NCBI GenBank assembly: GCA_030603695.1
Contig: JAUVXF010000006.1
Span: forward strand, 62,001 to 126,000
Length of the DNA stretch: 64,000 bases
Origin: Natronohydrobacter sp.
GTDB lineage: Bacteria; Pseudomonadota; Alphaproteobacteria; Rhodobacterales; Rhodobacteraceae
Reading direction: 5' to 3'
Below, piece after piece: positions 1-64,000 of this stretch. Position numbers and translations under genes: made by a program. The notes beneath the pieces are model-generated. The model was not told the DNA's origin. It was given only the letters and a program-made list of their open reading frames with translations, and did no database searches. Positions within the stretch are counted from its first letter, which is position 1. The number at the start of each line of letters is the position of its first letter.

Positions 1-1326
1 AACGGCCTCATCCAGCACAATCAGATCGGGGCGGTTTATCAGGGCGCGGGCAATGGCAATGCGCTGGCGCTGGCCCCCCGAAAATTCGTGAATGTATTTA
101 TCGGCATCGGGCGCGGTTAGCCCCACGTCGCATAGCGCCTGTTCCACCCGCGCACGCGCATCTTTGGGCCATTCGGGCAGCAGGTGGAAGGGTTCTGCCA
201 CCAGCCGCGCCACAGGCCAGCGCGGGTTGAAACTGCCATAAGGGTCTTGGAACACCACCTGCATGGCGGCGCGGGCGGGCTTTGGCATTTTGGGGCTGAT
301 GGGCGTTTGCCCTTGCAAACGGATATGGCCCGCCTGCACCGCTTCCAGCCCCAGAATGGCGCGGGTCAGGGTGGATTTGCCGCAACCGGATTCCCCCACC
401 AGCCCCAGCGATTCCCCTTTGTGCAGGGCAAAGCTGACACCGCGCACGGCCTCCATGCGGGGGGCGGGGCCAAAGAGGGTGCGGCGCGGCAAGGCATAGC
501 TGCGCCGCAGGCCCGCCACCTCCAGCAGCGTATCAGGCCGGGCCGTTGGCACGCGCGCAGGCCGATGGGCAGAGGCCGCAAACAGCGCGCGCGTATAGGG
601 ATGGGCACGGCGGCGAAACAGGGCCTCTGTCGGCCCCTGTTCCACAATCCTGCCCGATTGCATGACGGCCACATGATCGGCCAACCCCGCCACCACGGCC
701 AGATCATGCGTGATTAGCAAAAGCGACATGCCCTCTTCTGCCACCAGCCCGCGCAGCAAATCCAGAATCTGCGCCTGTGTGGTCACATCCAGCGCGGTGG
801 TGGGTTCGTCGGCAATCAGCAACCGCGGGCGCAGGGCGATGGCCATGGCAATGCACACGCGCTGGCGCTGCCCGCCCGACAGTTCGTGCGGGTAGCGATC
901 CAACGGAAAGCGCGCGCCGTCCAGCCCCACGCGATCCAGCTTCGCGCGCGCAATCTCCAGCGCCTCTGCCCGCCGCGCCGCGCCATGGATGACCAGCGTT
1001 TCGGCCACCTGATCACCGATTGTGCGCACCGGGTTCAGCGCTGTCATGGGTTCTTGAAAGATCATGCCGATCTCATTGCCGCGCAGCCCGCACATGGCGC
1101 CTTCATCAAGGCCGAATAAATCGCGCCCATCCATCAGCGCGCGCCCTGCCCGCGTGGCCCCGTCTGGCAACAGCTTCATCAGTGCAAGCGAGGTCATGGA
1201 TTTCCCAGAGCCGGATTCGCCCACCAGCCCGAACACCCGCCCCGGTGCGATGTCAAAACTGACATCGCGCAAAATGGGCGTGCCGTGAATATCCAGCGAC
1301 AGGTTTTCAACGCGGATCAGGCTCAT
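1..1326 (-). CDS. Oligopeptide-type ABC transporter, fused two-domain ATP-binding protein (C-terminus cut by window edge)
   Basis: The 442 visible residues hold two complete-looking nucleotide-binding halves in one chain, as in the GsiA/DppD-DppF fusion subfamily. The first has a P-loop GESGSGKS near residue 37 and a signature LSGGQRQR followed by ADEPTTALD. The second has GESGCGKS near residue 313 and FSGGQRQR, with VLDEA at the very edge of the window. It powers import of peptides or similar solutes through the two permeases encoded just upstream. The start codon overlaps the permease stop (ATGA), so translation is coupled. Fusion proteins of this kind are usually about 540 residues, so roughly 100 are missing. 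The substrate cannot be read from the sequence. Confidence 0.93.
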
Positions 1327-2144
1327 CTTGCGCGCCTTAGTTTCGGGTCAAGACTGTCGCGCAGCCCGTCGCCCATCAGATTCAGGCCCAGAACAGTCAG
1401 CACAATCGCAAGGCCGGGAAGAATGGCCAGATGCGGGGCGAAAGAGATCATTGTCTGCGCCTCTGCCAGCATGCGGCCCCAGCTGGGCATGGGCGGCTGC
1501 GCGCCAAGCCCCACATAAGACAGCGCCGCTTCCGCCAATATCCCAAGGCTGAACTGTATCGTGCCCTGCACAATCAGCAGATTGGCGATATTGGGCAGGA
1601 TATGTTCGGCAGAGATGCGCAGCTTGCCCTTGCCCGACACTTCCGCCGCGCGAATGTAATCCAGCGTCCACAGGCTAAGCGCGCCGCCCCGCGCCACACG
1701 CGCAAAAACAGGGGTATTGAAAATGCCAATCGCGATAATGGCATTCACCGCCGAAGGGCCAAAAACCGCCGTTATCAGAATGGCAATCACCAGCGCGGGA
1801 AAGGCAAAGATCAGATCATTGCCGCGCATGATCACTTCATCCAGCAGCCCGCCACGATTGGCCGCAGCCAGCAGGCCCAGCGGCACGCCCAGCACCATGC
1901 CCATCCCCACGGCCACCACCGCCACGGCAATGGAAATCCGCGCCCCCACCATGATCATCGAAAGGACATCGCGCCCGAAATGATCTGTGCCAAACCAATG
2001 CTGCGCATTGGGCGCTTGCAGGCGCGCGCCAATATTCATGGCCGTTACATCAAACGGCGTCCACAGCAGCGACACCAGCGCCGCCAGCGCGAAAACGCCT
2101 GTCAGGGCCGCACCGGCCAGCAGGGTGAGGGGCGCGCGCCTCAT
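1323..2144 (-). CDS. ABC transporter permease, DppC/OppC-like
   Basis: A 273-residue inner-membrane protein with an N-terminal transmembrane segment and the BPD_transp_1 fold. The stretch GTDHFGRDVLSM near residue 53 is the hallmark of DppC-type permeases. The EAA cytoplasmic loop (AAEVSGKGKLRISAEHILPN) contacts the ATPase. Length is normal for the family. It overlaps dppB-like (stop/start ATGA at 2141-2144) upstream and the ATPase gene downstream, so the three are one translationally coupled unit. It forms the transport channel with the DppB-like partner. Substrate specificity is not deducible. Confidence 0.93.
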   Translation of the reverse strand: MRRAPLTLLAGAALTGVFALAALVSLLWTPFDVTAMNIGARLQAPNAQHWFGTDHFGRDVLSMIMVGARISIAVAVVAVGMGMVLGVPLGLLAAANRGGLLDEVIMRGNDLIFAFPALVIAILITAVFGPSAVNAIIAIGIFNTPVFARVARGGALSLWTLDYIRAAEVSGKGKLRISAEHILPNIANLLIVQGTIQFSLGILAEAALSYVGLGAQPPMPSWGRMLAEAQTMISFAPHLAILPGLAIVLTVLGLNLMGDGLRDSLDPKLRRAR

Positions 2145-3091
2145 GCGCCGCGCCTGCGCAAACGGGGGTCGGCGGCAGCATAGGCCATATCCACCAGAAA
2201 CGTGACAAGGATGACAGCAAAGACCAACAGCATCACAACCGATTCCACCACGATCAGATCGCGCTGGGTGATGGCCTGAAAGATCAACCGCCCAAGGCCG
2301 GGCAGGAAAAACACGTTTTCAATGATGATCGCGCCCGCCAGCAGAAACGAAAATTGCAGCCCGATGATGGTCAGCACCGGAATAAGCGCATTGCGCAGCG
2401 CATGGCGCAACACGCTTTGGCGCTGCGACAGGCCCTTGGCGCGCGCGGTGCGGATGTAATCTTGCCCCAATGTCTCTATCACCGCCGAACGCATCACGCG
2501 CGCAAGGATGGAGGCTTGCGGCAGCGCCAGCGCCACCGCAGGCAGGGTAAGCGCCTTGATATTGATCCAAAACCCCTTGTCCCAGCCGGGAAATCCGCCA
2601 GCAGAAAACCATTGCAGCGAAATTGCGAAAACCAGCACCAGCAGCATGGCAAACCAGAAATTCGGAATGGCAATGCCCAGCTGCGTGGCCCCCATGATCC
2701 CCGCATCCAAGCCAGACCCGCGCCGCGCCGCCGCGATCAGGCCCACAGGAAAGGCAATCGCGGTAGACAACAGCAGCGCATAAAGCGTGAGCGGCAGCGA
2801 TACCCCCAACCGCGCCAGCACCAATTCACTGACAGGCACGCGGTAGGTATAGGATGTGCCGAAATCCCCCACCAGCATACCGCCCACCCATGCCAGATAG
2901 CGCGCAAACGGCCCTGCATCCAACCCCAACTCGCGCCGCAGGGCCGCCACGGTTTCGGGCTGCGCATTCATGCCCAGCATATAGGCGGCAGGGTCGCCGG
3001 GGATGACCTCTATCACAAAAAAGATCACAAGGCTGGCCACAACCAGACTGATGGCGAGCGAGAACAGGCGCTGAAGGGCAAAGCGAAGCAT
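2141..3091 (-). CDS. ABC transporter permease, DppB/OppB-like
   Basis: A 316-residue inner-membrane permease. The N-terminus (MLRFALQRLFSLAISLVVAS) is the typical DppB start with one membrane helix, followed by VIEVIPGDPAAYMLG, a conserved family motif. The EAA loop appears as YIRTARAKGLSQRQSVLRHA near residue 215. It pairs with the DppC-like subunit to make the pore. It lies about 100 bp downstream of the binding-protein gene, separated by a hairpin that may lower its expression relative to the binding protein. Confidence 0.93.
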   Translation of the reverse strand: MLRFALQRLFSLAISLVVASLVIFFVIEVIPGDPAAYMLGMNAQPETVAALRRELGLDAGPFARYLAWVGGMLVGDFGTSYTYRVPVSELVLARLGVSLPLTLYALLLSTAIAFPVGLIAAARRGSGLDAGIMGATQLGIAIPNFWFAMLLVLVFAISLQWFSAGGFPGWDKGFWINIKALTLPAVALALPQASILARVMRSAVIETLGQDYIRTARAKGLSQRQSVLRHALRNALIPVLTIIGLQFSFLLAGAIIIENVFFLPGLGRLIFQAITQRDLIVVESVVMLLVFAVILVTFLVDMAYAAADPRLRRRGA

Positions 3092-3150
3092 GGGGCTGTC
3101 AGGTTCCTGTCACCGCGCAAACAGGGCAGAGGCGCGCGGCCTGAAGATAG

Positions 3151-3180
3151 CCAGAGAGGCGGGTTTCCCCGCCCCTCTGG
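3151..3180 (-). promoter_or_regulatory. Hairpin between binding-protein and permease genes
   Basis: CCAGAGAGGCGGG pairs with CCCGCCCCTCTGG across a 4-nt loop (12 of 13 pairs). There is no T run on either side, so a full intrinsic terminator is unlikely. Position fits a partial terminator or mRNA 3' stabiliser that gives more binding protein than permease, as is common in binding-protein-dependent ABC operons (inference). Confidence 0.5.
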
Positions 3181-3194
3181 CACGGGGCCGCGCC

Positions 3195-4667
3195 TTAGCG
3201 CGCCCAGCGCACGCCCGTCAGATCATTGGCGGGCACGGGGGCATTTTCCCACAGCCCTTCGATATCGGCATTTGCAACCCCGGTCTTGGCCAGTTGGAAC
3301 AGAAAGGCCACGACAAAATCATCAGCAATATGGCGCTGCGCCGCTTGCAACAGGGCGGTGCGCGCGTCTGGGTCTGATGTCACCTCCAACTCTGCCATGA
3401 TCGCTTTCATATCCGCGCTGTCATACTGGAAATAGTAATTGTCGCGCGCATAGATGCCGATATCCATCGGCTCTGTATGGCTGATGATGGTCAGATCAAA
3501 ATCATGGCCGCGGAACACCTGTTCCAGCCATTGCGCCCATTCCAGATTGGTAATTTCCGTGGCGATGCCCACCTCGCGCAACTGTGCCGCCACAATCTCG
3601 CCGCCGCGCCGGGCATAGGTGGGGGGCGGCAGCATCAGGCGCAATGTCAGACCCTCTTGGCCCGCTTCGGCCAACAGGGCGCGCGCGGCGTCTGGATCAT
3701 GGGGGGAATTGGCGGTCAGATCCAGATAATCGGGGTGATGCGGGGCGAAATGGCTGCCAATGGGCGTGCCATAGCCAAACATTGCCCCGTCAATGATATC
3801 CTGACGGTTTATCGCATGGCTGATGGCTTGGCGCACGCGGATATCTGCCAATGCGGGGTTTTGGTGGTTCATGGAAAGGATGGTTTCCCCTTCGGTCGAA
3901 CCGACAATCACATTGAAACGGGGATCGGCCTGAAATTGCGCAAGGCTTTCAGGGGCGGGGAAATTGGGGAATGCATCGACATCGCCCGCCATCATGGCGG
4001 CAAAAGCGGCGGAAGGGTCAGAGATGAAGCGGAAGGTCGCGCGCTCCAGCGCCGGGGCCTCGCCCCAGTAATAGGGGTTACGCTCCAGCTCCAGCCGGTC
4101 GCCCTGCACCCAGCGCACAAAGCGGAATGCGCCAGTGCCCACAGGGTTGGTGGCATTGCTGGCCACGCTGGCTGGCGACATGATAACGGCATCCCCCCAC
4201 GCCATGTTAAACAGGAATGCGCCCTGCGGCTGCGATAGCGTGACTTGCACTGTCAGCGGATCAATCGCTGTGACAGTCTCTATCGCGGCGAAAAGCTGCT
4301 TTTGGGCATTGGTGCTGTCCTCGGCGCGCGCGCGATCCAGCGAAAAGACCACATCCTCGGCGCTGAAGGGCGCGCCATCATGGAATTGCACACCCTCGCG
4401 CAGATGGAAGGTATAGGTCAGGCCATCATCGGACAGATCCCATGCATGGGCAAGGCCGGGCAGGATTGATCCATCGGGGCCAAACCGGGTAAGCCCCTCG
4501 AATATGTTGGAATATGTTACCTCGCGGATCGCTGCGGCAGCACCGCTTGTGGGGTCAAGGTTTGGCGGCTCCAGCACCATGCCCACGGAAATATCGGTGC
4601 GTTGCGCCAGTGCGGGCGAAGCAACCAGCGCCAAAATTGCAAGCCCCATTTTCAAACGGCCAAGCAT
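3195..4667 (-). CDS. Periplasmic ABC transporter substrate-binding protein, family 5
   Basis: A 490-residue family 5 (DppA/OppA-like) extracytoplasmic solute-binding protein. I chose the ATG at 4667 because it is preceded by an excellent Shine-Dalgarno (AGGAGGGT) and begins a clean Sec signal peptide (MLGRLKMGLAILALVASPALA). The in-frame extension back to 4769 lacks both. Family motifs include LRDGVTFHDG-like LREGVQFHDGAPFSAEDVVF and the later SDPDARTALLQAAQRHIADD. It is first in the operon with the two permeases and the fused ATPase. It is divergent from an amidase gene, which suggests the cargo may be an amide or peptide, but the ligand is unknown. Confidence 0.93.
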   Translation of the reverse strand: MLGRLKMGLAILALVASPALAQRTDISVGMVLEPPNLDPTSGAAAAIREVTYSNIFEGLTRFGPDGSILPGLAHAWDLSDDGLTYTFHLREGVQFHDGAPFSAEDVVFSLDRARAEDSTNAQKQLFAAIETVTAIDPLTVQVTLSQPQGAFLFNMAWGDAVIMSPASVASNATNPVGTGAFRFVRWVQGDRLELERNPYYWGEAPALERATFRFISDPSAAFAAMMAGDVDAFPNFPAPESLAQFQADPRFNVIVGSTEGETILSMNHQNPALADIRVRQAISHAINRQDIIDGAMFGYGTPIGSHFAPHHPDYLDLTANSPHDPDAARALLAEAGQEGLTLRLMLPPPTYARRGGEIVAAQLREVGIATEITNLEWAQWLEQVFRGHDFDLTIISHTEPMDIGIYARDNYYFQYDSADMKAIMAELEVTSDPDARTALLQAAQRHIADDFVVAFLFQLAKTGVANADIEGLWENAPVPANDLTGVRWAR

Positions 4668-4844
4668 AACACCCTCCTGTAAATCCAGTCTCTGCGCGAA
4701 GCTTATGCAAGCGGCGGGCATTAGGGAAGAGGGCTTGTGAAAGCGCGGCCGAAAACCGGCAACTGGCAAGATAGGGCTTGCACCGCCCCTGCGCTTGCGC
4801 GACCTCTAGGGCCTTTCGTCCCCCCTCCCTTTCAGGAGAACCCT

Positions 4845-6287
4845 ATGCCCCACGACACCCCGCTTTGGCAATTGAGTGCAGCAGACCTGGCCCAGCACAC
4901 AAGAAGCGGCGCAATTTCCGCAGAAGCGGCAGTTGGCGCCAGCGTGGCCCGCATGCGCGCCACCAATCCGGGGCTGAATGCGGTTGTGGTGGATATGGGG
5001 GATGACGCGCTGGAACGCGCGCGCGCCTTGGACAAAGCGCGCGCAAGCGGGGTCGCGCCGGGGCCATTGCAGGGGCTGGCCGTGACCATCAAGATCAATG
5101 TGGATCAGGCGGGGCAAGCCACATCCAACGGCATGGACGCGCTGAAAGATTTTATCGCGCGAGAGGATGCGCCTGTGGTGCGCAATCTGCAAGCGGCGGG
5201 GGCGGTGGTGATCGGGCGCACCAATACGCCAGAACTGTCTTTCCGGGCCGATACCGACAATCCGCTATTCGGGCGCACGCATAACCCTTGGGGGGGGCAT
5301 ATCAGCGCGGGCGGATCCTCTGGCGGGGCGGGGGCTGCGGTGATGGCAGGCATGGGCGCGCTGGCGCATGGCAATGATATCGGCGGCAGCCTGCGCTTTC
5401 CGGCCTCTGCTACGGGGGCGGTGACAGTGAAACCGGGCTTGGGCCGGGTTCCGGCATGGAACCCCAGCCAGAAAGCAGAACGCGGAATGCTGGCGCAATC
5501 CATGTCTGTGCAGGGGCTGCTTGTGCGCCGCGCGGCTGATTTGCATCTGGCCATGCCTGCCCTTATCGCACCCGATGTGCGCGATCCCTTCCATGTGCCG
5601 CTTCCATGGCGCGGGGGGCCGCAAGAGGGGCCAATCCGCGTGGGCTATACCAGCGAAACCTATGGGTTTGATCTGCACCCCGATGTGCGCGCCGCATTGG
5701 AAGCCGCGCGCGCGGCCCTGCAAGACGCGGGCTATCTGGTAGAAGAGATTACACCCCCCGCCATGCCCGAACTGGCCCAAACCGGCTACCGCGCGCTGAT
5801 GACCGAAGTGGCCTGCCTGATGCAAGACGATATAGAGCAGATGGGCAGCCCCACCTTGCGCGCCATATTTGCCGAGTATTTCCGCCAGTTCCCCCCGTAT
5901 GACGCGCTGGACTACCAGCGCGCCCTTGCACGGCGCAGCCAGTTTGCGCGCGACTGGGCGATGATGCAGCAGCGCTACCCGCTGGTGTTGACCCCGTTTT
6001 TGCCGCACCCCTTCTTTGCGCCGGGCCGCGATGCGCAAGGGGCAGAGGGCGTGCGCGAGGTGCTGGGCGCGGCGCTGTGGTCTTATGGGGTGAATTTCAT
6101 CGGCTTGCCTGCGGGCAATCTGCCCGCGCGGCTGGCCAATCTGGGCGCGGGGCCAGTGCCGATTGGCGTGCAGATCATCGGGCGGCGCTGGCGAGAAGAT
6201 ATGATCGTGGATGCCATGATCGCGATAGAAGCGCGGCTGGGCGCCTTGGACAGCCTGCTATGGCAGCATATGGCCGCGCAGGGCTAA
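4845..6287 (+). CDS. Amidase, amidase-signature family
   Basis: A cytoplasmic amidase-signature (AS) hydrolase of 480 residues. The Ser-cisSer-Lys machinery is visible: Lys in VTIKINVDQAG, the Gly/Ser-rich block SAGGSSGGAGAAV, and DIGGSLRFPA containing the nucleophile region. It should hydrolyse a carboxamide to acid plus ammonia. The start at 4845 follows CAGGAGAACCCT, a strong ribosome site; the reading frame is open back to 4737 but that extension has no family similarity. It is transcribed divergently from the ABC importer, so the pair may take up and degrade the same class of substrate (inference). Exact substrate is not predictable. Confidence 0.9.
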   Translation: MPHDTPLWQLSAADLAQHTRSGAISAEAAVGASVARMRATNPGLNAVVVDMGDDALERARALDKARASGVAPGPLQGLAVTIKINVDQAGQATSNGMDALKDFIAREDAPVVRNLQAAGAVVIGRTNTPELSFRADTDNPLFGRTHNPWGGHISAGGSSGGAGAAVMAGMGALAHGNDIGGSLRFPASATGAVTVKPGLGRVPAWNPSQKAERGMLAQSMSVQGLLVRRAADLHLAMPALIAPDVRDPFHVPLPWRGGPQEGPIRVGYTSETYGFDLHPDVRAALEAARAALQDAGYLVEEITPPAMPELAQTGYRALMTEVACLMQDDIEQMGSPTLRAIFAEYFRQFPPYDALDYQRALARRSQFARDWAMMQQRYPLVLTPFLPHPFFAPGRDAQGAEGVREVLGAALWSYGVNFIGLPAGNLPARLANLGAGPVPIGVQIIGRRWREDMIVDAMIAIEARLGALDSLLWQHMAAQG

Positions 6288-6317
6288 GGCCCGCCAGGGG
6301 CCAAACGGATTAGCCGC

Positions 6318-7334
6318 TTAGCCGCGATAAAACAGATGCGCGCCAATATGCGTGGTCTGGGTAAAGCGCTTGGCCCAACTGGGCGCGACAGCAGTGGTGT
6401 GAAAATATTTTGCACCCTCTGTCAGCGCGCGTGTGCCGCCACCCGCCATAACCTGTGCAATGCGCTGTGCAATCTGGGCCGCGTTGCGGTTGGGCATGGC
6501 TTCGGAATTGCCATCACAGGCAAAACTGAACTGGCAGCCACCATAGCGCCCCGCCTGCGCACCCTGATACACAACGCCGCAAATGGAATTGGGAAATTTG
6601 CGCGAATCCACCCGGTTCAGGATCACTTCGGCTACAGCGAATTGGCCGCGCAGGCTTTCGCCACGGGCCTCGTGGTAGATTGCGGTTGCAAGGCAGGCTT
6701 CCTGCTCGGTCAACTCACGGGCCGGAACAGAGCGCAGCCATGACCGGCTATATTGCACCACGCGCCGCGCCAGACCCTCTGGGCGCGCGGGTGGCCGCAG
6801 CGACAGGCCGGGCGCAAACGCGCTGTCGGGCAGCGCCAAGGGCATTACGCCCTGCACCGGGGGTTCGGGGATATCCACCGCGACAGGGTTGGCCGCAAGC
6901 GGTGTTTCGGGCATGGCCTGCGGCGTTGCGGGAACGCCAAAATAAGACAGCGGCAGCGTGATGGAGATATCCCTCTCCAGACTGGCAAGGCGGATCGGTT
7001 CGGCCTGCACATCCTCTGTCAGGCCCACATTGCGCCGCACGGGGTTAGAGTGCTGGAGCGCCCGCAGAACAAGACTGTAATCCATCGCCGCAGGGGCATC
7101 GGCTTTGGGCATATCCACAAGATTTGCGTTGCGGCGCAGCGGGTTGGAGATATCACCCTCGATAGAGGCCGCGCTTGCCGCAGACAGTGTTGCATTTTCC
7201 ACCTGAGACCCGATTCCGGGCAGCAGCACCAGCGCCACAGTCGCACACAGGGCGGAAAACGTCATCCTGCGCCGCAGGGAAGCCCCCATACGCGCCCCTA
7301 TTGGCAGATGTTTCAATTCCGTATCAAAAATCAT
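6318..7334 (-). CDS. SleB-like cell wall hydrolase
   Basis: The C-terminal ~130 residues are a Hydrolase_2/SleB domain. The conserved core EACLATAIYHEARGES contains the catalytic Glu, followed by AVAEVILNRVDS and a GGCQFSFACDG block. The N-terminus has a hydrophobic anchor or signal (FSALCATVALVLLPGIGS) and then a ~190-residue low-complexity linker. It probably cleaves peptidoglycan in the periplasm. The start is uncertain: ATG 7334 and ATG 7289 are both plausible with weak ribosome sites, and the frame is open to 7499. It converges with the amidase gene with only 30 bp between stops. Confidence 0.85.
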   Translation of the reverse strand: MIFDTELKHLPIGARMGASLRRRMTFSALCATVALVLLPGIGSQVENATLSAASAASIEGDISNPLRRNANLVDMPKADAPAAMDYSLVLRALQHSNPVRRNVGLTEDVQAEPIRLASLERDISITLPLSYFGVPATPQAMPETPLAANPVAVDIPEPPVQGVMPLALPDSAFAPGLSLRPPARPEGLARRVVQYSRSWLRSVPARELTEQEACLATAIYHEARGESLRGQFAVAEVILNRVDSRKFPNSICGVVYQGAQAGRYGGCQFSFACDGNSEAMPNRNAAQIAQRIAQVMAGGGTRALTEGAKYFHTTAVAPSWAKRFTQTTHIGAHLFYRG

Positions 7335-7553
7335 TTTAATCCCGGCGGGCATAAGTGCCCGCGGCAAAGACTTACCGACCATTGTCTGTGCAAGGCGCAA
7401 GCAGCATTGCGCCCTGTCCCCAAATTTTGCATCCGTTATCCCAGAGGGGCGGGTATCAGAAATTCCCCAAAACGTCCACATTCGGCACAGGTCGTGCAAA
7501 TGTGATGCGCGAGCTTCCGCCCGCGCAACATATACTACTTTGAAAAGATTACC

Positions 7554-10094
7554 TTATTCCTGCTCGGCAATCACCAGCTGCGCAGCTGCCAGACGCGCCA
7601 CAGGCACGCGAAACGGCGAGCAAGAGACATAGTCAAAGCCCAGATTGCGGCAAAAGCGAATCGAATCCGGGCTGCCCCCATGTTCGCCACAAATCGAGAG
7701 TGTCAGATCATCGCGCGCGCGGCGCCCGCGTTCGGCCCCGATTTTCAGCAATTCGCCCACACCTTCCACATCCAGCGTGTGAAACGGGTCTTCGGGGAAA
7801 ACCCCCTGTTTCACATAATCCGACATAAACCGCCCGGCATCATCGCGCGACAGGCCATAGGTCATCTGTGTGAGGTCATTCGTGCCGAAAGACAGAAAAG
7901 AGGCATGCAGCGCAATATCACCCGCGCGCAGCGCCGCGCGCGGTGTTTCCACCATCACCCCGATCCGGTAATCAAAATCCATCCCAAGGCGCGAGCGCAC
8001 CGTGGCGGCAATCGCATCTATCCGCGATTTCACAAGTTCCACCTCGCGCATGGCAGAAACCAGCGGGATCATGATTTCGGGAATAACGGGCGCGGCGCGG
8101 CGCGTCAGTTCCACCGTGGCCTCGAAAATGGCGCGCACCTGCATTTCATAAATTTCCGGGATCGTTACGCCCAGCCGCACGCCGCGCATGCCCAGCATCG
8201 GGTTGAATTCCGACAGTGCCTCGGCGCGGCGGGTGATCTCTGACAAGGGCTTGTTCAGCGCATCTGCCAGAAAGCGCAACCCTTCCTTGGAATGGGGCAG
8301 GAATTCATGCAAGGGCGGATCAAACAGGCGAATGCACACCGGCTGGCCCTGCATGATTTCAAACAGTTCAATGAAATCATCACGCTGCATGGGCAACAGG
8401 CGGCCCAGCGCGTCTGATCTGTCTTCGGGCGTATCGGCGAAGATCATCTCCCGCATGAGGGTTAGGCGGTCATCTTCAAAGAACATATGTTCCGTGCGGC
8501 ACAGCCCTATTCCCTGCGCTTTGAATTCGCGCGCAATGCGGGCATCTGCGGGGGTATCGGCATTGGCACGAATGCCGATATCCCGCCGCGCATCGGCCCA
8601 ATCCAGAAGCGTGACAAAGCGATCATCCAAAGCCGGTTCCAGCAAATTGACATCGCCCATCAGCACCAGCCCATTGGTGCCATCCACTGTCAGAATATCC
8701 CCCTCTGAAAGCTCTACGCCGCCCGCGCGCACGGTTCTGCGCCGCTCGTCTATCTGCATGCTGGATGCGCCCACAACACAGGGCACACCCAAGCCCCTGC
8801 CAATCACCGCCGCGTGGCTGGTCATGCCGCCGCGTTCGGTGATCACGGCTTGGGCCACATGCATGCCGCGAATATCTTCAGGCGTGGTTTCGCGCCGCAC
8901 CAGAATGCACGGCTCGTCGCGCGCGGCGCAGGATTGCGCGGCGGAAGAGCTGAACACGATCCGCCCGCGCGCGCCACCGGGGCTGGCGGCAATGCCGCGC
9001 ACAAACACTTCCCCGCGCGAGCGTGGATCAACTTGCCTGTGCAGCAATTCACTAAGTGCCTTGGGCGGAATGCGCATCAGGGCCTCATCGCGCTCGATGA
9101 TCCCTTCATTTGCCAGATCAACCGCCACCCGCACCGCCGCACGCGAAGAACGCTGCACCGTCACCGCATCCAGCACCCATAGCTTGCCATCATCCAGCGT
9201 GAATTCGATCTCCATTTCCTCGCGCAGGCGCTTGCGGGCAAATTCGCCGTGGCGCAGCAATTCGGCAAAAGCCTCCGGGCAGCGCTCTTCCAGCGAGGGG
9301 CCGCGTTTGTCGCGGGTCAGATACAGCACATCCGCCCCCTCGCCCATGGCCTCCATCCCGTGCAGGCCGCGCGATTTGAAGCGCCCTGTCACCTGTGGCG
9401 CGCCGGTTTCGGCATCTATGAAGCGGATCAGCCCGGCGCCGCTTTCACCTGCGCCAATGCCACCCGCCATGGCCTGCACCACCAGCCCCAACCCGGCCTC
9501 CATCGGTGCGCCCTTGGCTTGGCGCAACAGCCGCGCCGATGTCCCCTCCCATGCCCGCGCCATGGAACGCAGCACATCCGCCAATTGCTGCGCGGGCGAT
9601 TGGGGGAAAGGATCATCTGTTTCCATCTCGAAATCACGCAGCGCGGCCTGCAATGCGGGCAAGGATGGCTCTGTGACATCAAACATATCGGGGTCAAGAT
9701 GGGCCACATGCGCCGCATAGGATTGCACGAAACGCAAATACATTTCCGTTGCGACAGGTTCGCCATACAGGGCCGCGATTTCGGCGTGTTTGTCGTCATT
9801 CATGCCGATATTCAAAATCGCGGCAGGCCCCCCCCATTGCGGATGCTCTGCCGAAGGGCGCACCGACATCAACTGCCCTTGCGGGAAGTGTGACAGCAGA
9901 TGACGCAAGTTCATCTGCGCGCCGGTTGCAATTTCGCGCACCACGGCAAAAGACAGTGCAATCGTTTGCGGCACGGGCATATCCAGCCGCACCAGCCGTT
10001 GCAGGCATTTCGCCCGCCACCCATGGGTTTGGCGCTTTATCGGCGCAGAGCCGGTGATCTGGGCGTAGTCTGTCAGCGTCAGGTATTTGGGCAT
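7554..10094 (-). CDS. Pyruvate phosphate dikinase-like PEP-utilising enzyme with divergent N-terminus
   Basis: An 846-residue homologue of PPDK. The central phosphohistidine domain has the catalytic TSHAA motif within RGGMTSHAAVIGRGLGVPCV. The C-terminal PEP/pyruvate TIM barrel is well kept: CRTEHMFF, GMRGVRLG, SFGTNDLTQMTYGLSRDD, CGEHGGSP. The N-terminal ATP-grasp part is altered: the usual opening GGKGANLAEM glycine motif is absent, and the nucleotide-domain motifs are only loosely recognisable (SVRPSAEHPQWGGPAAILN in place of SVRSGARVSMPGMMDTVLN). It may be a PPDK paralogue with changed phosphate-donor use. The start at 10094 follows GAGAGTGCCAC; the frame is open to 10124. Confidence 0.82.
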   Translation of the reverse strand: MPKYLTLTDYAQITGSAPIKRQTHGWRAKCLQRLVRLDMPVPQTIALSFAVVREIATGAQMNLRHLLSHFPQGQLMSVRPSAEHPQWGGPAAILNIGMNDDKHAEIAALYGEPVATEMYLRFVQSYAAHVAHLDPDMFDVTEPSLPALQAALRDFEMETDDPFPQSPAQQLADVLRSMARAWEGTSARLLRQAKGAPMEAGLGLVVQAMAGGIGAGESGAGLIRFIDAETGAPQVTGRFKSRGLHGMEAMGEGADVLYLTRDKRGPSLEERCPEAFAELLRHGEFARKRLREEMEIEFTLDDGKLWVLDAVTVQRSSRAAVRVAVDLANEGIIERDEALMRIPPKALSELLHRQVDPRSRGEVFVRGIAASPGGARGRIVFSSSAAQSCAARDEPCILVRRETTPEDIRGMHVAQAVITERGGMTSHAAVIGRGLGVPCVVGASSMQIDERRRTVRAGGVELSEGDILTVDGTNGLVLMGDVNLLEPALDDRFVTLLDWADARRDIGIRANADTPADARIAREFKAQGIGLCRTEHMFFEDDRLTLMREMIFADTPEDRSDALGRLLPMQRDDFIELFEIMQGQPVCIRLFDPPLHEFLPHSKEGLRFLADALNKPLSEITRRAEALSEFNPMLGMRGVRLGVTIPEIYEMQVRAIFEATVELTRRAAPVIPEIMIPLVSAMREVELVKSRIDAIAATVRSRLGMDFDYRIGVMVETPRAALRAGDIALHASFLSFGTNDLTQMTYGLSRDDAGRFMSDYVKQGVFPEDPFHTLDVEGVGELLKIGAERGRRARDDLTLSICGEHGGSPDSIRFCRNLGFDYVSCSPFRVPVARLAAAQLVIAEQE

Positions 10095-10177
10095 GTGGCA
10101 CTCTCTCAAGCTGCGGCGCAGCATAGGCTTATGCGCTGGAAACTCAAGAATTTGTTATCGCTGACAAGCACAGGCCA

Positions 10178-10199
10178 AAGGGGCGGCAGAGCGCCCCCT
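10178..10199 (-). terminator. Possible terminator after the pseudoprotease gene
   Basis: GGGGCG pairs with CGCCCC around a GCAGAG loop just downstream of the stop at 10206 when read on the minus strand, with a short CCTTT tail. Weak U tract, so confidence is limited. Confidence 0.4.
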
Positions 10200-10205
10200 T
10201 CGCCC

Positions 10206-11996
10206 TCAGTTCCAGCAAGAAACAAGAACTGTCAAATCCCCTGCAATCCGCGTCAGGCGCTCTGGCGGCACAAAGACATCTTCGCGCAGCGTGCCGGCAG
10301 AGACATTGGCAGCTTGCAAAAAGCCCGTGATTGCCGCCGCGCTGACAGCGAAATTCACATCACTTGGCAATTGGCGCGCCCCATCCTGCGGCTGGCCAGA
10401 CACAAGCCCGATCACCGCGCCATTGCCCCCAAAGACTGGCCCCCCCAGATCACCGGGGCGGATTTCGGCATTCAGGCGCAGTTGATCGCTTTCGCCGTTC
10501 AGCCCTTCCAGCGCATCAACGCGGCCAAAGGTCAGGATCGGTCTGGACATTGAATCTTCAAACGAGAAACCGGCAATCGTAATCTCTGCCCCCATGGCTG
10601 CCGCGCGGTCGTGGAACTGGGCAAAGGCCATTGGCACAAGTGGTGTTTCGGGTTTCAGAACAGCAAGGCCCAAGGCATCATCCCGGCGCACAACCCGTGC
10701 ATCATAGGCCTCGTCTATCGTGACGCGGCCACATTGGGCCACGGCGGCAGATGTTGTCAGCACGGTGCCCGTGGCATCTACGTAAAAGCCAGAGCGTGAG
10801 AAATCTGGCCGCCGCAGCGCCAGCCCGGCCAGCAGATCGGCACGCGCCACGGCGCTGGCAGGCCCGGCACTTTCGGGCAATGTGCCGCTGAAAGTGGCAA
10901 AGCTTGCTTCCATCATGGGCAAAACACGCGCCATTTGCGCATCGCGTTCTGGTGTCCAGACAAGGGTAAAGCCCTTCACCTCGCCATTGCGGAACTGGGC
11001 AAAGCTGTGCGAGCGCAATGTCTCGCTTTGCCCTGTCAGAACAAAGGAATTCTGGCTCCGCTCGCGCCGCCCTTCCAGAGGCACAATTTCCAGTGATTGC
11101 ATGATTTCATACAGGCCAAACAACGTGGCTTGAGTGCCCGACTGGCTGATAAGCAGCACCTGCACCCCGCTGTCATTGCGCGAGACATATTTGGCAAAAG
11201 GGGTTTCATGGCGTTCAAACTGCACCAGCGCCATGGGCAGATCAATGCTGATCCCGGCCAATTCATCGCGCACGGTTTCCATACCCAAGGCGGCCAGTTC
11301 GGCGCGGTAATCGCCAATCAGGGCATCACGCTGGCGGGTGGTCAGAACACCGGTTGCCGCAAAACCCTGCGCCTCTTGCCAATCACTGATGGAACGGCGC
11401 GTTCCGGGGCCAAAGGCGGCATCTATGCCAAGGTTGTAAAACCCGAACCACTGCAACGCGGTCTGTATTTCGGCCCGCGCATCACGATCAAGCAAGCGCT
11501 CTGCCGCCTGTGCCTGCGCAAGGGTTTCTTCTGGCTCTGGTTCAGGCTCTGGCTGTGGCGGGGGGGCGATTGCGACTTCTGGTGCGGGGTCTGGCTGTGG
11601 TTCCACTTCTGGCGCGGCGGGGGCAATGATTACAGGGCTGCGCGCCATGCCATCTTGCGGGAAAACCTGCGCCAGATAATCCGACCCGTTGCTGATAAAG
11701 GCATCTGCCGGAATGACACCCTGCGCGCGCAACTCTCTGCGCAGCGCGAAAGCATCTGTTTCACTCTCGAACGGGCCAAGGCTTAGCGCGACCCAATCAC
11801 TTGGCAGCCGGAAGCCCGAAACGTTGTCCAAGGCGGTATCCAGCACGCGCGCGCGCTCCAATGCGGTTTCAATGTCGCGATGGGCCTCTATCTGTAGCCA
11901 ACGCTGGTCTTGCGCCTGCGCTGGCCCCAGTCCGGCCATGGCACCAAGCAAAGCTGTCGCCGCCCAGAAGCCGATGCGGCATCTTGTCAAACCCAT
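10206..11996 (-). CDS. Secreted SPOR + peptidoglycan-binding protein with inactive trypsin-like domain
   Basis: A 596-residue exported protein. Residues 1-29 form a Sec signal ending in PAQAQ. Residues ~30-115 resemble a SPOR-type repeat. A Pro/Glu-rich linker follows (~125-158), then a PG_binding_1 domain (~168-227, with GIDAAFGPGTRRSISDWQ). The C-terminal domain (~400-560) has trypsin/DegP architecture, but the key residues are changed. The usual TNAHVV is TTSAAV (His lost near residue 417) and the usual GDSGGP is GDLGGP (Leu517 for Ser). The Asp region (DDALGLAVL) is kept. It therefore looks like a pseudoprotease with a structural or regulatory envelope role. The start is supported by AAAGGACAGCAGGAT. 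It is divergent from glyQ. Confidence 0.85.
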   Translation of the reverse strand: MGLTRCRIGFWAATALLGAMAGLGPAQAQDQRWLQIEAHRDIETALERARVLDTALDNVSGFRLPSDWVALSLGPFESETDAFALRRELRAQGVIPADAFISNGSDYLAQVFPQDGMARSPVIIAPAAPEVEPQPDPAPEVAIAPPPQPEPEPEPEETLAQAQAAERLLDRDARAEIQTALQWFGFYNLGIDAAFGPGTRRSISDWQEAQGFAATGVLTTRQRDALIGDYRAELAALGMETVRDELAGISIDLPMALVQFERHETPFAKYVSRNDSGVQVLLISQSGTQATLFGLYEIMQSLEIVPLEGRRERSQNSFVLTGQSETLRSHSFAQFRNGEVKGFTLVWTPERDAQMARVLPMMEASFATFSGTLPESAGPASAVARADLLAGLALRRPDFSRSGFYVDATGTVLTTSAAVAQCGRVTIDEAYDARVVRRDDALGLAVLKPETPLVPMAFAQFHDRAAAMGAEITIAGFSFEDSMSRPILTFGRVDALEGLNGESDQLRLNAEIRPGDLGGPVFGGNGAVIGLVSGQPQDGARQLPSDVNFAVSAAAITGFLQAANVSAGTLREDVFVPPERLTRIAGDLTVLVSCWN

Positions 11997-12135
11997 ATCC
12001 TGCTGTCCTTTTCAAATTCCGTTCCGCACCGCGCCTTCGGGCCATGTCATACCGGTTTGTGCGTTGACCCTGTGCGCTGGCTTGCCTATTGAAGCCAAGC
12101 TTTAAGAAAAACTGCGCACAAGACAAGAGGCGGCC

Positions 12136-13092
12136 ATGCAAGAGCGCTCTGATTCTTCGTCACAAATGCCCCAAAGCTTTCAGGAAATCATCCTGCGGCT
12201 GCAAAACTACTGGGCGGCCAAGGGCTGCGCCATCTTGCAACCTTATGATATGGAAGTGGGCGCAGGCACATTTCACCCCGCCACAACCCTGCGCGCGCTG
12301 GGCAGCAAGCCCTGGGCTGCGGCCTATGTGCAGCCCTCGCGCCGGCCCACAGACGGGCGCTACGGCGAGAACCCCAACCGCTTGCAGCATTATTACCAGT
12401 ATCAGGTGATCATCAAACCCTCGCCCCCCGATTTGCAGGAACTGTATCTGGGCAGCTTGCGGGCGATCGGCATTGATGACGCCCTGCATGATATCCGCTT
12501 TGTAGAAGATGACTGGGAATCCCCCACCCTTGGCGCATGGGGGCTGGGCTGGGAAGTGTGGTGCGATGGGATGGAAGTATCGCAATTCACCTATTTTCAG
12601 CAAGTGGGCGGGCATGATTGCCGCCCCGTTTCGGGCGAGCTGACCTATGGGTTGGAACGTCTGGCCATGTATGTTCTGGGCGTGGATCATGTGATGGACA
12701 TGCCCTTCAATGCCCCCGATGCGCCCATCCCGCTGGCATATGGCGATATCTTCCGCCAGACAGAGGAAGAATATTCGCGCCACAATTTCCACGGCGCAAC
12801 CACCGAGATGCTGTTGCGCCACTTCGAGGATGCAGAGGCCGAATGCGCGCGCCTGCTGGACATGCCGCTGCAAGATCCGGCCACGGGCAAAGCCATCCGC
12901 ATGGCGCACCCGGCCTATGACCAGTGCATAAAGGCCAGCCATCTGTTCAACCTGCTGGATGCGCGCGGCGTGATTTCCGTAACCGAACGCCAGGCCTATA
13001 TCGGACGGGTGCGCGCGCTGGCCAAGCTCTGCGCCGATGCTTTCGTGCAAACCGAAGCGGGCGGGGCACAGGCCGGGGGGGCGGCAGCCTGA
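12136..13092 (+). CDS. glyQ: Glycyl-tRNA synthetase alpha subunit
   Basis: Catalytic subunit of the bacterial alpha2-beta2 glycyl-tRNA synthetase, which charges tRNA-Gly. The 318 residues match the family (about 300), with the conserved opening [20 protein letters not shown], the class II motif region [20 protein letters not shown] and the GLERLAMY block. The C-terminal alanine/glycine-rich tail is lineage-specific. The stop codon overlaps the start of the next gene (TGATG at 13090-13094), and glyS follows 0.5 kb later in the same operon. Confidence 0.98.
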
Positions 13093-13595
13093 TGGGCCGT
13101 ATTTTTGTGGTCTTTCTGCTGGTCTGCACTGTCCTTGCCGGGGGCGGGGCCTATTACTTTCAGGTCTATGCCTTTTATGACAGGCTGCCCGCGCAAGACA
13201 GCATTCAGATCACCCCCTTGGGGGCAGATGAACCGGCTGAATTTGCCGTGCGCAATTTTCAGGGCATAGATTCTGACAGCTCTCCCATCCGCTACCGCGC
13301 TTGTTTCGAGATTGAGGCAGACCCCGCCACCCTCACCCCCTATGAGGGCGCAACCCCCCTGAACGCGCCAGGCTGGTTTGGCTGCTTCAATGCCGCCGCC
13401 CTGACACAGGCCCTGCGCGAGGGGCGCGCGACAGCCGTTCTGGGCGTGGCCAATATCCGCTACGGCATAGACCGCGTTGTGATCGTGCAAGATGGGCGCG
13501 GCTATGCCTGGCAACAGATCAACCCCTGTGGTGCGGCCCATTTTGATGGCGATCCCCTGCCCCCCGGCTGCCCGCCACCCCCGACAGCAGAGTGA
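13092..13595 (+). CDS. DUF6446-like membrane-anchored small protein between glyQ and glyS
   Basis: A 167-residue protein with one N-terminal membrane helix (IFVVFLLVCTVLAGGGAYYF) and a periplasmic-looking rest. Several Cys-containing motifs are visible (YRACFEIEAD, GWFGCFNAAALTQAL, QINPCGAAHF, PPGCPPPP). The sequence and its location inside the glyQ-glyS operon match what I recall as DUF6446, a family of unknown function in Rhodobacteraceae. The start overlaps the glyQ stop, and a 5-nt gap precedes the glyS ATG. No function is assigned; its association with glycyl-tRNA synthetase may just be positional. Confidence 0.8.
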   Translation: MGRIFVVFLLVCTVLAGGGAYYFQVYAFYDRLPAQDSIQITPLGADEPAEFAVRNFQGIDSDSSPIRYRACFEIEADPATLTPYEGATPLNAPGWFGCFNAAALTQALREGRATAVLGVANIRYGIDRVVIVQDGRGYAWQQINPCGAAHFDGDPLPPGCPPPPTAE

Positions 13596-13600
13596 GAGCG

Positions 13601-15856
13601 ATGGCTGACCTTCTGATCGAACTGTTTTCCGAAGAAATCCCCGCGCGCATGCAGGCCAGCGCCGCAGAGGCGCTGCGCCGCCTTGTCACCGATGGGCTGG
13701 TGGGCGCGGGCCTGACCTATGCCAATGCCGCCGCCTTTGCCACCCCGCGCCGCCTTGCGCTGGCGGTGCAGGGCCTGTCCACCCATTCGCCCACCCTGCG
13801 CGAGGAACGCAAAGGCCCCAAGCTTGGCGCCCCGCAGGCCGCGATTGACGGGTTCTTGCGCGGGATAGGCCAGACGATGGCCGATCTGGAAATCCGCGAT
13901 GACAAGAAGGGCCAAGTCTATTTCGCCACCATCACCACACCGGGCCGCGCCGCGCCAGAAATCGTGGCTCAGGTGCTGGATACCACGATCCGCAACTTCC
14001 CTTGGCCCAAATCCATGCGCTGGGGGTCTGGCAGTTTGCGCTGGGTGCGCCCCTTGCACAGTATCCTGTGCATTCTAAGCACAGAGGCCGGGGCAGAGAT
14101 TGTGCCCCTGACGGTTGGTGGCATAACCGCTGGCAACAGCACGCGCGGCCACCGCTTCATGGCGCCGGATGCCTTCACTGTCACAGGGTTTGACGATTAC
14201 GCCGCCAAGCTGAAACGCGCGCATGTGATCCTTGATCCACAGGAACGCGCCGCGCATATCTGGAATGATGCCAGCCAGATGGCCTTTGCCGCCGGGCTGG
14301 AACTGGTAGAGGACAAAGCCCTTCTGGCCGAAGTGGCAGGGCTGGTGGAATGGCCCGTTGTGCTGATGGGCCGCATTGGCGCGGATTTCCTGAACCTGCC
14401 GCCCGAAGTGCTGCAAACCTCGATGCGCGAGCATCAGAAATTCTTTTCCGCCCGCGATCCGAAATCGGGGCAGATTGTTGGCTTTGTGACAGTCGCCAAC
14501 CGCGACACCGCCGACAAGGGCGCAACAATCTTGCAGGGCAACCAGAAGGTTCTGGCCGCAAGGCTTTCAGATGCCAAGTTTTTCTGGGAAAATGATCTGC
14601 GCACCGTCACGGCCCAGGGGCTGGACGGCATGGGCGCGGGGCTTGCAAATGTGACATTCCACAATAAGCTCGGCTCGCAAGCCGACCGCGTGGCCCGCAT
14701 CGCAGCCCTTGCGCGCGAGATTGCGCCACTGGTGGGCGCGGATGCCGATCTGGCCGAACAGGCCGCCCGCGTGGCCAAGGCCGATCTGCGGTCAGACATG
14801 GTGGGCGAATTCCCCGAATTGCAAGGCTTGATGGGCAGCTACTATGCCCGCGCCGCTGGCCTGCCCGAGGATGTGGCCCGCGCCTGTGTGGAACATTACC
14901 AACCGCTTGGCCCGTCGGATTCCGTGCCATCCGCGCCCGTTTCCGTGGCCGTGGCCTTGGCCGACAAGATTGACACGCTGACAGGGTTCTGGGCGATTGA
15001 TGAAAAGCCCACAGGCAGCAAAGACCCCTACGCCCTGCGCCGCGCCGCGCTGGGGGTTATTCGGTTGGTGTTGGGGAATGGGGTTCGGATTGGGTTGACC
15101 CAATTCGAAGCGAAAGGCGTTGCTGGAGTAGTTTACGAAAACTACTACCGTGGTAAAACTGATACTGCAGACACAATCAGCAGAATCTCTGATCTGGGAG
15201 TGCCCGATAGCATTTCTAGCGAAGCAAGATTAACCTTTGAGGGATCAATCAAAGCACAAACAGCTGACTTTGTGGCAGAGACTGTCGACTTCGTTCGTGA
15301 AACACTTGGTTTTGACGTTGACGCGGTGATAGCAAACCTCCTCTCCTTCTTCCACGACCGTCTTAAAACCCACCTGCGCGAGCAGGGCATTCGCCATGAT
15401 GTGATTGACGCCTGCCTCGCCATGCCCGGCAATGATGATCTCACCCTTCTGGTCAAACGCGCCGAAGCGCTCTCGGCCTTTCTGAAAACCGCAGATGGCG
15501 AGAACCTGCTGCAAGGGTTCAAGCGCGCCAATAACATCCTTACGAAAGAGGAAGCCAAGGACGGGGTGGAGTATTCCTTCGGCCCCGATCCCAAACTGGC
15601 CGAAACGCCCGAAGAAAAGGCGCTGTTCACTGCGCTGGACAAGGCCGAAGCGGCCATCACCCCGGCCATGACTGCCGAGGATTTCGCCACCGCCATGGCC
15701 GCAATGGCCACCCTCCGCGCGCCGATTGATGCGTTTTTCGAGGCGGTGCAGATCAATACGGACAATCAGATCGTGCGGCGCAACCGTCTGAACCTGCTCC
15801 ACCGCATTCGCGCCACCTGCCAGCAAGTCGCCGATCTGACGCGGGTAGAGGGGTAA
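13601..15856 (+). CDS. glyS: Glycyl-tRNA synthetase beta subunit, with low-GC in-frame insert
   Basis: Non-catalytic subunit that binds tRNA-Gly and includes the HD-like and anticodon-binding DALR regions. It opens with the typical LLIELFSEEIPARMQ and later has MREHQKFFS, LSDAKFFWENDLR and the C-terminal RLNLLHRIRA. The product is 751 residues; E. coli GlyS is 689. Much of the excess lies at about residues 490-575, between GVIRLVLGNG and LLSFFHDRLK. There the DNA drops to about 45% GC (81 of 180 bases by count at 15121-15300) and codon use changes, while the frame stays open. I chose the ATG at 13601; a GTG nine bases upstream is also possible. Confidence 0.97.
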   Translation: MADLLIELFSEEIPARMQASAAEALRRLVTDGLVGAGLTYANAAAFATPRRLALAVQGLSTHSPTLREERKGPKLGAPQAAIDGFLRGIGQTMADLEIRDDKKGQVYFATITTPGRAAPEIVAQVLDTTIRNFPWPKSMRWGSGSLRWVRPLHSILCILSTEAGAEIVPLTVGGITAGNSTRGHRFMAPDAFTVTGFDDYAAKLKRAHVILDPQERAAHIWNDASQMAFAAGLELVEDKALLAEVAGLVEWPVVLMGRIGADFLNLPPEVLQTSMREHQKFFSARDPKSGQIVGFVTVANRDTADKGATILQGNQKVLAARLSDAKFFWENDLRTVTAQGLDGMGAGLANVTFHNKLGSQADRVARIAALAREIAPLVGADADLAEQAARVAKADLRSDMVGEFPELQGLMGSYYARAAGLPEDVARACVEHYQPLGPSDSVPSAPVSVAVALADKIDTLTGFWAIDEKPTGSKDPYALRRAALGVIRLVLGNGVRIGLTQFEAKGVAGVVYENYYRGKTDTADTISRISDLGVPDSISSEARLTFEGSIKAQTADFVAETVDFVRETLGFDVDAVIANLLSFFHDRLKTHLREQGIRHDVIDACLAMPGNDDLTLLVKRAEALSAFLKTADGENLLQGFKRANNILTKEEAKDGVEYSFGPDPKLAETPEEKALFTALDKAEAAITPAMTAEDFATAMAAMATLRAPIDAFFEAVQINTDNQIVRRNRLNLLHRIRATCQQVADLTRVEG
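15060..15345 (+). other. Low-GC patch inside glyS
   Basis: From about 15060 to 15345 the otherwise GC-rich glyS switches to AT-rich codons (for example AAA, ACT, GAT, TTA, AGA), encoding the segment from roughly QFEAKGVAGVV to FGFDVDAVI-like residues before LLSFFHDRLK. The flanking sequence on both sides returns at once to host-like codon use. This looks like an in-frame insertion or recombined segment in a surface linker. Boundaries are approximate. Confidence 0.7.
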
Positions 15857-15945
15857 GGCGCGGCCCTCGGTTTGCGCCGCCTGAGGAACGCTTTGCATGT
15901 GCTGGCTTTTGTCAGTGATGAGGGGCGGCTTTGGGGACGGTCGGG

Positions 15946-16134
15946 ACAGCCGCGCATTGCTGGGCCGCGGTGCGGCGATCCGCCAGCGGGGCTAAGCGGT
16001 TTATGCTGGCCAAGTCCGAACGAAATTCAGGCTAAGCGCAGGGTGCAGCCAAATCGCTGTGCCGGGGGGCGGCCCAGCGATGCGCGGCGGCCTTCGGCCT
16101 TGATTCCGCGCTTGGCGCGCACTTTCCAACGTCC
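15946..16134 (+). repeat. Dispersed 189-bp intergenic repeat, copy A
   Basis: One of three related copies (others at 19191 and 34169). Shared blocks include GGGCCGCGGTGCGGCGATCC near the left end, GCAGCCAAATCGC in the middle, GCCGGGGGGCGGCCC, and CTTGATTCCGCGCTTGG near the right end. The right half can fold: GCGCGG (16082-16087) with CCGCGC (16106-16111) enclosing GGCC-TTC-GGCC. It fills the 322-bp gap between convergent glyS and accA. Nothing else is visible there. Confidence 0.85.
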
Positions 16135-16178
16135 TTCAAGTGCCTCACATCCGCCATCTTGCGCCAAGTGGCAAAGGC

Positions 16179-17138
16179 TCAGGCCGCCAGCCCCTTCGAT
16201 CCCATGGCAAGAAACTTTTGCCGCCGATCCTGCCGCAGCGCATCGGGGGATTTGCCGTCCATCTCTTTCAGCATCGCGCCCAGCGCTGCGCCCACGGCCT
16301 TGATCATCGCGGCGCGGTCGCGCTGCGCTCCGCCCAGCGGCTCTGGGATGATGCGGTCAATGACATCCAGCTTCTTGAGGTCTTGCGCCGTCAAGCGCAG
16401 CGCCTCTGCGGCCTCGCGCATTTTCTCGGCATCCTTCCACAGGATAGAGGCGCAGCCTTCGGGCGAGATGACGGAATAGACCGAATGTTCCAACATCGCG
16501 ATGCGGTTGGCCGTGGCAAAGGCCACCGCCCCGCCCGATCCGCCCTCGCCGATGATGACAGAAACCAGCGGCACGCCCAGTGACAGGCATTTTTGCGTGC
16601 TGCGCGCAATCGCCTCTGCCTGCCCGCGTTCTTCCGCGCCCTTGCCGGGATAGGCGCCCGGCGTATCCACCAGCGTAATCACAGGCAGGCGGAACCGGTC
16701 TGCCATGTCCATCAGCCGGATGGCCTTGCGATAGCCCTCTGGCCGCGCCATGCCGAAATTGCGCCGCAGGCGTGATTGCGTATCATGCCCCTTTTCCTGA
16801 CCGATCACCACAACAGGCCGATCTTTCAGCCGCCCCAGCCCGCCAATCACGGCCTCATCCTCGGCAAAGCCGCGATCGCCTGCAAGGGGGGTGAATTCGT
16901 CAAACAGCGCTTCGATATAATCGCGGCAATGGGGCCTGTCGGGATGGCGGGCCACCTGGCATTTGCGCCACGGCGTCAGGCCGCGATACAGATCAACCAG
17001 CAGTTTCTGGGCTTTCGCATCCAGCGCGGCCGCCTCTTTCTCAACATCCATATCCGGGTTGGCCGCAGCCATGGCGCGCAATTCTGCCGCCTTGCCCTCT
17101 ATCTCGGCCAGGGGTTTTTCGAATTCCAGATAATTCAT
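16179..17138 (-). CDS. accA: Acetyl-CoA carboxylase carboxyltransferase subunit alpha
   Basis: Transfers the carboxyl group from biotin carboxyl carrier protein to acetyl-CoA, together with AccD, giving malonyl-CoA for fatty-acid synthesis. The 319 residues match the family exactly. Visible motifs are the N-terminal [56 protein letters not shown], and the oxyanion-hole glycines in [12 protein letters not shown]. The frame is open up to 17489 but homology begins at the ATG at 17138. It is divergent from imuB and convergent with glyS. Confidence 0.98.
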
Positions 17139-17252
17139 GCCGCACTCCAACGCTTTTACTGCGGTCTTATGCGGCAGGGCGGGGGAATTTGCAATCTTGA
17201 AGGCACCCGGCGAGAGGCAGACTCGACTCTGGGCCAAACGCGCCCTAAATTG

Positions 17253-17267
17253 GAACATAAAGTGAAC
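17253..17267 (+). promoter_or_regulatory. LexA (SOS) box upstream of imuB
   Basis: GAACATAAAGTGAAC is GAAC-N7-GAAC, the same as GTTC-N7-GTTC on the other strand, which is the known alphaproteobacterial LexA operator. It ends 13 bp before the imuB ATG, so bound LexA would cover the promoter or the translation start region. Confidence 0.8.
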
Positions 17268-17280
17268 ATATGGCCCCCGC

Positions 17281-18750
17281 ATGCCCCGCCGTATCCTTAT
17301 CCTCTGGTTGCCCCGTTTCCGTTCTGATCTGGCGCTGCGCCGCAGGCCAGTGGCAGGGGCGTTTGCGCTTGTGGAACGCGCGCGCGGGGCAGACAGGCTG
17401 GCCTGCCTGAACCCGCCCGCCATGGCGCGCGGGCTGCGCGCGGGCATGGGGCTGGCGGATGCGCGCGCGCTTTGCCCCGATCTGCTCACCCGCCCGGCCG
17501 ATCCGCTGGAAGAGGGGCGCGCGCTGGAGGCGCTGCGCCGCTGGGCCTTGCGCTATTGCCCTTGGGTGGCAACCGAGGGCACGGATGGGCTGGCGCTGGA
17601 TATTACAGGGGCCGCGCATCTGCTGGGGGGAGAGGGGGCGCTTCTGGCCGATCTGTGCGCAAGGCTGGCGCGCATGGGCTTTGAGGCCCGCGCCGCCATT
17701 GCCCCCACACGCGGCACGGCTTGGGCCATGGCGCATTACGGGCGCGGCGGGATCGTGCCAGAGGGGCGCGCGGAACAGGCGTTGATGCCCCTGCCACTGG
17801 CCGCGCTGCGGCTGGAACCGGAGGTGCTGGACGGGCTGGCCCGTCTGGGCCTGCGCCTTGTGCGCGATCTGCACAAATTGCCCCGCGCCAGCCTTGCGCG
17901 GCGATTTGGCGCAGCGCCCCTCTTGCGGCTGGATCAGGCGCTTGGCCATGTGGCAGACCCTATCACCCCCGCGCCAGAGGCCCCGCCCCTTGCTGTGCGC
18001 CTGTCACTGCCCGAACCGATTGGGCTGATGGGCGATATCACCGCGGGGCTGGATCGGCTGCTGGCGCGGCTCTGCACTCATTTGCGCAACGCGAATAAGG
18101 GGGCGCGGCGGGTGCTTTTGGAACTGGCGCGCGTGGATGGGCAGGCCATAAGGCTGGACATCGGGCTGGCGCGGCCCATGCGCGAACCTGCCGCCATTGC
18201 CCCCCTGTTCACCCGCGCGCTGGACGGGCTGGATGCAGGCTTTGGCATAGACCGCATGCGCCTAAGCGCCACGGCCACAGAAACACTGGCCGCAGCCCAG
18301 ATCACCACCACCGGCGCACAGGCGCAAGACGATCTGGCCGATCTGCTGACGCGGCTGTGCAACCGCGTGGGGTTTGAGTCCGTCTGGCGCTATCTGCCCG
18401 CAGACAGCCATATCCCCGAAAAAGCCTATAGCATTGCCGCTGCCGCCTATAGCCAGCCCGCGCGCGATTGGCCCAGCACGCCGCCCCGCCCGCTGCTGAT
18501 CTTCCCGCCCGAAGCGATTGCAGGCCAAGGCCGCGCGCTGCCGCAGCGTTTCAAATGGCGGGGGCTGTGGTGGGGGGTGGTGGCGGCATCGGGGCCGGAA
18601 CGCATCAGCCCGCAATGGTGGCTGGATGATCCCGCATGGCGCACGGGGCTGCGCGATTACTGGCGCGTGCAAACCGACAGGGGCGCGCGGCTTTGGCTGT
18701 TTCATACGCCCCAGCGCGATGGCTGGTATGTGCAGGGCGAATTTGCCTAG
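17281..18750 (+). CDS. imuB: ImuB-like Y-family DNA polymerase homologue (SOS mutagenesis)
   Basis: A 489-residue Y-family polymerase homologue. The opening [17 protein letters not shown] and the block [20 protein letters not shown] match ImuB rather than active DinB. ImuB is a non-catalytic adaptor that recruits the error-prone polymerase DnaE2 with ImuA. An SOS box sits directly in front. The partners normally encoded next to it (imuA upstream, dnaE2 downstream) are absent: accA lies divergently upstream and a 690-bp gene-free interval follows. There is no good ribosome site before the ATG, so a leaderless or very short-leader transcript is possible. Confidence 0.85.
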
Positions 18751-18758
18751 CGCATGTC

Positions 18759-18785
18759 GCGCAAAACTGGGAACCGGTTTTGCGC
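18759..18785 (+). repeat. Palindrome after imuB
   Basis: GCGCAAAACTGG-GAA-CCGGTTTTGCGC forms a 12-bp stem (one mismatch or wobble) nine bases after the imuB stop. It resembles the AAACCGG...CCGGTTT intergenic palindromes common in alphaproteobacteria. There is no T run after it on either strand, so I do not call it an intrinsic terminator. Confidence 0.55.
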
Positions 18786-18927
18786 AAAAAGACACGCGAA
18801 CATTTAAGGTTAGCGTGGGTCGCGTGACTGCGAATGCTAGGCGGGGCGGGCTGTGGCACAAAGGGTTTTGAAAAGGCGCTGACAGCGCGCGCCCTTCGCA
18901 CCTTGGGGGCAATTCTTGGCCCCGTTT

Positions 18928-18961
18928 GCCCCCCAAGCGCCCCGCCTGAAACTTGGGGGGC
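18928..18961. repeat. Inverted repeat in gene-free interval after imuB
   Basis: GCCCCCCAAG pairs perfectly with CTTGGGGGGC across a 14-nt loop. A second, longer-range inverted repeat (CTGTATCGC at 18986, GCGATACAG at 19071) follows. The interval 18751-19190 otherwise shows no convincing gene. Confidence 0.5.
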
Positions 18962-19190
18962 GCTTTGATCCTGTGCAGCGGTGCCCTGTATCGCAACCAG
19001 CCCCCCATCTTGCCACGTTGCAACGCGGCCCAAGCTGGCCGCCCGCGCAAGGACACGGGGCAAGCGCCGCGCGATACAGCCCCCGCTTCGCGGGATGCTC
19101 CCAAAAAGGAAAAGGCCCCGCCTCGTGTTCACCACCTGCGCGGCGGTTCGGCCATGAGCGGCAGCTATGCAGGGGGGTGGTGACGTTCGC

Positions 19191-19379
19191 AAAGCCGCGC
19201 AGCGTCGGGCCGCGGTGCGGCGATCCAGCCTTTAGGCTATGTCACTTTATGCTGGCCAAATCCGCGCGAAATATCGGCTATGCGCAGGTTACAGCCAAAT
19301 CGCCGTGCCGGGGGGCGGCCCGGCGCTGCGCGGCGGCCTGCGGCCTTGATTCCGCGCTTGGTGTTCAGCTCTAATGTCC
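19191..19379 (+). repeat. Dispersed 189-bp intergenic repeat, copy B
   Basis: Same family and orientation as the copies at 15946 and 34169. It starts AAAGCCGCGCAGCGTCGGGC, shared almost verbatim with copy C, and ends ...CTAATGTCC, the same right boundary as the others. The right-end hairpin is GGCC-TGC-GGCC inside GCGCGG/CCGCGC. It sits between convergent imuB and the ABC exporter gene. Confidence 0.85.
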
Positions 19380-19439
19380 CCTTCCGCTCATACCAGCCCC
19401 TCGGTATCGCCTGTAAAATGCAGAAGGCTACGCCCCCCC

Positions 19440-21242
19440 TCACTGCCCGCCCGTTGCTTCCGTCGCCTGCTCGCCAAATTGCAGCGCATGCAGCCGGGCA
19501 TAGGCCCCGCCCTGTGCCAGCAACTCTGCATGCGTGCCCTGTTCCACCACGCGCCCGCGATCCATCACGACAATCTGATCAGCATTGCGCACGGTCGACA
19601 GCCTGTGCGCAATGACAAGCGTTGTGCGCCCCTTGGCCAGACGCGCCAGCGCCTCTTGCACAAACGCTTCGGATTTCGCATCCAGCGCGCTTGTGGCCTC
19701 GTCCAGCAGCAAGATGGGGGCATCGCGCAACAAGGCGCGCGCAATGGCCACGCGCTGGCGCTGCCCCCCGGACAGGCTGGAACCGCGCGGGCCTGCAAGG
19801 CTATCCACCCCATTGGGCAAAAGCGGCAAAAAATTATCCACATAGGCATCGCGCAGCGCCGCCTGCAAGGCGGCATCGGGCACATCCTCTGCGCCCATCA
19901 GGATATTGTCGCGCAAGCTTTCATCAAACAGCGCCGTATCCTGACTGACCACCGCAAACAGCTTGCGCAGCGCGGCCAGATCCATGCCCCGCACATCCTG
20001 CCCGCCAATCAGCACCGCGCCATCTGTCACATCTGCAAGCCGGGTTAGCAGGGTAAAAACCGTGGTCTTGCCCGCGCCTGACGGGCCAACAATGGCCGTT
20101 GTCTTGCCCGCAGGGGCGGTAAAGGACAAATCCTGCAACACAGGTTCGCTGTCATAGGCGAAAGAGACATTGCGCAATTCCACGCTTGCCTTCTCGCGCG
20201 CAGGAATTGGCAGATGCGGCGGTGGCGGGTTTGTCACGCGCGGCTGGATCTGCAACAGCGCATGTGTGCGTTCAAGAGAGGCCAGAATCGCCTGCCATTC
20301 TGCCAGCAGCGCCGAAAAACGGCGCATGGGATCAAACAACAGGCCCAGCGATGTGAAGAACGACATGAACTGCCCGACACTGCGCGTGCCTTCAATGATC
20401 TGCAAGCCGCCATAGACCAGCACCAGCGCAAAGCCGATTGCCGCGCCAAAATCCATAACCGTGGGAACGGCCGCTTGCCCGATTGCCGCGCGCGTTGCCT
20501 TGCGGACATAGTTTTGCATGATCGCACGAAAGCGCCCGACCTCGCGCGCCTCGGAACCTGTCAGTTGCAAGGTGGCTATGCCATGAAATGCCTCGTCCAG
20601 CCGGTTGGAACTGTCAGCCGCCGCAATGCGCGCATCTGTGCTGCGCCGCCGGATAAGGCGCTGGATGGCAATCAACGGCAGCCCAAGCAGCGGCAGGCCC
20701 AGAAGGGCAATCAGCGTCCATTGCCAATCTGTCCACAACGCCACGCCAAACAGCACGATCACCGCCGCACCATCGCGGCCCAGCCCGGTAATCAGGCCAT
20801 TGAACACACCCCCCAAGGCGCCACTGTCGCCGCGCACACGTTCAATCAGAACCCCCGGCGCATGATGCTTGAAAAACCCCTGATCCAGCCGCGCAACATG
20901 GGTCAGCAACATCGCCTGCAATTCGGCGGTGGCCTGATGCGCCTGCCATGCCATCAGTGATTTATGCACCAGCCGCGCCAGCCCGCGCCCGAAAAACACG
21001 GCCGCCATGGCCAGCGCCACCAGCACAACCCGGCCCCTGTCGCCTGCGATGAACACATCATCAAACATGGGCTGCACAAGATAGCTGAATGCGCCAAGGG
21101 TTGCGGCCTCCAGCACCATGAACAGCACAGCCAGCCCGATGATGGGCAAACGATGGCGGATAAAGCTGTCCCACAGCCAGCGCGCCACCACTCTGTCGTG
21201 ACGCGCCTGGGCTTTGCGGGGGGCAAGGGGGGTATCTGACAC
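19440..21242 (-). CDS. ABC exporter, fused membrane and ATPase domains (MsbA-like)
   Basis: A 600-residue half-transporter that works as a homodimer in the inner membrane. Residues ~25-330 form the ABC_membrane type 1 domain with about six helices. The ATPase domain has Walker A GPSGAGKTT, signature SLSGGQRQR, Walker B ILLLDEATSALD and the switch His in VIAHRLSTV. It resembles MsbA and related lipid or lipid A flippases, but many exporters share this architecture, so cargo is unproven. It lies 72 bp downstream of the curli genes on the same strand, which could mean co-transcription or coincidence. Confidence 0.88.
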   Translation of the reverse strand: MSDTPLAPRKAQARHDRVVARWLWDSFIRHRLPIIGLAVLFMVLEAATLGAFSYLVQPMFDDVFIAGDRGRVVLVALAMAAVFFGRGLARLVHKSLMAWQAHQATAELQAMLLTHVARLDQGFFKHHAPGVLIERVRGDSGALGGVFNGLITGLGRDGAAVIVLFGVALWTDWQWTLIALLGLPLLGLPLIAIQRLIRRRSTDARIAAADSSNRLDEAFHGIATLQLTGSEAREVGRFRAIMQNYVRKATRAAIGQAAVPTVMDFGAAIGFALVLVYGGLQIIEGTRSVGQFMSFFTSLGLLFDPMRRFSALLAEWQAILASLERTHALLQIQPRVTNPPPPHLPIPAREKASVELRNVSFAYDSEPVLQDLSFTAPAGKTTAIVGPSGAGKTTVFTLLTRLADVTDGAVLIGGQDVRGMDLAALRKLFAVVSQDTALFDESLRDNILMGAEDVPDAALQAALRDAYVDNFLPLLPNGVDSLAGPRGSSLSGGQRQRVAIARALLRDAPILLLDEATSALDAKSEAFVQEALARLAKGRTTLVIAHRLSTVRNADQIVVMDRGRVVEQGTHAELLAQGGAYARLHALQFGEQATEATGGQ

Positions 21243-21314
21243 GGCCTGCCTGTCACGTTGCTGCGGTTGGCTAGGGCATATCGCCTTTGCAACAGGCTGG
21301 AAAGCCCAGATTGC

Positions 21315-21725
21315 TTAGGGCGCAAATTGCAGCAAAATCCCGGCCTGCCCGCCTGTCTGGGCAATATCGGCCTGCGCACCGCGCCCGAATTGCAAGATAA
21401 CCTGCGCATTGGGCGCGCCGGATTGCGACAGGGTGGCGCTATGATCGGCCCCTCTTTGGCGGATGATCGCGCGCTGGCCGCTGCCCTGTTGCAGCAGCGC
21501 CGCCGCATGGCCCTGCCCGCGCTGGCCGATATCGGCGCCCACGCGCAGATCGCGGCGCAGCGCATAAAGCGTGATCGCGGTAGAGAGAAGCTGCGCCTCT
21601 GTCGTGCTGCGCGGGGTCAGCGAGAGCGAGATCGCCCCGGCAGCCGCAGTCGAGCCAAGCGTGGCGGCAATCAGCGCCGCGCCCAACAGGCGCGGCAGGC
21701 GGGGTTTGGCTGGGGTGATCTTCAT
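21315..21725 (-). CDS. Curlin-repeat protein, CsgB-like
   Basis: A 136-residue secreted protein with a signal sequence (LLGAALIAATLGSTAAAGA) and then four to five degenerate curlin repeats of about 22 residues, with the Gln-x-Gly pattern: GADIGQRGQG, ALLQQGSGQ, IIRQRGADHS, TLSQSGAPNA, DIAQTGGQA. The repeats carry more Arg than CsgA, typical of the nucleator CsgB, which seeds CsgA polymerisation at the outer membrane. It is third in the csgA-csgH-csgB order. The assignment to CsgB rather than another curlin variant is inference from position and composition. Confidence 0.75.
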   Translation of the reverse strand: MKITPAKPRLPRLLGAALIAATLGSTAAAGAISLSLTPRSTTEAQLLSTAITLYALRRDLRVGADIGQRGQGHAAALLQQGSGQRAIIRQRGADHSATLSQSGAPNAQVILQFGRGAQADIAQTGGQAGILLQFAP

Positions 21726-21769
21726 GGCAAAACTCCGTTTCTGGGCAAAAGGGTTACAGCGCGACAGCG

Positions 21770-22189
21770 TTACAGGGCGGCTTGGCGGCAGGTGCGGGTT
21801 TTGCCATTGGCCGTAACGCTAAGTTCGGCCTGAAATTCGCGGCTGCGGCCCGAAAACTTGGCCTCTCCCAGAATCGCGGCCTCGCCTGCTTTCAGATCAA
21901 ATTCTCCGCCCTGCCGGATCGTGGCCCGACCGCCAGCGCTGCGCTGCTCCACCTCCAGCTGATAGGTGCCCCGGCTGGGCTGGTGCGCCTGTGCATGGGC
22001 AGAGATTGTAACCTGACGGTTATGTTCCGTCAGGCGCAATTCGCAGACAAACGGATCACGCGCGGGTTTGGGCGTGGCGCTGGCCAGAACAGCCGTCGCG
22101 GGTTGGGTAGCATGCGATGTGGCCAGACTGGCGGCAAACGCGGCCCCGGTTACAACCAAGGCGGCTGCGGTATAGGATAAGACAGACAT
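21770..22189 (-). CDS. csgH: Curli amyloid inhibitor CsgH-like
   Basis: A 139-residue exported protein with an N-terminal signal or anchor (SYTAAALVVTGAAFAASLA) and a compact C-terminal domain of roughly 95 residues starting at CELRLTEHNRQVTIS and ending KTRTCRQAAL. The two Cys at the ends and the predicted beta-sandwich match the CsgH/CsgC family, which blocks premature CsgA aggregation in the periplasm; CsgH is the alphaproteobacterial form. Its location between csgA and a csgB-like gene supports the call. Ribosome site ACAGGAGAGTGCC precedes the ATG. Confidence 0.8.
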   Translation of the reverse strand: MSVLSYTAAALVVTGAAFAASLATSHATQPATAVLASATPKPARDPFVCELRLTEHNRQVTISAHAQAHQPSRGTYQLEVEQRSAGGRATIRQGGEFDLKAGEAAILGEAKFSGRSREFQAELSVTANGKTRTCRQAAL

Positions 22190-22220
22190 GGCACTCTCCT
22201 GTGCGATAGGGTGTTTTTAG

Positions 22221-22256
22221 CCCTTGCGCCGGAAACAGATGGCCCCGGCGCAAGGG
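22221..22256 (-). promoter_or_regulatory. Perfect 12-bp hairpin between csgA and csgH
   Basis: CCCTTGCGCCGG (22221-22232) pairs perfectly with CCGGCGCAAGGG (22245-22256) across a 12-nt loop, just after the csgA stop. No U run follows on the minus strand. It likely protects the csgA transcript end or attenuates read-through into csgH and csgB, so that the major fibre subunit is made in excess (inference). Confidence 0.6.
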
Positions 22257-22267
22257 GTGCGGGGCGC

Positions 22268-22711
22268 TTAATCCTGAATGATCAGCACCACATTGCCATT
22301 GCCGTGCTGGGTTGCTTTGGCGGTATTGCCAGAGCCTGTCTGGATCACGCCCACAGCGTTGCGATGGCCACCTTGGGTAACGGTTGCATCATTGCGACAG
22401 CCCATCTGGGAAATGCCCACGATATTGCGCGCGCCGCCCTGTTCGGTATCGGCCACATTGTTGCAGCCGGATTGGCCGACAACCACACGGTTGCGCGCGC
22501 CATCCTGACGGTTCAGCGCCAGATTGCCCCGGCCATTCTGGGTGATGCTGATACGCTGGCGGTGGCCTTGCTGGGTGGTGGCGATACTGTTCTCGCGCCC
22601 CCATTGATCCACCGTTACACGGTTGGAACCTGCATCGGCTGGCAGGGCAGTGAGGGCCAGAAGGGCGGATAGCGCCGCGCCGGCAAGAGTATGGGGCAAG
22701 GCAAAACGCAT
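22268..22711 (-). CDS. csgA: Major curlin subunit CsgA-like
   Basis: A 147-residue secreted amyloid subunit. Residues 1-27 are a signal peptide ending in LPADA. Then come about six 22-residue curlin repeats with Q-x-G-x-x-N (VDQWGREN, ITQNGRGN, VGQSGCNN, ISQMGCRN, VIQTGSGN, final QD). These stack into a beta-solenoid fibre on the cell surface. Unusually, repeats 3 and 4 carry Cys at the same position (Cys83 and Cys105, 22 residues apart). The start at 22711 follows GAGGAGATTATCC; the frame is open to 22909. CsgEFG export genes are not in the window. Confidence 0.85.
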   Translation of the reverse strand: MRFALPHTLAGAALSALLALTALPADAGSNRVTVDQWGRENSIATTQQGHRQRISITQNGRGNLALNRQDGARNRVVVGQSGCNNVADTEQGGARNIVGISQMGCRNDATVTQGGHRNAVGVIQTGSGNTAKATQHGNGNVVLIIQD

Positions 22712-22887
22712 GGATAATCTCCTCATCTTTGTGTCGGTTCCGGGCTTTGGGCCTTGCGCCTTTGGCAGCGCGGCCAGCCCTTGCGGATCATCCGCCCCCC
22801 CACGCTGCGGCAGATGCGCCATGACAGGCAATATCGCCCCGATGTCAGCCAATAGCCGCGCGCATGTTATCCGATAACGGCCCCGCC

Positions 22888-22919
22888 AAAACCAAACGCG
22901 GCCCCACAAGGGGGCCGCG
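22888..22919 (-). terminator. Terminator of the cellulose operon
   Basis: On the minus strand CGCGGCCCC/GGGGCCGCG form a 9-bp stem with a 5-nt loop followed by a T-rich tail (TTTGGTTTT). It lies about 45 bp beyond the stop of the last bcs-operon gene and before csgA, so the two matrix systems are probably separate transcripts. Confidence 0.7.
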
Positions 22920-22964
22920 CTTACACAGGCAAAAGGCGGGAGGTTTACGCCTTATGGCCCCTGT

Positions 22965-24374
22965 TTATGGCCCCTGTGTCGCGTTCAGCCCTGCGCGGGT
23001 TTCCGCAGTTGCAAGCTGCATATGCAGGCGTTCGAATTCGGCGCGCGCCTGTGCGCGCTGCCCGGAATTGAGATAGGCATAAGCGCGCAGCATCGCCAGA
23101 TCACGGCGCAAGCTGCCATTCACCTGCTCCAGCGCGTTGAAATAGCCAATCGCCTGCCGGTAATCCCCGGCGCGATAGGCGCGCACCCCGCGCTGATCCA
23201 GCACAATGGTTTCAATCTCGCGGTGCTGCGTCTCACTCAGCCGCACCTGAGAGGCCACTTGCGCGCCCTGTTCTGTCATGTTCATGGCCAAAAGCGATAG
23301 CGCCATGCCGAAATGCGCATCGCGCCGCACATTTGGCCCCAGCGCATCGCCCAAGGCAGCGGCGGCCTGAAAGCCCACCAAGGCTTCGGTCGGGCGCTGG
23401 TGGCTATAGGCGCACCAAGAGCGTTCATACAGCACCTCGACAGAGGCGGGGGCGTGTGACGCAGCCAGACAGCTTGCGAATTGTTCCTGCTCTTTCAGGC
23501 GGCGCACCTGCGCAAGGCGGCCATCGCCGCGCAGCGGCAAGGCCCCTGCGGGTGCAACCGGGGGTGGGCTGGATGGGGCGGGCGCGGCCTGGGGCAATGC
23601 CGCCGCTTGCCTTGGCGCGGTAGGCGCAGCAGGGGCAGGCGCAGCCGCGGGCGCGGCCCCACCGCCCAGCAAGCTGCGCTCCAGCGCATCCAGCTGCGCC
23701 TGTGCGCCGGGATTGTAGCGGCGGGCAAGGGCAAAACTCTCGCGCAATTCTGCGGGAGAGGAAACGGCGCTGGATTTCTCCAGCGTCGTTTGCATATGGC
23801 CAAGGCTGGTGCAGGATTGCAGCGTGTTGCGATAGGTTGTCAGCGCGGCGGGCTTTTGCCCGGCCAGCACATACATATCGGCCAGCAGCCATGCGTTGTT
23901 GATCCGCTCGCAACTCATCAACTGGGGGGCGCGGCGGGCAGTTTCAATCGCGCGCGGGGCGTTGCGCGCGGCCACTGCGGCATCAAAACTATCCTGCGCC
24001 TCGTTTGTTTCCAGAACGCGCAGCATGTCAGAGGGGGGTGTCCAGCCAGCCTGTGCGGCGCGGCCCTGATCTATCAACTGGCGGGCGGTGGCGTAATCGC
24101 GCCGCTCTATCTGCCGCCAGATCGCGCCTTCATCCACGCTGGCCACGCTGGGCGCGGCCAATAGCTCTCGCAGATCCGAGGGCGGGCGCCAATCGGGAAA
24201 GGCCAGCCGCAAGCGGCGCAATTCGGCCTGTGTGGCGGTGCTGTCATCTTGCTGGATGTAAAACCGCAAGGCGCGCAAATCTTCAAAACTGGCGGTCTGG
24301 GCATGGGCCGCGCCAAGACCCGCCACAAGGGCCATCACTGCGGCGGGCAGGATCACAGCAGAGCGCAGCCTCAT
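22965..24374 (-). CDS. Secreted repeat (TPR-like) protein at the end of the cellulose operon
   Basis: A 469-residue exported protein: signal peptide (ILPAAVMALVAGLGAAHAQ), an alpha-helical N-terminal half with repeat-like AL/AR-rich helices, a Pro/Ala-rich linker around residues 275-315, and a second helical half resembling TPRs (LVGFQAAAALGDALGPN, AYLNSGQRAQARAEFERL). The ATG at 24374 overlaps the bcsZ stop (ATGA), so it is part of the bcs operon. It occupies the place of BcsC but has no C-terminal outer-membrane beta-barrel. It might be the periplasmic scaffold for cellulose export, with the pore encoded elsewhere (inference). No defined family recognised. Confidence 0.75.
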   Translation of the reverse strand: MRLRSAVILPAAVMALVAGLGAAHAQTASFEDLRALRFYIQQDDSTATQAELRRLRLAFPDWRPPSDLRELLAAPSVASVDEGAIWRQIERRDYATARQLIDQGRAAQAGWTPPSDMLRVLETNEAQDSFDAAVAARNAPRAIETARRAPQLMSCERINNAWLLADMYVLAGQKPAALTTYRNTLQSCTSLGHMQTTLEKSSAVSSPAELRESFALARRYNPGAQAQLDALERSLLGGGAAPAAAPAPAAPTAPRQAAALPQAAPAPSSPPPVAPAGALPLRGDGRLAQVRRLKEQEQFASCLAASHAPASVEVLYERSWCAYSHQRPTEALVGFQAAAALGDALGPNVRRDAHFGMALSLLAMNMTEQGAQVASQVRLSETQHREIETIVLDQRGVRAYRAGDYRQAIGYFNALEQVNGSLRRDLAMLRAYAYLNSGQRAQARAEFERLHMQLATAETRAGLNATQGP

Positions 24375-25447
24375 AGCGGCACACATTCGGGCAGGGCATC
24401 TGTTGCGGCAAACATGGCAAAAAGCTGCAAGGTGGCCGGATAATAGGGCTGATTGGGCGTGAAAGGGGGAATATGCGCGCCAAGGCTGTTCTGGCCTGCG
24501 CATAGCACCACGCCTGCCAGCGCCTGATAGCCGGGATCGGCGCTTGTTTCCAAAACCACGCCCGACATTGGCTCTATCACGGTGGGGGCGCTTTCTCCGG
24601 GCTGTAGCGTGCGTTCATAAACGGCCGCCATACGGCGCACGGCCATGTGCTGGCCCATCCGCGACCAGACCAGAAACAGAGGCACGCGAATGGCCTCATA
24701 GCCCGTATTCGCCGAAAGGGTGGCAGAGGGCGCAATGCCGCGCGCGCTGACATCCACCCAATCAGGCACCAGCCCGACAGCGGCGATGGCATCCATCATC
24801 TCTTGCCCATGCTGCGCGCAGGCGGCAAGCGCTGTCACCCCTGTTGCGGCAGCCAGTTCACGCATGGCAAGGGGCATGTAATAAGACGGGTTCAGCGTGA
24901 CATGCGCCTCATGGGCAAAGCCGAAGGCGGCGGGCAGAAACACCAGCCTGTCAGGCGCGCCGGGCATGGGTTTGATGCAATGTGCCGCCAGTGCCAGCGC
25001 AATTTCGGTTGCGCGCGCCAGATAGGCGGGTTGCTGAAACTGCGCCGCCGCCCGCACCAAGGCCCATGCAAAGAACAAATCCCCGTCCGAGGCATTGTTG
25101 CGATCTGGCACAGGGTTGGCCTGCCCCGGCAACCAGCGCCACGCAAGCAGGGGATCAGGCCGAATGGCCAGATGCCGTTCTGTCCAGTTCAGCATCAAGC
25201 GAAAGGCGGCTTCATCCTTGAACAGGGTGGCGGCCAGCATGCCATAGCCCTGCCCTTCGGAATGGCTGGCCTGCTGTTGCAGCCCATCCACCACCCGGCC
25301 ATCGGATTGCAAAAACGCCGCTTTCCAACTGTCCCAAACCGGCCCTGCGGCGCGCAGCTGGTCACTATCCACCAGCGCCAGCGCCTGCCCGCCCATCAGT
25401 GCGCCCCCAAGCACAGAGGCCGTGGCCAGAAAATCGCGTCGCTTCAT
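24371..25447 (-). CDS. bcsZ: Cellulase of the bcs operon, glycoside hydrolase family 8
   Basis: A 358-residue periplasmic endo-beta-1,4-glucanase that trims nascent cellulose. The GH8 catalytic acid is in SHSEGQGYGM (Glu near residue 64), and the catalytic Asp region is in NNASDGDLFFAWAL. The N-terminus has twin arginines in MKRRDFLATAS followed by a hydrophobic stretch, so Tat export is likely. Length is typical. It overlaps bcsB upstream and the repeat protein downstream by ATGA, so all are translated as a chain. Confidence 0.93.
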   Translation of the reverse strand: MKRRDFLATASVLGGALMGGQALALVDSDQLRAAGPVWDSWKAAFLQSDGRVVDGLQQQASHSEGQGYGMLAATLFKDEAAFRLMLNWTERHLAIRPDPLLAWRWLPGQANPVPDRNNASDGDLFFAWALVRAAAQFQQPAYLARATEIALALAAHCIKPMPGAPDRLVFLPAAFGFAHEAHVTLNPSYYMPLAMRELAAATGVTALAACAQHGQEMMDAIAAVGLVPDWVDVSARGIAPSATLSANTGYEAIRVPLFLVWSRMGQHMAVRRMAAVYERTLQPGESAPTVIEPMSGVVLETSADPGYQALAGVVLCAGQNSLGAHIPPFTPNQPYYPATLQLFAMFAATDALPECVPL

Positions 25448-27735
25448 GTTTTGTGTTCCCGTGTTGAGATGACCAGCCGCAAGGCGATCAGCGCTGAAAG
25501 CGCGGCAATGCCAAGCATGAGGATCGTGTAGAAAATGGGCCGCGCAGAAACGATATTGCCCAAGGCGGCGCGGAAATTATGCCGCGTCCAGGGTTCCAGC
25601 AATTGCGGCGTGCGATCGGGCGCAAACCAGTTTGACCAAGCGCCATCATGTCCCAAAATGGACACCTGCCCGCGCGGCCCGGCCCCCAGCGCCCGCGCGC
25701 GGGCAATGGCATGCGCGATACTGCCCATATCGCTATCGGGGCCGCGCAGCATCCAGATGTCATCTGGCCGCTCTGGGTCTAGCTGGAACAAAACCGCCTG
25801 CCCGCGCTGCTGCGCCAGCCACAGGTTCAGATCATCCCCGCTGGCAGGAAAAACACGGCCCATCAGGCGCAAGGCATGGTCTGACAGCGTGGCCCAGCCT
25901 GCGCCCAGCGCAACCGACAGGCCGCGCGCCTCTGTCACCGGGGCGCGGAACGGGTCTAGCTCTGCTGGCGCGGCTTCGGCCAGAAGCGCAGGCGCGGCCT
26001 GTGGGGCCAGAAGCGCGTTTTCCAAAAGCACGCGGTTGGCGCGGTATCGGCCAGTCGGGATTGAACCCATATCCTCTATCGCGATCAGATGCAGCGCAGC
26101 CGGGCGCGGTGCCGCATGGCTGCGCGCAAGCGCTGCGGCCAACATGGCCTCGTCTATCGGGGCAAAGGCGCGGCTGCTCATATCGTTGCGCTGCAACGAT
26201 CCGGGCGCAAGGGCGGCAAAGGCATGGCCCATATCGGCAATCTTCATTGGCGGGCTGTAGGGCACATGCAGGGCCGAACTGCCGCCAATCTGCAAAAACG
26301 GCATCTCTTGCGCCGCGCAGGGCAGCGCGGGGGGATCACCGGGGACAAACATCTCGAAGCTCAGAACATTCAGCCCAGATTGCAGCGCGCGGGCCTCGAA
26401 ATCTATGGGGAAGCGCGAAATGGGCTGCCCCCCTGCGCCGCGCAGTGGCAGCATCCGAACCGAGGTGTCATTCACCTTTACCAACAGAACAGACCCTTCG
26501 GGCAAGTCGGGCGCATAGGCATAATCCAGATAAATCCGCGCTTTGGCGGCAGTCAGGATCAGCCAATCCTCTGGCAGGCGGAAGGTGTGGTCACGCTGGG
26601 CATAGCGCTGGGCAAAGCGCTCTGTCTCTGCGCCGAAATCCGAAAAGGCAACCAGTTGTTGCGGCGCGATCAGAGGGGCGCGCTGGCCTTGGGCCTGGGG
26701 TTGCAGGGAGCCAAGAGCGGCAAACATATCCTCTGGCCGCGTGCCTTGGGCGATTTCCAGCACCATGACCAAGGCCCCATCCCCACCGCGCACAAACCGC
26801 GCGCGGCTTTGGGCGGCGGGCAACAGGGTTATGCGCGCAGCCGCCGGCACCTCTGGCGCGAGTGTCCAGAAATCGTGAAAGGCAAAGGCCAGCGGCGCGC
26901 CGCCCAGAACCTGATTAAGCCGCGCAACAAGAAAGCCGCGCCAGATATCATCTTCGGCGCCCAAACCCTCCAGCCCGCGAATTTCAATCGCGCCTAGCCC
27001 CGCAGCCTGCGCGGCCAAGGCGATTAGAAAATCCTCTGCATCGGGCTGGTCTGGCGCATCTGGCGGGGCCAGAATCAGCCCGCTCTGGGCCAGATCAATA
27101 TCCGTCCACAGATCGAAACTGGCCTCTGGCCCGCAGAAAATGCGATGATGCTGGCGAAATTCGATCTGCACATGGTTGCGCCCGGCCTGCAACAGCCCCG
27201 GCGCAATGGCCATGCGATCTGCCCCAAAAGCCGCGATATGGGTCAGGTTGCGCGTGCCAATCTCTTGCCCATTCACCCAAACCCGCAGGCCAGAGCGTTC
27301 GGGCAGATTGTTGATGCCCGACAGGGTGACAAGCTGCAATTGTGCGTCGCGGCTATTGGGCTGGGCATAAAGATCAAACTCCAGCACGGCGCGTTCGCCT
27401 GTAATGCGCGTAATGCCTGCCTGAACACGATAGGACAAATCCACCAGCCGCAACGGCGATATGCGCGGGGCGCGCTGCCCATCTTGCGTGCCGGGCGCGG
27501 CCAATTGTGCTTCGGCCACGCGGCGGGCGGGATCTATGCGCGCATCCAGCCCGATATCCAGCCCGCTATCGCGTGGCATGTCGGGCAAGAGCAGGCCGTC
27601 ATTCTCTGGCAGCACAATCAGACCACCATCACCAGTTTGCGCAAGCACAGGGCCAAAACCCGCCGAAAGACAGGCCGCAAGCGCAAATATGCGCAGGGCG
27701 CATGGGGGTTTGGGCTGTGTGGGGACGCGAATCAT
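25444..27735 (-). CDS. bcsB: Cellulose synthase regulatory subunit BcsB
   Basis: A 763-residue periplasmic partner of BcsA that guides the glucan out of the membrane pore. It has an N-terminal signal (ALRIFALAACLSAGFGPVLAQ), long beta-rich carbohydrate-binding and flavodoxin-like domains (VDLSYRVQAGITRITGERAV, FDLWTDIDLAQSG), and a single C-terminal anchor helix (FYTILMLGIAALSALIALRL) that packs on BcsA. Length fits the family. Overlaps at both ends (ATGA) with bcsA and bcsZ. Confidence 0.95.
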   Translation of the reverse strand: MIRVPTQPKPPCALRIFALAACLSAGFGPVLAQTGDGGLIVLPENDGLLLPDMPRDSGLDIGLDARIDPARRVAEAQLAAPGTQDGQRAPRISPLRLVDLSYRVQAGITRITGERAVLEFDLYAQPNSRDAQLQLVTLSGINNLPERSGLRVWVNGQEIGTRNLTHIAAFGADRMAIAPGLLQAGRNHVQIEFRQHHRIFCGPEASFDLWTDIDLAQSGLILAPPDAPDQPDAEDFLIALAAQAAGLGAIEIRGLEGLGAEDDIWRGFLVARLNQVLGGAPLAFAFHDFWTLAPEVPAAARITLLPAAQSRARFVRGGDGALVMVLEIAQGTRPEDMFAALGSLQPQAQGQRAPLIAPQQLVAFSDFGAETERFAQRYAQRDHTFRLPEDWLILTAAKARIYLDYAYAPDLPEGSVLLVKVNDTSVRMLPLRGAGGQPISRFPIDFEARALQSGLNVLSFEMFVPGDPPALPCAAQEMPFLQIGGSSALHVPYSPPMKIADMGHAFAALAPGSLQRNDMSSRAFAPIDEAMLAAALARSHAAPRPAALHLIAIEDMGSIPTGRYRANRVLLENALLAPQAAPALLAEAAPAELDPFRAPVTEARGLSVALGAGWATLSDHALRLMGRVFPASGDDLNLWLAQQRGQAVLFQLDPERPDDIWMLRGPDSDMGSIAHAIARARALGAGPRGQVSILGHDGAWSNWFAPDRTPQLLEPWTRHNFRAALGNIVSARPIFYTILMLGIAALSALIALRLVISTREHKT

Positions 27736-30164
27736 CTTCTGCCCTCCATCCCGCGCGACAGCACAAGGGCGCGGCGTTGCGCTTCGGTCAGGGTGGCCAT
27801 CCCATCCAACCCGGCAATGCCAAAACCGATATCAAAACCGGGATTGGGGATTTCGGGGTCAAAGGCCTCTCCGAATGCCAGCAAATGCGCGGGCTGAGAC
27901 AATTCCATCTGGCCCAGACGCGCGCGCTCTGCCGCGGCACGGCGGCGCGCGGGTTCGGCCACAAGGGCGCGCAGCGTGTGATAGACAGAACTGACAGACA
28001 GCGCCGCCACATGGGCCATTCCGCGCAAAAGCGGCATGGGGGCGCTTTTGCCCGCGCGCACGCGCTCCCATGCGGCGCTGTCGCCAAAGATCAGATGGGC
28101 GATTGTTTCGCGCACATTCATGGGCTGGGCAGGATCAAAACGCAGGCCCACGATAATGCCGGAATTTACCCGCTCTACCCCGGCCACCTGCGCGCGAATG
28201 GCGTTTTCCAGATGCGGCGAGCGCGGAAATTCGGGGGTGAAATACAGCACATACCCCTTGGCGATGGAGAGAAGCTCTTTCACATCGGTATCCGGCCCCG
28301 CCACCAGCTTCAGCCGCGCGCCACTGGTAGAGGCATCAAGGATCGTGCCCGCCGCAAAGCTGAACTGCCCGCTGGAACCGATGGCAGCCACGGCAGGGGT
28401 GCTCATTTCCACGCGCGGCACGCCGCGGCGCTGCTGGCGCTCTGCGACAGCGCGCAGCGCGGCGGACACGATCACAAAGTTGAACACCGCCCAGCCGCCC
28501 ACAATGGACAAGATGGTGTGATCACCGGGAAACAGCACCCAGCGCACCGCCGCCGCCAGCACCGCCAGCCCCGCCAGAACCCATAGCGCCAGAAGCGGCT
28601 TGAAGATGGGAGAGATGAAATCTTCCTCCAGCACCTCGTCCTTGGCGGTGACGTTGAATTTCGCGCCGCGCGGGCGGAAGATGGTTCTCAGCACCACCCC
28701 CGCCAGATAGGGCGCTTGCGCGGTTTCATAGATTTCCGACATCAACGGCCAGCGCACCCGCGCATAAAGCGCATTCTGCACCATGAAACTGATCGCCATA
28801 TAGGCGCCCATATAGACCATCACCTCTTCAATCGTGGCCACAAAGATTTGCAGCCCGAAGAAGAGATACGCCAAGGGGGCCAGAATAAAGACCATCCGCA
28901 CCAGCGGGAATAACCAGAATGTCATGGAATTAAGGTAACAGAGACGCTGGCTCAGGCTCATACCCTTGCGGCGCAGGGGGTTTTTCAGCATCAGAAGCTG
29001 CATCATCCCCGCCGCCCAGCGCCCGCGCTGCTGGATGAAACTGACAAAGGTTTCGGGCTGAAGCCCCGCAATCATGGCGTGGTCAACATACATGCTTTTC
29101 CAGCCGCGCGAATGGATTTCCAGCGCGGTTTCAGCATCTTCCGTAATGGTTTCGCCTGCAAAACCGCCCACATCATCCAGCGCGGCCCGGCGCAAGACCG
29201 AAGCAGAACCGCAAAAGAACGCGCCGCCCCAGCGATCCAGCCCGCGATGGCCCAGATGGTAGAACATCTCATTTTCCGGCGGGCAATCGGGGCGAAAGCC
29301 GATATTGCGCTCTACCGGATCGGGGTTGAGGAAGAAATGCGGGGTCTGCACCAGAAAGAGTTTCGGGTCTTCCACGAAATAGCCCACGGTGCGGGCCAGA
29401 AAATCGCGCGCGGGCACGTGGTCTGCATCGAACACCACCACCAGATCACCGTTCAGCCGCTCCAGCGCGGCAGACATGTTGCCCGCTTTGGCATGTTCGT
29501 TGCGCGGGCGGGTGGAATAGACAACGCCCAATTCGGCGCAGAGGTCTTGCAACTCTGCCCGGCGCTGCCGCGCCTTGGCGGCAAGCACGGGATCATCACT
29601 GTTGCAGCGCTGATCTGTGCCGCCATCATCACACAGCACCACCGTGCGCTTGAGCGGCGGATAATGCATGTTCTTTGCCGCCGAAAGCGTGACGGCCAGC
29701 ATTTCTGTAGGTTCGTTGTAACTGGGAACCAGAATATCCACTGTGGGCAAATCGGCTGCCGCTACTTTGGGCGGCAAGGTGCGGTTCACAGGATCGGCCG
29801 TAATGAAGGAACTGATGAAAAAGACGAAAATCGCATAGGTTTCCACCGCGAAAAGGGCGATGGCGATGGTATAGGAAACGGGGTTTTCCGGCGCAGGCAG
29901 GGTTTCCGATACCCGCCAGAACCAATAGCGCATCACCACCGCGCTGGCGATGGCCAGCAGCAGGAACCGCGCGAGAATATGCTTGTTGGCAAAGGGCTTT
30001 AGCGCTGCAACCGCCACGACAGCAAACAGCCCCAGCCCGCCTTGCACCGCCACAGAAGTGGGAATGCTGGCCAAAAGCGCCAGCGGCACGACCAAACCCA
30101 CCCAGAGCAGCGCCAGCCCTGTTTCATGCGGCCTAAGCTTGCGTGTCGCGATCAATAAGCTCAT
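27732..30164 (-). CDS. bcsA: Cellulose synthase catalytic subunit, c-di-GMP responsive
   Basis: A GT2 processive glycosyltransferase of 810 residues that polymerises UDP-glucose into beta-1,4-glucan and threads it through its own membrane channel. The full D,D,D,Q(Q/R)xRW set is present: VPSYNEPTEM, CDDGGTD, FDADHVP, TEDAETALEIHSRGW and QQRGRWAAGMMQ. The C-terminal PilZ domain keeps RGVPR (RxxxR) and DASTSG (D/NxSxxG), so it should bind c-di-GMP. About eight helices flank the domain. The ATG at 30164 follows AAGAGGGCCG; the frame is open to 30263. It lies 13 bp after bcsN. Confidence 0.97.
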   Translation of the reverse strand: MSLLIATRKLRPHETGLALLWVGLVVPLALLASIPTSVAVQGGLGLFAVVAVAALKPFANKHILARFLLLAIASAVVMRYWFWRVSETLPAPENPVSYTIAIALFAVETYAIFVFFISSFITADPVNRTLPPKVAAADLPTVDILVPSYNEPTEMLAVTLSAAKNMHYPPLKRTVVLCDDGGTDQRCNSDDPVLAAKARQRRAELQDLCAELGVVYSTRPRNEHAKAGNMSAALERLNGDLVVVFDADHVPARDFLARTVGYFVEDPKLFLVQTPHFFLNPDPVERNIGFRPDCPPENEMFYHLGHRGLDRWGGAFFCGSASVLRRAALDDVGGFAGETITEDAETALEIHSRGWKSMYVDHAMIAGLQPETFVSFIQQRGRWAAGMMQLLMLKNPLRRKGMSLSQRLCYLNSMTFWLFPLVRMVFILAPLAYLFFGLQIFVATIEEVMVYMGAYMAISFMVQNALYARVRWPLMSEIYETAQAPYLAGVVLRTIFRPRGAKFNVTAKDEVLEEDFISPIFKPLLALWVLAGLAVLAAAVRWVLFPGDHTILSIVGGWAVFNFVIVSAALRAVAERQQRRGVPRVEMSTPAVAAIGSSGQFSFAAGTILDASTSGARLKLVAGPDTDVKELLSIAKGYVLYFTPEFPRSPHLENAIRAQVAGVERVNSGIIVGLRFDPAQPMNVRETIAHLIFGDSAAWERVRAGKSAPMPLLRGMAHVAALSVSSVYHTLRALVAEPARRRAAAERARLGQMELSQPAHLLAFGEAFDPEIPNPGFDIGFGIAGLDGMATLTEAQRRALVLSRGMEGRR

Positions 30165-30177
30165 GAAAACGGCCCTC

Positions 30178-30870
30178 TTAAAACAAATTCGATCGCGGAA
30201 TTCCCAGACCAAAAGCGGCCGGCCCCAAAGGGGCCAAAGCCTGATCAATACCGCCCTGCACACAATTGCGCATCATCATGTCCAGATTGCTCACCCCGCG
30301 CGGCAGTGCGCGCGCGCCTGTCTGCGTCCGGCGCAGGGCCAGAACGCAGGTCATATCGCCGCCGGGGCGCAGAACAGCATAGGTAGAATCGCCAAACGTG
30401 TCAGAGCGCGCGGCAAGCGCGCTGTCAGTAATGCTGCCAAAGGGCGCGGGCGCACCGCCAAATTGCGCCAGCGCCTCTGTCAGAACAAGGGGGTTCTGGC
30501 CGCCTGCGCGGCGCGTCTGGGCGCGCAGCAAGATCACGTTTTCACCGGCAAGCGCGGTCAGGTTGGGCAGGGTCACGCGCTGTTCTATGGCCGCGCCCAA
30601 ATCGCGCTCCATCACCACAAGCGCATTGGGCGCATTCACAAAAGCACGGCTGGCGGGGATAATGCGGTATTCTGTCAGGGCCTCTGCCAATTCGGTGGGG
30701 CTGGAATTTTGCGACGGCAAGCCCATCTGGCACGCGGCCAACACATAGAAAACCGCCAATAGGGCCATGCCCCGCTGTGCATGGCGCGCCACGATGTGCC
30801 AAAGCGCATTGCTTCGGCCATTGCTTCGGGATGCCACGGATGGCGCGCGATGGTCGAAAGACCAGCTCAT
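30178..30870 (-). CDS. bcsN: BcsN-like lipoprotein, first gene of the cellulose operon
   Basis: A predicted lipoprotein of the BcsN family, an accessory factor seen upstream of bcsA in alphaproteobacteria. The lipobox LAAC follows a hydrophobic stretch (ALLAVFYVLAAC), and the mature part has the block EYRIIPASRAFVNAPNALVVMERD. If translated from the ATG at 30870 (good ribosome site AGAGGCAAG) the signal has a long Arg-rich n-region. ATG 30768 just before the hydrophobic core is the alternative. The function is unknown beyond its link to cellulose. Confidence 0.75.
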   Translation of the reverse strand: MSWSFDHRAPSVASRSNGRSNALWHIVARHAQRGMALLAVFYVLAACQMGLPSQNSSPTELAEALTEYRIIPASRAFVNAPNALVVMERDLGAAIEQRVTLPNLTALAGENVILLRAQTRRAGGQNPLVLTEALAQFGGAPAPFGSITDSALAARSDTFGDSTYAVLRPGGDMTCVLALRRTQTGARALPRGVSNLDMMMRNCVQGGIDQALAPLGPAAFGLGIPRSNLF

Positions 30871-31120
30871 ATCTTGCCTCTGCCTCTATGCGCCGCCCTG
30901 TCTTTATGCAGGGTCAGCGCGGATTTGGCCCTCTTGCGGGGCCTCTTTGGAGCAGAGTTTACGGAAAATTAGGGCGTTTTGCAATCTTTATAGATAAACA
31001 AGTGCGCGGAAGATATATTTCGCCGCCGCACCGCCCCTTTTGCCCCCATGCCATGGGCGCGGGAGCAGAAGAAACACGAAATCTGGGGGATGGGGCCAAA
31101 GCAGGGGCCAGATACAGACA
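30871..31120 (-). promoter_or_regulatory. Leader/promoter region of the cellulose operon
   Basis: This stretch upstream of bcsN has no gene. The part at about 30955-31020 is conspicuously AT-rich for this genome (for example TTTATCTATAAAGATTGCAAAAC on the minus strand in part) and is the most likely promoter of the bcsN-A-B-Z operon. No specific regulator site recognised. Confidence 0.4.
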
Positions 31121-31135
31121 GACTGGCCCAGAATT

Positions 31136-31165
31136 GCGCCCTGTTGCGCCTGCGCAACAGGGCGG
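31136..31165 (-). terminator. Inverted repeat after the hpf-like gene
   Basis: CGCCCTGTTGCGC (31137-31149) and GCGCAACAGGGCG (31152-31164) are perfect inverse complements. They sit nine bases past the stop at 31174 (minus strand). The T tail is poor, so it may be a Rho-independent terminator of low quality or an mRNA end stabiliser. Confidence 0.5.
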
Positions 31166-31173
31166 CCAAAGCC

Positions 31174-31491
31174 TTAGCGCCGGGCGCGCTGTTTTCCCAA
31201 TTCTGTGTCCAGCACATTGCGCATTTTATCCACCGCGCCGGTGACTGCGGATTGAATCGTGGCGGCCGTATTGGTCGCGCTCAGGGGTTGGCGGTTTTCC
31301 AGTCGCACTTCCACCACGCAGCGCTTGTCATCGGGGCCGCTTTTCTCGGCATTGGTATCTTGCAAATGCACCTCAATGCGGGTGATCGTACCGGAAACCG
31401 CGCCCAGCTTGGACTCAAGCACCCCTTCCACAAAGCGCACGACATCCTCGCGCCCGGCAATATTATTGTCGGTATTGATCTGAATTTGCAT
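31174..31491 (-). CDS. HPF/RaiA-family ribosome-associated protein, short form
   Basis: A 105-residue protein matching the N-terminal S30AE/HPF domain: QIQINTDNN, then VEGVLESKLGAVSGTITRIEVHL, and a conserved VEVRLENRQPLSAT strand. HPF-type proteins bind the 30S decoding centre in stationary phase and hibernate ribosomes. Most alphaproteobacterial HPFs are long with a C-terminal dimerisation domain; this one has only the first domain. The start at 31491 is supported by AAAGGACATGCGAT. Upstream lie thyA-folA on the same strand, about 80 bp away. Confidence 0.75.
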   Translation of the reverse strand: MQIQINTDNNIAGREDVVRFVEGVLESKLGAVSGTITRIEVHLQDTNAEKSGPDDKRCVVEVRLENRQPLSATNTAATIQSAVTGAVDKMRNVLDTELGKQRARR

Positions 31492-31574
31492 ATCGCATGT
31501 CCTTTCATCTGTAACACCCAAGACTTAGGCACGCACAAGCGCTTATACAATTACCCCTTCGCGCGTGTTGGCCA

Positions 31575-32066
31575 TCACAAGGGCGACAGGCGCAAATACT
31601 CCATCAATTCGCAAGCCGGGCCATCGGCGCGCAGGGGCACACAGGCATTCAGCCGCCAGTCCCGCGCGTCAAATTCGGGAAAGAATGTATCGGCATCGTG
31701 CAGATCAAGCGCGACTTCGGTTATCAGCAACCGATCTGCCAAGGGCAGAAAGGCCGCATATATCCCCGCGCCGCCAATGGCATAAATGCGCAAGTATCCC
31801 GCCGCATGCGCAGCCGGAATGGCCTGATCCAGCGGCAGGAACAAAACGCCGTCCTCTGCCGGGGCGGGCTGCGAGGTGACAACAATATTCAGCCGCCGGG
31901 GCAAAGGGCGCTTTGGCAGGCTTTCCCATGTGCGCCGCCCCATGATAACCGCGCCGCCCAGTGTTTCGCGCTGAAAGGCGGCCAGATCTTCGGGGGCATG
32001 CCACGGGATTGTATTATCCCGGCCAATCGCCCCACCCCGCGCGCGCGCCACGATCACCGAAATCAT
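31575..32066 (-). CDS. folA: Dihydrofolate reductase
   Basis: Reduces dihydrofolate to tetrahydrofolate with NADPH, regenerating the cofactor spent by ThyA. The 163 residues start ISVIVARARGGAIGRDNTIPWH, followed by PEDLAAFQRETLGG, MGRRTWESLPKRPLPRRLNIV and the IYAIGGAGIYAAFL nucleotide-binding block. The start at 32066 is four bases after the thyA stop, so the two are co-translated. The long upstream extension of this frame overlaps thyA and is not real. Confidence 0.97.
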   Translation of the reverse strand: MISVIVARARGGAIGRDNTIPWHAPEDLAAFQRETLGGAVIMGRRTWESLPKRPLPRRLNIVVTSQPAPAEDGVLFLPLDQAIPAAHAAGYLRIYAIGGAGIYAAFLPLADRLLITEVALDLHDADTFFPEFDARDWRLNACVPLRADGPACELMEYLRLSPL

Positions 32067-32070
32067 GGCG

Positions 32071-32850
32071 CTATACCGCCACCGGGGCTTTGATCGCGGG
32101 GTGCGGATCATAGCCTTCGATCTGGAAATCCTCGAAGCGGAAATCGAAAATACTGTCAGGCTGGCGCAAAATCTGCATGCGCGGCAGGGGCCGGGTTTCG
32201 CGCGAAAGTTGGGTGTGCACCTGTTCCATATGGTTGGAATAGATATGCGCATCACCCATTGTGTGCACAAATTCCCCCGGCTCCAGCCCTGTTACCTTGG
32301 CCAGCATCAGTTGCAGCAGCGCATAAGAGGCAATGTTGAACGGCACCCCCAGAAACATATCTGCCGACCGCTGATAAAGCTGCACATGCAGCTTGCCGCC
32401 CAGAACCCGGACTTGCCACAGCGTATGGCAGGGCGGCAGCGCCATATTGGGCACATCGGGGGGGTTCCAAGCTGATACAATCATACGGCGGCTATCGGGG
32501 GTTTCGCGGATCTGGCGCAAGAGTTCGGAAATCTGATCCACCCCGCCAAAATCGCGCCACTGGCGGCCATAGACGGGGCCAAGATCACCCGCTGCATCGG
32601 CCCATTCATCCCAGATGGTGACGCCGTTTTCCTGCAAATAGCGAATGTTTGTGTCCCCCGACAGGAACCACAGCAATTCATGGATGATGGATTTCAGATG
32701 CACCCGCTTTGTGGTGACAAGGGGAAAGCCCTCTGCCAGATCATAGCGCATTTGCAGCCCGAAGACAGACAAAGTGCCCGTGCCTGTGCGATCATCAGAC
32801 GGAACGCCATGTTCCAGAATATACCGCAATCCATCCAGATACTGTTTCAT
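32071..32850 (-). CDS. thyA: Thymidylate synthase
   Basis: Methylates dUMP to dTMP using methylene-tetrahydrofolate. The 259 residues carry the active-site block [11 protein letters not shown] with the nucleophilic Cys, [33 protein letters not shown] and [13 protein letters not shown]. Slightly shorter than E. coli ThyA (264), which is normal. It is the first gene of the thyA-folA pair and divergent from gloA. Confidence 0.97.
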
Positions 32851-32983
32851 GTCGCGCCCGGCCTACCATATGCTGTAGGCGCAGCTTACGCCGGATAGAT
32901 GTGATTCTGAAACCCCCATTGCACTGCCCACCTTGGGCGCTATGATCTGCCCCAAGTGACGCACCAAAGGAAGGAAAACGGCA

Positions 32984-33406
32984 ATGCGCTATTTGCACAC
33001 GATGGTGAGGGTAAAGGATCTGGATGCCTCTATCGCGTTTTACAAGCTTCTGGGGCTGGAAGAAACGCGCCGCCATGAGAGCGAGGCAGGCCGCTTCACG
33101 CTGGTCTTTCTCGCCCCGCCCGGCCAGCCCGAATGCCCGGTAGAGCTGACCTATAACTGGGACGGGGATGAGGGCCTGCCCTCTGACAGCCGCCATTTTG
33201 GCCATCTTGCCTATGCGGTGGACGATATTTACGCAACCTGCGCCAAATTGCAGGCCGCGGGCGTCACCATCAACCGCCCGCCGCGCGATGGGCATATGGC
33301 GTTTGTCCGTTCGCCCGACAATGTGTCCATCGAATTGCTGCAAGCGGGCGAACGCCTGCCCCCGCAAGAGCCTTGGGCCAGCATGGGAAATACAGGGCAT
33401 TGGTAA
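32984..33406 (+). CDS. gloA: Lactoylglutathione lyase (glyoxalase I)
   Basis: Converts the methylglyoxal-glutathione hemithioacetal to S-lactoylglutathione. The 140-residue protein has the two-module glyoxalase fold: YLHTMVRVKDLDASIAFYKLLGL with metal-ligand His, VELTYNW with Glu, HFGHLAYAVDDI with the second His, and SIELLQ with the last Glu. A strong ribosome site (AAGGAAGGAAAACGGCA) fixes the start. Followed closely by a rhomboid gene. Confidence 0.95.
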   Translation: MRYLHTMVRVKDLDASIAFYKLLGLEETRRHESEAGRFTLVFLAPPGQPECPVELTYNWDGDEGLPSDSRHFGHLAYAVDDIYATCAKLQAAGVTINRPPRDGHMAFVRSPDNVSIELLQAGERLPPQEPWASMGNTGHW

Positions 33407-33457
33407 GCCGCGCAAAGCCACTTGCATTGGCGCGGCGGCAATGTCAAAGCCGCGCCT

Positions 33458-34108
33458 ATGGGGCCTGAACATATCTCTTTGCCAACGCGCGCCAATGCGC
33501 CTGCCGTGATCTGGCTGGTTGGCCTGACATGCCTGCCCGAAGTGGTGCTGACATTGCTGCAAGCGGGGCTTCTGGATGGTGACGCCTTGCGCCGCTGGAC
33601 AGTGGTTTATGGCGCGTTCTGGAATGGCCTGCTGTCAGATTGGCAGCCGCTTTACCCGCTGCAACCTACCGCCATGTTCGTAACCTATGCGTTTTTGCAT
33701 GGCGGTTTTCTGCACCTGATCGGCAATATGGTGGTGGCGCTGGCCTTGGGCGGGATCGCAGTGGCGCGGGTGGGGCAGCAGGGGTTTTTGCTGCTCTATG
33801 CGCTCTCGGCCATTGGCGGGGGCGCGGCTTTTGCGCTGTTATCCAGCAGCGAGGCGCCGATGGTCGGGGCATCCGGCGCGGTATTTGGGCTGATCGGGGC
33901 GTGGCAATATTGGGAATGGCAATTGCGCCGCCACCTTGGCAGCCCCTTGGGGCCTGTCTGGCGGCGGCTGGTGGGCTTGGCGCTGCTGAATGTGGTGCTA
34001 TGGCTGTTGCTGTCGGGCCTGTTGGCATGGGAAGCGCATCTGGGCGGGTTTGTTGTGGGTGTGATTTTTGCCGCGCTGGTGACACCCAACCTGCGCTACC
34101 GCGTTTAA
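33458..34108 (+). CDS. Rhomboid-family intramembrane serine protease
   Basis: A ~216-residue polytopic membrane protein with the rhomboid core: FLHGGFLHLIGNMVVAL with the HxxxN region, VGASGAVFGLIGA holding the nucleophilic Ser, and AHLGGFVVG with the catalytic His in the last helix. It cleaves membrane-protein substrates within the bilayer; the substrate is unknown. The ATG at 33458 is my choice; a TTG at 33422 is in frame. It is 50 bp past gloA. Confidence 0.9.
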   Translation: MGPEHISLPTRANAPAVIWLVGLTCLPEVVLTLLQAGLLDGDALRRWTVVYGAFWNGLLSDWQPLYPLQPTAMFVTYAFLHGGFLHLIGNMVVALALGGIAVARVGQQGFLLLYALSAIGGGAAFALLSSSEAPMVGASGAVFGLIGAWQYWEWQLRRHLGSPLGPVWRRLVGLALLNVVLWLLLSGLLAWEAHLGGFVVGVIFAALVTPNLRYRV

Positions 34109-34168
34109 GGCGCTGGCGCGTCACGATAGGACAGGGCAGGCAGCTATCGGGGGGAAGGGGACATAGCC

Positions 34169-34358
34169 AAAGCCGCGCAGCGTCGGGCCGCGGTGCGGCG
34201 ATCCTCCCGAAGAGCTAGGCGCTTTATGGTGGCAACGTCCGAACGAAACTGAAGCTATGCACCAGCGGCAGCCAAATCGCCGTGCCGGGGGGGCGGCCCG
34301 GCGATGCGCGGCGGGCTAAAGCCCTTGATTCCGCGCTTGGCGCGCTGCTCTACCGTCC
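34169..34358 (+). repeat. Dispersed 190-bp intergenic repeat, copy C
   Basis: Third copy of the family at 15946 and 19191, same orientation. Left end AAAGCCGCGCAGCGTCGGGC is almost identical to copy B; right end is ...CTACCGTCC. The inner hairpin is GGGCT-AA-AGCCC here rather than GGCC/GGCC, so the fold is retained with different bases. It lies between convergent rhomboid and tpiA genes. Confidence 0.85.
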
Positions 34359-34409
34359 CCCCAACCCGCTCAACCCTGCCCTTGTTCAGCCGCCGTCAGC
34401 TGCGCAGCA

Positions 34410-35144
34410 CTAAGCCGCTTCCAGCGCCGCTATAATCGCGCCGAAATCCGCCGCTTTCAAAGAGGCCCCGCCCACAAGCGCGCCATCCACATTGGCAATG
34501 GCAAAAATCTCTGCCGCATTGCCGGGTTTGACAGACCCCCCGTAAAGCAGCGAAATCGCGCTGTCGGGCAGATGCGCGCGCAGGGCGTCATGCACCTCTG
34601 CGATCTGTGCCAATGTGGGGGTGCGGCCTGTGCCAATGGCCCAGACGGGTTCATAGGCGATCACGGTATTGGCGGCAGTCGCCCCTTCGGGCAGTGACTC
34701 TGCCAGTTGGCCCAAAACAATATCCAGCGTTTGGCCTGCATCGCGCTCTGCTTCGGTCTCTCCTACGCAAATGATACCAACCAAGCCCGCCGCATGGGCT
34801 GCGCGCGCCTTGGCTGCCACCAGAGCAGAGCTTTCAGCGTGATCCGCGCGGCGTTCGGAATGGCCCAGAATGACATGGCGCGCGCCCGAATCTGCGAGCA
34901 TGGTGGCCGAAATATCGCCGGTATGCGCGCCAGCCTGTTGGCGGTGGCAATCCTGCCCGCCCACCATCACGGCACTGCCCGAAACAGCCTCTGCCATGGC
35001 GCAAAGCAGGGTTGTGGGGGGGCAAAGCACAATCCCGCAACCGGGCGCGGGAAAAGCGGCGGCCAAAGCGCGGGCCTCTGCCAGATCGGCGCGCACGCCG
35101 TTCATCTTCCAGTTTCCAGCGGCAAGTTTGCAAGCATTCGTCAT
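34410..35144 (-). CDS. tpiA: Triosephosphate isomerase
   Basis: Interconverts dihydroxyacetone phosphate and glyceraldehyde-3-phosphate. The 244 residues carry AAGNWKMNG, the ILGHSERR catalytic-His block, [11 protein letters not shown] with the catalytic Glu, and [10 protein letters not shown] for phosphate binding. Start follows AAAGGAGATATGCC. Single-gene unit upstream of the suf-related genes and convergent with the rhomboid gene. Confidence 0.98.
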
Positions 35145-35194
35145 GGCATATCTCCTTTTGTGACAGGGATACGCCGCAGGCGCGGGGGATGCAA

Positions 35195-35587
35195 TCAGCC
35201 TGTGCTGCGCGCCTGATTCATCCGCTCTGTCAGCGTTTCCACATCATCGAATTTGATGGATTCGCCGCACCCACAGGCCTCTGTCACATTGGGGTTGCGA
35301 AAGCGGAACGCACTTTCCAGAAGGCCGGATTCATAATCAATTTCCGTGCCGAACAGGAACATTTGCGCCATGGGCGCGATGATCACGCGCGCGCCATCCT
35401 GTTCGACCACTTCTTCATGATCTTTCACATCGGCGGCGGTTTCCATTGTGTATTCCATCCCGGCGCAGCCACCCTTTTTCACGCCCACGCGCAGGCCAGA
35501 GGCGCCCTCGCGCTCCATCAGGCGGCGGATCTGGCGCACGGCAGAGGGCGTGAGCGTGACTGGCGATTTTCCGGGGATTGCGAACAT
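35195..35587 (-). CDS. sufA: A-type iron-sulfur carrier, IscA/SufA-like
   Basis: A 130-residue HesB/IscA-family protein. The three cluster-binding cysteines are seen in [10 protein letters not shown] and EACGCGESI near the C-terminus. It delivers Fe-S clusters to apoproteins. The start is five bases after the stop of the acetyltransferase gene, so it belongs to the sufT-acetyltransferase-sufA unit. I use sufA rather than iscA because of the neighbouring SUF gene; the exact paralogue is not certain. Confidence 0.88.
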
Positions 35588-35592
35588 CTGTC

Positions 35593-36171
35593 TTATCCTT
35601 GTTTCTTGGCCAGAACTGTCTTGGCCAGAGCGCGGGCCGGATTTCCGGCCATTGTTGCGCCTGCGGGCACATCGCGCGTGACCACTGCGCCCGCCGCAAT
35701 GATGGCGCCATCGCCCACGGTGATACCGGGCAGCACAATCGCGCCGCCCCCGATCCAGACATCTGCGCCGATTGTGATGGGCCTGCCCCATTCCACCCCC
35801 TCGGCGCGCGCGCCAGCCTCGCGCGGGTGATCGGCGGCCAATATCTGCACATTCGGGCCAATCTGGGTGCGCGCGCCGATATGCACTGCGCACACATCCA
35901 GAATCACGCAGTTGAAATTCACAAAACAACCGGGGCCGAAATGGATATGCGCGCCGTAATCCACATGAAAGGGCGCGCGAATGATCGCGCCATTCCATGT
36001 GCCCAGCAGCGCGGGCAGGATATCGGCGCGCGCGGCATCGCCATCTATTGTCTGGTTATAGGCGCGCATCAGCCCTTGGGCGCGGCGGCGCATGGCCACC
36101 AATTCGGCGCAGCCCGGATCATAGGGCGCGCCTGCAAGCATCTTGTCACGTTCGGACAAGGCTGCATCCAT
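35593..36171 (-). CDS. Sugar O-acetyltransferase, maltose/galactoside acetyltransferase (Maa/LacA/NodL) type
   Basis: A 192-residue hexapeptide-repeat protein: the N-terminal Mac domain (SERDKMLAGAPYDPGCAELVAMRRRA) and a left-handed beta-helix of I/V-G-x4 repeats ending GAGAVVTRDVPAGATMAGNPAR. It moves acetyl groups from acetyl-CoA to a sugar; physiological target unknown. The ATG at 36171 shares a base with the sufT stop (TGATG), making it an odd guest between two Fe-S assembly genes. Confidence 0.88.
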   Translation of the reverse strand: MDAALSERDKMLAGAPYDPGCAELVAMRRRAQGLMRAYNQTIDGDAARADILPALLGTWNGAIIRAPFHVDYGAHIHFGPGCFVNFNCVILDVCAVHIGARTQIGPNVQILAADHPREAGARAEGVEWGRPITIGADVWIGGGAIVLPGITVGDGAIIAAGAVVTRDVPAGATMAGNPARALAKTVLAKKQG

Positions 36172-36527
36172 CACATGAACCCCAGTTCCAACCGTGCCTC
36201 GTCTGACATCATATCCATCCCCCATTGGGGATCGAATGTCATTTCCACATCTACCGATTGCACACCGGGCACAGCGCCCACGGCATCGGCCACCCAGCCG
36301 GGCATTTCACCTGCCACGGGGCAACCCGGCGCAGTAAGGGTCATGATCACGCCCACTTCGCCCGCTTCTGAAATGGTGATCGTGTAGATCAGCCCCAGAT
36401 CAAAGATATTCACCGGGATTTCGGGGTCATAGACTGTTTTGCACGCCTCTACGATGGGTTCATACAGCGCGTGATCTGTGCTGGAGGGCTTGATCAGAAG
36501 ATCGCCTTCATTCTGTCCGGTGCTCAT
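36171..36527 (-). CDS. sufT: SufT-like Fe-S assembly protein (DUF59/MIP18 family)
   Basis: A 118-residue DUF59 protein with the conserved DPEIPVNIFDLGLIY core and LTAPGCPVAGEMP containing the family Cys. SufT proteins help maturation of Fe-S enzymes and are often encoded with suf genes. First gene of the trio with the acetyltransferase and sufA; ribosome site AAGGGGGCAGAT. The main sufBCDS genes are not in the window. Confidence 0.9.
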   Translation of the reverse strand: MSTGQNEGDLLIKPSSTDHALYEPIVEACKTVYDPEIPVNIFDLGLIYTITISEAGEVGVIMTLTAPGCPVAGEMPGWVADAVGAVPGVQSVDVEMTFDPQWGMDMMSDEARLELGFM

Positions 36528-36616
36528 ATCTGCCCCCTTAGGCCAATGCGGGCCGCGAGCGCGCGGCTATACCTGAGCAGTTATATAAGAAAAGATTGCC
36601 ACGCGTCCAGTGGGTG

Positions 36617-37924
36617 TCATAGCACATAGCGGCTCAGATCGGCAGAGCGCGCCAGATCGCCAAGGTTCTGCTCTACAAAAGCGGCATCGACCAGCAGCTT
36701 TTGGCCCGCCCTGTCGGGGGCATGGAAAGACAGTTCCTCGAACACGCGCTCCATCACCGTATACAGCCTGCGCGCGCCAATGTTTTCTACCGATTGGTTT
36801 ACATCGGCGGCAATCTTGGCCAGTGCCGCTATGCCATCTGCGCTGAAACTGACCTCCACCTCTTCTGTGGCCATAAGGGCCGTGTATTGGCGGGTAAGGG
36901 CGTTATCCGTCTCTGTCAGGATGCGGATGAAATCGCCCTCTGTCAGGGCGCGCAACTCTACCCGAATGGGCAAACGCCCCTGCAATTCGGGCAGCAAATC
37001 CGAAGGCTTGGCAATGTGAAACGCACCAGAGGCGATAAAGAGGATATGATCGGTTTTGATCGGGCCATGTTTGGTGCTGACGGTTGTCCCCTCTATCAGG
37101 GGCAGCAAATCGCGCTGCACCCCTTCGCGGCTGACATCACCGCCGCGCATTTCGGCGCGGGCACAAACCTTGTCAATCTCATCCAGAAAGACAATGCCAT
37201 TCTGCGCCACGGCTTCCAGCGCGGCGGCTTTCACGACTTCATCATCCAGCAGTTTGTCGGCCTCTTCGGATATCAGCAGTTCATGGCTTTCAGAGACTGT
37301 CACTTTCTTGCGCGTGGTGCGCCCGCCCAGCGCCTTGCCAAACAATTCCCCCAGATTCATCATCTGCCCCGCGCCGGGTTGGCCGGGGATTTCAAACATG
37401 CCGCCCATGGGGTTGGTGGTATCTGCCACCTCGATTTCAATGATCGTATCATCCAACTCCCCGGCCAGCAGCTTGCGGCGGAACATCTCGCGCGTGGCTT
37501 CGCGGGCGCCATCGCCTGCAAGGGCGGAAATCACGCGTTCCTCTGCGGCCTTGTGGGCGCGGGCCTTCACCTCTTCGCGCATATGCTCGCGGGTTTGCGC
37601 AATCGAAATATCCACCAGATCGCGGATAATCTGTTCCACATCGCGGCCAACATAGCCCACTTCGGTAAATTTCGTTGCTTCCACCTTGATAAACGGCGCG
37701 CGGGCCAGTTTGGCAAGGCGGCGGCTGATTTCGGTTTTGCCCACGCCTGTGGGGCCGATCATGAGGATATTCTTGGGATAGACCTCTTCTTGCAGATCGG
37801 CGGGCAATTGCTTGCGCCGCCAGCGATTGCGCAGCGCCACCGCCACCGCGCGCTTGGCGTCTTTCTGGCCAATGATGAAACGGTCAAGCTCGCTTACAAT
37901 CTCGCGGGGGGTCAGGTCGGTCAT
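36617..37924 (-). CDS. hslU: ATP-dependent protease ATPase subunit HslU
   Basis: AAA+ unfoldase of the HslUV protease. The 435 residues include [20 protein letters not shown], Walker [26 protein letters not shown], Walker [10 protein letters not shown] and the C-terminal [12 protein letters not shown] tail that docks into HslV. The peptidase gene hslV, usually directly upstream, is not adjacent: 150 bp of non-coding DNA and then a SPOR-protein gene precede it. Ribosome site AGAGGATAGCGC. Confidence 0.98.
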
Positions 37925-38074
37925 GCGCTATCCTCTGGCTGGCTGTGCCAGAGATAGAGGCTTGGGGCCAGGAATTGAAGGGGGTGCAGTGGGCTGCGCC
38001 AGACATGCACCGAAACGGCCCTGTCACCCGTGCCCTTCTATGACAGGCAGCAACCAAGGCTTGTGCCACAACGC

Positions 38075-38863
38075 TTAGCGCAAGAAGGCATCTGCAAAGC
38101 CCATGCGGCGCGCCTGTGACAGCGCGGCCTGCGCTTCGGCCCCTGAGGCGAATGGCCCAAGCGTGACAACATGATACCCGCGCGCAGGCTGGTTGCGCGC
38201 AGGCAGGCCCGCCCGCTGCAAGCGCGCATTCAGTTGCGCGGCATTGCCGGGAATGGCAAAGCTGGCCACCTGCACCACACGGCCCGCGCGCGGCAGGCGT
38301 GCCGCCGCGCTGGTGCGCTGCGCCAGACTGTCAGGCAGCGCGATAGGAGCATTGAGGTTGATCCCTGCACCATTATCCACCGGGCTGAGAAACAGGTCAG
38401 GGCTGGTCACACAGCGCACAAGCGGGCGGCCCAGAAGGGTATCTACCAACTGGCCATAAGGTGCGGCTTCGGGGCAAGACGGGTGGCGGCCACTGGCATC
38501 GGCGCGCGCGAGGCTGCGGGCAGCGCCAGCCGAAGCAGTGCGGCGCGGCGTCTGGGCCGCGCGCGGGGCGGGCGCTGCCACCGGCACAGGTGCAGGCGCA
38601 ACAACCGGGACAACAGACGCGGCGGGTGGCGCGGCCACAGAGGGCGTGCCATCACACAAGGGCTGGCGATCTGGCCCGTAACGCGGTGTCCATGTCACTG
38701 CCCCCCCGAAGGTAGAGCGCAGGAACACGCAGCCGCGACTATCGGTATATTCGCGCCCCTCAAAGCCTGCGGGCACGGGTTCTGCCGGGCTGAAATTGCC
38801 TTGCCCGAATGCAGGGGCCACGAAACCAATGGACAGCGAGAGTATTCCCCAAAATGCGCGCAT
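38075..38863 (-). CDS. Exported SPOR-domain protein
   Basis: A 262-residue protein with a signal peptide (WGILSLSIGFVAPAFGQ), a Cys-containing N-terminal domain (DSRGCVFLRSTFGGAVTWTP), a Pro/Ala-rich linker around residues 75-110, and a C-terminal SPOR domain (~195-262, VVQVASFAIPGNAAQLNARL and YHVVTLGPFASGAEAQ). SPOR domains bind denuded septal peptidoglycan, so a division or envelope role is likely. It is transcribed in the same direction as hslU but separated by 150 bp. Confidence 0.85.
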   Translation of the reverse strand: MRAFWGILSLSIGFVAPAFGQGNFSPAEPVPAGFEGREYTDSRGCVFLRSTFGGAVTWTPRYGPDRQPLCDGTPSVAAPPAASVVPVVAPAPVPVAAPAPRAAQTPRRTASAGAARSLARADASGRHPSCPEAAPYGQLVDTLLGRPLVRCVTSPDLFLSPVDNGAGINLNAPIALPDSLAQRTSAAARLPRAGRVVQVASFAIPGNAAQLNARLQRAGLPARNQPARGYHVVTLGPFASGAEAQAALSQARRMGFADAFLR

Positions 38864-38941
38864 GAAATCACCCTTTTAAAATTGGGTCTAACATGCCCTT
38901 TCGGCCTGCCCAAAGTAAAGAGGTTTCGCGCGCACCCTACC

Positions 38942-39577
38942 TTATACTGTGCCAAAAATGCGATCACCCGCATCCCCTAGTCCGGGCACGATATAGCCCT
39001 TCTCATTCAGACACTCATCTACAGAGGCCGTGACAATGCGCACATCGGGATGCGCCTTGGCCATGCAGGCCACCCCTTCGGGCGCGGCCAAAAGGCAAAT
39101 CAGGCAAATATCGGTTGCCCCTGCCTGTTTCAGCAGATCAACAGCGGCCGCAGAGGAATTGCCCGTGGCCAGCATGGGATCCACTGCAATCACCAGCCGC
39201 CCCGCCAATTCGGGCGGCAGTTTGCAGTAATATTGCACGGGTTTTAGCGTGGCCTCGTCGCGGTAGAGGCCCACAAAACCCACTTTTGCCGTCGGGATCA
39301 CATCCAGCACCCCATCCAGCAGGCCATTGCCCGCCCGCAGAATGGACACCACCACAGGGTCGGCCCCGGCCAACATGGGGGCGTCCATCTCTGTCAGTGG
39401 TGTGGTGATGCGCTGCTTGGTCAGCGGCAGATCGCGCGCGGCCTCGTATGTCAGAAGCAGGCTGATTTCGCGCAACAGGCGGCGGAAATCCGGGCTGGAG
39501 GTGCGGCCATCGCGCATCAGCGACAGCTTGTGCTGCACCAAAGGGTGATCAACAAGGGTCAGCTTGGGATGGGTCAT
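38942..39577 (-). CDS. upp: Uracil phosphoribosyltransferase
   Basis: Salvages uracil to UMP with PRPP. The 211 residues carry the PRPP-binding signature as [21 protein letters not shown], the start [13 protein letters not shown], and the C-terminal [16 protein letters not shown] uracil-binding loop. Its ATG overlaps the add stop (ATGA at 39574-39577), making it the last gene of the cdd-deoB-add-upp operon. Confidence 0.98.
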
Positions 39578-40614
39578 GCGGTGGCCTCCAGTTTCTTGGC
39601 AATATCGCTGCGCGTTTGGGCATCACAAAAGGCGGCGTCAAGGGCGGTTTGCGCGATCTGCGCAAAGATATCTTCTTCCCAGCCGAAGCTTTGCGCAAGC
39701 TGGATATATTCGCGCGTCATGGTGGTATGGAAAAATGGCGGATCATCGGTGGAAACCGTGACAGGCACACCCGCGCGGCGCAATTTCTCTATCGGATGGC
39801 TAGACAGCGCGGGATATAGCCCCAGGGCGATATTGGAACCGGGGCAAACTTCCAGCACCACGCCCGCCTCTGCCAGATTGTCCACCAGCCGGGGGTCTTC
39901 AATCGCGCGCACACCGTGGCCAATGCGGCTGGGGCGCAGATAGTCCAGCGCCGCGCGCACAGAGTCCGGCCCACCCCATTCGCCCGCATGGGCTGTCAGG
40001 CCAAGCCCGGCCTCGCGCGCGGCATCAAAGGGATAGGTGAAATCCGAGGGGTGAAATTGCCCCTCATCGCCCGCAATGCCAAAGCCCGTGACAAACGGCC
40101 CCGCCGTTTCTTGTGCGCAGCGGGCAATCTGGCGGGCCTGCTGCGGGCCGAAATGGCGGATACAGGTAATGCAGCCGCGCAAGGTAATCCCGAAATCGCG
40201 CTGCGCCTGTGTGGCCGCCGCCTCTATCGCGGCCAGATAATCGCGCCATGCGATCACATCGCCGCCACCACAAAAATCAGGAGAGAGGAAGGTTTCGCTA
40301 TAGACAACCCCTTGCGCGGCAGAGTGTTCCAGCACCGCCAATGTCAGATCATGAAAATCCTGCGGCGTTGTCAGCACGGTGCAGGCTGCTTCATAGATCC
40401 GCAGGAAATCGGTGAAATCGCGATACGCATAGGCGCCGCTGTCATCGAAAATGCGCGAGAGGTCGGTTTTCTTGCGCTTGGCCTGCGCGCGGATGAAATC
40501 GGGCGGGGCGGCCCCTTCCAGATGCAGGTGCAATTCCAACTTGGGCCGCGCGGCAAGGGCCGCGTCACGCTGTGCGATACGCTCGCGGTCGGTTTCGGAT
40601 ATCCGTTCGGTCAT
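39574..40614 (-). CDS. add: Adenosine deaminase
   Basis: Deaminates adenosine or deoxyadenosine to inosine. The 346 residues have the metal-binding [15 protein letters not shown] start, TAHAGEWGG with the catalytic His/Glu region, [12 protein letters not shown], and [13 protein letters not shown] near the end. The true start at 40614 overlaps the deoB stop (ATGA). Related adenine deaminases share the fold, so the substrate is assigned with moderate certainty. Confidence 0.9.
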
Positions 40615-41813
40615 GGCAGAAAACTCCGTCCCGCGCCTTGGGCGGGAATGCCAAGGTGCGCGGCAATGCTGGCGGCAATATCGGCAAAAGCGCAATGGCC
40701 AATCGTGCCCGCGCCCTTGCCTGCCACCAGAACCGGCACGCGTTCGCGCGTGTGGTCGCTGCCCGGCGCTGTGGGATCATTGCCGTGATCGGCGGTGATG
40801 ACCAGCATATCGCCGGGGCGCAGCGCCGCCAGCGCCTGCGCGGCAATGCCATCAAACCATTCCAGCGCGCGGGCATAGCCTGAGACATTGCGGGTATGGC
40901 CATAAAGGCTATCAAATTCGACAAGGTTGCAAAAGACCAGCGCGCCATCTTCGGCGCTGCCGATAAGCGCCAGCAGATGCGCGGCCAATGCGGCATCATC
41001 CTTGCCCTTATGCACATGGTCTATGCCCTGCCCGGAAAAGATATCGGCAATCTTGCCCACGGCATGCACCGGCCCGCCTGCCTGTTGCACCCAATCGCAC
41101 AGGGTGGGCGCAGGGGGCGCGATGGCGTAATCGCGCCGGTTGGCGGTGCGGGTAAAGCCCTGTTCAACGCTGCCGGTAAAGGGCCGCGCGATCACGCGGC
41201 CCACGCGGCGCGCATGCAGATGCGGGGCCAGCGCGGCGCATAGCGCGTGCAGGCGTTCCAGCCCGAAGGCCTGCTCATGCGCGGCAATCTGAAACACACT
41301 ATCGGCAGAGGTATAGCAGATCGGCCAGCCGCTGCGCAGATGTTCCGCCCCAAGCCGCGTGATGATAGGAATGCCCGCCGCGTGGCAATTGCCCAAAATT
41401 CCGTCTGTTTGGGCCAGTTGGCACACCAGCGCCACCAGATCATCGCCAAAGGCCGGGGTGGTTTTGGGGAAATAGGCCCATTCCCACGGCACAGGCAGGC
41501 CCGCAATTTCCCAATGGCCCGAAGGCGTATCCTTCCCGCGCGAGGCCTCTGTCGCCGCCCCCCACAGGCCTTTGGGCTGCGCCGACAGCCCCGGCGTAGC
41601 CGCGCCAGAGGCCAAGCGGATCGCAGCCCCCAGCCCCAACCCGTCCAGCACTGGCAGGCGCAATGGCCCTGTGCGCCCCTGCTCTGCCCGGCCCAGCGCG
41701 CAGGCTTGGGCAATATGGGCCAGCGTATTTGCCCCTTCATCGCCAAATTCGGCAGCATCGGGCGCACCGCCGCACCCTGCCGAATCCAGCACGACCAGAA
41801 AGGCGCGCGGCAT
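40611..41813 (-). CDS. deoB: Phosphopentomutase
   Basis: Interconverts ribose-1-phosphate and ribose-5-phosphate (and the deoxy forms), feeding nucleoside sugars to central metabolism. The 400 residues show the alkaline-phosphatase-superfamily metal sites: FLVVLDSAGCGGAPDA, KDTPSGHWEIAG, and ITADHGNDPTAPGSDHTRER. Starts inside the cdd stop (TGATG) and ends in the add start. Confidence 0.97.
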   Translation of the reverse strand: MPRAFLVVLDSAGCGGAPDAAEFGDEGANTLAHIAQACALGRAEQGRTGPLRLPVLDGLGLGAAIRLASGAATPGLSAQPKGLWGAATEASRGKDTPSGHWEIAGLPVPWEWAYFPKTTPAFGDDLVALVCQLAQTDGILGNCHAAGIPIITRLGAEHLRSGWPICYTSADSVFQIAAHEQAFGLERLHALCAALAPHLHARRVGRVIARPFTGSVEQGFTRTANRRDYAIAPPAPTLCDWVQQAGGPVHAVGKIADIFSGQGIDHVHKGKDDAALAAHLLALIGSAEDGALVFCNLVEFDSLYGHTRNVSGYARALEWFDGIAAQALAALRPGDMLVITADHGNDPTAPGSDHTRERVPVLVAGKGAGTIGHCAFADIAASIAAHLGIPAQGAGRSFLP

Positions 41814-42205
41814 CAGGTATTTTCCATATGGCCCGCGCCAAAGGCCCCCGGCAACAATTCGGCCACTGTCATTTCCAGCCGCGCACCGCCAAGGCTGGCC
41901 AAGGTGATCCGCACCTCTGGCCCGGCAAATTCCGCGATTTTCTGGCGGCAGCCGCCACAGGGGGGCACCGGGCTGGGGCTGTCAGCGACAACCAGCATTT
42001 CGGAAATCTCGCGCGCGCCTGCGGCGCACATGGCTGCAATCGCGCCTGCCTCGGCGCAGGTGCCTTCGGGATAGGCCACATTTTCCACATTGCAGCCCGT
42101 GAACACCGCGCCAGAGGCCGTGCGCAGCGCTGCCCCCACCTTGAACCCGGAATAAGGCGCATAAGCATTCTCACGCGTCTTGCATGCGGCATCATACAGC
42201 GTCAT
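41813..42205 (-). CDS. cdd: Cytidine deaminase
   Basis: Deaminates cytidine or deoxycytidine to uridine. The 130-residue tetrameric type has APYSGFKVGAAL, the NVENVAYPEGTCAEAGAI block with the zinc Cys and catalytic Glu, and SPVPPCGGCRQ with the other two zinc Cys. The start follows GGAGGATAGA; the frame is open to 42301 but without homology. It heads the nucleoside-salvage operon. Confidence 0.97.
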   Translation of the reverse strand: MTLYDAACKTRENAYAPYSGFKVGAALRTASGAVFTGCNVENVAYPEGTCAEAGAIAAMCAAGAREISEMLVVADSPSPVPPCGGCRQKIAEFAGPEVRITLASLGGARLEMTVAELLPGAFGAGHMENT

Positions 42206-42331
42206 TCTATCCTCCGGCATTTTGGCCAAGTTTGCGCCGCGGGGCAGCGCTTTGCAACCCATGCGTTGCAGCTTTCGCCTTGCGAAATCGGGCCATGCCA
42301 CAATTCTGGGCCTTGCTGCCAGATGGAAATC

Positions 42332-42345
42332 GTTTAATATTAAAC
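42332..42345 (+). promoter_or_regulatory. Palindrome upstream of maeB
   Basis: GTTTAATATTAAAC is a perfect 14-bp palindrome, AT-rich in a GC-rich genome, ending 19 bp before the maeB ATG. Size and position suit an operator for a dimeric repressor. The regulator is not identified. Confidence 0.45.
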
Positions 42346-42364
42346 CAAGTTTTTAACGGGGGAT

Positions 42365-44647
42365 ATGATGCCAGAGAATACCAGCGACGACAACCGCCAC
42401 CCGGCGCTGATTTATCACGAATTCCCCCGCCCCGGCAAATTGGAGGTGCGGCCCACAAAGCCCTTGGCCAATGGCTATGATTTGTCGCGCGCCTATTCGC
42501 CAGGCGTGGCCGAAGCTTGCATGGAGATCAAGGCAAACCCCGAAGATGCCGCGCGCTACACGGCGCGGGGCAATCTGGTGGCTGTTGTCACCAATGGCAC
42601 CGCCGTTCTGGGCTTGGGCAATATCGGGCCTCTGGCCTCCAAGCCCGTGATGGAAGGCAAGGCGGTTTTGTTCAAGAAATTCGCCAATATCGATTGCTTT
42701 GATATTGAACTGAACGAATCCGACCCCGAAAAACTGGCCGATATCGTTTGCGCGCTGGAACCCACCTTTGGCGCGATCAATCTGGAAGATATCAAAGCCC
42801 CCGATTGCTTTATCGTGGAGCGTATCTGCCGCGAGCGCATGGGCATTCCCGTGTTCCATGATGATCAGCACGGAACCGCGATTGTGGTGGGGGCTGCGGC
42901 TACAAACGCGCTGCTGGTTGCCGAAAAGCGGTTTGAGGATATCAAGATCGTTTCCACAGGGGGCGGTGCGGCGGGGATTGCCTGCCTGAACATGCTGGTA
43001 AAACTGGGCGTGAAGCGCGAAAATATCTGGTTGTGCGATATTCATGGGCTGGTCTATCAGGGCCGGGCAGAGGATATGAACCCCCAGAAAGCCGCCTTTG
43101 CCCAAGCCACAGACAAGCGCAGTCTGGATGATGTGATTGATGGGGCAGATCTGTTTCTGGGCCTCTCTGGCCCCGGCGTGCTGAAGCCAGAGCAAGTGGC
43201 GCGCATGGCCGCGCGGCCCATCATCTTCGCGCTGGCCAATCCCACCCCCGAAATCCTGCCAGAGGCCGTGCGCGCGGTTGCGCCGGATGCGATCATGGCC
43301 ACGGGGCGTTCGGATTTCCCAAATCAGGTGAATAACGTTCTGTGCTTTCCCTTCATCTTCCGGGGTGCGCTGGATGTGCGCGCGACAGAAATAAATGACG
43401 CCATGCAAATTGGCTGTGTGGAAGGGATTGCCGCCCTCGCACGCGCCACCACCAGCGCAGAGGCCGCCGCCGCCTATAAGGGCGAACAACTCAGCTTTGG
43501 CCCCGATTATCTGATCCCCAAACCCTTTGATCCGCGCCTGATGGGTGTGGTGGCCAGCGCAGTGGCCAAGGCTGCCATGGAATCGGGCGTGGCCAAGCGC
43601 CCTGTGCCTGATCTGGCCGCCTATAAGGCGGGGCTGGATGCGTCTGTGTTCCGTTCGGCCATGATCATGCGCCCAGTATTCGAGGCCGCGCGCGCCGCAT
43701 CCCGCCGGATTGTCTTTGCCGAAGGCGAGGATGAGCGCGTTTTGCGCGCAGCCTCTGCCATGCTGGAAGAAACAACCGAGGTGCCCATCCTGATTGGCCG
43801 CCCCGAAGTGGTGGAAATGCGGCTGGAACGCGCGGGGCTGTCGATCAAGCCGGGGCGCGATTTCGAACTGGTCAACCCGCAAGATGACCCCCGCTACCGC
43901 GATTACTGGCAAAGCTATCATGCGCTGATGCAGCGCAGCGGCGTAACCCCCGATCTGGCGCGCGCGATCTTGCGCACCAATACAACCGCCATTGGCGCGA
44001 TCATGGTGCATCGGGGCGATGCCGATAGCCTGATCTGCGGCACATTCGGGCAGTTTCTGTGGCATTTGAACTATGTCAGCCAGATACTTGGCAATGCCGA
44101 ACGCCACCCTGTGGGCGCGCTGTCGCTGCTTATCCAGCAAGAGGGCAATCTTTTTGTGGCCGATACGCAGGTTCACCCCAACCCCACGCCCGAACAGATT
44201 GCCGAAACCGCCATCGGGGCCGCGCGCCATGTGCGCCGCTTTGGGGTTTTGCCCAAGGTTGCGCTGTGCTCTCACAGCCAGTTTGGCAATCTGGATACCC
44301 CATCCGGGCGCAATATGCGCGCCGCGCTGGAGATATTGGACGCGCGCGGCGTGGATTTCGATTATGAAGGCGAAATGCATGTGGATGCGGCGCTTGACCC
44401 CGATTTGCGCGCAAGGCTTATGCCAAATGCGCGCTTTGCAGAGCCTGCAAATGTGCTGATCTTTGCAAATACAGATGCTGCAAGCGGGGTGCGCAACATT
44501 TTGAAAGCTCGCGGCGGCGCGCTGGAAGTTGGCCCAATCCTGATGGGTATGGGCAACACGGCGCATATTGTCACCCCCTCTATCACCGCGCGGGGCTTGC
44601 TGAACATGTCTGCGCTGGCGGGAACGCCTGTCGCGCAATACGGCTAA
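42365..44647 (+). CDS. maeB: NADP-dependent malic enzyme with C-terminal phosphotransacetylase-like domain
   Basis: Oxidatively decarboxylates malate to pyruvate. The 760 residues are the two-domain bacterial form. Residues ~1-430 are the malic enzyme ([60 protein letters not shown]). Residues ~440-760 resemble Pta ([33 protein letters not shown]), usually non-catalytic and regulatory (acetyl-CoA). ATG ATG at 42365/42368 are alternative starts. A palindromic operator-like site sits upstream, and a perfect 24-nt palindrome follows the stop. Confidence 0.96.
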
Positions 44648-44664
44648 AGCACTGGCACAAAACC

Positions 44665-44688
44665 GGGCCGAGTTTGCAAACTCGGCCC
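44665..44688 (+). terminator. Perfect 24-nt palindrome after maeB
   Basis: GGGCCGAGTTTGCAAACTCGGCCC is fully self-complementary and lies 17 bp past the maeB stop. The tail ATTCCCCC lacks a U run, so termination would be weak; it is the best terminator candidate for this gene. Confidence 0.55.
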
Positions 44689-44863
44689 ATTCCCCCAGCA
44701 AATACGCCCCAAACAGCATGTATTTGCAAATTTTTGCAGAAGCATTGCGCGAATTCTGCAAACTTTCCCGGCCTGCGCGCCGTTGTTGCCGTTAACAGGC
44801 ATTGCGCCCTTGTTATGCAGTCGTCTATGCCTTTCCCAGAGCTGCATCTTGGGAGGAACACGC

Positions 44864-46756
44864 ATGCGCTACGCCGATCTGCACCAGAAATCCATCTCCG
44901 ATCCAAACGGCTTCTGGATGGAACAAGCGCAAGCAATCGACTGGCACACGCCCCCCACGAAAGCCCTGTTTGCAGATAACGCCCCCCTGTATGAGTGGTT
45001 CGCCGATGGCATGGTCAATACCTGCTGGAATGCGCTGGATCGTCATGTTGAAGCAGGGCGCGGCGATCAGGTGGCGGTGATCCATGACAGCCCGGTGACA
45101 GGCAGCATCACCAAACTGACCTATGCGCAAATGCGTGACCGCGTGGCGGCGCTGGCGGGCGCAATGGCCGCCCAAGGCATTACCAAAGGCGACCGGGTGC
45201 TGATTTATATGCCCATGGTTCCCGAAGCGCTGATGGCCATGCTGGCCTGTGCGCGGCTGGGGGCTATTCATTCGGTGGTGTTTGGCGGATTTGCGGCGCA
45301 TGAACTGGCGGTGCGGATAAATGATGCGCAGCCCAAATGCATTATCGCGGCCTCTTGCGGGATAGAGCCGGGGCGCGTGGTGGCCTATAAACCCCTGCTG
45401 GACACTGCGATAACAGAGGCCAGCCACAAGCCCGATTTCTGCGTGGTCTTGCAGCGCGACGCGCTGCATGCCGAACTGCTGGCCGGGCGCGACCATGACT
45501 GGGCGGAATTTGTGGCCAGTGCCGCGCCCGCCGATTGCGTGCCAGTGGAAGGCAGTCATCCGGCCTATGTTCTCTATACCTCTGGCACAACGGGCCAGCC
45601 CAAGGGGGTTATCCGCGCCACGGGCGGGCATCTGGTGGCGCTGAACTGGTCTATGAAGAACATCTATAACGTCAATCCGGGCGAAGTATTCTGGGCCGCG
45701 TCTGATGTGGGTTGGGTCGTGGGCCATAGCTATATCTGCTATGCGCCCCTGATTGCCGGCAACACCACAATCGTATTCGAAGGCAAGCCCGTGGGAACCC
45801 CCGATGCGGGCACATTCTGGCGGGTGATTTCCGAGCATAAGGTGAAAAGCTTTTTCACCGCGCCAACCGCCTTTCGTGCTGTCAAACGCGAAGACCCATC
45901 GGGCGAATATGTGGGCAAATATGATCTGTCCTGCCTGAAAACCGTCTATCTGGCGGGGGAACGTGCCGATCCTGATACGATTCTCTGGGCGCAAAACCAG
46001 CTTAACGTGCCTGTGATCGATCATTGGTGGCAAACAGAAACCGGCTGGGCCATTGCCGCCAACCCGATGGGACTGGAAGCGCTGCCCGTGAAACTTGGCT
46101 CTCCGGCCGTGGCCATGCCGGGCTATGACATTCAGGTTCTGGATGAAGGCGGCCATCCGGTTGCCCCCGGCTCCTTGGGCGCCATTGCCATCAAACTGCC
46201 CCTGCCGCCGGGCACATTGCCAAGCCTGTGGAATGCCGAAGCGCGGTTTCGCAAAAGCTATCTGGAACAATTCCCCGGCTATTACGCCACAGGCGATGCA
46301 GGCTATATGGATGAGGATGGCTATGTCTATATCATGGCGCGCACCGATGATGTGATCAATGTGGCAGGCCACCGCCTGTCTACAGGGGCCATGGAAGAGG
46401 TGCTGGCCAGCCATCCCGATGTGGCCGAATGTGCCGTTATTGGCGTTGGGGACGAGTTGAAAGGCCAGTTGCCGCTGGGGTTTTTGTGCCTGAACAAAGG
46501 CGCAACCCGCGCCCCTGCCGATATCGTGAAAGATTGCGTCAAACTGGTGCGCGACCAGATCGGCCCGGTGGCGGCCTTCAAACTGGCTGTTGTGGTGGAT
46601 CGCCTGCCCAAAACGCGCTCTGGCAAGATTTTGCGCGGCACGATGGTGGCGATTGCCGATAGCCAGCCCTTCAAGATGCCCGCAACCATTGATGACCCGG
46701 CCATTCTGGATGAAATCAAGCTGGCGTTGCAAAGTTTGGGCTTTGCGCAGAAATAA
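44864..46756 (+). CDS. prpE: Propionyl-CoA synthetase (propionate-CoA ligase)
   Basis: Activates propionate to propionyl-CoA via the acyl-adenylate. The 630 residues belong to the ACS family with the P-loop YTSGTTGQPKGVIRATGGH, whose downstream Gly-Gly-His is typical of PrpE rather than acetyl-CoA synthetase. The others are YATGDAGYMDEDGYVYIMAR and the acylation lysine in KTRSGKILRG. The start at 44864 follows GGGAGGAACACGC. Ends at a strong terminator. The nearby pduO-type gene makes adenosylcobalamin, the cofactor of the methylmalonyl-CoA route for propionyl-CoA. Confidence 0.95.
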   Translation: MRYADLHQKSISDPNGFWMEQAQAIDWHTPPTKALFADNAPLYEWFADGMVNTCWNALDRHVEAGRGDQVAVIHDSPVTGSITKLTYAQMRDRVAALAGAMAAQGITKGDRVLIYMPMVPEALMAMLACARLGAIHSVVFGGFAAHELAVRINDAQPKCIIAASCGIEPGRVVAYKPLLDTAITEASHKPDFCVVLQRDALHAELLAGRDHDWAEFVASAAPADCVPVEGSHPAYVLYTSGTTGQPKGVIRATGGHLVALNWSMKNIYNVNPGEVFWAASDVGWVVGHSYICYAPLIAGNTTIVFEGKPVGTPDAGTFWRVISEHKVKSFFTAPTAFRAVKREDPSGEYVGKYDLSCLKTVYLAGERADPDTILWAQNQLNVPVIDHWWQTETGWAIAANPMGLEALPVKLGSPAVAMPGYDIQVLDEGGHPVAPGSLGAIAIKLPLPPGTLPSLWNAEARFRKSYLEQFPGYYATGDAGYMDEDGYVYIMARTDDVINVAGHRLSTGAMEEVLASHPDVAECAVIGVGDELKGQLPLGFLCLNKGATRAPADIVKDCVKLVRDQIGPVAAFKLAVVVDRLPKTRSGKILRGTMVAIADSQPFKMPATIDDPAILDEIKLALQSLGFAQK

Positions 46757-46812
46757 AGCCGCGCAAAGCAGGTGACAGGTTGAAAACTGCGGCAAGCTAG
46801 GCTTATTGTTGT

Positions 46813-46851
46813 AACGCGTTGCGGACATACACTGCCGCAGCGCGTTTTTTT
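46813..46851 (+). terminator. Intrinsic terminator of prpE
   Basis: AACGCGTTGCGG pairs with CCGCAGCGCGTT (one G-T wobble) around a ~10-nt loop and is followed by a run of seven or more T. It ends only 15 bp before the Hpt gene's ATG. Confidence 0.85.
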
Positions 46852-46866
46852 CATACCGTGTTTTCG

Positions 46867-47208
46867 ATGACTGTTCATTCCATCATGTCTTTGCGCGAAT
46901 TTGATACGCATCTTGTCAGCTCTATGATCGCGCTTGCTGGTGCGGGCTTGCAAAACCAATTGCCAGCAGATTTTGAACGCTGCGCCCAACGCTTGCACGA
47001 TATCAGGCGCAGTGGCGGGCACGCGCAGATGCAGCGCGCCTTGCATGAATTGCGTGGCCTTGCGCTGGCTGTCGGGGCAGACCAGCTTGCAGACCTCTGC
47101 GCGGGTATCGAAAATCATAGCATGAACACAGAGCTTTGCACCCATCTGGCAGAGGCCAGCACGGCGCTTGCAACCTCTATCCGCAGCCTGCGCGCTGCCA
47201 CGTCATGA
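46867..47208 (+). CDS. Histidine phosphotransfer (Hpt) domain protein
   Basis: A 113-residue cytoplasmic protein of the Hpt four-helix-bundle type. The phosphorylatable His is in ALHELRGLALAVGADQLADLC, which matches the H-x-L-[RK]-G-x2-x2-[GA] signature. It should relay phosphate in a phosphorelay, most simply to the response regulator encoded next (stop/start overlap ATGA at 47205-47208). The ATG at 46867 is directly behind the prpE terminator and has no clear Shine-Dalgarno; the ATG at 46885 is also possible. Confidence 0.8.
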   Translation: MTVHSIMSLREFDTHLVSSMIALAGAGLQNQLPADFERCAQRLHDIRRSGGHAQMQRALHELRGLALAVGADQLADLCAGIENHSMNTELCTHLAEASTALATSIRSLRAATS

Positions 47209-48584
47209 CCCCGCGCGCGCCTGCCCCGCAACCCCCGGAACTGCTGCTGATAGAAGATACACCCTCGTTGCAGATGTTGTATCGCGCGGTTCTGAACAAA
47301 GCCGGATATCGTGTTATCTGCGCGGAGTCTGGCGCAACAGGGCGCGCGAAATTTGATATCCACCGCCCGCCCGTGGTGGTGCTTGATCTGATGTTGCCTG
47401 ATATGGATGGCATGACGTTGATTGACGATATGCTGGCAAATGCGCCCAAAACGCGGATCATTGTCATCACCGCCGATGGCACTGTGGACAGGGCCATAGA
47501 TGCCACCCGCAAGGGCGCGTATGATTTCCTTGTCAAACCCTTGGGCGATATGCGCCTTGTGACGGCTGTCAGCGCCGCAATGACCGAATACCGCGCGCAG
47601 GCGCGCTATAGCGGGACATTGGGGGGGGAGCTGCCAGACTTGGGCAAGGCATTCTTTTCCGGCCCGTCAGACAGCGTGGCAAAGCTGCTGAAAGAGATTG
47701 GCGCGGTTGCACGATCTTGCGTGCCACTGGTTATTCTGGGCGAACGTGGCTGCGGCAAACGCGCTGTCGCGGAATTGGTGCACCAGCATTCAGCCCGCGC
47801 GGCCAAGCCCTTTGTCGCTGTCGATTGCGCCATGCAAACCGGCCCGGCACTGGAAGAAGCCCTGTTTGGCACCGAGGCCAGCCCGCAAGCGCACCCGCGC
47901 CTTGGGGCCTTGGCGCGCGCGCATGGCGGCACACTTCTGATCGCACAGCCCGAAGCCATGGAACCGGCGCTGCAATTGCGGCTGCTGGCGGCGCTGCAAT
48001 CCGGGCTGGTGGCGACAGGGCAAGGGGGTGCTTCCAGCGCGTGCGATGTGCGCCTGATCTGTGCCACCCGCCAACACCCCGCCGCAGACATGCAAGCGGG
48101 CCGCTTGACCGAAGAATTTTATTACCAATGCTGTGTCATCCCGCTGCATGTGCCCCCCTTGGCCGCGCGGCGCGATGATATCGTGCCGCTGGCGCTGAAT
48201 CTGGTCGCGGCGCTTGCCCGCGCGGAGGGGAAGCATTTCAGCCGCATTTCCGATGCCGGCGCAGAAAAGCTGCGCACCCGGCCCTGGCCGGGCAATCTGC
48301 GCGAATTGATCAATGTGCTGCGCCATGCCGTAATCTTGCATGACGGGCCGGAATTGGGCGTGGCCATGTTGCCCGATTGCCCCGCCCTGACAGAGGCCAC
48401 CCCCACCGCCCAGACGCTGGAAGAGGCCATGAAGGGTCTAAGCATGGCAGAGATCGAACGCCGCGCCTTTTTGGCTGCGCTGATGCGCCATGATGGCTCT
48501 GTCCCCCGCGCCGCGCGGGAACTGGACATTGCGCCATCAACGCTTTACCGCAGACGCGATGTCCTCGCACAATTCACCCAATAG
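47205..48584 (+). CDS. NtrC-type response regulator with degenerate AAA+ domain
   Basis: A 459-residue regulator: receiver (residues ~12-130; phosphoacceptor Asp61 in VVLDLMLPDMDGM), AAA+ domain (~150-385), and Fis-type helix-turn-helix (RAARELDIAPSTLYRRRDVL). The Walker A is present as GERGCGKR (179-186). The sigma-54 loop GAFTGA is missing: FGTEASPQAHPRLG stands where LFGHEKGAFTGA would be. Walker B is GGTLLIAQPE instead of GGTLFLDE. It therefore probably cannot open sigma-54 promoters and may act as a plain DNA-binding regulator, as known for Rhodobacter NtrC. Paired with the Hpt protein upstream. Confidence 0.85.
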   Translation: MTPRAPAPQPPELLLIEDTPSLQMLYRAVLNKAGYRVICAESGATGRAKFDIHRPPVVVLDLMLPDMDGMTLIDDMLANAPKTRIIVITADGTVDRAIDATRKGAYDFLVKPLGDMRLVTAVSAAMTEYRAQARYSGTLGGELPDLGKAFFSGPSDSVAKLLKEIGAVARSCVPLVILGERGCGKRAVAELVHQHSARAAKPFVAVDCAMQTGPALEEALFGTEASPQAHPRLGALARAHGGTLLIAQPEAMEPALQLRLLAALQSGLVATGQGGASSACDVRLICATRQHPAADMQAGRLTEEFYYQCCVIPLHVPPLAARRDDIVPLALNLVAALARAEGKHFSRISDAGAEKLRTRPWPGNLRELINVLRHAVILHDGPELGVAMLPDCPALTEATPTAQTLEEAMKGLSMAEIERRAFLAALMRHDGSVPRAARELDIAPSTLYRRRDVLAQFTQ

Positions 48585-49413
48585 CGCTGCGCGCAGTGTT
48601 CTTATCACCGGCTGTTCCTCCGGGATCGGCTATCACGCGGCGCATGCGCTGGCCGCGCGGGGCTGGCGTGTCTTTGCCACCTGCCGGGCCGAAGCGGATT
48701 GCGCGCGCCTGCGCGCCGAGGGGCTGGAAAGCCTGCACCTGGATTACAGCGATAAACCTTCTATCCATGCCGCCCTGGCCGAAGTGCTGGCCCGCACGGG
48801 CGGCAGGCTGGATGCGCTGTTCAACAATGGCGCCTATGCCGTGCCCGGCGCCACTGAAGATTTGCCCACAGAGGCCCTGCGCGCCCTGTTCGAGGTCAAT
48901 TTCTTTGGCTGGCATGAATTGACGCGCGCGGTGCTGCCAGTGATGCGCGCCCAGGGGCACGGGCGGATTGTGCAAAACAGTTCGGTTCTGGGGCTGGCCG
49001 CGCTGCGCTGGCGCGGGGCCTATGTCTCTTCCAAATTCGCGCTGGAAGGGCTGACCGATGTCTTGCGGCTGGAAATGGCAGGCACGGGCATTGATATCAT
49101 CCTGATCGAACCGGGGCCGATCACCACCCGCATTCGCGAAAATTCCATCCCGCATTTCGAGGCATGGATAGACTGGAAAAACAGCCCCCGCCGGGCGCAA
49201 TATGAAGACAGCCTGCTGGCGCGGCTTTATGACAAACGCGGCCCGGATTTCTTCGAACTCCCTCCCGATGCCGTAACCCGCCGCCTGATCCATGCGCTTG
49301 AATCGCGCCGCCCCCGCCCGCGCTATTATGTGACCACCCCCACCCGCCTGCTGGGAACAATCCGGCGCATACTGCCCACGGCCGCGCTGGACTGGGTGTT
49401 GCGGAAATTGTGA
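48559..49413 (+). CDS. Short-chain dehydrogenase/reductase
   Basis: A 284-residue SDR with the nucleotide-binding TGCSSGIG motif, NNGAY, catalytic Ser in QNSSVLG, and YVSSK with the catalytic Tyr/Lys. Substrate unknown; similar enzymes act on steroids, retinoids or acyl groups. The start at 48559 overlaps the end of the response-regulator gene by 26 bases in another frame, so coupled expression is likely. No regulator link is proven. Confidence 0.88.
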   Translation: MSSHNSPNSAARSVLITGCSSGIGYHAAHALAARGWRVFATCRAEADCARLRAEGLESLHLDYSDKPSIHAALAEVLARTGGRLDALFNNGAYAVPGATEDLPTEALRALFEVNFFGWHELTRAVLPVMRAQGHGRIVQNSSVLGLAALRWRGAYVSSKFALEGLTDVLRLEMAGTGIDIILIEPGPITTRIRENSIPHFEAWIDWKNSPRRAQYEDSLLARLYDKRGPDFFELPPDAVTRRLIHALESRRPRPRYYVTTPTRLLGTIRRILPTAALDWVLRKL

Positions 49414-49499
49414 TCCCGACTGTTTTTGGGGGTCGCAATCATGGGCAGAGAGGCTAGATTGCCCCCCAATGCAGACCATGAGCCTGAAAGGTGTGTCCC

Positions 49500-49706
49500 A
49501 TGACGTCAGACCCGTTGTTTATTCTTGCTGCAATCGCCTCTCTGGGGGTGCTGGCGGTGCTGGCCGTGGGGATTGCGGGCTTTGGCCGTGGGGGCGAATT
49601 TAACCGCAAACACGGCAACCGCATGATGCGCTGGCGGCTATATGCGCAATTTGGCGCCGTGGCGCTGATCATGGTTTTTGTCTATTTCCGATCAAAAGGG
49701 GCCTGA
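49500..49706 (+). CDS. Small two-helix membrane protein (HIG1/twin-transmembrane type)
   Basis: A 68-residue protein with two transmembrane helices (FILAAIASLGVLAVLAVGI and YAQFGAVALIMVFVYF) joined by a basic loop (NRKHGNRMMRWR). This is the twin-transmembrane/HIG1-like layout that I recall next to the cob(I)alamin adenosyltransferase gene in Rhodobacteraceae. It ends one base before that gene's ATG. Function unknown, possibly respiratory-complex related by homology to HIG1. Confidence 0.75.
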   Translation: MTSDPLFILAAIASLGVLAVLAVGIAGFGRGGEFNRKHGNRMMRWRLYAQFGAVALIMVFVYFRSKGA

Positions 49707-49707
49707 A

Positions 49708-50280
49708 ATGGTTGTTCTGAACCGAATTTACACCCGCACCGGCGATGCGGGCGAAACCGCGCTTGGCAATGGCGCGCGCGTGGCCAAACACAGCCAGCGC
49801 GTCACCGCCTATGGCACAGTGGACGAGTTGAACGCCACCATCGGCATGGCACGCCTGCACGCCACAGGCGAGATGGAGCAAGCCTTTGCCCGCATCCAGA
49901 ACGATCTGTTCGATCTGGGCGCAGATCTCTGCCGCCCGGAGATGGAGCGCGACTCTGAAGCCGAATACACCCCCTTGCGGATTGTGCCCGCGCAGGTGGA
50001 CAGGCTGGAGCGCGAGATTGACGCAATGAATACCAAGCTGCAACCGCTGCGCAGCTTCATCCTGCCCGGCGGGTCTGCCCTGGCCGCGCATTTGCATCTG
50101 TGCCGCACTGTCGCGCGCCGGGCAGAGCGCGAAACCGTGGCCCTGACAGCAATGGAAGGTGTGAACGAATCGGCGGTGAAATATCTGAACCGCCTGTCAG
50201 ACTGGTTCTTTGTGGCCGGCCGGATTGCCAATAATGACGGCGCGGATGATATCTTGTGGGTTCCGGGCGCAAATCGTTAG
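49708..50280 (+). CDS. Cob(I)alamin adenosyltransferase, PduO type
   Basis: Transfers adenosyl from ATP to cob(I)alamin, making adenosylcobalamin. The 190 residues have the PduO signature: RIYTRTGDAGETALGNGARV at the ATP site, YGTVDELNATIG, RSFILPGG, and CRTVARRAERETVAL. Ribosome site AAAAGGGGCCTGAA. Co-transcribed with the small membrane protein; upstream of etfBA. Confidence 0.95.
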   Translation: MVVLNRIYTRTGDAGETALGNGARVAKHSQRVTAYGTVDELNATIGMARLHATGEMEQAFARIQNDLFDLGADLCRPEMERDSEAEYTPLRIVPAQVDRLEREIDAMNTKLQPLRSFILPGGSALAAHLHLCRTVARRAERETVALTAMEGVNESAVKYLNRLSDWFFVAGRIANNDGADDILWVPGANR

Positions 50281-50394
50281 CGCCCACACCCCGGAACGCG
50301 GCGTCCCAAAGGGCAAATGGGTCGATTTTGCACTGTTTTCGGCGCGCGCGCCCCGCTACAAACCGATCAGCGAATACTAGGGAGAAACACGCTT

Positions 50395-51156
50395 ATGAAG
50401 GTTCTGGTGCCTGTAAAGCGCGTGATCGACTATAACGTGAAAGTCCGTGTGAAGGCGGATGGCAGCGGGGTTGATCTGGCGAATGTGAAAATGTCGATGA
50501 ACCCGTTCGACGAGATTGCCGTGGAAGAGGCGATCCGCCTGAAGGAAAAAGGCGTGGTGACAGAGATTGTCGCGGTGTCCATCGGGGTGAAACAGGCGCA
50601 GGAAACATTGCGCACAGCGCTGGCCATGGGCGCAGACCGCGCGATTTTGATTGTCGCCTCGGAAGATGTGCATACCGATATCGAACCTTTGGCTGTGGCC
50701 AAACTGCTGAAAGCCGTGATTGCCGAAGAAGCGCCGGGGCTGGTGCTGTGCGGCAAACAGGCGATTGACAATGACATGAACGCCACAGGCCAGATGCTGG
50801 CTGCGCTGACAGGCTGGGCGCAGGCCACATTCGCCTCTGAAGTGGCGATAGAGGGCGACAGCGCCACTGTTACCCGCGAAGTGGATGGCGGCTTGCAGAC
50901 CATCAAGGTGACACTGCCCGCAATCATCTCTGTCGATCTGCGCCTGAACGAGCCGCGCTATGCCTCGCTGCCCAATATCATGAAGGCCAAGAAAAAGCAG
51001 CTGGATGAGAAAACGCCCGCCGATTACGGCGTGGATATCACCCCGCGCCTGAGTGTGCTGAGCACATCCGAACCCGCCACACGCGCGGCAGGGGTGAAGG
51101 TTGGCTCTGTTGATGAACTGGTTGCGAAACTCAAAGATGAAGCGGGGGTGATCTGA
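50395..51156 (+). CDS. etfB: Electron transfer flavoprotein beta subunit
   Basis: With EtfA, passes electrons from acyl-CoA and related dehydrogenases to ETF-quinone oxidoreductase. The 253 residues start [20 protein letters not shown] and contain the conserved [23 protein letters not shown]-like block (positions ~119-141) and [20 protein letters not shown]. The start is fixed by AGGGAGAAACACGCTT. The stop shares a base with the etfA start (TGATG). Confidence 0.97.
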
Positions 51157-52082
51157 TGGCGGTTCTTCTTCTGGCAGAAGTGACAGATGGCGCGCTGAAT
51201 GTGGATGCGACCTCCAAGGCCGTCACCGCCGCGCGCAGCTTGGGCGATGTGACAGTGCTGTGCGCCGGGGCCTCTGCCGCCGGTGCGGCGGCGGATGCGG
51301 CCAAAATTGATGGCGTGGCCAAGGTGCTTTGCGCCGAAGATGCCAGCCTTGGGCACCGCCTGGCCGAACCCACCGCCGCGCTGATCGTGTCTATCGCCGG
51401 GGGCTATAGCCATATTTGCGCCCCCTCTACCACAGATGCGAAAAACATTCTCCCGCGCGTGGCGGCGCTGTTGGATGTCATGGTGCTGTCGGATGTGACA
51501 GCCGTAATTGATGCAGATACCTTTCAGCGCCCCATCTATGCGGGCAACGCAATCCAGACAGTGAAATCTTCGGACGCGACCAAGGTTCTGACATTGCGCA
51601 CCGCCAGTTTCGAGGGCGCGGGCACAGGCGGCGCGGCCCCGGTGGAAAATATCGCAGCCGCCGCAAATCCGGGCCTGTCGGAATGGGTGGAAGACAAGGT
51701 TGCCGCCACAGACAGGCCAGAACTGACATCTGCCAAAGTGGTGGTGTCTGGCGGGCGCGGTGTGGGTTCGGAAGCGGATTTCAAGATTATCGAAGGGCTG
51801 GCCGACAAGCTGGGGGCCGCCGTGGGCGCCAGCCGCGCGGCAGTTGATTCGGGCTATGCCCCCAATGACTGGCAAGTGGGCCAGACTGGCAAAGTGGTTG
51901 CGCCAGAACTGTATATCGCTGTTGGTATTTCTGGCGCGATTCAGCATCTGGCGGGCATGAAGGACAGCAAGATCATCGTCGCCATAAACAAGGACGAAGA
52001 AGCGCCCATTTTTCAGGTGGCCGATTACGGGCTGGTGGGCGATCTGTTTACCATTGTGCCAGAACTGACAAAGAAACTGTAA
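51156..52082 (+). CDS. etfA: Electron transfer flavoprotein alpha subunit
   Basis: FAD-binding subunit of ETF. The 308 residues end with the FAD signature region: VVSGGRGVGSEADFKIIEGL, YIAVGISGAIQHLAGM and VAINKDEEAPIFQVADYGLV. Works with EtfB in beta-oxidation and amino-acid degradation. Followed by GC-rich hairpins that probably end the transcript. Confidence 0.98.
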   Translation: MAVLLLAEVTDGALNVDATSKAVTAARSLGDVTVLCAGASAAGAAADAAKIDGVAKVLCAEDASLGHRLAEPTAALIVSIAGGYSHICAPSTTDAKNILPRVAALLDVMVLSDVTAVIDADTFQRPIYAGNAIQTVKSSDATKVLTLRTASFEGAGTGGAAPVENIAAAANPGLSEWVEDKVAATDRPELTSAKVVVSGGRGVGSEADFKIIEGLADKLGAAVGASRAAVDSGYAPNDWQVGQTGKVVAPELYIAVGISGAIQHLAGMKDSKIIVAINKDEEAPIFQVADYGLVGDLFTIVPELTKKL

Positions 52083-52085
52083 ATC

Positions 52086-52153
52086 GCGCGGGCGGGGCAT
52101 TCCCCCCGCGCATTGCGCCAGAAAACTGCTTATGCCGCGCCTTGGCGCGGCAT
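52086..52153. terminator. Two GC-rich hairpins after etfA
   Basis: First, GCGCGGGCGGGG with CCCCCCGCGC (one bulge) at 52086-52111. Second, ATGCCGCGCC-TT-GGCGCGGCAT, a perfect 10-bp stem at 52132-52153, followed on the plus strand by TTCACTTT. They lie between convergent etfA and the small minus-strand gene, and the second overlaps that gene's last codons. They could terminate both. Confidence 0.5.
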
Positions 52154-52444
52154 TTCACTTTCCCAAAGCTGCAACAGATCGGCGGCAGTGCTGGCCCGGC
52201 TGGCAGAAAGTGCCAGATAATGCACATCGGCCCCCACCATCGCGGCCTGACGCCAAACCCGCGCCGCGCGTTTGCCGCTTTCGCCGCCCTCTCCGAACAT
52301 GGATTGCACGCCATCCGCAGCAGAGGCCAGCGCCACCACCAATTCCAGCGCCGGTGCTTCTGGCCATTGTGCCGCCAGACGCTGCGGCAAATCGTCCAGG
52401 GCTTGCAGCGGGTCGCAAATGGCCCGCGCTCCCATCTCTATCAT
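52130..52444 (-). CDS. Small conserved-looking protein of unknown function
   Basis: A 104-residue soluble, mostly helical protein of Ala/Leu-rich composition (ALELVVALASAADGVQSMFG, GADVHYLALSASRASTAADL). Host-like third-position GC and clean codon use support it as a real gene, but I recognise no family. The ATG at 52444 is my choice; a TTG at 52471 is in frame. Its last seven codons form the palindrome ATGCCGCGCC/GGCGCGGCAT on the DNA level. Convergent with etfA. Confidence 0.55.
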   Translation of the reverse strand: MIEMGARAICDPLQALDDLPQRLAAQWPEAPALELVVALASAADGVQSMFGEGGESGKRAARVWRQAAMVGADVHYLALSASRASTAADLLQLWESEMPRQGAA

Positions 52445-52471
52445 TGCGTCCAGACGGTATGCGCTACGCAA

Positions 52472-52781
52472 ATCTGCCCCGCCAAAAGAGGCAGGTGTAA
52501 CGCATCATTAACCGCATAGCGCCATACACCGAAGAAAACCCACGCCAGAGAGACCGGGAATCACCAACCCGAACGACCACCAAAACCCCACGGCAAATTT
52601 ATGCGGTGCATCTGCCCTTGGTGCAACCGCTTCTACCCCAACCATGCCGATTTTCGGACAAATCCTGACGATTTTAATTGTGAAAACCGTTTCAAGATGG
52701 GAAAAAGCGCCCGAAGATACAGGTATCGGGCGGAGCCACTCTCGCCCGAACATTTTTAACTAAAGGAGCCCGACCCCAAAA
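52472..52781 (+). promoter_or_regulatory. Upstream region of the mrp operon, no gene seen
   Basis: This 310-bp stretch shows no credible coding region on either strand. It contains a slightly AT-richer part at about 52660-52760 just before the mrpA ribosome site (AAAGGAGCCCG), where the promoter of the mrp operon should lie. No riboswitch or known operator recognised. Confidence 0.35.
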
Positions 52782-55058
52782 ATGGCGGAACATTCGGACC
52801 CCAACGCCCCTTGGAAAACTGTTTCAGGGATTGGCACATCTGGCGTGACAGCGCTGCTGTTCGTGTTTTTCCTGCAATATCTGCCCGTCATCGCCGCAGG
52901 CGAAACGGTGCGCTGGGTTGTGCCCTGGATACCCAGTCTGGATATCAATCTGACATTCTGGATAGACGGGCTTAGCCTGATGTTCGCGCTGCTGATTACA
53001 GGCATTGGCGCGATGGTGATGCTTTATGCCGCGAAATATCTGGCAGGCCACCCGCAATATGATCGCTTTGCGCTGTATCTGTTCAGTTTCATGCTGTCGA
53101 TGCTGGGGCTGGTGCTGGCCGATAACCTGATCGCGCTGTTCGTGTTCTGGGAATTGACGACCTTCACCTCTTACCTGCTGATCGGCTTTAGCCATGCAGA
53201 CCCGAAATCGCGCCGCAACGCGCTGCAAGCGCTGCTGCTGACAGCGGCGGGCGGGCTGGCGCTGCTGGCGGGGTTCATCATGCTGGGGATCACCCAAGGC
53301 ACGTTCGAGATGTCGGAAATCACCGCATCTGGCAGCCTTGTGGGCAAGGAATTCTACACGCTGATCCTGTTTTTGGTGCTGGCGGGCGCATTTACCAAAT
53401 CGGCGCAGGTGCCGTTTCACTTCTGGTTGCCCAATGCCATGGCCGCCCCTACCCCTGTTTCGGCCTATCTGCATTCGGCCACGATGGTAAAAGCGGGCGT
53501 CTATCTGCTGGCGCGGATGCACCCTGCCCTGTCCGGGTCTGATCTGTGGATATGGATTTTGTCCATCTTCGGGGCGGTGACAGCGGTTTTCGCCTCTTTC
53601 ATGGCGCTGCGCCAAACCGATCTGAAACAAACGCTGGCCTATACCACGCTGATGGCCCTGGGCACGCTGGTAATGTTTCTTGCCGGTTCCACAGGCTATG
53701 CAATCACGGCAGCAATGACATTCCTGCTGGTGCATTCGCTGTATAAGGCCGGGCTGTTTCTGACCATCGGGATTATCGATCACGCCACCGGCACGCGCGA
53801 TGCCAATGTGCTGGGCGGTTTGCGCGCAGCCATGCCGATTACGGCCATGGCCGCGGCGGCGGCCGGGCTGGCCATGGCGGGTATTCCGCCCTTCCTTGGT
53901 TTTATCGCCAAAGAAGTGGCCTATGCCGGCGCGCTGGAAATGCGGCTGATGGTCTTTGTTGTGCCCATGGCGCTGATTGCCTTTGCCCTGATGTTCGCGG
54001 TGGCCGGGATTGTGGCCTATAAGCCCTTTTACGGCCCGCAAGGCAAATTGCCCCACAAGCCGCATGAAGGGCCTTGGCCCATGCTGCTTGGCCCTGTGGT
54101 GCTGGGCACGCTGGGGCTGGCCTTTGGCCTGTTGCCGGGGCTAAGCGCCTATTACCTGATAGAACCTGCGGTGAATGCCGTGATGGGCGCGCCAGACAGG
54201 GGCGGGCGGGTGAAGCTTTGGGCCGGGTTCAACCTGCCCTTGCTGCTTAGCCTGATCACCTTTGCGCTGGGGTTTGTGCTCTATGCCAAACATCAGGCAT
54301 TGCGCGGCCTGCTGGCCCGGATAGAGGCGCGCGGCCCCGATCTGGATGCCGGTTGGGATGTGTTTCTGGAACGGTTCATGGCCTTTACCAAGGTGCAAAC
54401 CAAACTGATCCAGACAGGTGTTTTGCGCCAATACATGTTCGCCACATTCGCCGTCTTTGCCGTGACTGTGTTTGTCACGCTTGTGACGCGCAATGTGGGC
54501 GGGGTGCGGCTGGCCCTTGGCGGGCTTAGTTTCATGGAATGGGGAGTGGCGCTTCTGATCATTGCGGGAACGGTGCTTGTGCTGCTGACCTCTTCGCGGA
54601 TCATGGCGCTTGTGGCTTTGGGCGTGGTGGGGATTGGCGTTGCGCTGATTTTCATCATGTATTCGGCCCCCGATGTGGCGATTACACAGCTGTTGGTGGA
54701 ACTTCTGGTGGTGGTGCTGCTGGCGCTTGCCTTCCTGAAAATGCCAAACCTTGATCCAACAGGCGCGCAGAAGCACAGCTTCCTGAATGCGACATTGGCC
54801 ATTTCCGTGGGTGTTCTGACATCGGTTGTCGTGCTTTTGGTGGTGGATCAGCCCTTTGACAGGCGCCTGACCACCTTTTTCGAGGCGACAAGCTGGACAG
54901 AAGCCTTTGGCCGCAACATCGTGAACGTCATTCTGGTGGATTTCCGCACGCTGGATACATTCGGAGAGATTGCGGTTGTCCTGATTGCAGCCCTTGGCGC
55001 CTTCGTGCTGCTGAAAGGCGCTGCAAAAGCCCGCGCGGCGAAGGAGGAGAAGGAATGA
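52782..55058 (+). CDS. mrpA: Mrp-type Na+(K+)/H+ antiporter subunit A
   Basis: The large subunit of the Mrp/Pha/Mnh antiporter, homologous to NuoL. The 758-residue, ~20-helix protein has the proton-channel core (YAAKYLAGHPQYDRFALYL, FWELTTFTSYLLIGF, FHFWLPNAMAAPTPVSAYLH, LMALGTLVMF) and a C-terminal MbhD/MrpB-like extension (VLVLLTSSRIMALVALGVVG, YSAPDVAITQLLVELLVVVL). Strong ribosome site AAAGGAGCCCG. Begins a seven-gene ATGA-linked operon that exchanges cytoplasmic Na+ or K+ for H+, important for alkaline or saline growth. Confidence 0.95.
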   Translation: MAEHSDPNAPWKTVSGIGTSGVTALLFVFFLQYLPVIAAGETVRWVVPWIPSLDINLTFWIDGLSLMFALLITGIGAMVMLYAAKYLAGHPQYDRFALYLFSFMLSMLGLVLADNLIALFVFWELTTFTSYLLIGFSHADPKSRRNALQALLLTAAGGLALLAGFIMLGITQGTFEMSEITASGSLVGKEFYTLILFLVLAGAFTKSAQVPFHFWLPNAMAAPTPVSAYLHSATMVKAGVYLLARMHPALSGSDLWIWILSIFGAVTAVFASFMALRQTDLKQTLAYTTLMALGTLVMFLAGSTGYAITAAMTFLLVHSLYKAGLFLTIGIIDHATGTRDANVLGGLRAAMPITAMAAAAAGLAMAGIPPFLGFIAKEVAYAGALEMRLMVFVVPMALIAFALMFAVAGIVAYKPFYGPQGKLPHKPHEGPWPMLLGPVVLGTLGLAFGLLPGLSAYYLIEPAVNAVMGAPDRGGRVKLWAGFNLPLLLSLITFALGFVLYAKHQALRGLLARIEARGPDLDAGWDVFLERFMAFTKVQTKLIQTGVLRQYMFATFAVFAVTVFVTLVTRNVGGVRLALGGLSFMEWGVALLIIAGTVLVLLTSSRIMALVALGVVGIGVALIFIMYSAPDVAITQLLVELLVVVLLALAFLKMPNLDPTGAQKHSFLNATLAISVGVLTSVVVLLVVDQPFDRRLTTFFEATSWTEAFGRNIVNVILVDFRTLDTFGEIAVVLIAALGAFVLLKGAAKARAAKEEKE

Positions 55059-55477
55059 ATTCCATCATCTTTACAGCCGCCGCGCGCTTGCTGGTGGCGC
55101 TGTTATTCGTGTTTTCGCTGTTCATGCTGCTGCGCGGGCACCATCTGCCCGGCGGCGGATTTATCGGCGGGCTGATCGGGGCGGTGGCGTTTATCGTCTA
55201 TTCGCTGGCCTGCGGCCCGGCAGAGGCCCGCAAGGCGCTGCGCATCACCCCCGAAGTGATTGCCATGCTGGGGCTTGGGATTGCGCTGCTGGCGGGGATG
55301 TTCTCGTTCTTCATGGGTGATCCGTTCTTTACCGGGCAGTGGTATTGGGTGGGTGGCGACAGCTATGACACCGCGGCCTTCTCGGTGAATACGGTTCTGG
55401 TATTCGATATCGGGGTATATCTGGTGGTTTTGGGGGGGATCTTATCCTTGACCTATGCTTTCGAGGAGGAGACCTGA
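55055..55477 (+). CDS. mrpB: Mrp antiporter subunit B
   Basis: A 140-residue, four-helix membrane protein of the MnhB domain: SIIFTAAARLLVALLFVFSL, LRGHHLPGGGFIGGLIGAV, and a C-terminal DIGVYLVVLGGILSL. The Gly-rich HLPGGGF motif is diagnostic. Start overlaps the mrpA stop (ATGA). It joins the Mrp complex; its individual role is structural. Confidence 0.93.
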   Translation: MNSIIFTAAARLLVALLFVFSLFMLLRGHHLPGGGFIGGLIGAVAFIVYSLACGPAEARKALRITPEVIAMLGLGIALLAGMFSFFMGDPFFTGQWYWVGGDSYDTAAFSVNTVLVFDIGVYLVVLGGILSLTYAFEEET

Positions 55478-55478
55478 G

Positions 55479-55844
55479 ATGGAAGCCCTTACCGCAATTG
55501 TGATCGGTGTTCTGACAGCGGCGGCTGTGTATCTGATGCTGGCGCGCAATTTCATGCGCTTCCTGTTCGGGTTGATCCTGCTGTCCAACGCCGCAAACCT
55601 GACAATCTTCGCCTCTGGCCGGATGACAAAGGGCGCACCTGCGCTGGTGCCTTATGGGGCTGATACGCCTGTTGGGGTGGTGGCCAATGCCCTGCCGCAA
55701 GCGCTGGTGCTGACGGCCATTGTGATCGGCTTTGGCCTTTTGGCCTTTGCGCTGGCCTTGGCCTTTGAAGTTTACCGCCGTCTGCACTCGGTCGATACCG
55801 ATGAGATGCGCTATGCAGAACCCAAGGAGGATGCCACAAAATGA
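55479..55844 (+). CDS. mrpC: Mrp antiporter subunit C
   Basis: A 121-residue three-helix NuoK homologue. The motifs are LARNFMRFLFGLILLSNAANL, and PQALVLTAIVIGFGLLAFALAL with the QALxLTAIVI sequence typical of NuoK/MrpC. Start is one base past the mrpB stop; stop overlaps mrpD (ATGA). Confidence 0.94.
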   Translation: MEALTAIVIGVLTAAAVYLMLARNFMRFLFGLILLSNAANLTIFASGRMTKGAPALVPYGADTPVGVVANALPQALVLTAIVIGFGLLAFALALAFEVYRRLHSVDTDEMRYAEPKEDATK

Positions 55845-57340
55845 GTTGGGTTCTAGTATTGCCCATCGCCGTGCCTTTCGCCACGGCGGTGGTGGCCTAT
55901 CTTGCGCGCAATTATGCGGCCGGGCGCTGGATTTCGCTGGCCGGGTCGGGACTGTCGCTGGTTGTTTCGGCAGTGCTGATGGTGGCGGTTCTCAATGAGG
56001 GCGTGATCGCGGCGCAGATGTCCAACTGGCGCGCGCCCTTCGGGATTACGCTGGTGGCCGATTACCTGAGCGCGGTGATGGTGGTGATTACCGCCATAAC
56101 CGGGCTGGCAACCGCCATTTATGCCTTGGGCGAAATCCCCGAAGAAACAGAGCGCCTTGGCTTTTACGCCCTGTTTCAGGTGCTGATTGCAGGTGTGACA
56201 GGGGCGTTTCTGACGGGCGATTTGTTCAACCTTTATGTCTGGTTCGAGGTGATGCTGATCGCCTCTTTCTCGCTGCTGGTTATCGGGGGCGGCAAAGACA
56301 GGCTGGATGCGGGCATTAAATATGTGGCGCTCAATCTGGTCTCGACGCTGATTTTCCTGTCGGGCATTGGCCTGCTATACGGGGTGACAGGCACGCTGAA
56401 CATGGCCGATCTGCGGCAAGCCGTGGCGCAGGCCGAAAATCAGGGCCTGATTACCGTGATCGCCATGATGTTCATGGTGGGCTTTGGCGTAAAGGCTGCG
56501 GTCTTTCCGCTGTTTTTCTGGCTGCCTGCCAGCTATCACACCCCCTATTTCGCCATTTCCGCCGTGTTTGCGGGGCTGCTGACAAAGGTGGGCGTCTATG
56601 CGCTGATGCGCATGTTCACGCTGGTCTTTGTGGGCGATGTGGGCTTTACCCATGAAATCCTGCTCTGGGTTTCGGTGCTGACCATGTTTACAGGCGTGAT
56701 CGGGGCTGCGGCGCAATCGGATTTCCGCAAAATCCTGTCGTTCCACATTATCAGCCAGATTGGCTATATGACGCTGGGTTTGGCGCTGTTCACACCCCTG
56801 GCGCTGGTGGGGGGGGTGTTCTATCTGGTGCACCACATCATCGTAAAGGCCAATCTGTTCTTTGTGGCCGGGCTGGCGCAGCAATATGCGGGCAGCACCG
56901 ATCTGAACCGCATTGGCGGGCTGTATAAATCTGCACCGCTGCTGGCGGCGCTGTTTATCATCCCCGCATTTTCGCTGGCAGGGTTCCCGCCGCTATCGGG
57001 CTTTTGGGCGAAATACCTGATCGTGAAGGCCGCGCTGGAAATTGATGCCTGGTTCATTGCCTTTGTCTCGCTTCTCGTGGGGTTGCTGACCATCTTCTCC
57101 ATGACAAAAATCTGGGGCATGGCATTCTGGAAACCACACCCGGACGGGATAGACCCAACGCCAGACCGCGCGCCCGCGCGCGTGACGCGCGCCATGATCG
57201 TGCCAATCGCGGGGCTGGCGGCGATGACCATCGTTATCGGCTTCTACCCCGAACCTTTCGTGCAATTCGCCACCACTGCGGCCGCGCAATTGCTTGATCC
57301 CACCGATTATGTCACCACGGTTCTGGGGGTGCAGCCATGA
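55841..57340 (+). CDS. mrpD: Mrp antiporter subunit D
   Basis: A 499-residue NuoN/NuoM homologue with ~14 helices that forms the second proton path. Proton_antipo motifs: YVWFEVMLIASFSLLVI, FPLFFWLPASYHTPYFAISA, KILSFHIISQIGYMTLG, and LAGFPPLSGFWAKYLIV. Starts and ends in ATGA overlaps with mrpC and mrpE. Confidence 0.95.
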   Translation: MSWVLVLPIAVPFATAVVAYLARNYAAGRWISLAGSGLSLVVSAVLMVAVLNEGVIAAQMSNWRAPFGITLVADYLSAVMVVITAITGLATAIYALGEIPEETERLGFYALFQVLIAGVTGAFLTGDLFNLYVWFEVMLIASFSLLVIGGGKDRLDAGIKYVALNLVSTLIFLSGIGLLYGVTGTLNMADLRQAVAQAENQGLITVIAMMFMVGFGVKAAVFPLFFWLPASYHTPYFAISAVFAGLLTKVGVYALMRMFTLVFVGDVGFTHEILLWVSVLTMFTGVIGAAAQSDFRKILSFHIISQIGYMTLGLALFTPLALVGGVFYLVHHIIVKANLFFVAGLAQQYAGSTDLNRIGGLYKSAPLLAALFIIPAFSLAGFPPLSGFWAKYLIVKAALEIDAWFIAFVSLLVGLLTIFSMTKIWGMAFWKPHPDGIDPTPDRAPARVTRAMIVPIAGLAAMTIVIGFYPEPFVQFATTAAAQLLDPTDYVTTVLGVQP

Positions 57341-57816
57341 ATGGACTTGTGATAAACCTGCTTCTCGCCTTTTCCTGGGCGGCGATGACAGGGGATTTCA
57401 GCTTCATGTCGCTGGCCACCGGGGCGGTTTTGGGCTTTTTCGCACTCTGGCTGTCGCAGCCGCTAACGGGCATTGACAAGATGTATTTCAAGCGGTTCTG
57501 GCGCTCTGTCTATCTGGCGCTGTTCTTCATCTGGGAATTGTTGCTGTCGTCTGTCAAAGTGGCGTGGGATGTGATCCGCCCCGTGCCGCAAAACAAACCC
57601 GCCCTGATTGAAGTGCCGCTGCGCGTGAAATCGGATTTCGAGATTTTGCTTCTGACCAATCTTATCTCGCTGACCCCCGGCACGCTCAGTGTGGATGTGA
57701 CGCAAGACCGCGAAACCCTGATCGTGCATGCCATGTTCGGGGATGATGCGGAGGAATTGAAGCGCGATATCAAGGATGGGTTTGAACGTCTGATCATGGG
57801 AGTATTCGAAAAATGA
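57337..57816 (+). CDS. mrpE: Mrp antiporter subunit E
   Basis: A 159-residue MnhE protein: two to three N-terminal helices, then a cytoplasmic domain with the conserved FEILLLTNLISLTPGTLSVDV and LIVHAMF blocks. Needed for assembly of the complex. Overlaps both neighbours by ATGA. Confidence 0.94.
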   Translation: MNGLVINLLLAFSWAAMTGDFSFMSLATGAVLGFFALWLSQPLTGIDKMYFKRFWRSVYLALFFIWELLLSSVKVAWDVIRPVPQNKPALIEVPLRVKSDFEILLLTNLISLTPGTLSVDVTQDRETLIVHAMFGDDAEELKRDIKDGFERLIMGVFEK

Positions 57817-58139
57817 CCGGGGCCGCTTTTCTTGCCTTCGCGGCACAATTGTCGCTTTTTCTGATCCTGATCGGGCTGGCGGTGGCCTTTGTGCGGCTGG
57901 CCAAGGGGCCATCCCTGGCCGACCGTGTTGTGGCGCTGGATATGATGACAGTGACCATCATCTCGTTTTGCGGGGTATATGCCGTGTTCATGGATGAACC
58001 CTCGTTCCTGGATGTGGCCATCGTGCTGGCGCTGGTGGGCTTTTTGGCCACAGTCGCACTGGCGCGCTATGCCGAACGGCGGATGGAACTGGATGAAACC
58101 CAAGCCAAACACGCCATGAAAGAGGAAAATCAGCCATGA
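57813..58139 (+). CDS. mrpF: Mrp antiporter subunit F
   Basis: A 108-residue three-helix protein: LILIGLAVAFVRLAKGPSLADRVVALDMM contains the RxxxGPSxxDRVxAxD family motif (given here around residues 15-45). Second-last gene of the operon with ATGA overlaps on both ends. Confidence 0.94.
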   Translation: MTGAAFLAFAAQLSLFLILIGLAVAFVRLAKGPSLADRVVALDMMTVTIISFCGVYAVFMDEPSFLDVAIVLALVGFLATVALARYAERRMELDETQAKHAMKEENQP

Positions 58140-58432
58140 TGGATGTTGTGATTGGCCTGTTTCTAATTGCGGGCGCCGCGTTTGTGCTGATTGCCGCCAT
58201 CGGGATCGTGCGCTTGCCCGATTTGCTGACACGCATGCACGCCTCTACCAAGGCGGGCACTTTGGGCGCGCTTCTGGTGCTGGTGGGGCTGGCCATTCAT
58301 GTTGGCACGGGCGAGGTGGTGAGCAAAGTTGTGGCAACATCGCTATTCTTGCTGCTGACCGCCCCGATTGCGGCCCATATGATCGGGCGCGCCCATGCCC
58401 GCATGATGCAGAAACTGAAGGACAAAAGCTAA
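58136..58432 (+). CDS. mrpG: Mrp antiporter subunit G
   Basis: A 98-residue three-helix protein with the MnhG hallmark IGIVRLPDLLTRMHASTKAGTLG (spanning residues ~22-44) and a C-terminal AAHMIGRAHARM. Last gene of mrpABCDEFG, followed 28 bp later by a bidirectional terminator. Confidence 0.95.
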   Translation: MMDVVIGLFLIAGAAFVLIAAIGIVRLPDLLTRMHASTKAGTLGALLVLVGLAIHVGTGEVVSKVVATSLFLLLTAPIAAHMIGRAHARMMQKLKDKS

Positions 58433-58460
58433 GGCAGTGCCTTCGCCTTTGCCAAAAACA

Positions 58461-58486
58461 AAAGCCGCCCCATGGGGCGGCTTTTT
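58461..58486. terminator. Bidirectional intrinsic terminator between mrpG and cspA
   Basis: AAAGCCGCCCC-AT-GGGGCGGCTTTTT forms an 11-bp stem with T runs on the plus strand, and the mirror on the minus strand gives TTTTGTTTTT. It ends the mrp operon and the convergent cspA transcript. Confidence 0.92.
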
Positions 58487-58513
58487 CATCAGCGCAGTCA
58501 GGCTATGCCAGAC

Positions 58514-58720
58514 TTATGCCAGAGCGATGTTGCTCGCGGATTCGCGGCCATCGCGGCTTTTTTCCAGATCGAAAGTCACTTTCTGACCATCATCCAGACC
58601 ACGCAGACCAGCGCGCTCTACAGCGGAGATGTGAACAAAAACGTCCTTCGAGCCACCATCGGGCTGGATGAAGCCAAAACCTTTGGTTGCGTTAAACCAT
58701 TTCACTGTGCCTGTGGCCAT
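58514..58720 (-). CDS. cspA: Cold-shock protein, CspA family
   Basis: A 68-residue single cold-shock-domain RNA chaperone. RNP1 is KGFGFIQ and RNP2 is VFVHIS; the opening [13 protein letters not shown] is typical. It melts mRNA secondary structure. Ribosome site ACAGGAGTTCTCACT. Its leader region lies between the start codon and the GAPDH stop codon at 58888. Which temperature or growth signal controls it is unknown; several csp paralogues usually exist. Confidence 0.95.
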
Positions 58721-58887
58721 AGTGAGAACTCCTGTCTTTAGATGCTACCCACAGAATGCGGCAGCCCGGCTCAGTCAGTGCAAGATCGAGAGGACTGTGG
58801 CCGTAGACGGAGAACAGTGGTCGATAGAGGTAACGTCGCGCCACCTACATGGGGCTTTGCGCGTATATTTGCAAGGAAAATCGCAAA
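58721..58887 (-). promoter_or_regulatory. Promoter and probable structured leader of cspA
   Basis: The 167 bp between cspA and the GAPDH gene hold the cspA promoter and a leader that could be about 130 nt. An AT-rich part (CCTTGCAAATATACG on the minus strand) is the best -10/-35 candidate. Long leaders are usual for csp genes and often thermo-responsive; the fold was not computed. Confidence 0.4.
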
Positions 58888-59868
58888 TCACAGCGCCGAA
58901 AGGCGGGTGGCCATATCCAGCATGCGGCAGGAAAAGCCCCATTCATTGTCATACCAGCCAAAGACGCGCAGCATTCCGGCCTCGGTTTGCTGGGTCTCGC
59001 GCAGGGCCATGACAATGCTTTCAGGCCGCGCGCGCAGATCGGTGGAAACAAGGGGGCGGTCTGTCCAGCCAATCACCCCGCCCGCCTGCTGAAAGGCCGC
59101 ATTCACCGCCGCAACTGTGGCCGGGCGTTCCAGCATAACCGCCAAATCCACGGCAGAAACCGAAGCTGTGGGCACACGCACCGCCGCCCCCAGCAACCGC
59201 CCCTGCATCTGGGGCAACACCCGCTCTACCAGACGCTGTGCGCTGGTGGTTGTGGGCACCATCGACAGCCCCGCCGCACGAGAGCGCGCGGGATCACCGC
59301 GCGGGGCATCCACCGTGGGCTGGCTGCCTGTATAGCAATGCACCGTTGTCATGAACCCGGTTTGAATACCCCAGGTTTCATGCAAGAGCCGCGCCAAAGG
59401 GGCCAGCGCATTGGTGGTGCAAGACGCGTTGGAAACAAGCACATGTTCAGGGCGCAACATGTGGTCATTCGCCCCCAGAACAACGGTAATTTCAGCGGCA
59501 TCGGAGGGGCCGGAAATCAGCACACGCCGCGCGCCCGCGCGCAGGCCCCGGCGCGCCACTTCGGTACGGTCGGCCCGGCCTGTGCATTCCATCACCAGAT
59601 CAATATCGCTTAGATCAAGATCGGACAGATCGGCCAGATGGCTTAGCGCCAGCCGCCGCCCGTCCACTACAAGCGCGCCCTCTTCCAGCCGCACATCGCG
59701 GTGCAAGGGGCCGAACACGCTGTCATATTCCAACAGATAGGCGCAATCTTCGGGGCTGGCGATATCATTGATCGCCACAATCTCTATCCCCGGCCAGCCG
59801 CCTTGCAGCCATGCGCGCAATACCGTGCGCCCGATTCGCCCGAATCCATTGATCGCCACGCGCTGCAT
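58888..59868 (-). CDS. gap: Glyceraldehyde-3-phosphate dehydrogenase, type I
   Basis: Interconverts glyceraldehyde-3-phosphate and 1,3-bisphosphoglycerate. The 326 residues include the Rossmann INGFGRIGR, the catalytic SNASCTTNALAP with its Cys, TVHCYTGSQP, and WYDNEWGFSCRM. The ND pair after the first beta strand (AINDIASPED) suits NAD binding, but cofactor use and whether it serves glycolysis, gluconeogenesis or erythrose-4-phosphate oxidation cannot be settled. Divergent from hemP. Confidence 0.93.
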   Translation of the reverse strand: MQRVAINGFGRIGRTVLRAWLQGGWPGIEIVAINDIASPEDCAYLLEYDSVFGPLHRDVRLEEGALVVDGRRLALSHLADLSDLDLSDIDLVMECTGRADRTEVARRGLRAGARRVLISGPSDAAEITVVLGANDHMLRPEHVLVSNASCTTNALAPLARLLHETWGIQTGFMTTVHCYTGSQPTVDAPRGDPARSRAAGLSMVPTTTSAQRLVERVLPQMQGRLLGAAVRVPTASVSAVDLAVMLERPATVAAVNAAFQQAGGVIGWTDRPLVSTDLRARPESIVMALRETQQTEAGMLRVFGWYDNEWGFSCRMLDMATRLSAL

Positions 59869-60070
59869 TGCCCTGCCCCCCGATACTGGCTTGCGCAGCA
59901 GTGCCTATTTTTGGCGCAGTTGCAAGCAGATGCAGCGCCGCGCCCATGTTCTTAAATTTCCGATCTTTTCTGTCAGTATTATCTTTTCCGAGTGTTTTAC
60001 TTGGTATATAGTGAAACTTAGCCAGCGGCACAGCAAGCACGCATCCCAGACAAAACCAGAGAGACCCGAC

Positions 60071-60238
60071 ATGAACGCCATGACCCACCAAAGCCTGGAA
60101 GGCCGCATTCCCGCAATGCCCCCTGTGCATGATGTCTATTCCCTGACGCGCGGCGGCGCGCTTGCCCAAATCCTGCTGGATGGCAAAACCTATCAGCTGC
60201 GGATCACCCGCGCAGGCAAACTGATTCTCACAAAATAG
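60071..60238 (+). CDS. hemP: Hemin uptake protein HemP
   Basis: A 55-residue protein of the HemP/HmuP family, too short to stand out by length. The conserved C-terminal part LLDGKTYQLRITRAGKLILTK (positions 35-55, DGKxYxLRITRxGKLILTK) is diagnostic. It is a small regulator or accessory factor for heme-uptake genes and is usually iron controlled. Ribosome site CCAGAGAGACCCGAC. The 200-bp upstream region is AT-rich (TATATAGTGAAAC before the leader), but I recognise no specific Fur/Irr box. Divergent from gap. Confidence 0.85.
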   Translation: MNAMTHQSLEGRIPAMPPVHDVYSLTRGGALAQILLDGKTYQLRITRAGKLILTK

Positions 60239-60277
60239 CGGATTGCAGGCAAACCCATATCAGACACCATCACAGCA

Positions 60278-60303
60278 AAAGCAGGTCACATGTGGCCTGC
60301 TTT
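60278..60303 (+). terminator. Terminator of hemP
   Basis: AAAGCAGG-tcacatgtgg-CCTGCTTT forms an 8-bp stem with an additional CACATGTG palindrome in the loop, 40 bp past the stop; only three T follow. Confidence 0.6.
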
Positions 60304-60360
60304 GCGCATTGGGGCCAAGCATAGCCCACCCAATGCGCCCGGTTTTCACAAAATGGGAAA

Positions 60361-60437
60361 TGGCGCGCCCGAAAGGATTCGAACCTCTGACCCCCAGATT
60401 CGTAGTCTGGTGCTCTATCCAGCTGAGCTACGGGCGC
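60361..60437 (-). tRNA. tRNA-Arg (anticodon ACG)
   Basis: Reading the minus strand, the acceptor stem GCGCCCG pairs with CGGGCGC. The D-arm GCTC-AGCTGGATA-GAGC, anticodon arm CCAGA-CTACGAA-TCTGG with ACG, and T-arm with GTTCGAATCC are all present. The discriminator G and CCA end are encoded. 77 nt with CCA. The A34 is expected to be edited to inosine. Confidence 0.97.
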
Positions 60438-60514
60438 GTTGGGGGCGACATACCGCCCCCATCGGGGCTTTGCAAGGGGGGTTGGGCCAGCATTTTACAA
60501 ATCCGGCGAAAAAC

Positions 60515-61912
60515 TCAATTCCCCACTGGCAACCACAGGCGGAACTCTGTGCCATCGGCATCGCTGCGCACCAGTTCCAGCCGCCCGCCATGGCCGCGCA
60601 CCAATTCTGCCGCAATCGCCAGCCCCAGCCCCACACCGCCTTTGCGCACCCCGCCCTGAAAGGCCTCGAACAGATGTGCGCGGGCCTTGGGCGGCAGGCC
60701 CGGCCCGGTATCGCCAATGCGGATGGCAACGCCGTCGCGCCCGTCTTCGGTGGCGGTTTTCGCCAATATCTCAATCACACCGGGTTTGCCTGTTGCCTCT
60801 ATCGCCTGCCGCGCATTGCGCACCAGATTGTTCAGAACCCGGAAAAGCTGTTCGCTATCTGCTTTCAGCACCAGCCCGGCGGGCACATCCTTCAGGATTG
60901 CGACATCTGCGCCTTCGGCCAAAGCCAGCTTCTCGCTTTCGATCACATCTTCCACCAGCGCGGCCAAGGCCACACGCGCCATTTTTGGCGGGGGTTCTTC
61001 GGCCTTGCCAAAGGCAAGGGTCGATTCGCACAGATTGATCGCCCGCGAGAGAGAGCCGACCAGCTTGGGCGCAGCACGCTGCACGCTTGGGTCTTTGCTC
61101 AACTCCATCCTGTCGGCCAGCATGGAGGCCGTTGTCAGCATATTGCGCAAATCATGGCTGATCCGCGCGACAGAGCCGCCAAGCTGCGCCAACCTGTCTT
61201 TCTGGCGCAAAAGCCCTGTCAGTTCGGTTTGCATCTGGTTCAGCGCCTCTTCGGCCTCGCGCAGCTCTCGGATGCGCGATTGCGGGGTCATGATGCGATT
61301 CACATCTTGCGGCGCTTGCGCATAGGCAGACATGGAACGGATCACACGTTGCATAGGCGCCACAACAAAAACCTGAATGGACAAATACAGCAACAGCGCC
61401 GTGATGCCCGAAATCAGCAAGGAGAGCATCAATATCCGCCGCCCATAGTCCCAGATTTCGGCCTGCAAATTGGCGGTATCCAGCGTAATTTCGATCAGCA
61501 GCCCCCCTTGGCGCACAGGATCGCCGATCACGCGGATTATCCGGGCCTCTGGCTGGCGCATTTCGGCCAAGGCATCGCGCATCAGCTGAAAGGCCCCCGC
61601 GCCGCGCAGATCATAGGTTTGGGCGATCTGGCCGGGCAAAGGCGATGACAGGATCAGTTCGCGCACCTCGTCGCGGCGTAGCACCACGTTATAAACGCCC
61701 GCATTTTCCAGAAGCTCTCCCGCCAATTCCCCCGCGATAGACCCGTCAGACGCCAACAGCGCCAGCGAGGCGATTTGCGCGCGCTCCAGCCGCGCCAACA
61801 GATATTCTTCGCGAAACCGCGATACGGAAGGCACAAAAATCAGCACCTCTGCCAACATCACAAAGATGACGACAAGCCAGAGAAACCGCGCTGACAAACT
61901 GTTAGAGATCAT
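60515..61912 (-). CDS. Membrane sensor histidine kinase
   Basis: A 465-residue sensor kinase. A transmembrane helix (FLWLVVIFVMLAEVLIFVPS), a ~140-residue periplasmic sensor, a second helix (LMLSLLISGITALLLYLSI) and a HAMP-like linker precede the H-box RISHDLRNMLTTASMLADRM. The ATPase has NLVRNARQAIEA, IGDTGPGLPP and GGVGLGLAI. No response regulator sits beside it, so its partner is elsewhere. The ATG at 61912 follows GAGGGT closely; a TTG at 61930 is in frame. Signal unknown. Confidence 0.9.
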   Translation of the reverse strand: MISNSLSARFLWLVVIFVMLAEVLIFVPSVSRFREEYLLARLERAQIASLALLASDGSIAGELAGELLENAGVYNVVLRRDEVRELILSSPLPGQIAQTYDLRGAGAFQLMRDALAEMRQPEARIIRVIGDPVRQGGLLIEITLDTANLQAEIWDYGRRILMLSLLISGITALLLYLSIQVFVVAPMQRVIRSMSAYAQAPQDVNRIMTPQSRIRELREAEEALNQMQTELTGLLRQKDRLAQLGGSVARISHDLRNMLTTASMLADRMELSKDPSVQRAAPKLVGSLSRAINLCESTLAFGKAEEPPPKMARVALAALVEDVIESEKLALAEGADVAILKDVPAGLVLKADSEQLFRVLNNLVRNARQAIEATGKPGVIEILAKTATEDGRDGVAIRIGDTGPGLPPKARAHLFEAFQGGVRKGGVGLGLAIAAELVRGHGGRLELVRSDADGTEFRLWLPVGN

Positions 61913-61936
61913 ACCCTCAACCCAAAGCAAAGCGGG

Positions 61937-63331
61937 TTAGGGCAGCCACCTCTGCACCAACCCGACAATGCGCTTCACAGTCAGGTTATCAAAGAGTTGC
62001 GGAGAGAAATAGGCCCCTGCCGCGCGTTTGCCGATTTCCGCCAATGTCGGGTAGGGAATCACTGTTGCGGCAAGGGCAGACAGCTTCAGGCGGTTTGCCA
62101 TGGCCAGCGCATAGGGTGCGATCACCTCGCCCGCCTGTGCGCCAACAATCGTCACCCCCACGGGGCGGCCCTTGACCACCATCAGCTTGCAAAACCCCTC
62201 GTCCCGGCCCTCTGCCAAGGCGCGGTCAATCTGGTCATAGCCCACACGGAATACGCCCAACTGGCCCCCATATTTGCGCCGGGCCTCGGCCTCTGTCAGG
62301 CCGATCTGGGCCAAATCGGGGGTAGTGTAGGTAACATGGGGGATGTGATCTGCACGCGCGCGCGCAGGCAGGCCAAGCACCATGGAGCGGATGACAACCC
62401 CCGCATGATAGCCCGCCAGATGGGTAAACTGCCCCTGCCCTGCCACATCGCCAATCGCATAAACACGCCGGTTTGTGCTGCGCAAACCGGCATCCACCTT
62501 TATCCCGGCGGCAGTATGGGCAATGCCCGCATTCTCCAGCCCCAAGCCATCGGTATTGGGTTTGCGGCCCGTGGCAACCAACAGATGCGTGCCCGCAAAG
62601 ATTGTGCCGCCCTTGACCTGCACTTCTATCGCGCCCGCACGCCCGCCAATGCGTTCAACCTGCGCGCCCTCAACAATCTCCACCCCTTCGCGGCGCAGCG
62701 CGGCCAGCACCACGGCTGCGGCCTCTGGATCATCGCGGGCAAGCGCCTGCGCGCCATCTATCACCGTTACCCGCGCGCCCAAGCGCCTGTGGGCCTGCGC
62801 CATTTCCAGCCCGATGGGGCCTGCCCCCACAATCAGCAAATGGCCGGGGCATTCGGTTTGGGTAAACAGGGTTTCATTGGTCATATACGGCACGGTTTCC
62901 AGCCCCGGAATGGGCGGAACAAGCGCGCGCGAACCTGTGGCGATCACAAAGCGGCGCGCGGTTATCCGGGCCTCTCCCACTGCGACAGTGGTGGGGCTGA
63001 CAAACTGGCCGCGCCCCTGCACCACCTGCACGCCCAGGCCCTCAAACCGCTCTACCGAATCATGCGGTGCGATGCGGGCAATGGTGGCGGCCACATGATC
63101 CATGGCGCGGGTGAAATCCGCGCGGCTGGGTGGCGTGCCGCGCGCCATCACCGCCTTGGCCTGTGCCAGCAGCGCCTTGGACGGCACACAGCCATAATTC
63201 AGGCAATCGCCGCCCATTTTATGCGCCTCTATCAGCACCACGCGCGCACCCATCTGCACCGCACCCGCCGCCACCGACAACCCGCCAGACCCCGCGCCGA
63301 TAATGCAAATATCTGTCTTGATCTGGGTCAT
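61937..63331 (-). CDS. FAD-dependent pyridine nucleotide-disulfide oxidoreductase (Lpd/MerA-like)
   Basis: A 464-residue class I disulfide oxidoreductase. FAD site DICIIGAGSGGLSVA, redox Cys43/Cys48 in GGDCLNYGCVPSKALL, NAD(P) site LLIVGAGPIGLEMAQAHRRL, and GDVAGQGQFTHLAGYHAG for the second FAD contact. The C-terminal His-Glu base of dihydrolipoamide dehydrogenase (HPTxSE) is replaced: IPYPTLAEIGKR, so His becomes Tyr427. It is thus probably not lipoamide dehydrogenase and belongs to the group encoded with TVP38 membrane proteins, as here (ATGA overlap with the upstream gene). Confidence 0.85.
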   Translation of the reverse strand: MTQIKTDICIIGAGSGGLSVAAGAVQMGARVVLIEAHKMGGDCLNYGCVPSKALLAQAKAVMARGTPPSRADFTRAMDHVAATIARIAPHDSVERFEGLGVQVVQGRGQFVSPTTVAVGEARITARRFVIATGSRALVPPIPGLETVPYMTNETLFTQTECPGHLLIVGAGPIGLEMAQAHRRLGARVTVIDGAQALARDDPEAAAVVLAALRREGVEIVEGAQVERIGGRAGAIEVQVKGGTIFAGTHLLVATGRKPNTDGLGLENAGIAHTAAGIKVDAGLRSTNRRVYAIGDVAGQGQFTHLAGYHAGVVIRSMVLGLPARARADHIPHVTYTTPDLAQIGLTEAEARRKYGGQLGVFRVGYDQIDRALAEGRDEGFCKLMVVKGRPVGVTIVGAQAGEVIAPYALAMANRLKLSALAATVIPYPTLAEIGKRAAGAYFSPQLFDNLTVKRIVGLVQRWLP

Positions 63332-64000
63332 GCCGGGATATCCTTTTTGCGAAACCGCTTGGCCAGCATGGGCAGAAGCGCCAGCGCCGCAAGCCCCAAA
63401 AGCGGGCCAAGAATATGCAACTCGAAGATAATTCCCAGATTTGGGGTTTCATTTCGGGCAAATACCTCGCCCAATCCCACGCCAACCCATGTGTACACCA
63501 CACCGCCCGGCATGATCCCGAAAAATGTGCTGGCCGCAAAGACGGATAGCCGCACCCCGATCAGCGCGGGCAAGATATTCATCACGAAAAACGGCAGCAC
63601 CGGAACCAGCCGCAAGGAAAACAGCACCGGAAATTCGTTTTCGCGGATGGAATCTTGCAACCGCTTCATGCGCCCGTCACTGGCATCTATCCGCGCGGCC
63701 ATGGCCTGCCCCAACCCGGCCCGCACGGCCAGAAAGATCAGGATCGCGCCCAAAGTGGCGGCCACAATGTTAAACAGCGCCCCCGGAAACAGCCCGAACA
63801 AAAACCCCCCTGTCAGGGTTGCCGCCGTTGCGCCGGGCAAGGAAAACGCCACAATCGCGATATAGGCCAGCACAAAGCCGGCGGCTGTCAGTGCATAATG
63901 GCTGTCGCGAAAGGCAATCAGCGCCGCGCGATTGTCGCGCAGGGCCTCGAATGTCAGATGCTCGCGCAGCAGCACTGCGCCAAGAATGGCAACAAGCGCC
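63328..64000 (-). CDS. TVP38/TMEM64-family membrane protein (N-terminus cut by window edge)
   Basis: A polytopic inner-membrane protein of the VTT/DedA-like superfamily: TGGFLFGLFPGALFNIVAATLGA-type core at about two fifths of its length, FSLRLVPVLPFFVMNILPAL, and TFFGIMPGGVVYTWVGVGLG. The frame is open to the edge with a hydrophobic leading part (LVAILGAVLL), so the start lies outside; the GTG at 63975 is not needed. Overlaps the FAD oxidoreductase gene (ATGA). The pairing suggests a membrane redox or lipid-scramblase function, unproven. Confidence 0.85.
   Translation of the reverse strand, partial: ALVAILGAVLLREHLTFEALRDNRAALIAFRDSHYALTAAGFVLAYIAIVAFSLPGATAATLTGGFLFGLFPGALFNIVAATLGAILIFLAVRAGLGQAMAARIDASDGRMKRLQDSIRENEFPVLFSLRLVPVLPFFVMNILPALIGVRLSVFAASTFFGIMPGGVVYTWVGVGLGEVFARNETPNLGIIFELHILGPLLGLAALALLPMLAKRFRKKDIPA

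Follow-up and report, generated by a model that had tools for sequence, protein, structure and literature searches.

The repeat that occurs three times in the window (the whole stretch of 64,000 nucleotides that was analysed) is in our estimate, with a probability of roughly 0.6, a miniature, REPIN-like mobile element found in the Rhodobacteraceae, a large, mostly aquatic bacterial family. The first-pass annotation had named a MITE-like element and a structured RNA as separate possibilities; both ideas stand, merged into a single miniature element with a conserved fold.

Copies in the window and their distribution

The existence, placement and common orientation of copies A, B and C were confirmed as first described, and Pfam matches agree with the neighbours assigned to them: glyS beta and accA around copy A, an ImuB-like IMS protein and an ABC exporter around copy B (genes at 17281-18750 on the plus strand and 19440-21242 on the minus strand), and rhomboid and tpiA around copy C. 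With flanks included, the three copies have a mean column identity of 81% over 283 columns. An alignment of 32 copies from the same genome delimits a core, AAGCCGCGCA...GATTCCGCGC, with 88% mean column identity and a length of 164–168 bp (165–168 bp in A, B and C). The end ...GTCC, previously taken as the shared right boundary, falls outside this core in a less conserved flanking arm. The features of the three sites are:

15947..16111, plus strand: copy A, core; covariance-model score 183.6 bits
19192..19357, plus strand: copy B, core; covariance-model score 174.6 bits
34170..34336, plus strand: copy C, core; covariance-model score 184.4 bits
15857..16178, unstranded: site A, core with outer arms; occupies the entire glyS/accA stop-to-stop space, 322 bp
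34109..34409, unstranded: site C, core with outer arms; occupies the entire rhomboid/tpiA stop-to-stop space, 301 bp
34172..34202, plus strand: copy C, palindrome-containing 5' arm of the long hairpin; mapped from the consensus structure, ends approximate
34276..34312, plus strand: copy C, palindromic and bulged 3' arm of the long hairpin; mapped from the structure, ends approximate
34313..34336, plus strand: copy C, small 3' hairpin together with the conserved tail TTGATTCCGCGC; mapped from the consensus structure

Searching the host genome (G000; 2,947,918 bases in 40 contigs) with a covariance model, as the first-pass annotation had suggested, revealed far more than three copies. Model R1, built from the 32 aligned copies, gave at least 72 matches at 80 bits or more (counted by eye among the 150 that were scored out of 4664 candidates), and this number is probably a lower bound because some copies were found at the ends of contigs (C2, C21, C29 and C30). 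Many weaker R1 matches are echoes of the palindromes on the opposite strand. A blastn search with copy C returned at least 56 matches in the same genome, some of them partial, among 40 of 101 candidates scored. The copy at C7:156972 overlaps a called ORF over more than half of its length.

In a first look by blastn, 11 of 30 genomes including the host matched, all of them in the host's genus. Scanning named genomes for the pattern of the 3' tail yielded at least 115 stretches, of which 80 were used. As far as their titles tell, these stem from Rhodobacteraceae/Rhodobacterales, one being titled merely 'Alphaproteobacteria bacterium'. The genera include Roseovarius, Sulfitobacter, Salipiger, Leisingera, Pseudaestuariivita, Roseinatronobacter, Tritonibacter, Shimia and others, which we take to belong to Rhodobacteraceae/Rhodobacterales. 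A second covariance model, R2, was built from an alignment of 52 copies that cover many genera; four of its rows are host copies, and several genomes are represented repeatedly. It matched 64 of 149 genomes of the host's family, each representing one genus, with 1 to at least 19 matches per genome; under strict filters and with 19 candidates scored per genome, the other 85 genera gave no match. One further genome, G009, contained 28 copies above 70 bits in the stretches fetched. Plasmid searches returned at least 95 records per query, 91 of these from Pseudosulfitobacter, and none of the plasmid matches listed (20 and 30) overlies an annotation; phage records contained no match.

The repeat had initially not been recognised as a known element, and Rfam likewise contains no matching family: at gathering score, the window and 18 loci gave tRNA only, and copy A at E ≤ 10 gave three matches, all far under the gathering scores. 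We found no prior description of the family among the best-ranked matches in openly licensed PMC literature, and a literature search with the tail sequence matched one unrelated paper. The repeat family appears to be undescribed so far.

Fold of the core and probable selection on its stems

The core consists of two palindromes in inverted order. On the plus strand, the consensus forms one long hairpin with a bulge of 5–7 nt on the 3' side and an apical region of about 70 nt containing a conserved TTTAT, followed by a small hairpin and the tail TTGATTCCGCGC. Conservation of this tail in the family-wide set is partly due to its use as query in the scan, but it is nearly invariant among the host copies too. 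Most pairs of the small 3' hairpin and the tail are invariant, so that covariation is hardly a test there.

The long hairpin, in contrast, is strongly supported by compensatory changes in the alignment, in which the 52 rows are not independent of each other because several genomes are represented more than once and four rows are host copies. In the long fold, 97.0% of 1688 stem cells are paired and 16 of 33 pairs changed on both sides; cells with double changes number 147, compared to 35.6 in shuffled alignments (0/500) and at most 26 when the pairing was slid. For the alternative of two local hairpins, 85.5% of 936 cells are paired, with 70 double changes compared to 21.5 after shuffling (0/500) and at most 25 after sliding. 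Among 60 copies, the mean stem energy is -42.0 kcal/mol for the long-range fold and -27.7 kcal/mol for the local one, and the former is the stabler by more than 5 kcal/mol in all 60. Stem cells of these copies contain 103 G-U or U-G, 14 A-C or C-A and 86 other mispaired combinations, and the excess of G-U over A-C indicates that the plus strand is the folding strand. The folding energy of the consensus agrees with the plus strand (-108.8 versus -99.7 kcal/mol). A copy taken singly showed no extra stability relative to shuffled sequence (z of -0.42 and -0.38), which makes the evidence for the structure a comparative one.

The frequency of stem variants gives a hint at which level the fold is maintained. 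Variants present in only 1–3 copies comprise 13 A-C and 10 G-U combinations in the host genome, 5 and 3 in G009, and 9 and 7 in the family set, whereas variants present in at least four copies include no A-C combination in any set and 5, 1 and 7 G-U combinations, respectively. When variant types, which are not independent events, were tallied over all sets, rare variants (27 A-C, 20 G-U) differed from common ones (0 A-C, 13 G-U) with p = 1.1e-4, and with p = 0.02 in G000 and G009 alone. Other mispairs occur among the common variants as well (5 in the host, 0 in G009, 7 in the family set). Rare variants break the fold roughly as often as they preserve it and common ones are free of A-C breaks, which we read as selection acting on the spreading lineage. 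From these comparisons, the structure seems to be selected for spreading and not at each individual site.

Genomic position and probable turnover

Initially, each copy had been described as lying between convergent genes. This is correct for A, B and C and reflects a strong genome-wide enrichment, but not an exclusive location. In the sampled 23% of the host genome, with genes predicted by a home-made caller, copies were present in 29 of the 77 gaps between convergent genes, in 25 of 432 between same-direction genes and in 1 of 82 between divergent genes, corresponding to an odds ratio of 11.3 for convergent gaps (p = 3.6e-14) against a background that is local, since the sampled stretches were chosen around copies. 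The early remark that no copy was seen in operons or divergent regions cannot be extended to the whole genome, given the 25 same-direction gaps and the single divergent gap with copies. Convergent gaps made up 29 of the 55 occupied gaps, compared to 11.7% expected from intergenic length. Enrichment was equally evident in G009 (17/27 convergent, 10/86 same-direction and 0/24 divergent gaps with copies; odds ratio 17) and at the family loci (37/81, 19/310 and 5/73; odds ratio 12.6), so that the bias toward convergent gaps, which the first-pass annotation had proposed to check, was found in three data sets with odds ratios of 11–17. In the host genome, the median convergent gap measures 331 bp with a single copy and 58 bp without. 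In 39 of 46 same-direction gaps with a single copy, this copy is closer to the stop of the upstream gene than to the start of the downstream one. With respect to gene direction, 26 copies in same-direction gaps are sense and 20 antisense (p = 0.46); the host genome alone contributes 13 and 6.

A function as bidirectional transcription end, another early suggestion, could not be demonstrated, as neither orientation is clearly preferred and a scan for terminators between positions 15700 and 34600 of the window detected 22 sites, compared to 21.0 expected from shuffled sequence. One of these, at 19339-19356, coincides with the 3' tail of copy B; copies A and C have none. We rejected the identification of the repeat as an intrinsic terminator, given that the scanned stretch contains no excess of such sites over shuffles.

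Several occupied sites are much shorter in relatives. The rhomboid/tpiA gap of site C (301 bp in the host) measures between -4 and 181 bp in the 15 same-genus genomes that contain both genes, the stops overlap in four of these, and none of the 15 gaps contains a model match at E ≤ 1. At site A (322 bp in the host), the stops of glyS and accA overlap (TTAG) in G013 and G006. Similarly, the uraH/LysR gap measures 288 bp in Pseudosulfitobacter, 24 bp in Sulfitobacter OXR-159 and 79 bp in Leisingera. We infer that these differences in gap length are gains in the host rather than losses elsewhere. Genome G179 may hold remnants of the repeat, namely a low-scoring match next to accA (8.6 bits, E 0.13) and, judged by eye, a stretch similar to the tail within its rhomboid/tpiA gap of 181 bp. 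Copies adjacent to accA also occur in G011 and G017, and adjacent to tpiA in G017, with neighbours that differ from those in the host. A target duplication of YTAA or TA is compatible with site C and incompatible with site A, and TAG and CTAG stops are over-represented next to copies in G000 alone. At a plasmid site that differs between strains H46 and SC33-90, the core is inverted and divergent (32.6 bits); exchange of a cassette was considered and rejected as explanation, because a third strain has both copies side by side and the difference could also have arisen when one of such a pair was lost.

Copies cluster by genome and not by position. In a tree, 70 host copies and 28 G009 copies separate with a single label change, and mean identities are 84.5% within G000, 86.6% within G009 and 74.3% between the two. 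No transposition event was observed, and no two copies are identical, the highest identity within G000 being 96.4%. Four G009 sites have both neighbours adjacent in the sampled host DNA, three being filled in both genomes and one empty in the host, in a sample biased toward filled sites because the host DNA was chosen around copies; three further G009 sites share a single neighbour with a filled place in the host. Occupation of three G009 sites in G000 as well is consistent with long residence as much as with mobility. At the three shared places, the copies of the two genomes resemble each other no more than they resemble the remaining copies. Together with the clustering by genome, this indicates that sites are refilled or that copies are homogenised within genomes.

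Possible origins and relation to known repeats

As a REPIN-like mobile element, the repeat would have been gained in units of about 300 bp through insertion. A propagating 'master' form would require the single-stranded fold, as RNA or single-stranded DNA, for being copied by an enzyme that acts in trans and is now missing from the host genome or of another kind than those searched for. Inserted copies would decay near-neutrally, and turnover or gene conversion would cause concerted evolution within each genome. Copies could survive at 3' ends because strong hairpins would do harm in promoters and inside operons but none between convergent stops. The host genome contains no match to the profiles of the Y1 transposase/RAYT (PF01797), reverse transcriptase (PF00078), IS630 (DDE_3) or DDE_Tnp_1, the families covered by this search. 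Y1 transposases were found in 15 of 149 family genomes, nine of which are element-positive (p = 0.18), and in 3 of the 11 genomes with at least 19 element matches. Without a match in the host and present in few genomes of the family, the partner enzyme of REPINs does not explain this repeat family. A more far-reaching version, which we regard as unlikely, would be a family-wide class of mobile elements in which the folded RNA or single strand of the element itself is copied, the enzyme belongs neither to the RAYT nor to the reverse-transcriptase or common DDE families, copies are aimed at or filtered to convergent junctions, and concerted turnover keeps them uniform per genome.

Alternatively, the repeat could be a resident functional 3'-end RNA, either a bidirectional terminator or a stabiliser of mRNA 3' ends, that is selected at each site and spread by gene conversion. 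The marked bias toward 3' ends and convergent gaps, the stable plus-strand hairpin with its long-range stems and the three G009 sites that are likewise filled in G000 would fit such a function. However, rare stem variants lack a G-U bias, the proportion of sense and antisense copies is not clearly skewed overall or in the host, the gap of site C is devoid of model matches in the 15 relatives, 85 genera gave no match under the filters described above, and terminator-like sites in the scanned stretch are at chance level, so that we consider this explanation improbable. Still less probable is a conventional MITE, a shortened DDE transposon whose terminal inverted repeats serve for recognition and whose target is TA or of CTAG type. 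It would account for the roughly 300 bp that extend exactly from stop to stop at sites A and C, for the motifs common to the flanking arms and for the frequency of TAG stops (43/67 beside copies versus 72/503 elsewhere in G000) and of CTAG (21/67 versus 23/503). Against it, the complementarity between the two arms of a copy is no higher than that with arms from different copies (mean rank 0.42), their score exceeded that of 95% of shuffled sequences in only 4 of 51 copies, and the covariation of the inner stems is unexpected if the tips alone matter; IS630 and DDE_Tnp_1 are without match in the host, as stated above. TAG is not in excess at convergent gaps of the family loci (15/70 versus 20/86), and G009 and the same-direction family gaps provide no more than hints (p 0.07–0.28). 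Insertion into overlapping CTAG/YTAR stops with TA duplication is attractive at site C, but we rejected it as a general rule because of this missing excess and because A or G precedes TAG in 16 of 43 stops beside single copies. A co-varying stem formed by the outer arms was also unsupported (51 copies; the arrays on C18 and C29 were left out).

An origin as part or satellite of IS110-family elements, such as one linked to their guide RNA, is highly improbable, even though the sole IS110 match in the host genome adjoins a copy and a Pseudosulfitobacter plasmid carries an IS110 element inside a copy. In the plasmid, the copy was the target, since the IS interrupts it at CTT^GATTCCGCGC and the tail continues beyond the insertion, and the single IS110 match in the host contrasts with 72 copies. 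A second apparent link was dismissed, since the IS110 element is a neighbour and not inserted in the tail.

ERIC and RUP are small, intergenic, palindromic and non-coding repeats. Our repeat shares with bacterial MITEs, as passages of PMC10969869 portray them, that it is small, intergenic, palindromic, non-coding and structured once transcribed. Unlike in ERIC, RUP and other MITEs, its internal fold covaries and is conserved over many genera, and end repeats and target duplication are only candidates. REPINs are doublets of REP sequences that form hairpins and are thought to be moved by RAYT transposases (passages of PMC3116915). They also resemble the repeat in the inverted pair of palindromes that can form one long or two small hairpins ('hairpin' and 'clover' folds), and in the many dispersed intergenic copies in lineage-specific sets (PMC3116915). 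In contrast to REPINs, the host genome gave no RAYT/Y1 match and only 15 of the 149 family genomes have Y1, no unpaired, invariant GTAG or CGTC tag was seen by eye at the palindromes in the 52-row alignment, and the repeat has a larger core of 165 bp with bulge, apical TTTAT and 3' tail. CGTC-tagged REPs, in the parts of PMC3733652 that describe them, have stems of 8–9 bp, loops of 4–5 bp and a tail of 3 bp, and their CGTC head is unpaired. They are alphaproteobacterial, mostly inverted dimers without dedicated transposase, contain G-T pairs in their stems and reside mainly in convergent and same-direction gaps (PMC3733652), all of which resembles our repeat, whereas the latter has longer stems and no CGTC head was seen. 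Of the Rhodobacterales names looked for, none occurs in the main text of PMC3733652. The repeat functions like a REPIN or MITE, yet for each of the two it lacks or leaves open membership features that were tested.

The family is abundant in some Rhodobacteraceae genomes, and the alignment is adequate for an RNA-family model. It provides a rare case in which structural selection during spread can be separated from selection at each site. At the same time, it poses the question what moves or homogenises about 70 copies in a genome without RAYT, reverse-transcriptase, IS630 or DDE_Tnp_1 matches. For the host, copies beside house-keeping genes such as accA and tpiA may shape the ends of their transcripts.

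Tandem arrays and copy number

In the Natronohydrobacter genome, cores of the hairpin element form direct tandem arrays in the stretches L043-L046 (contig C18), L047 (C29), L068 (C7), L052 (C2) and L083 (C31), often with a core spacing of about 260 bp. The spacer within these arrays is conserved and is distinct from the arms of single copies, and copies are very abundant on C18 and C29. As contigs C2, C21, C29 and C30 terminate in or close to element copies, the assembly probably breaks at the repeat, and the copy number for this genome is thus probably a lower bound.

Gene ends and possible remnants

Across the stretches L043-L089 of this genome and the window, TAG was the stop codon of 43 of the 67 gene ends adjoining single copies, versus 72 of 503 element-free gene ends; the convergent gaps of the family loci were without a TAG excess. 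Copy B is separated from the ImuB-like gene by about 440 bp (window 18751-19191) in which no gene was called. In G179, a relative that was scored as empty, truncated or decayed copies may be present at L234:1460-1503 and, in L258, between the rhomboid and tpiA genes.

Nested hairpins and a divergent subfamily

By eye, some copies carry an extra small hairpin in the 3' arm close to the bulge (L121, L143, L157 and L168; L108, L155 and L163), and two recurrent types of such hairpins were distinguished, as if smaller palindromes inserted into the element. Two strains of one species differ at a plasmid site, where one has the usual core and the other, in its place, a divergent subfamily in inverted orientation; in a third strain this subfamily adjoins the usual core.

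Divergent inverted subfamily
L276:1205-1357, minus strand, divergent element copy
L270:2740-2892, minus strand, divergent element copy

IS110-family elements at the repeat

REPs serve some relatives of IS110 as targets. In Pseudosulfitobacter, one element copy is split by an IS110-family element at CTT^GATTCCGCGC, with the remainder of the tail located behind the insertion. The hairpin repeat may represent a target of IS110 elements.

IS110-family features
L272:2501-3820 (NZ_CP054603.1, Pseudosulfitobacter), IS110-family element within an element copy
C39:27370-28302 (L087/L088), sole IS110 match in the Natronohydrobacter genome

The latter, the only match found there, is separated by a few hundred bases from the element copy at C39:28538-28703.
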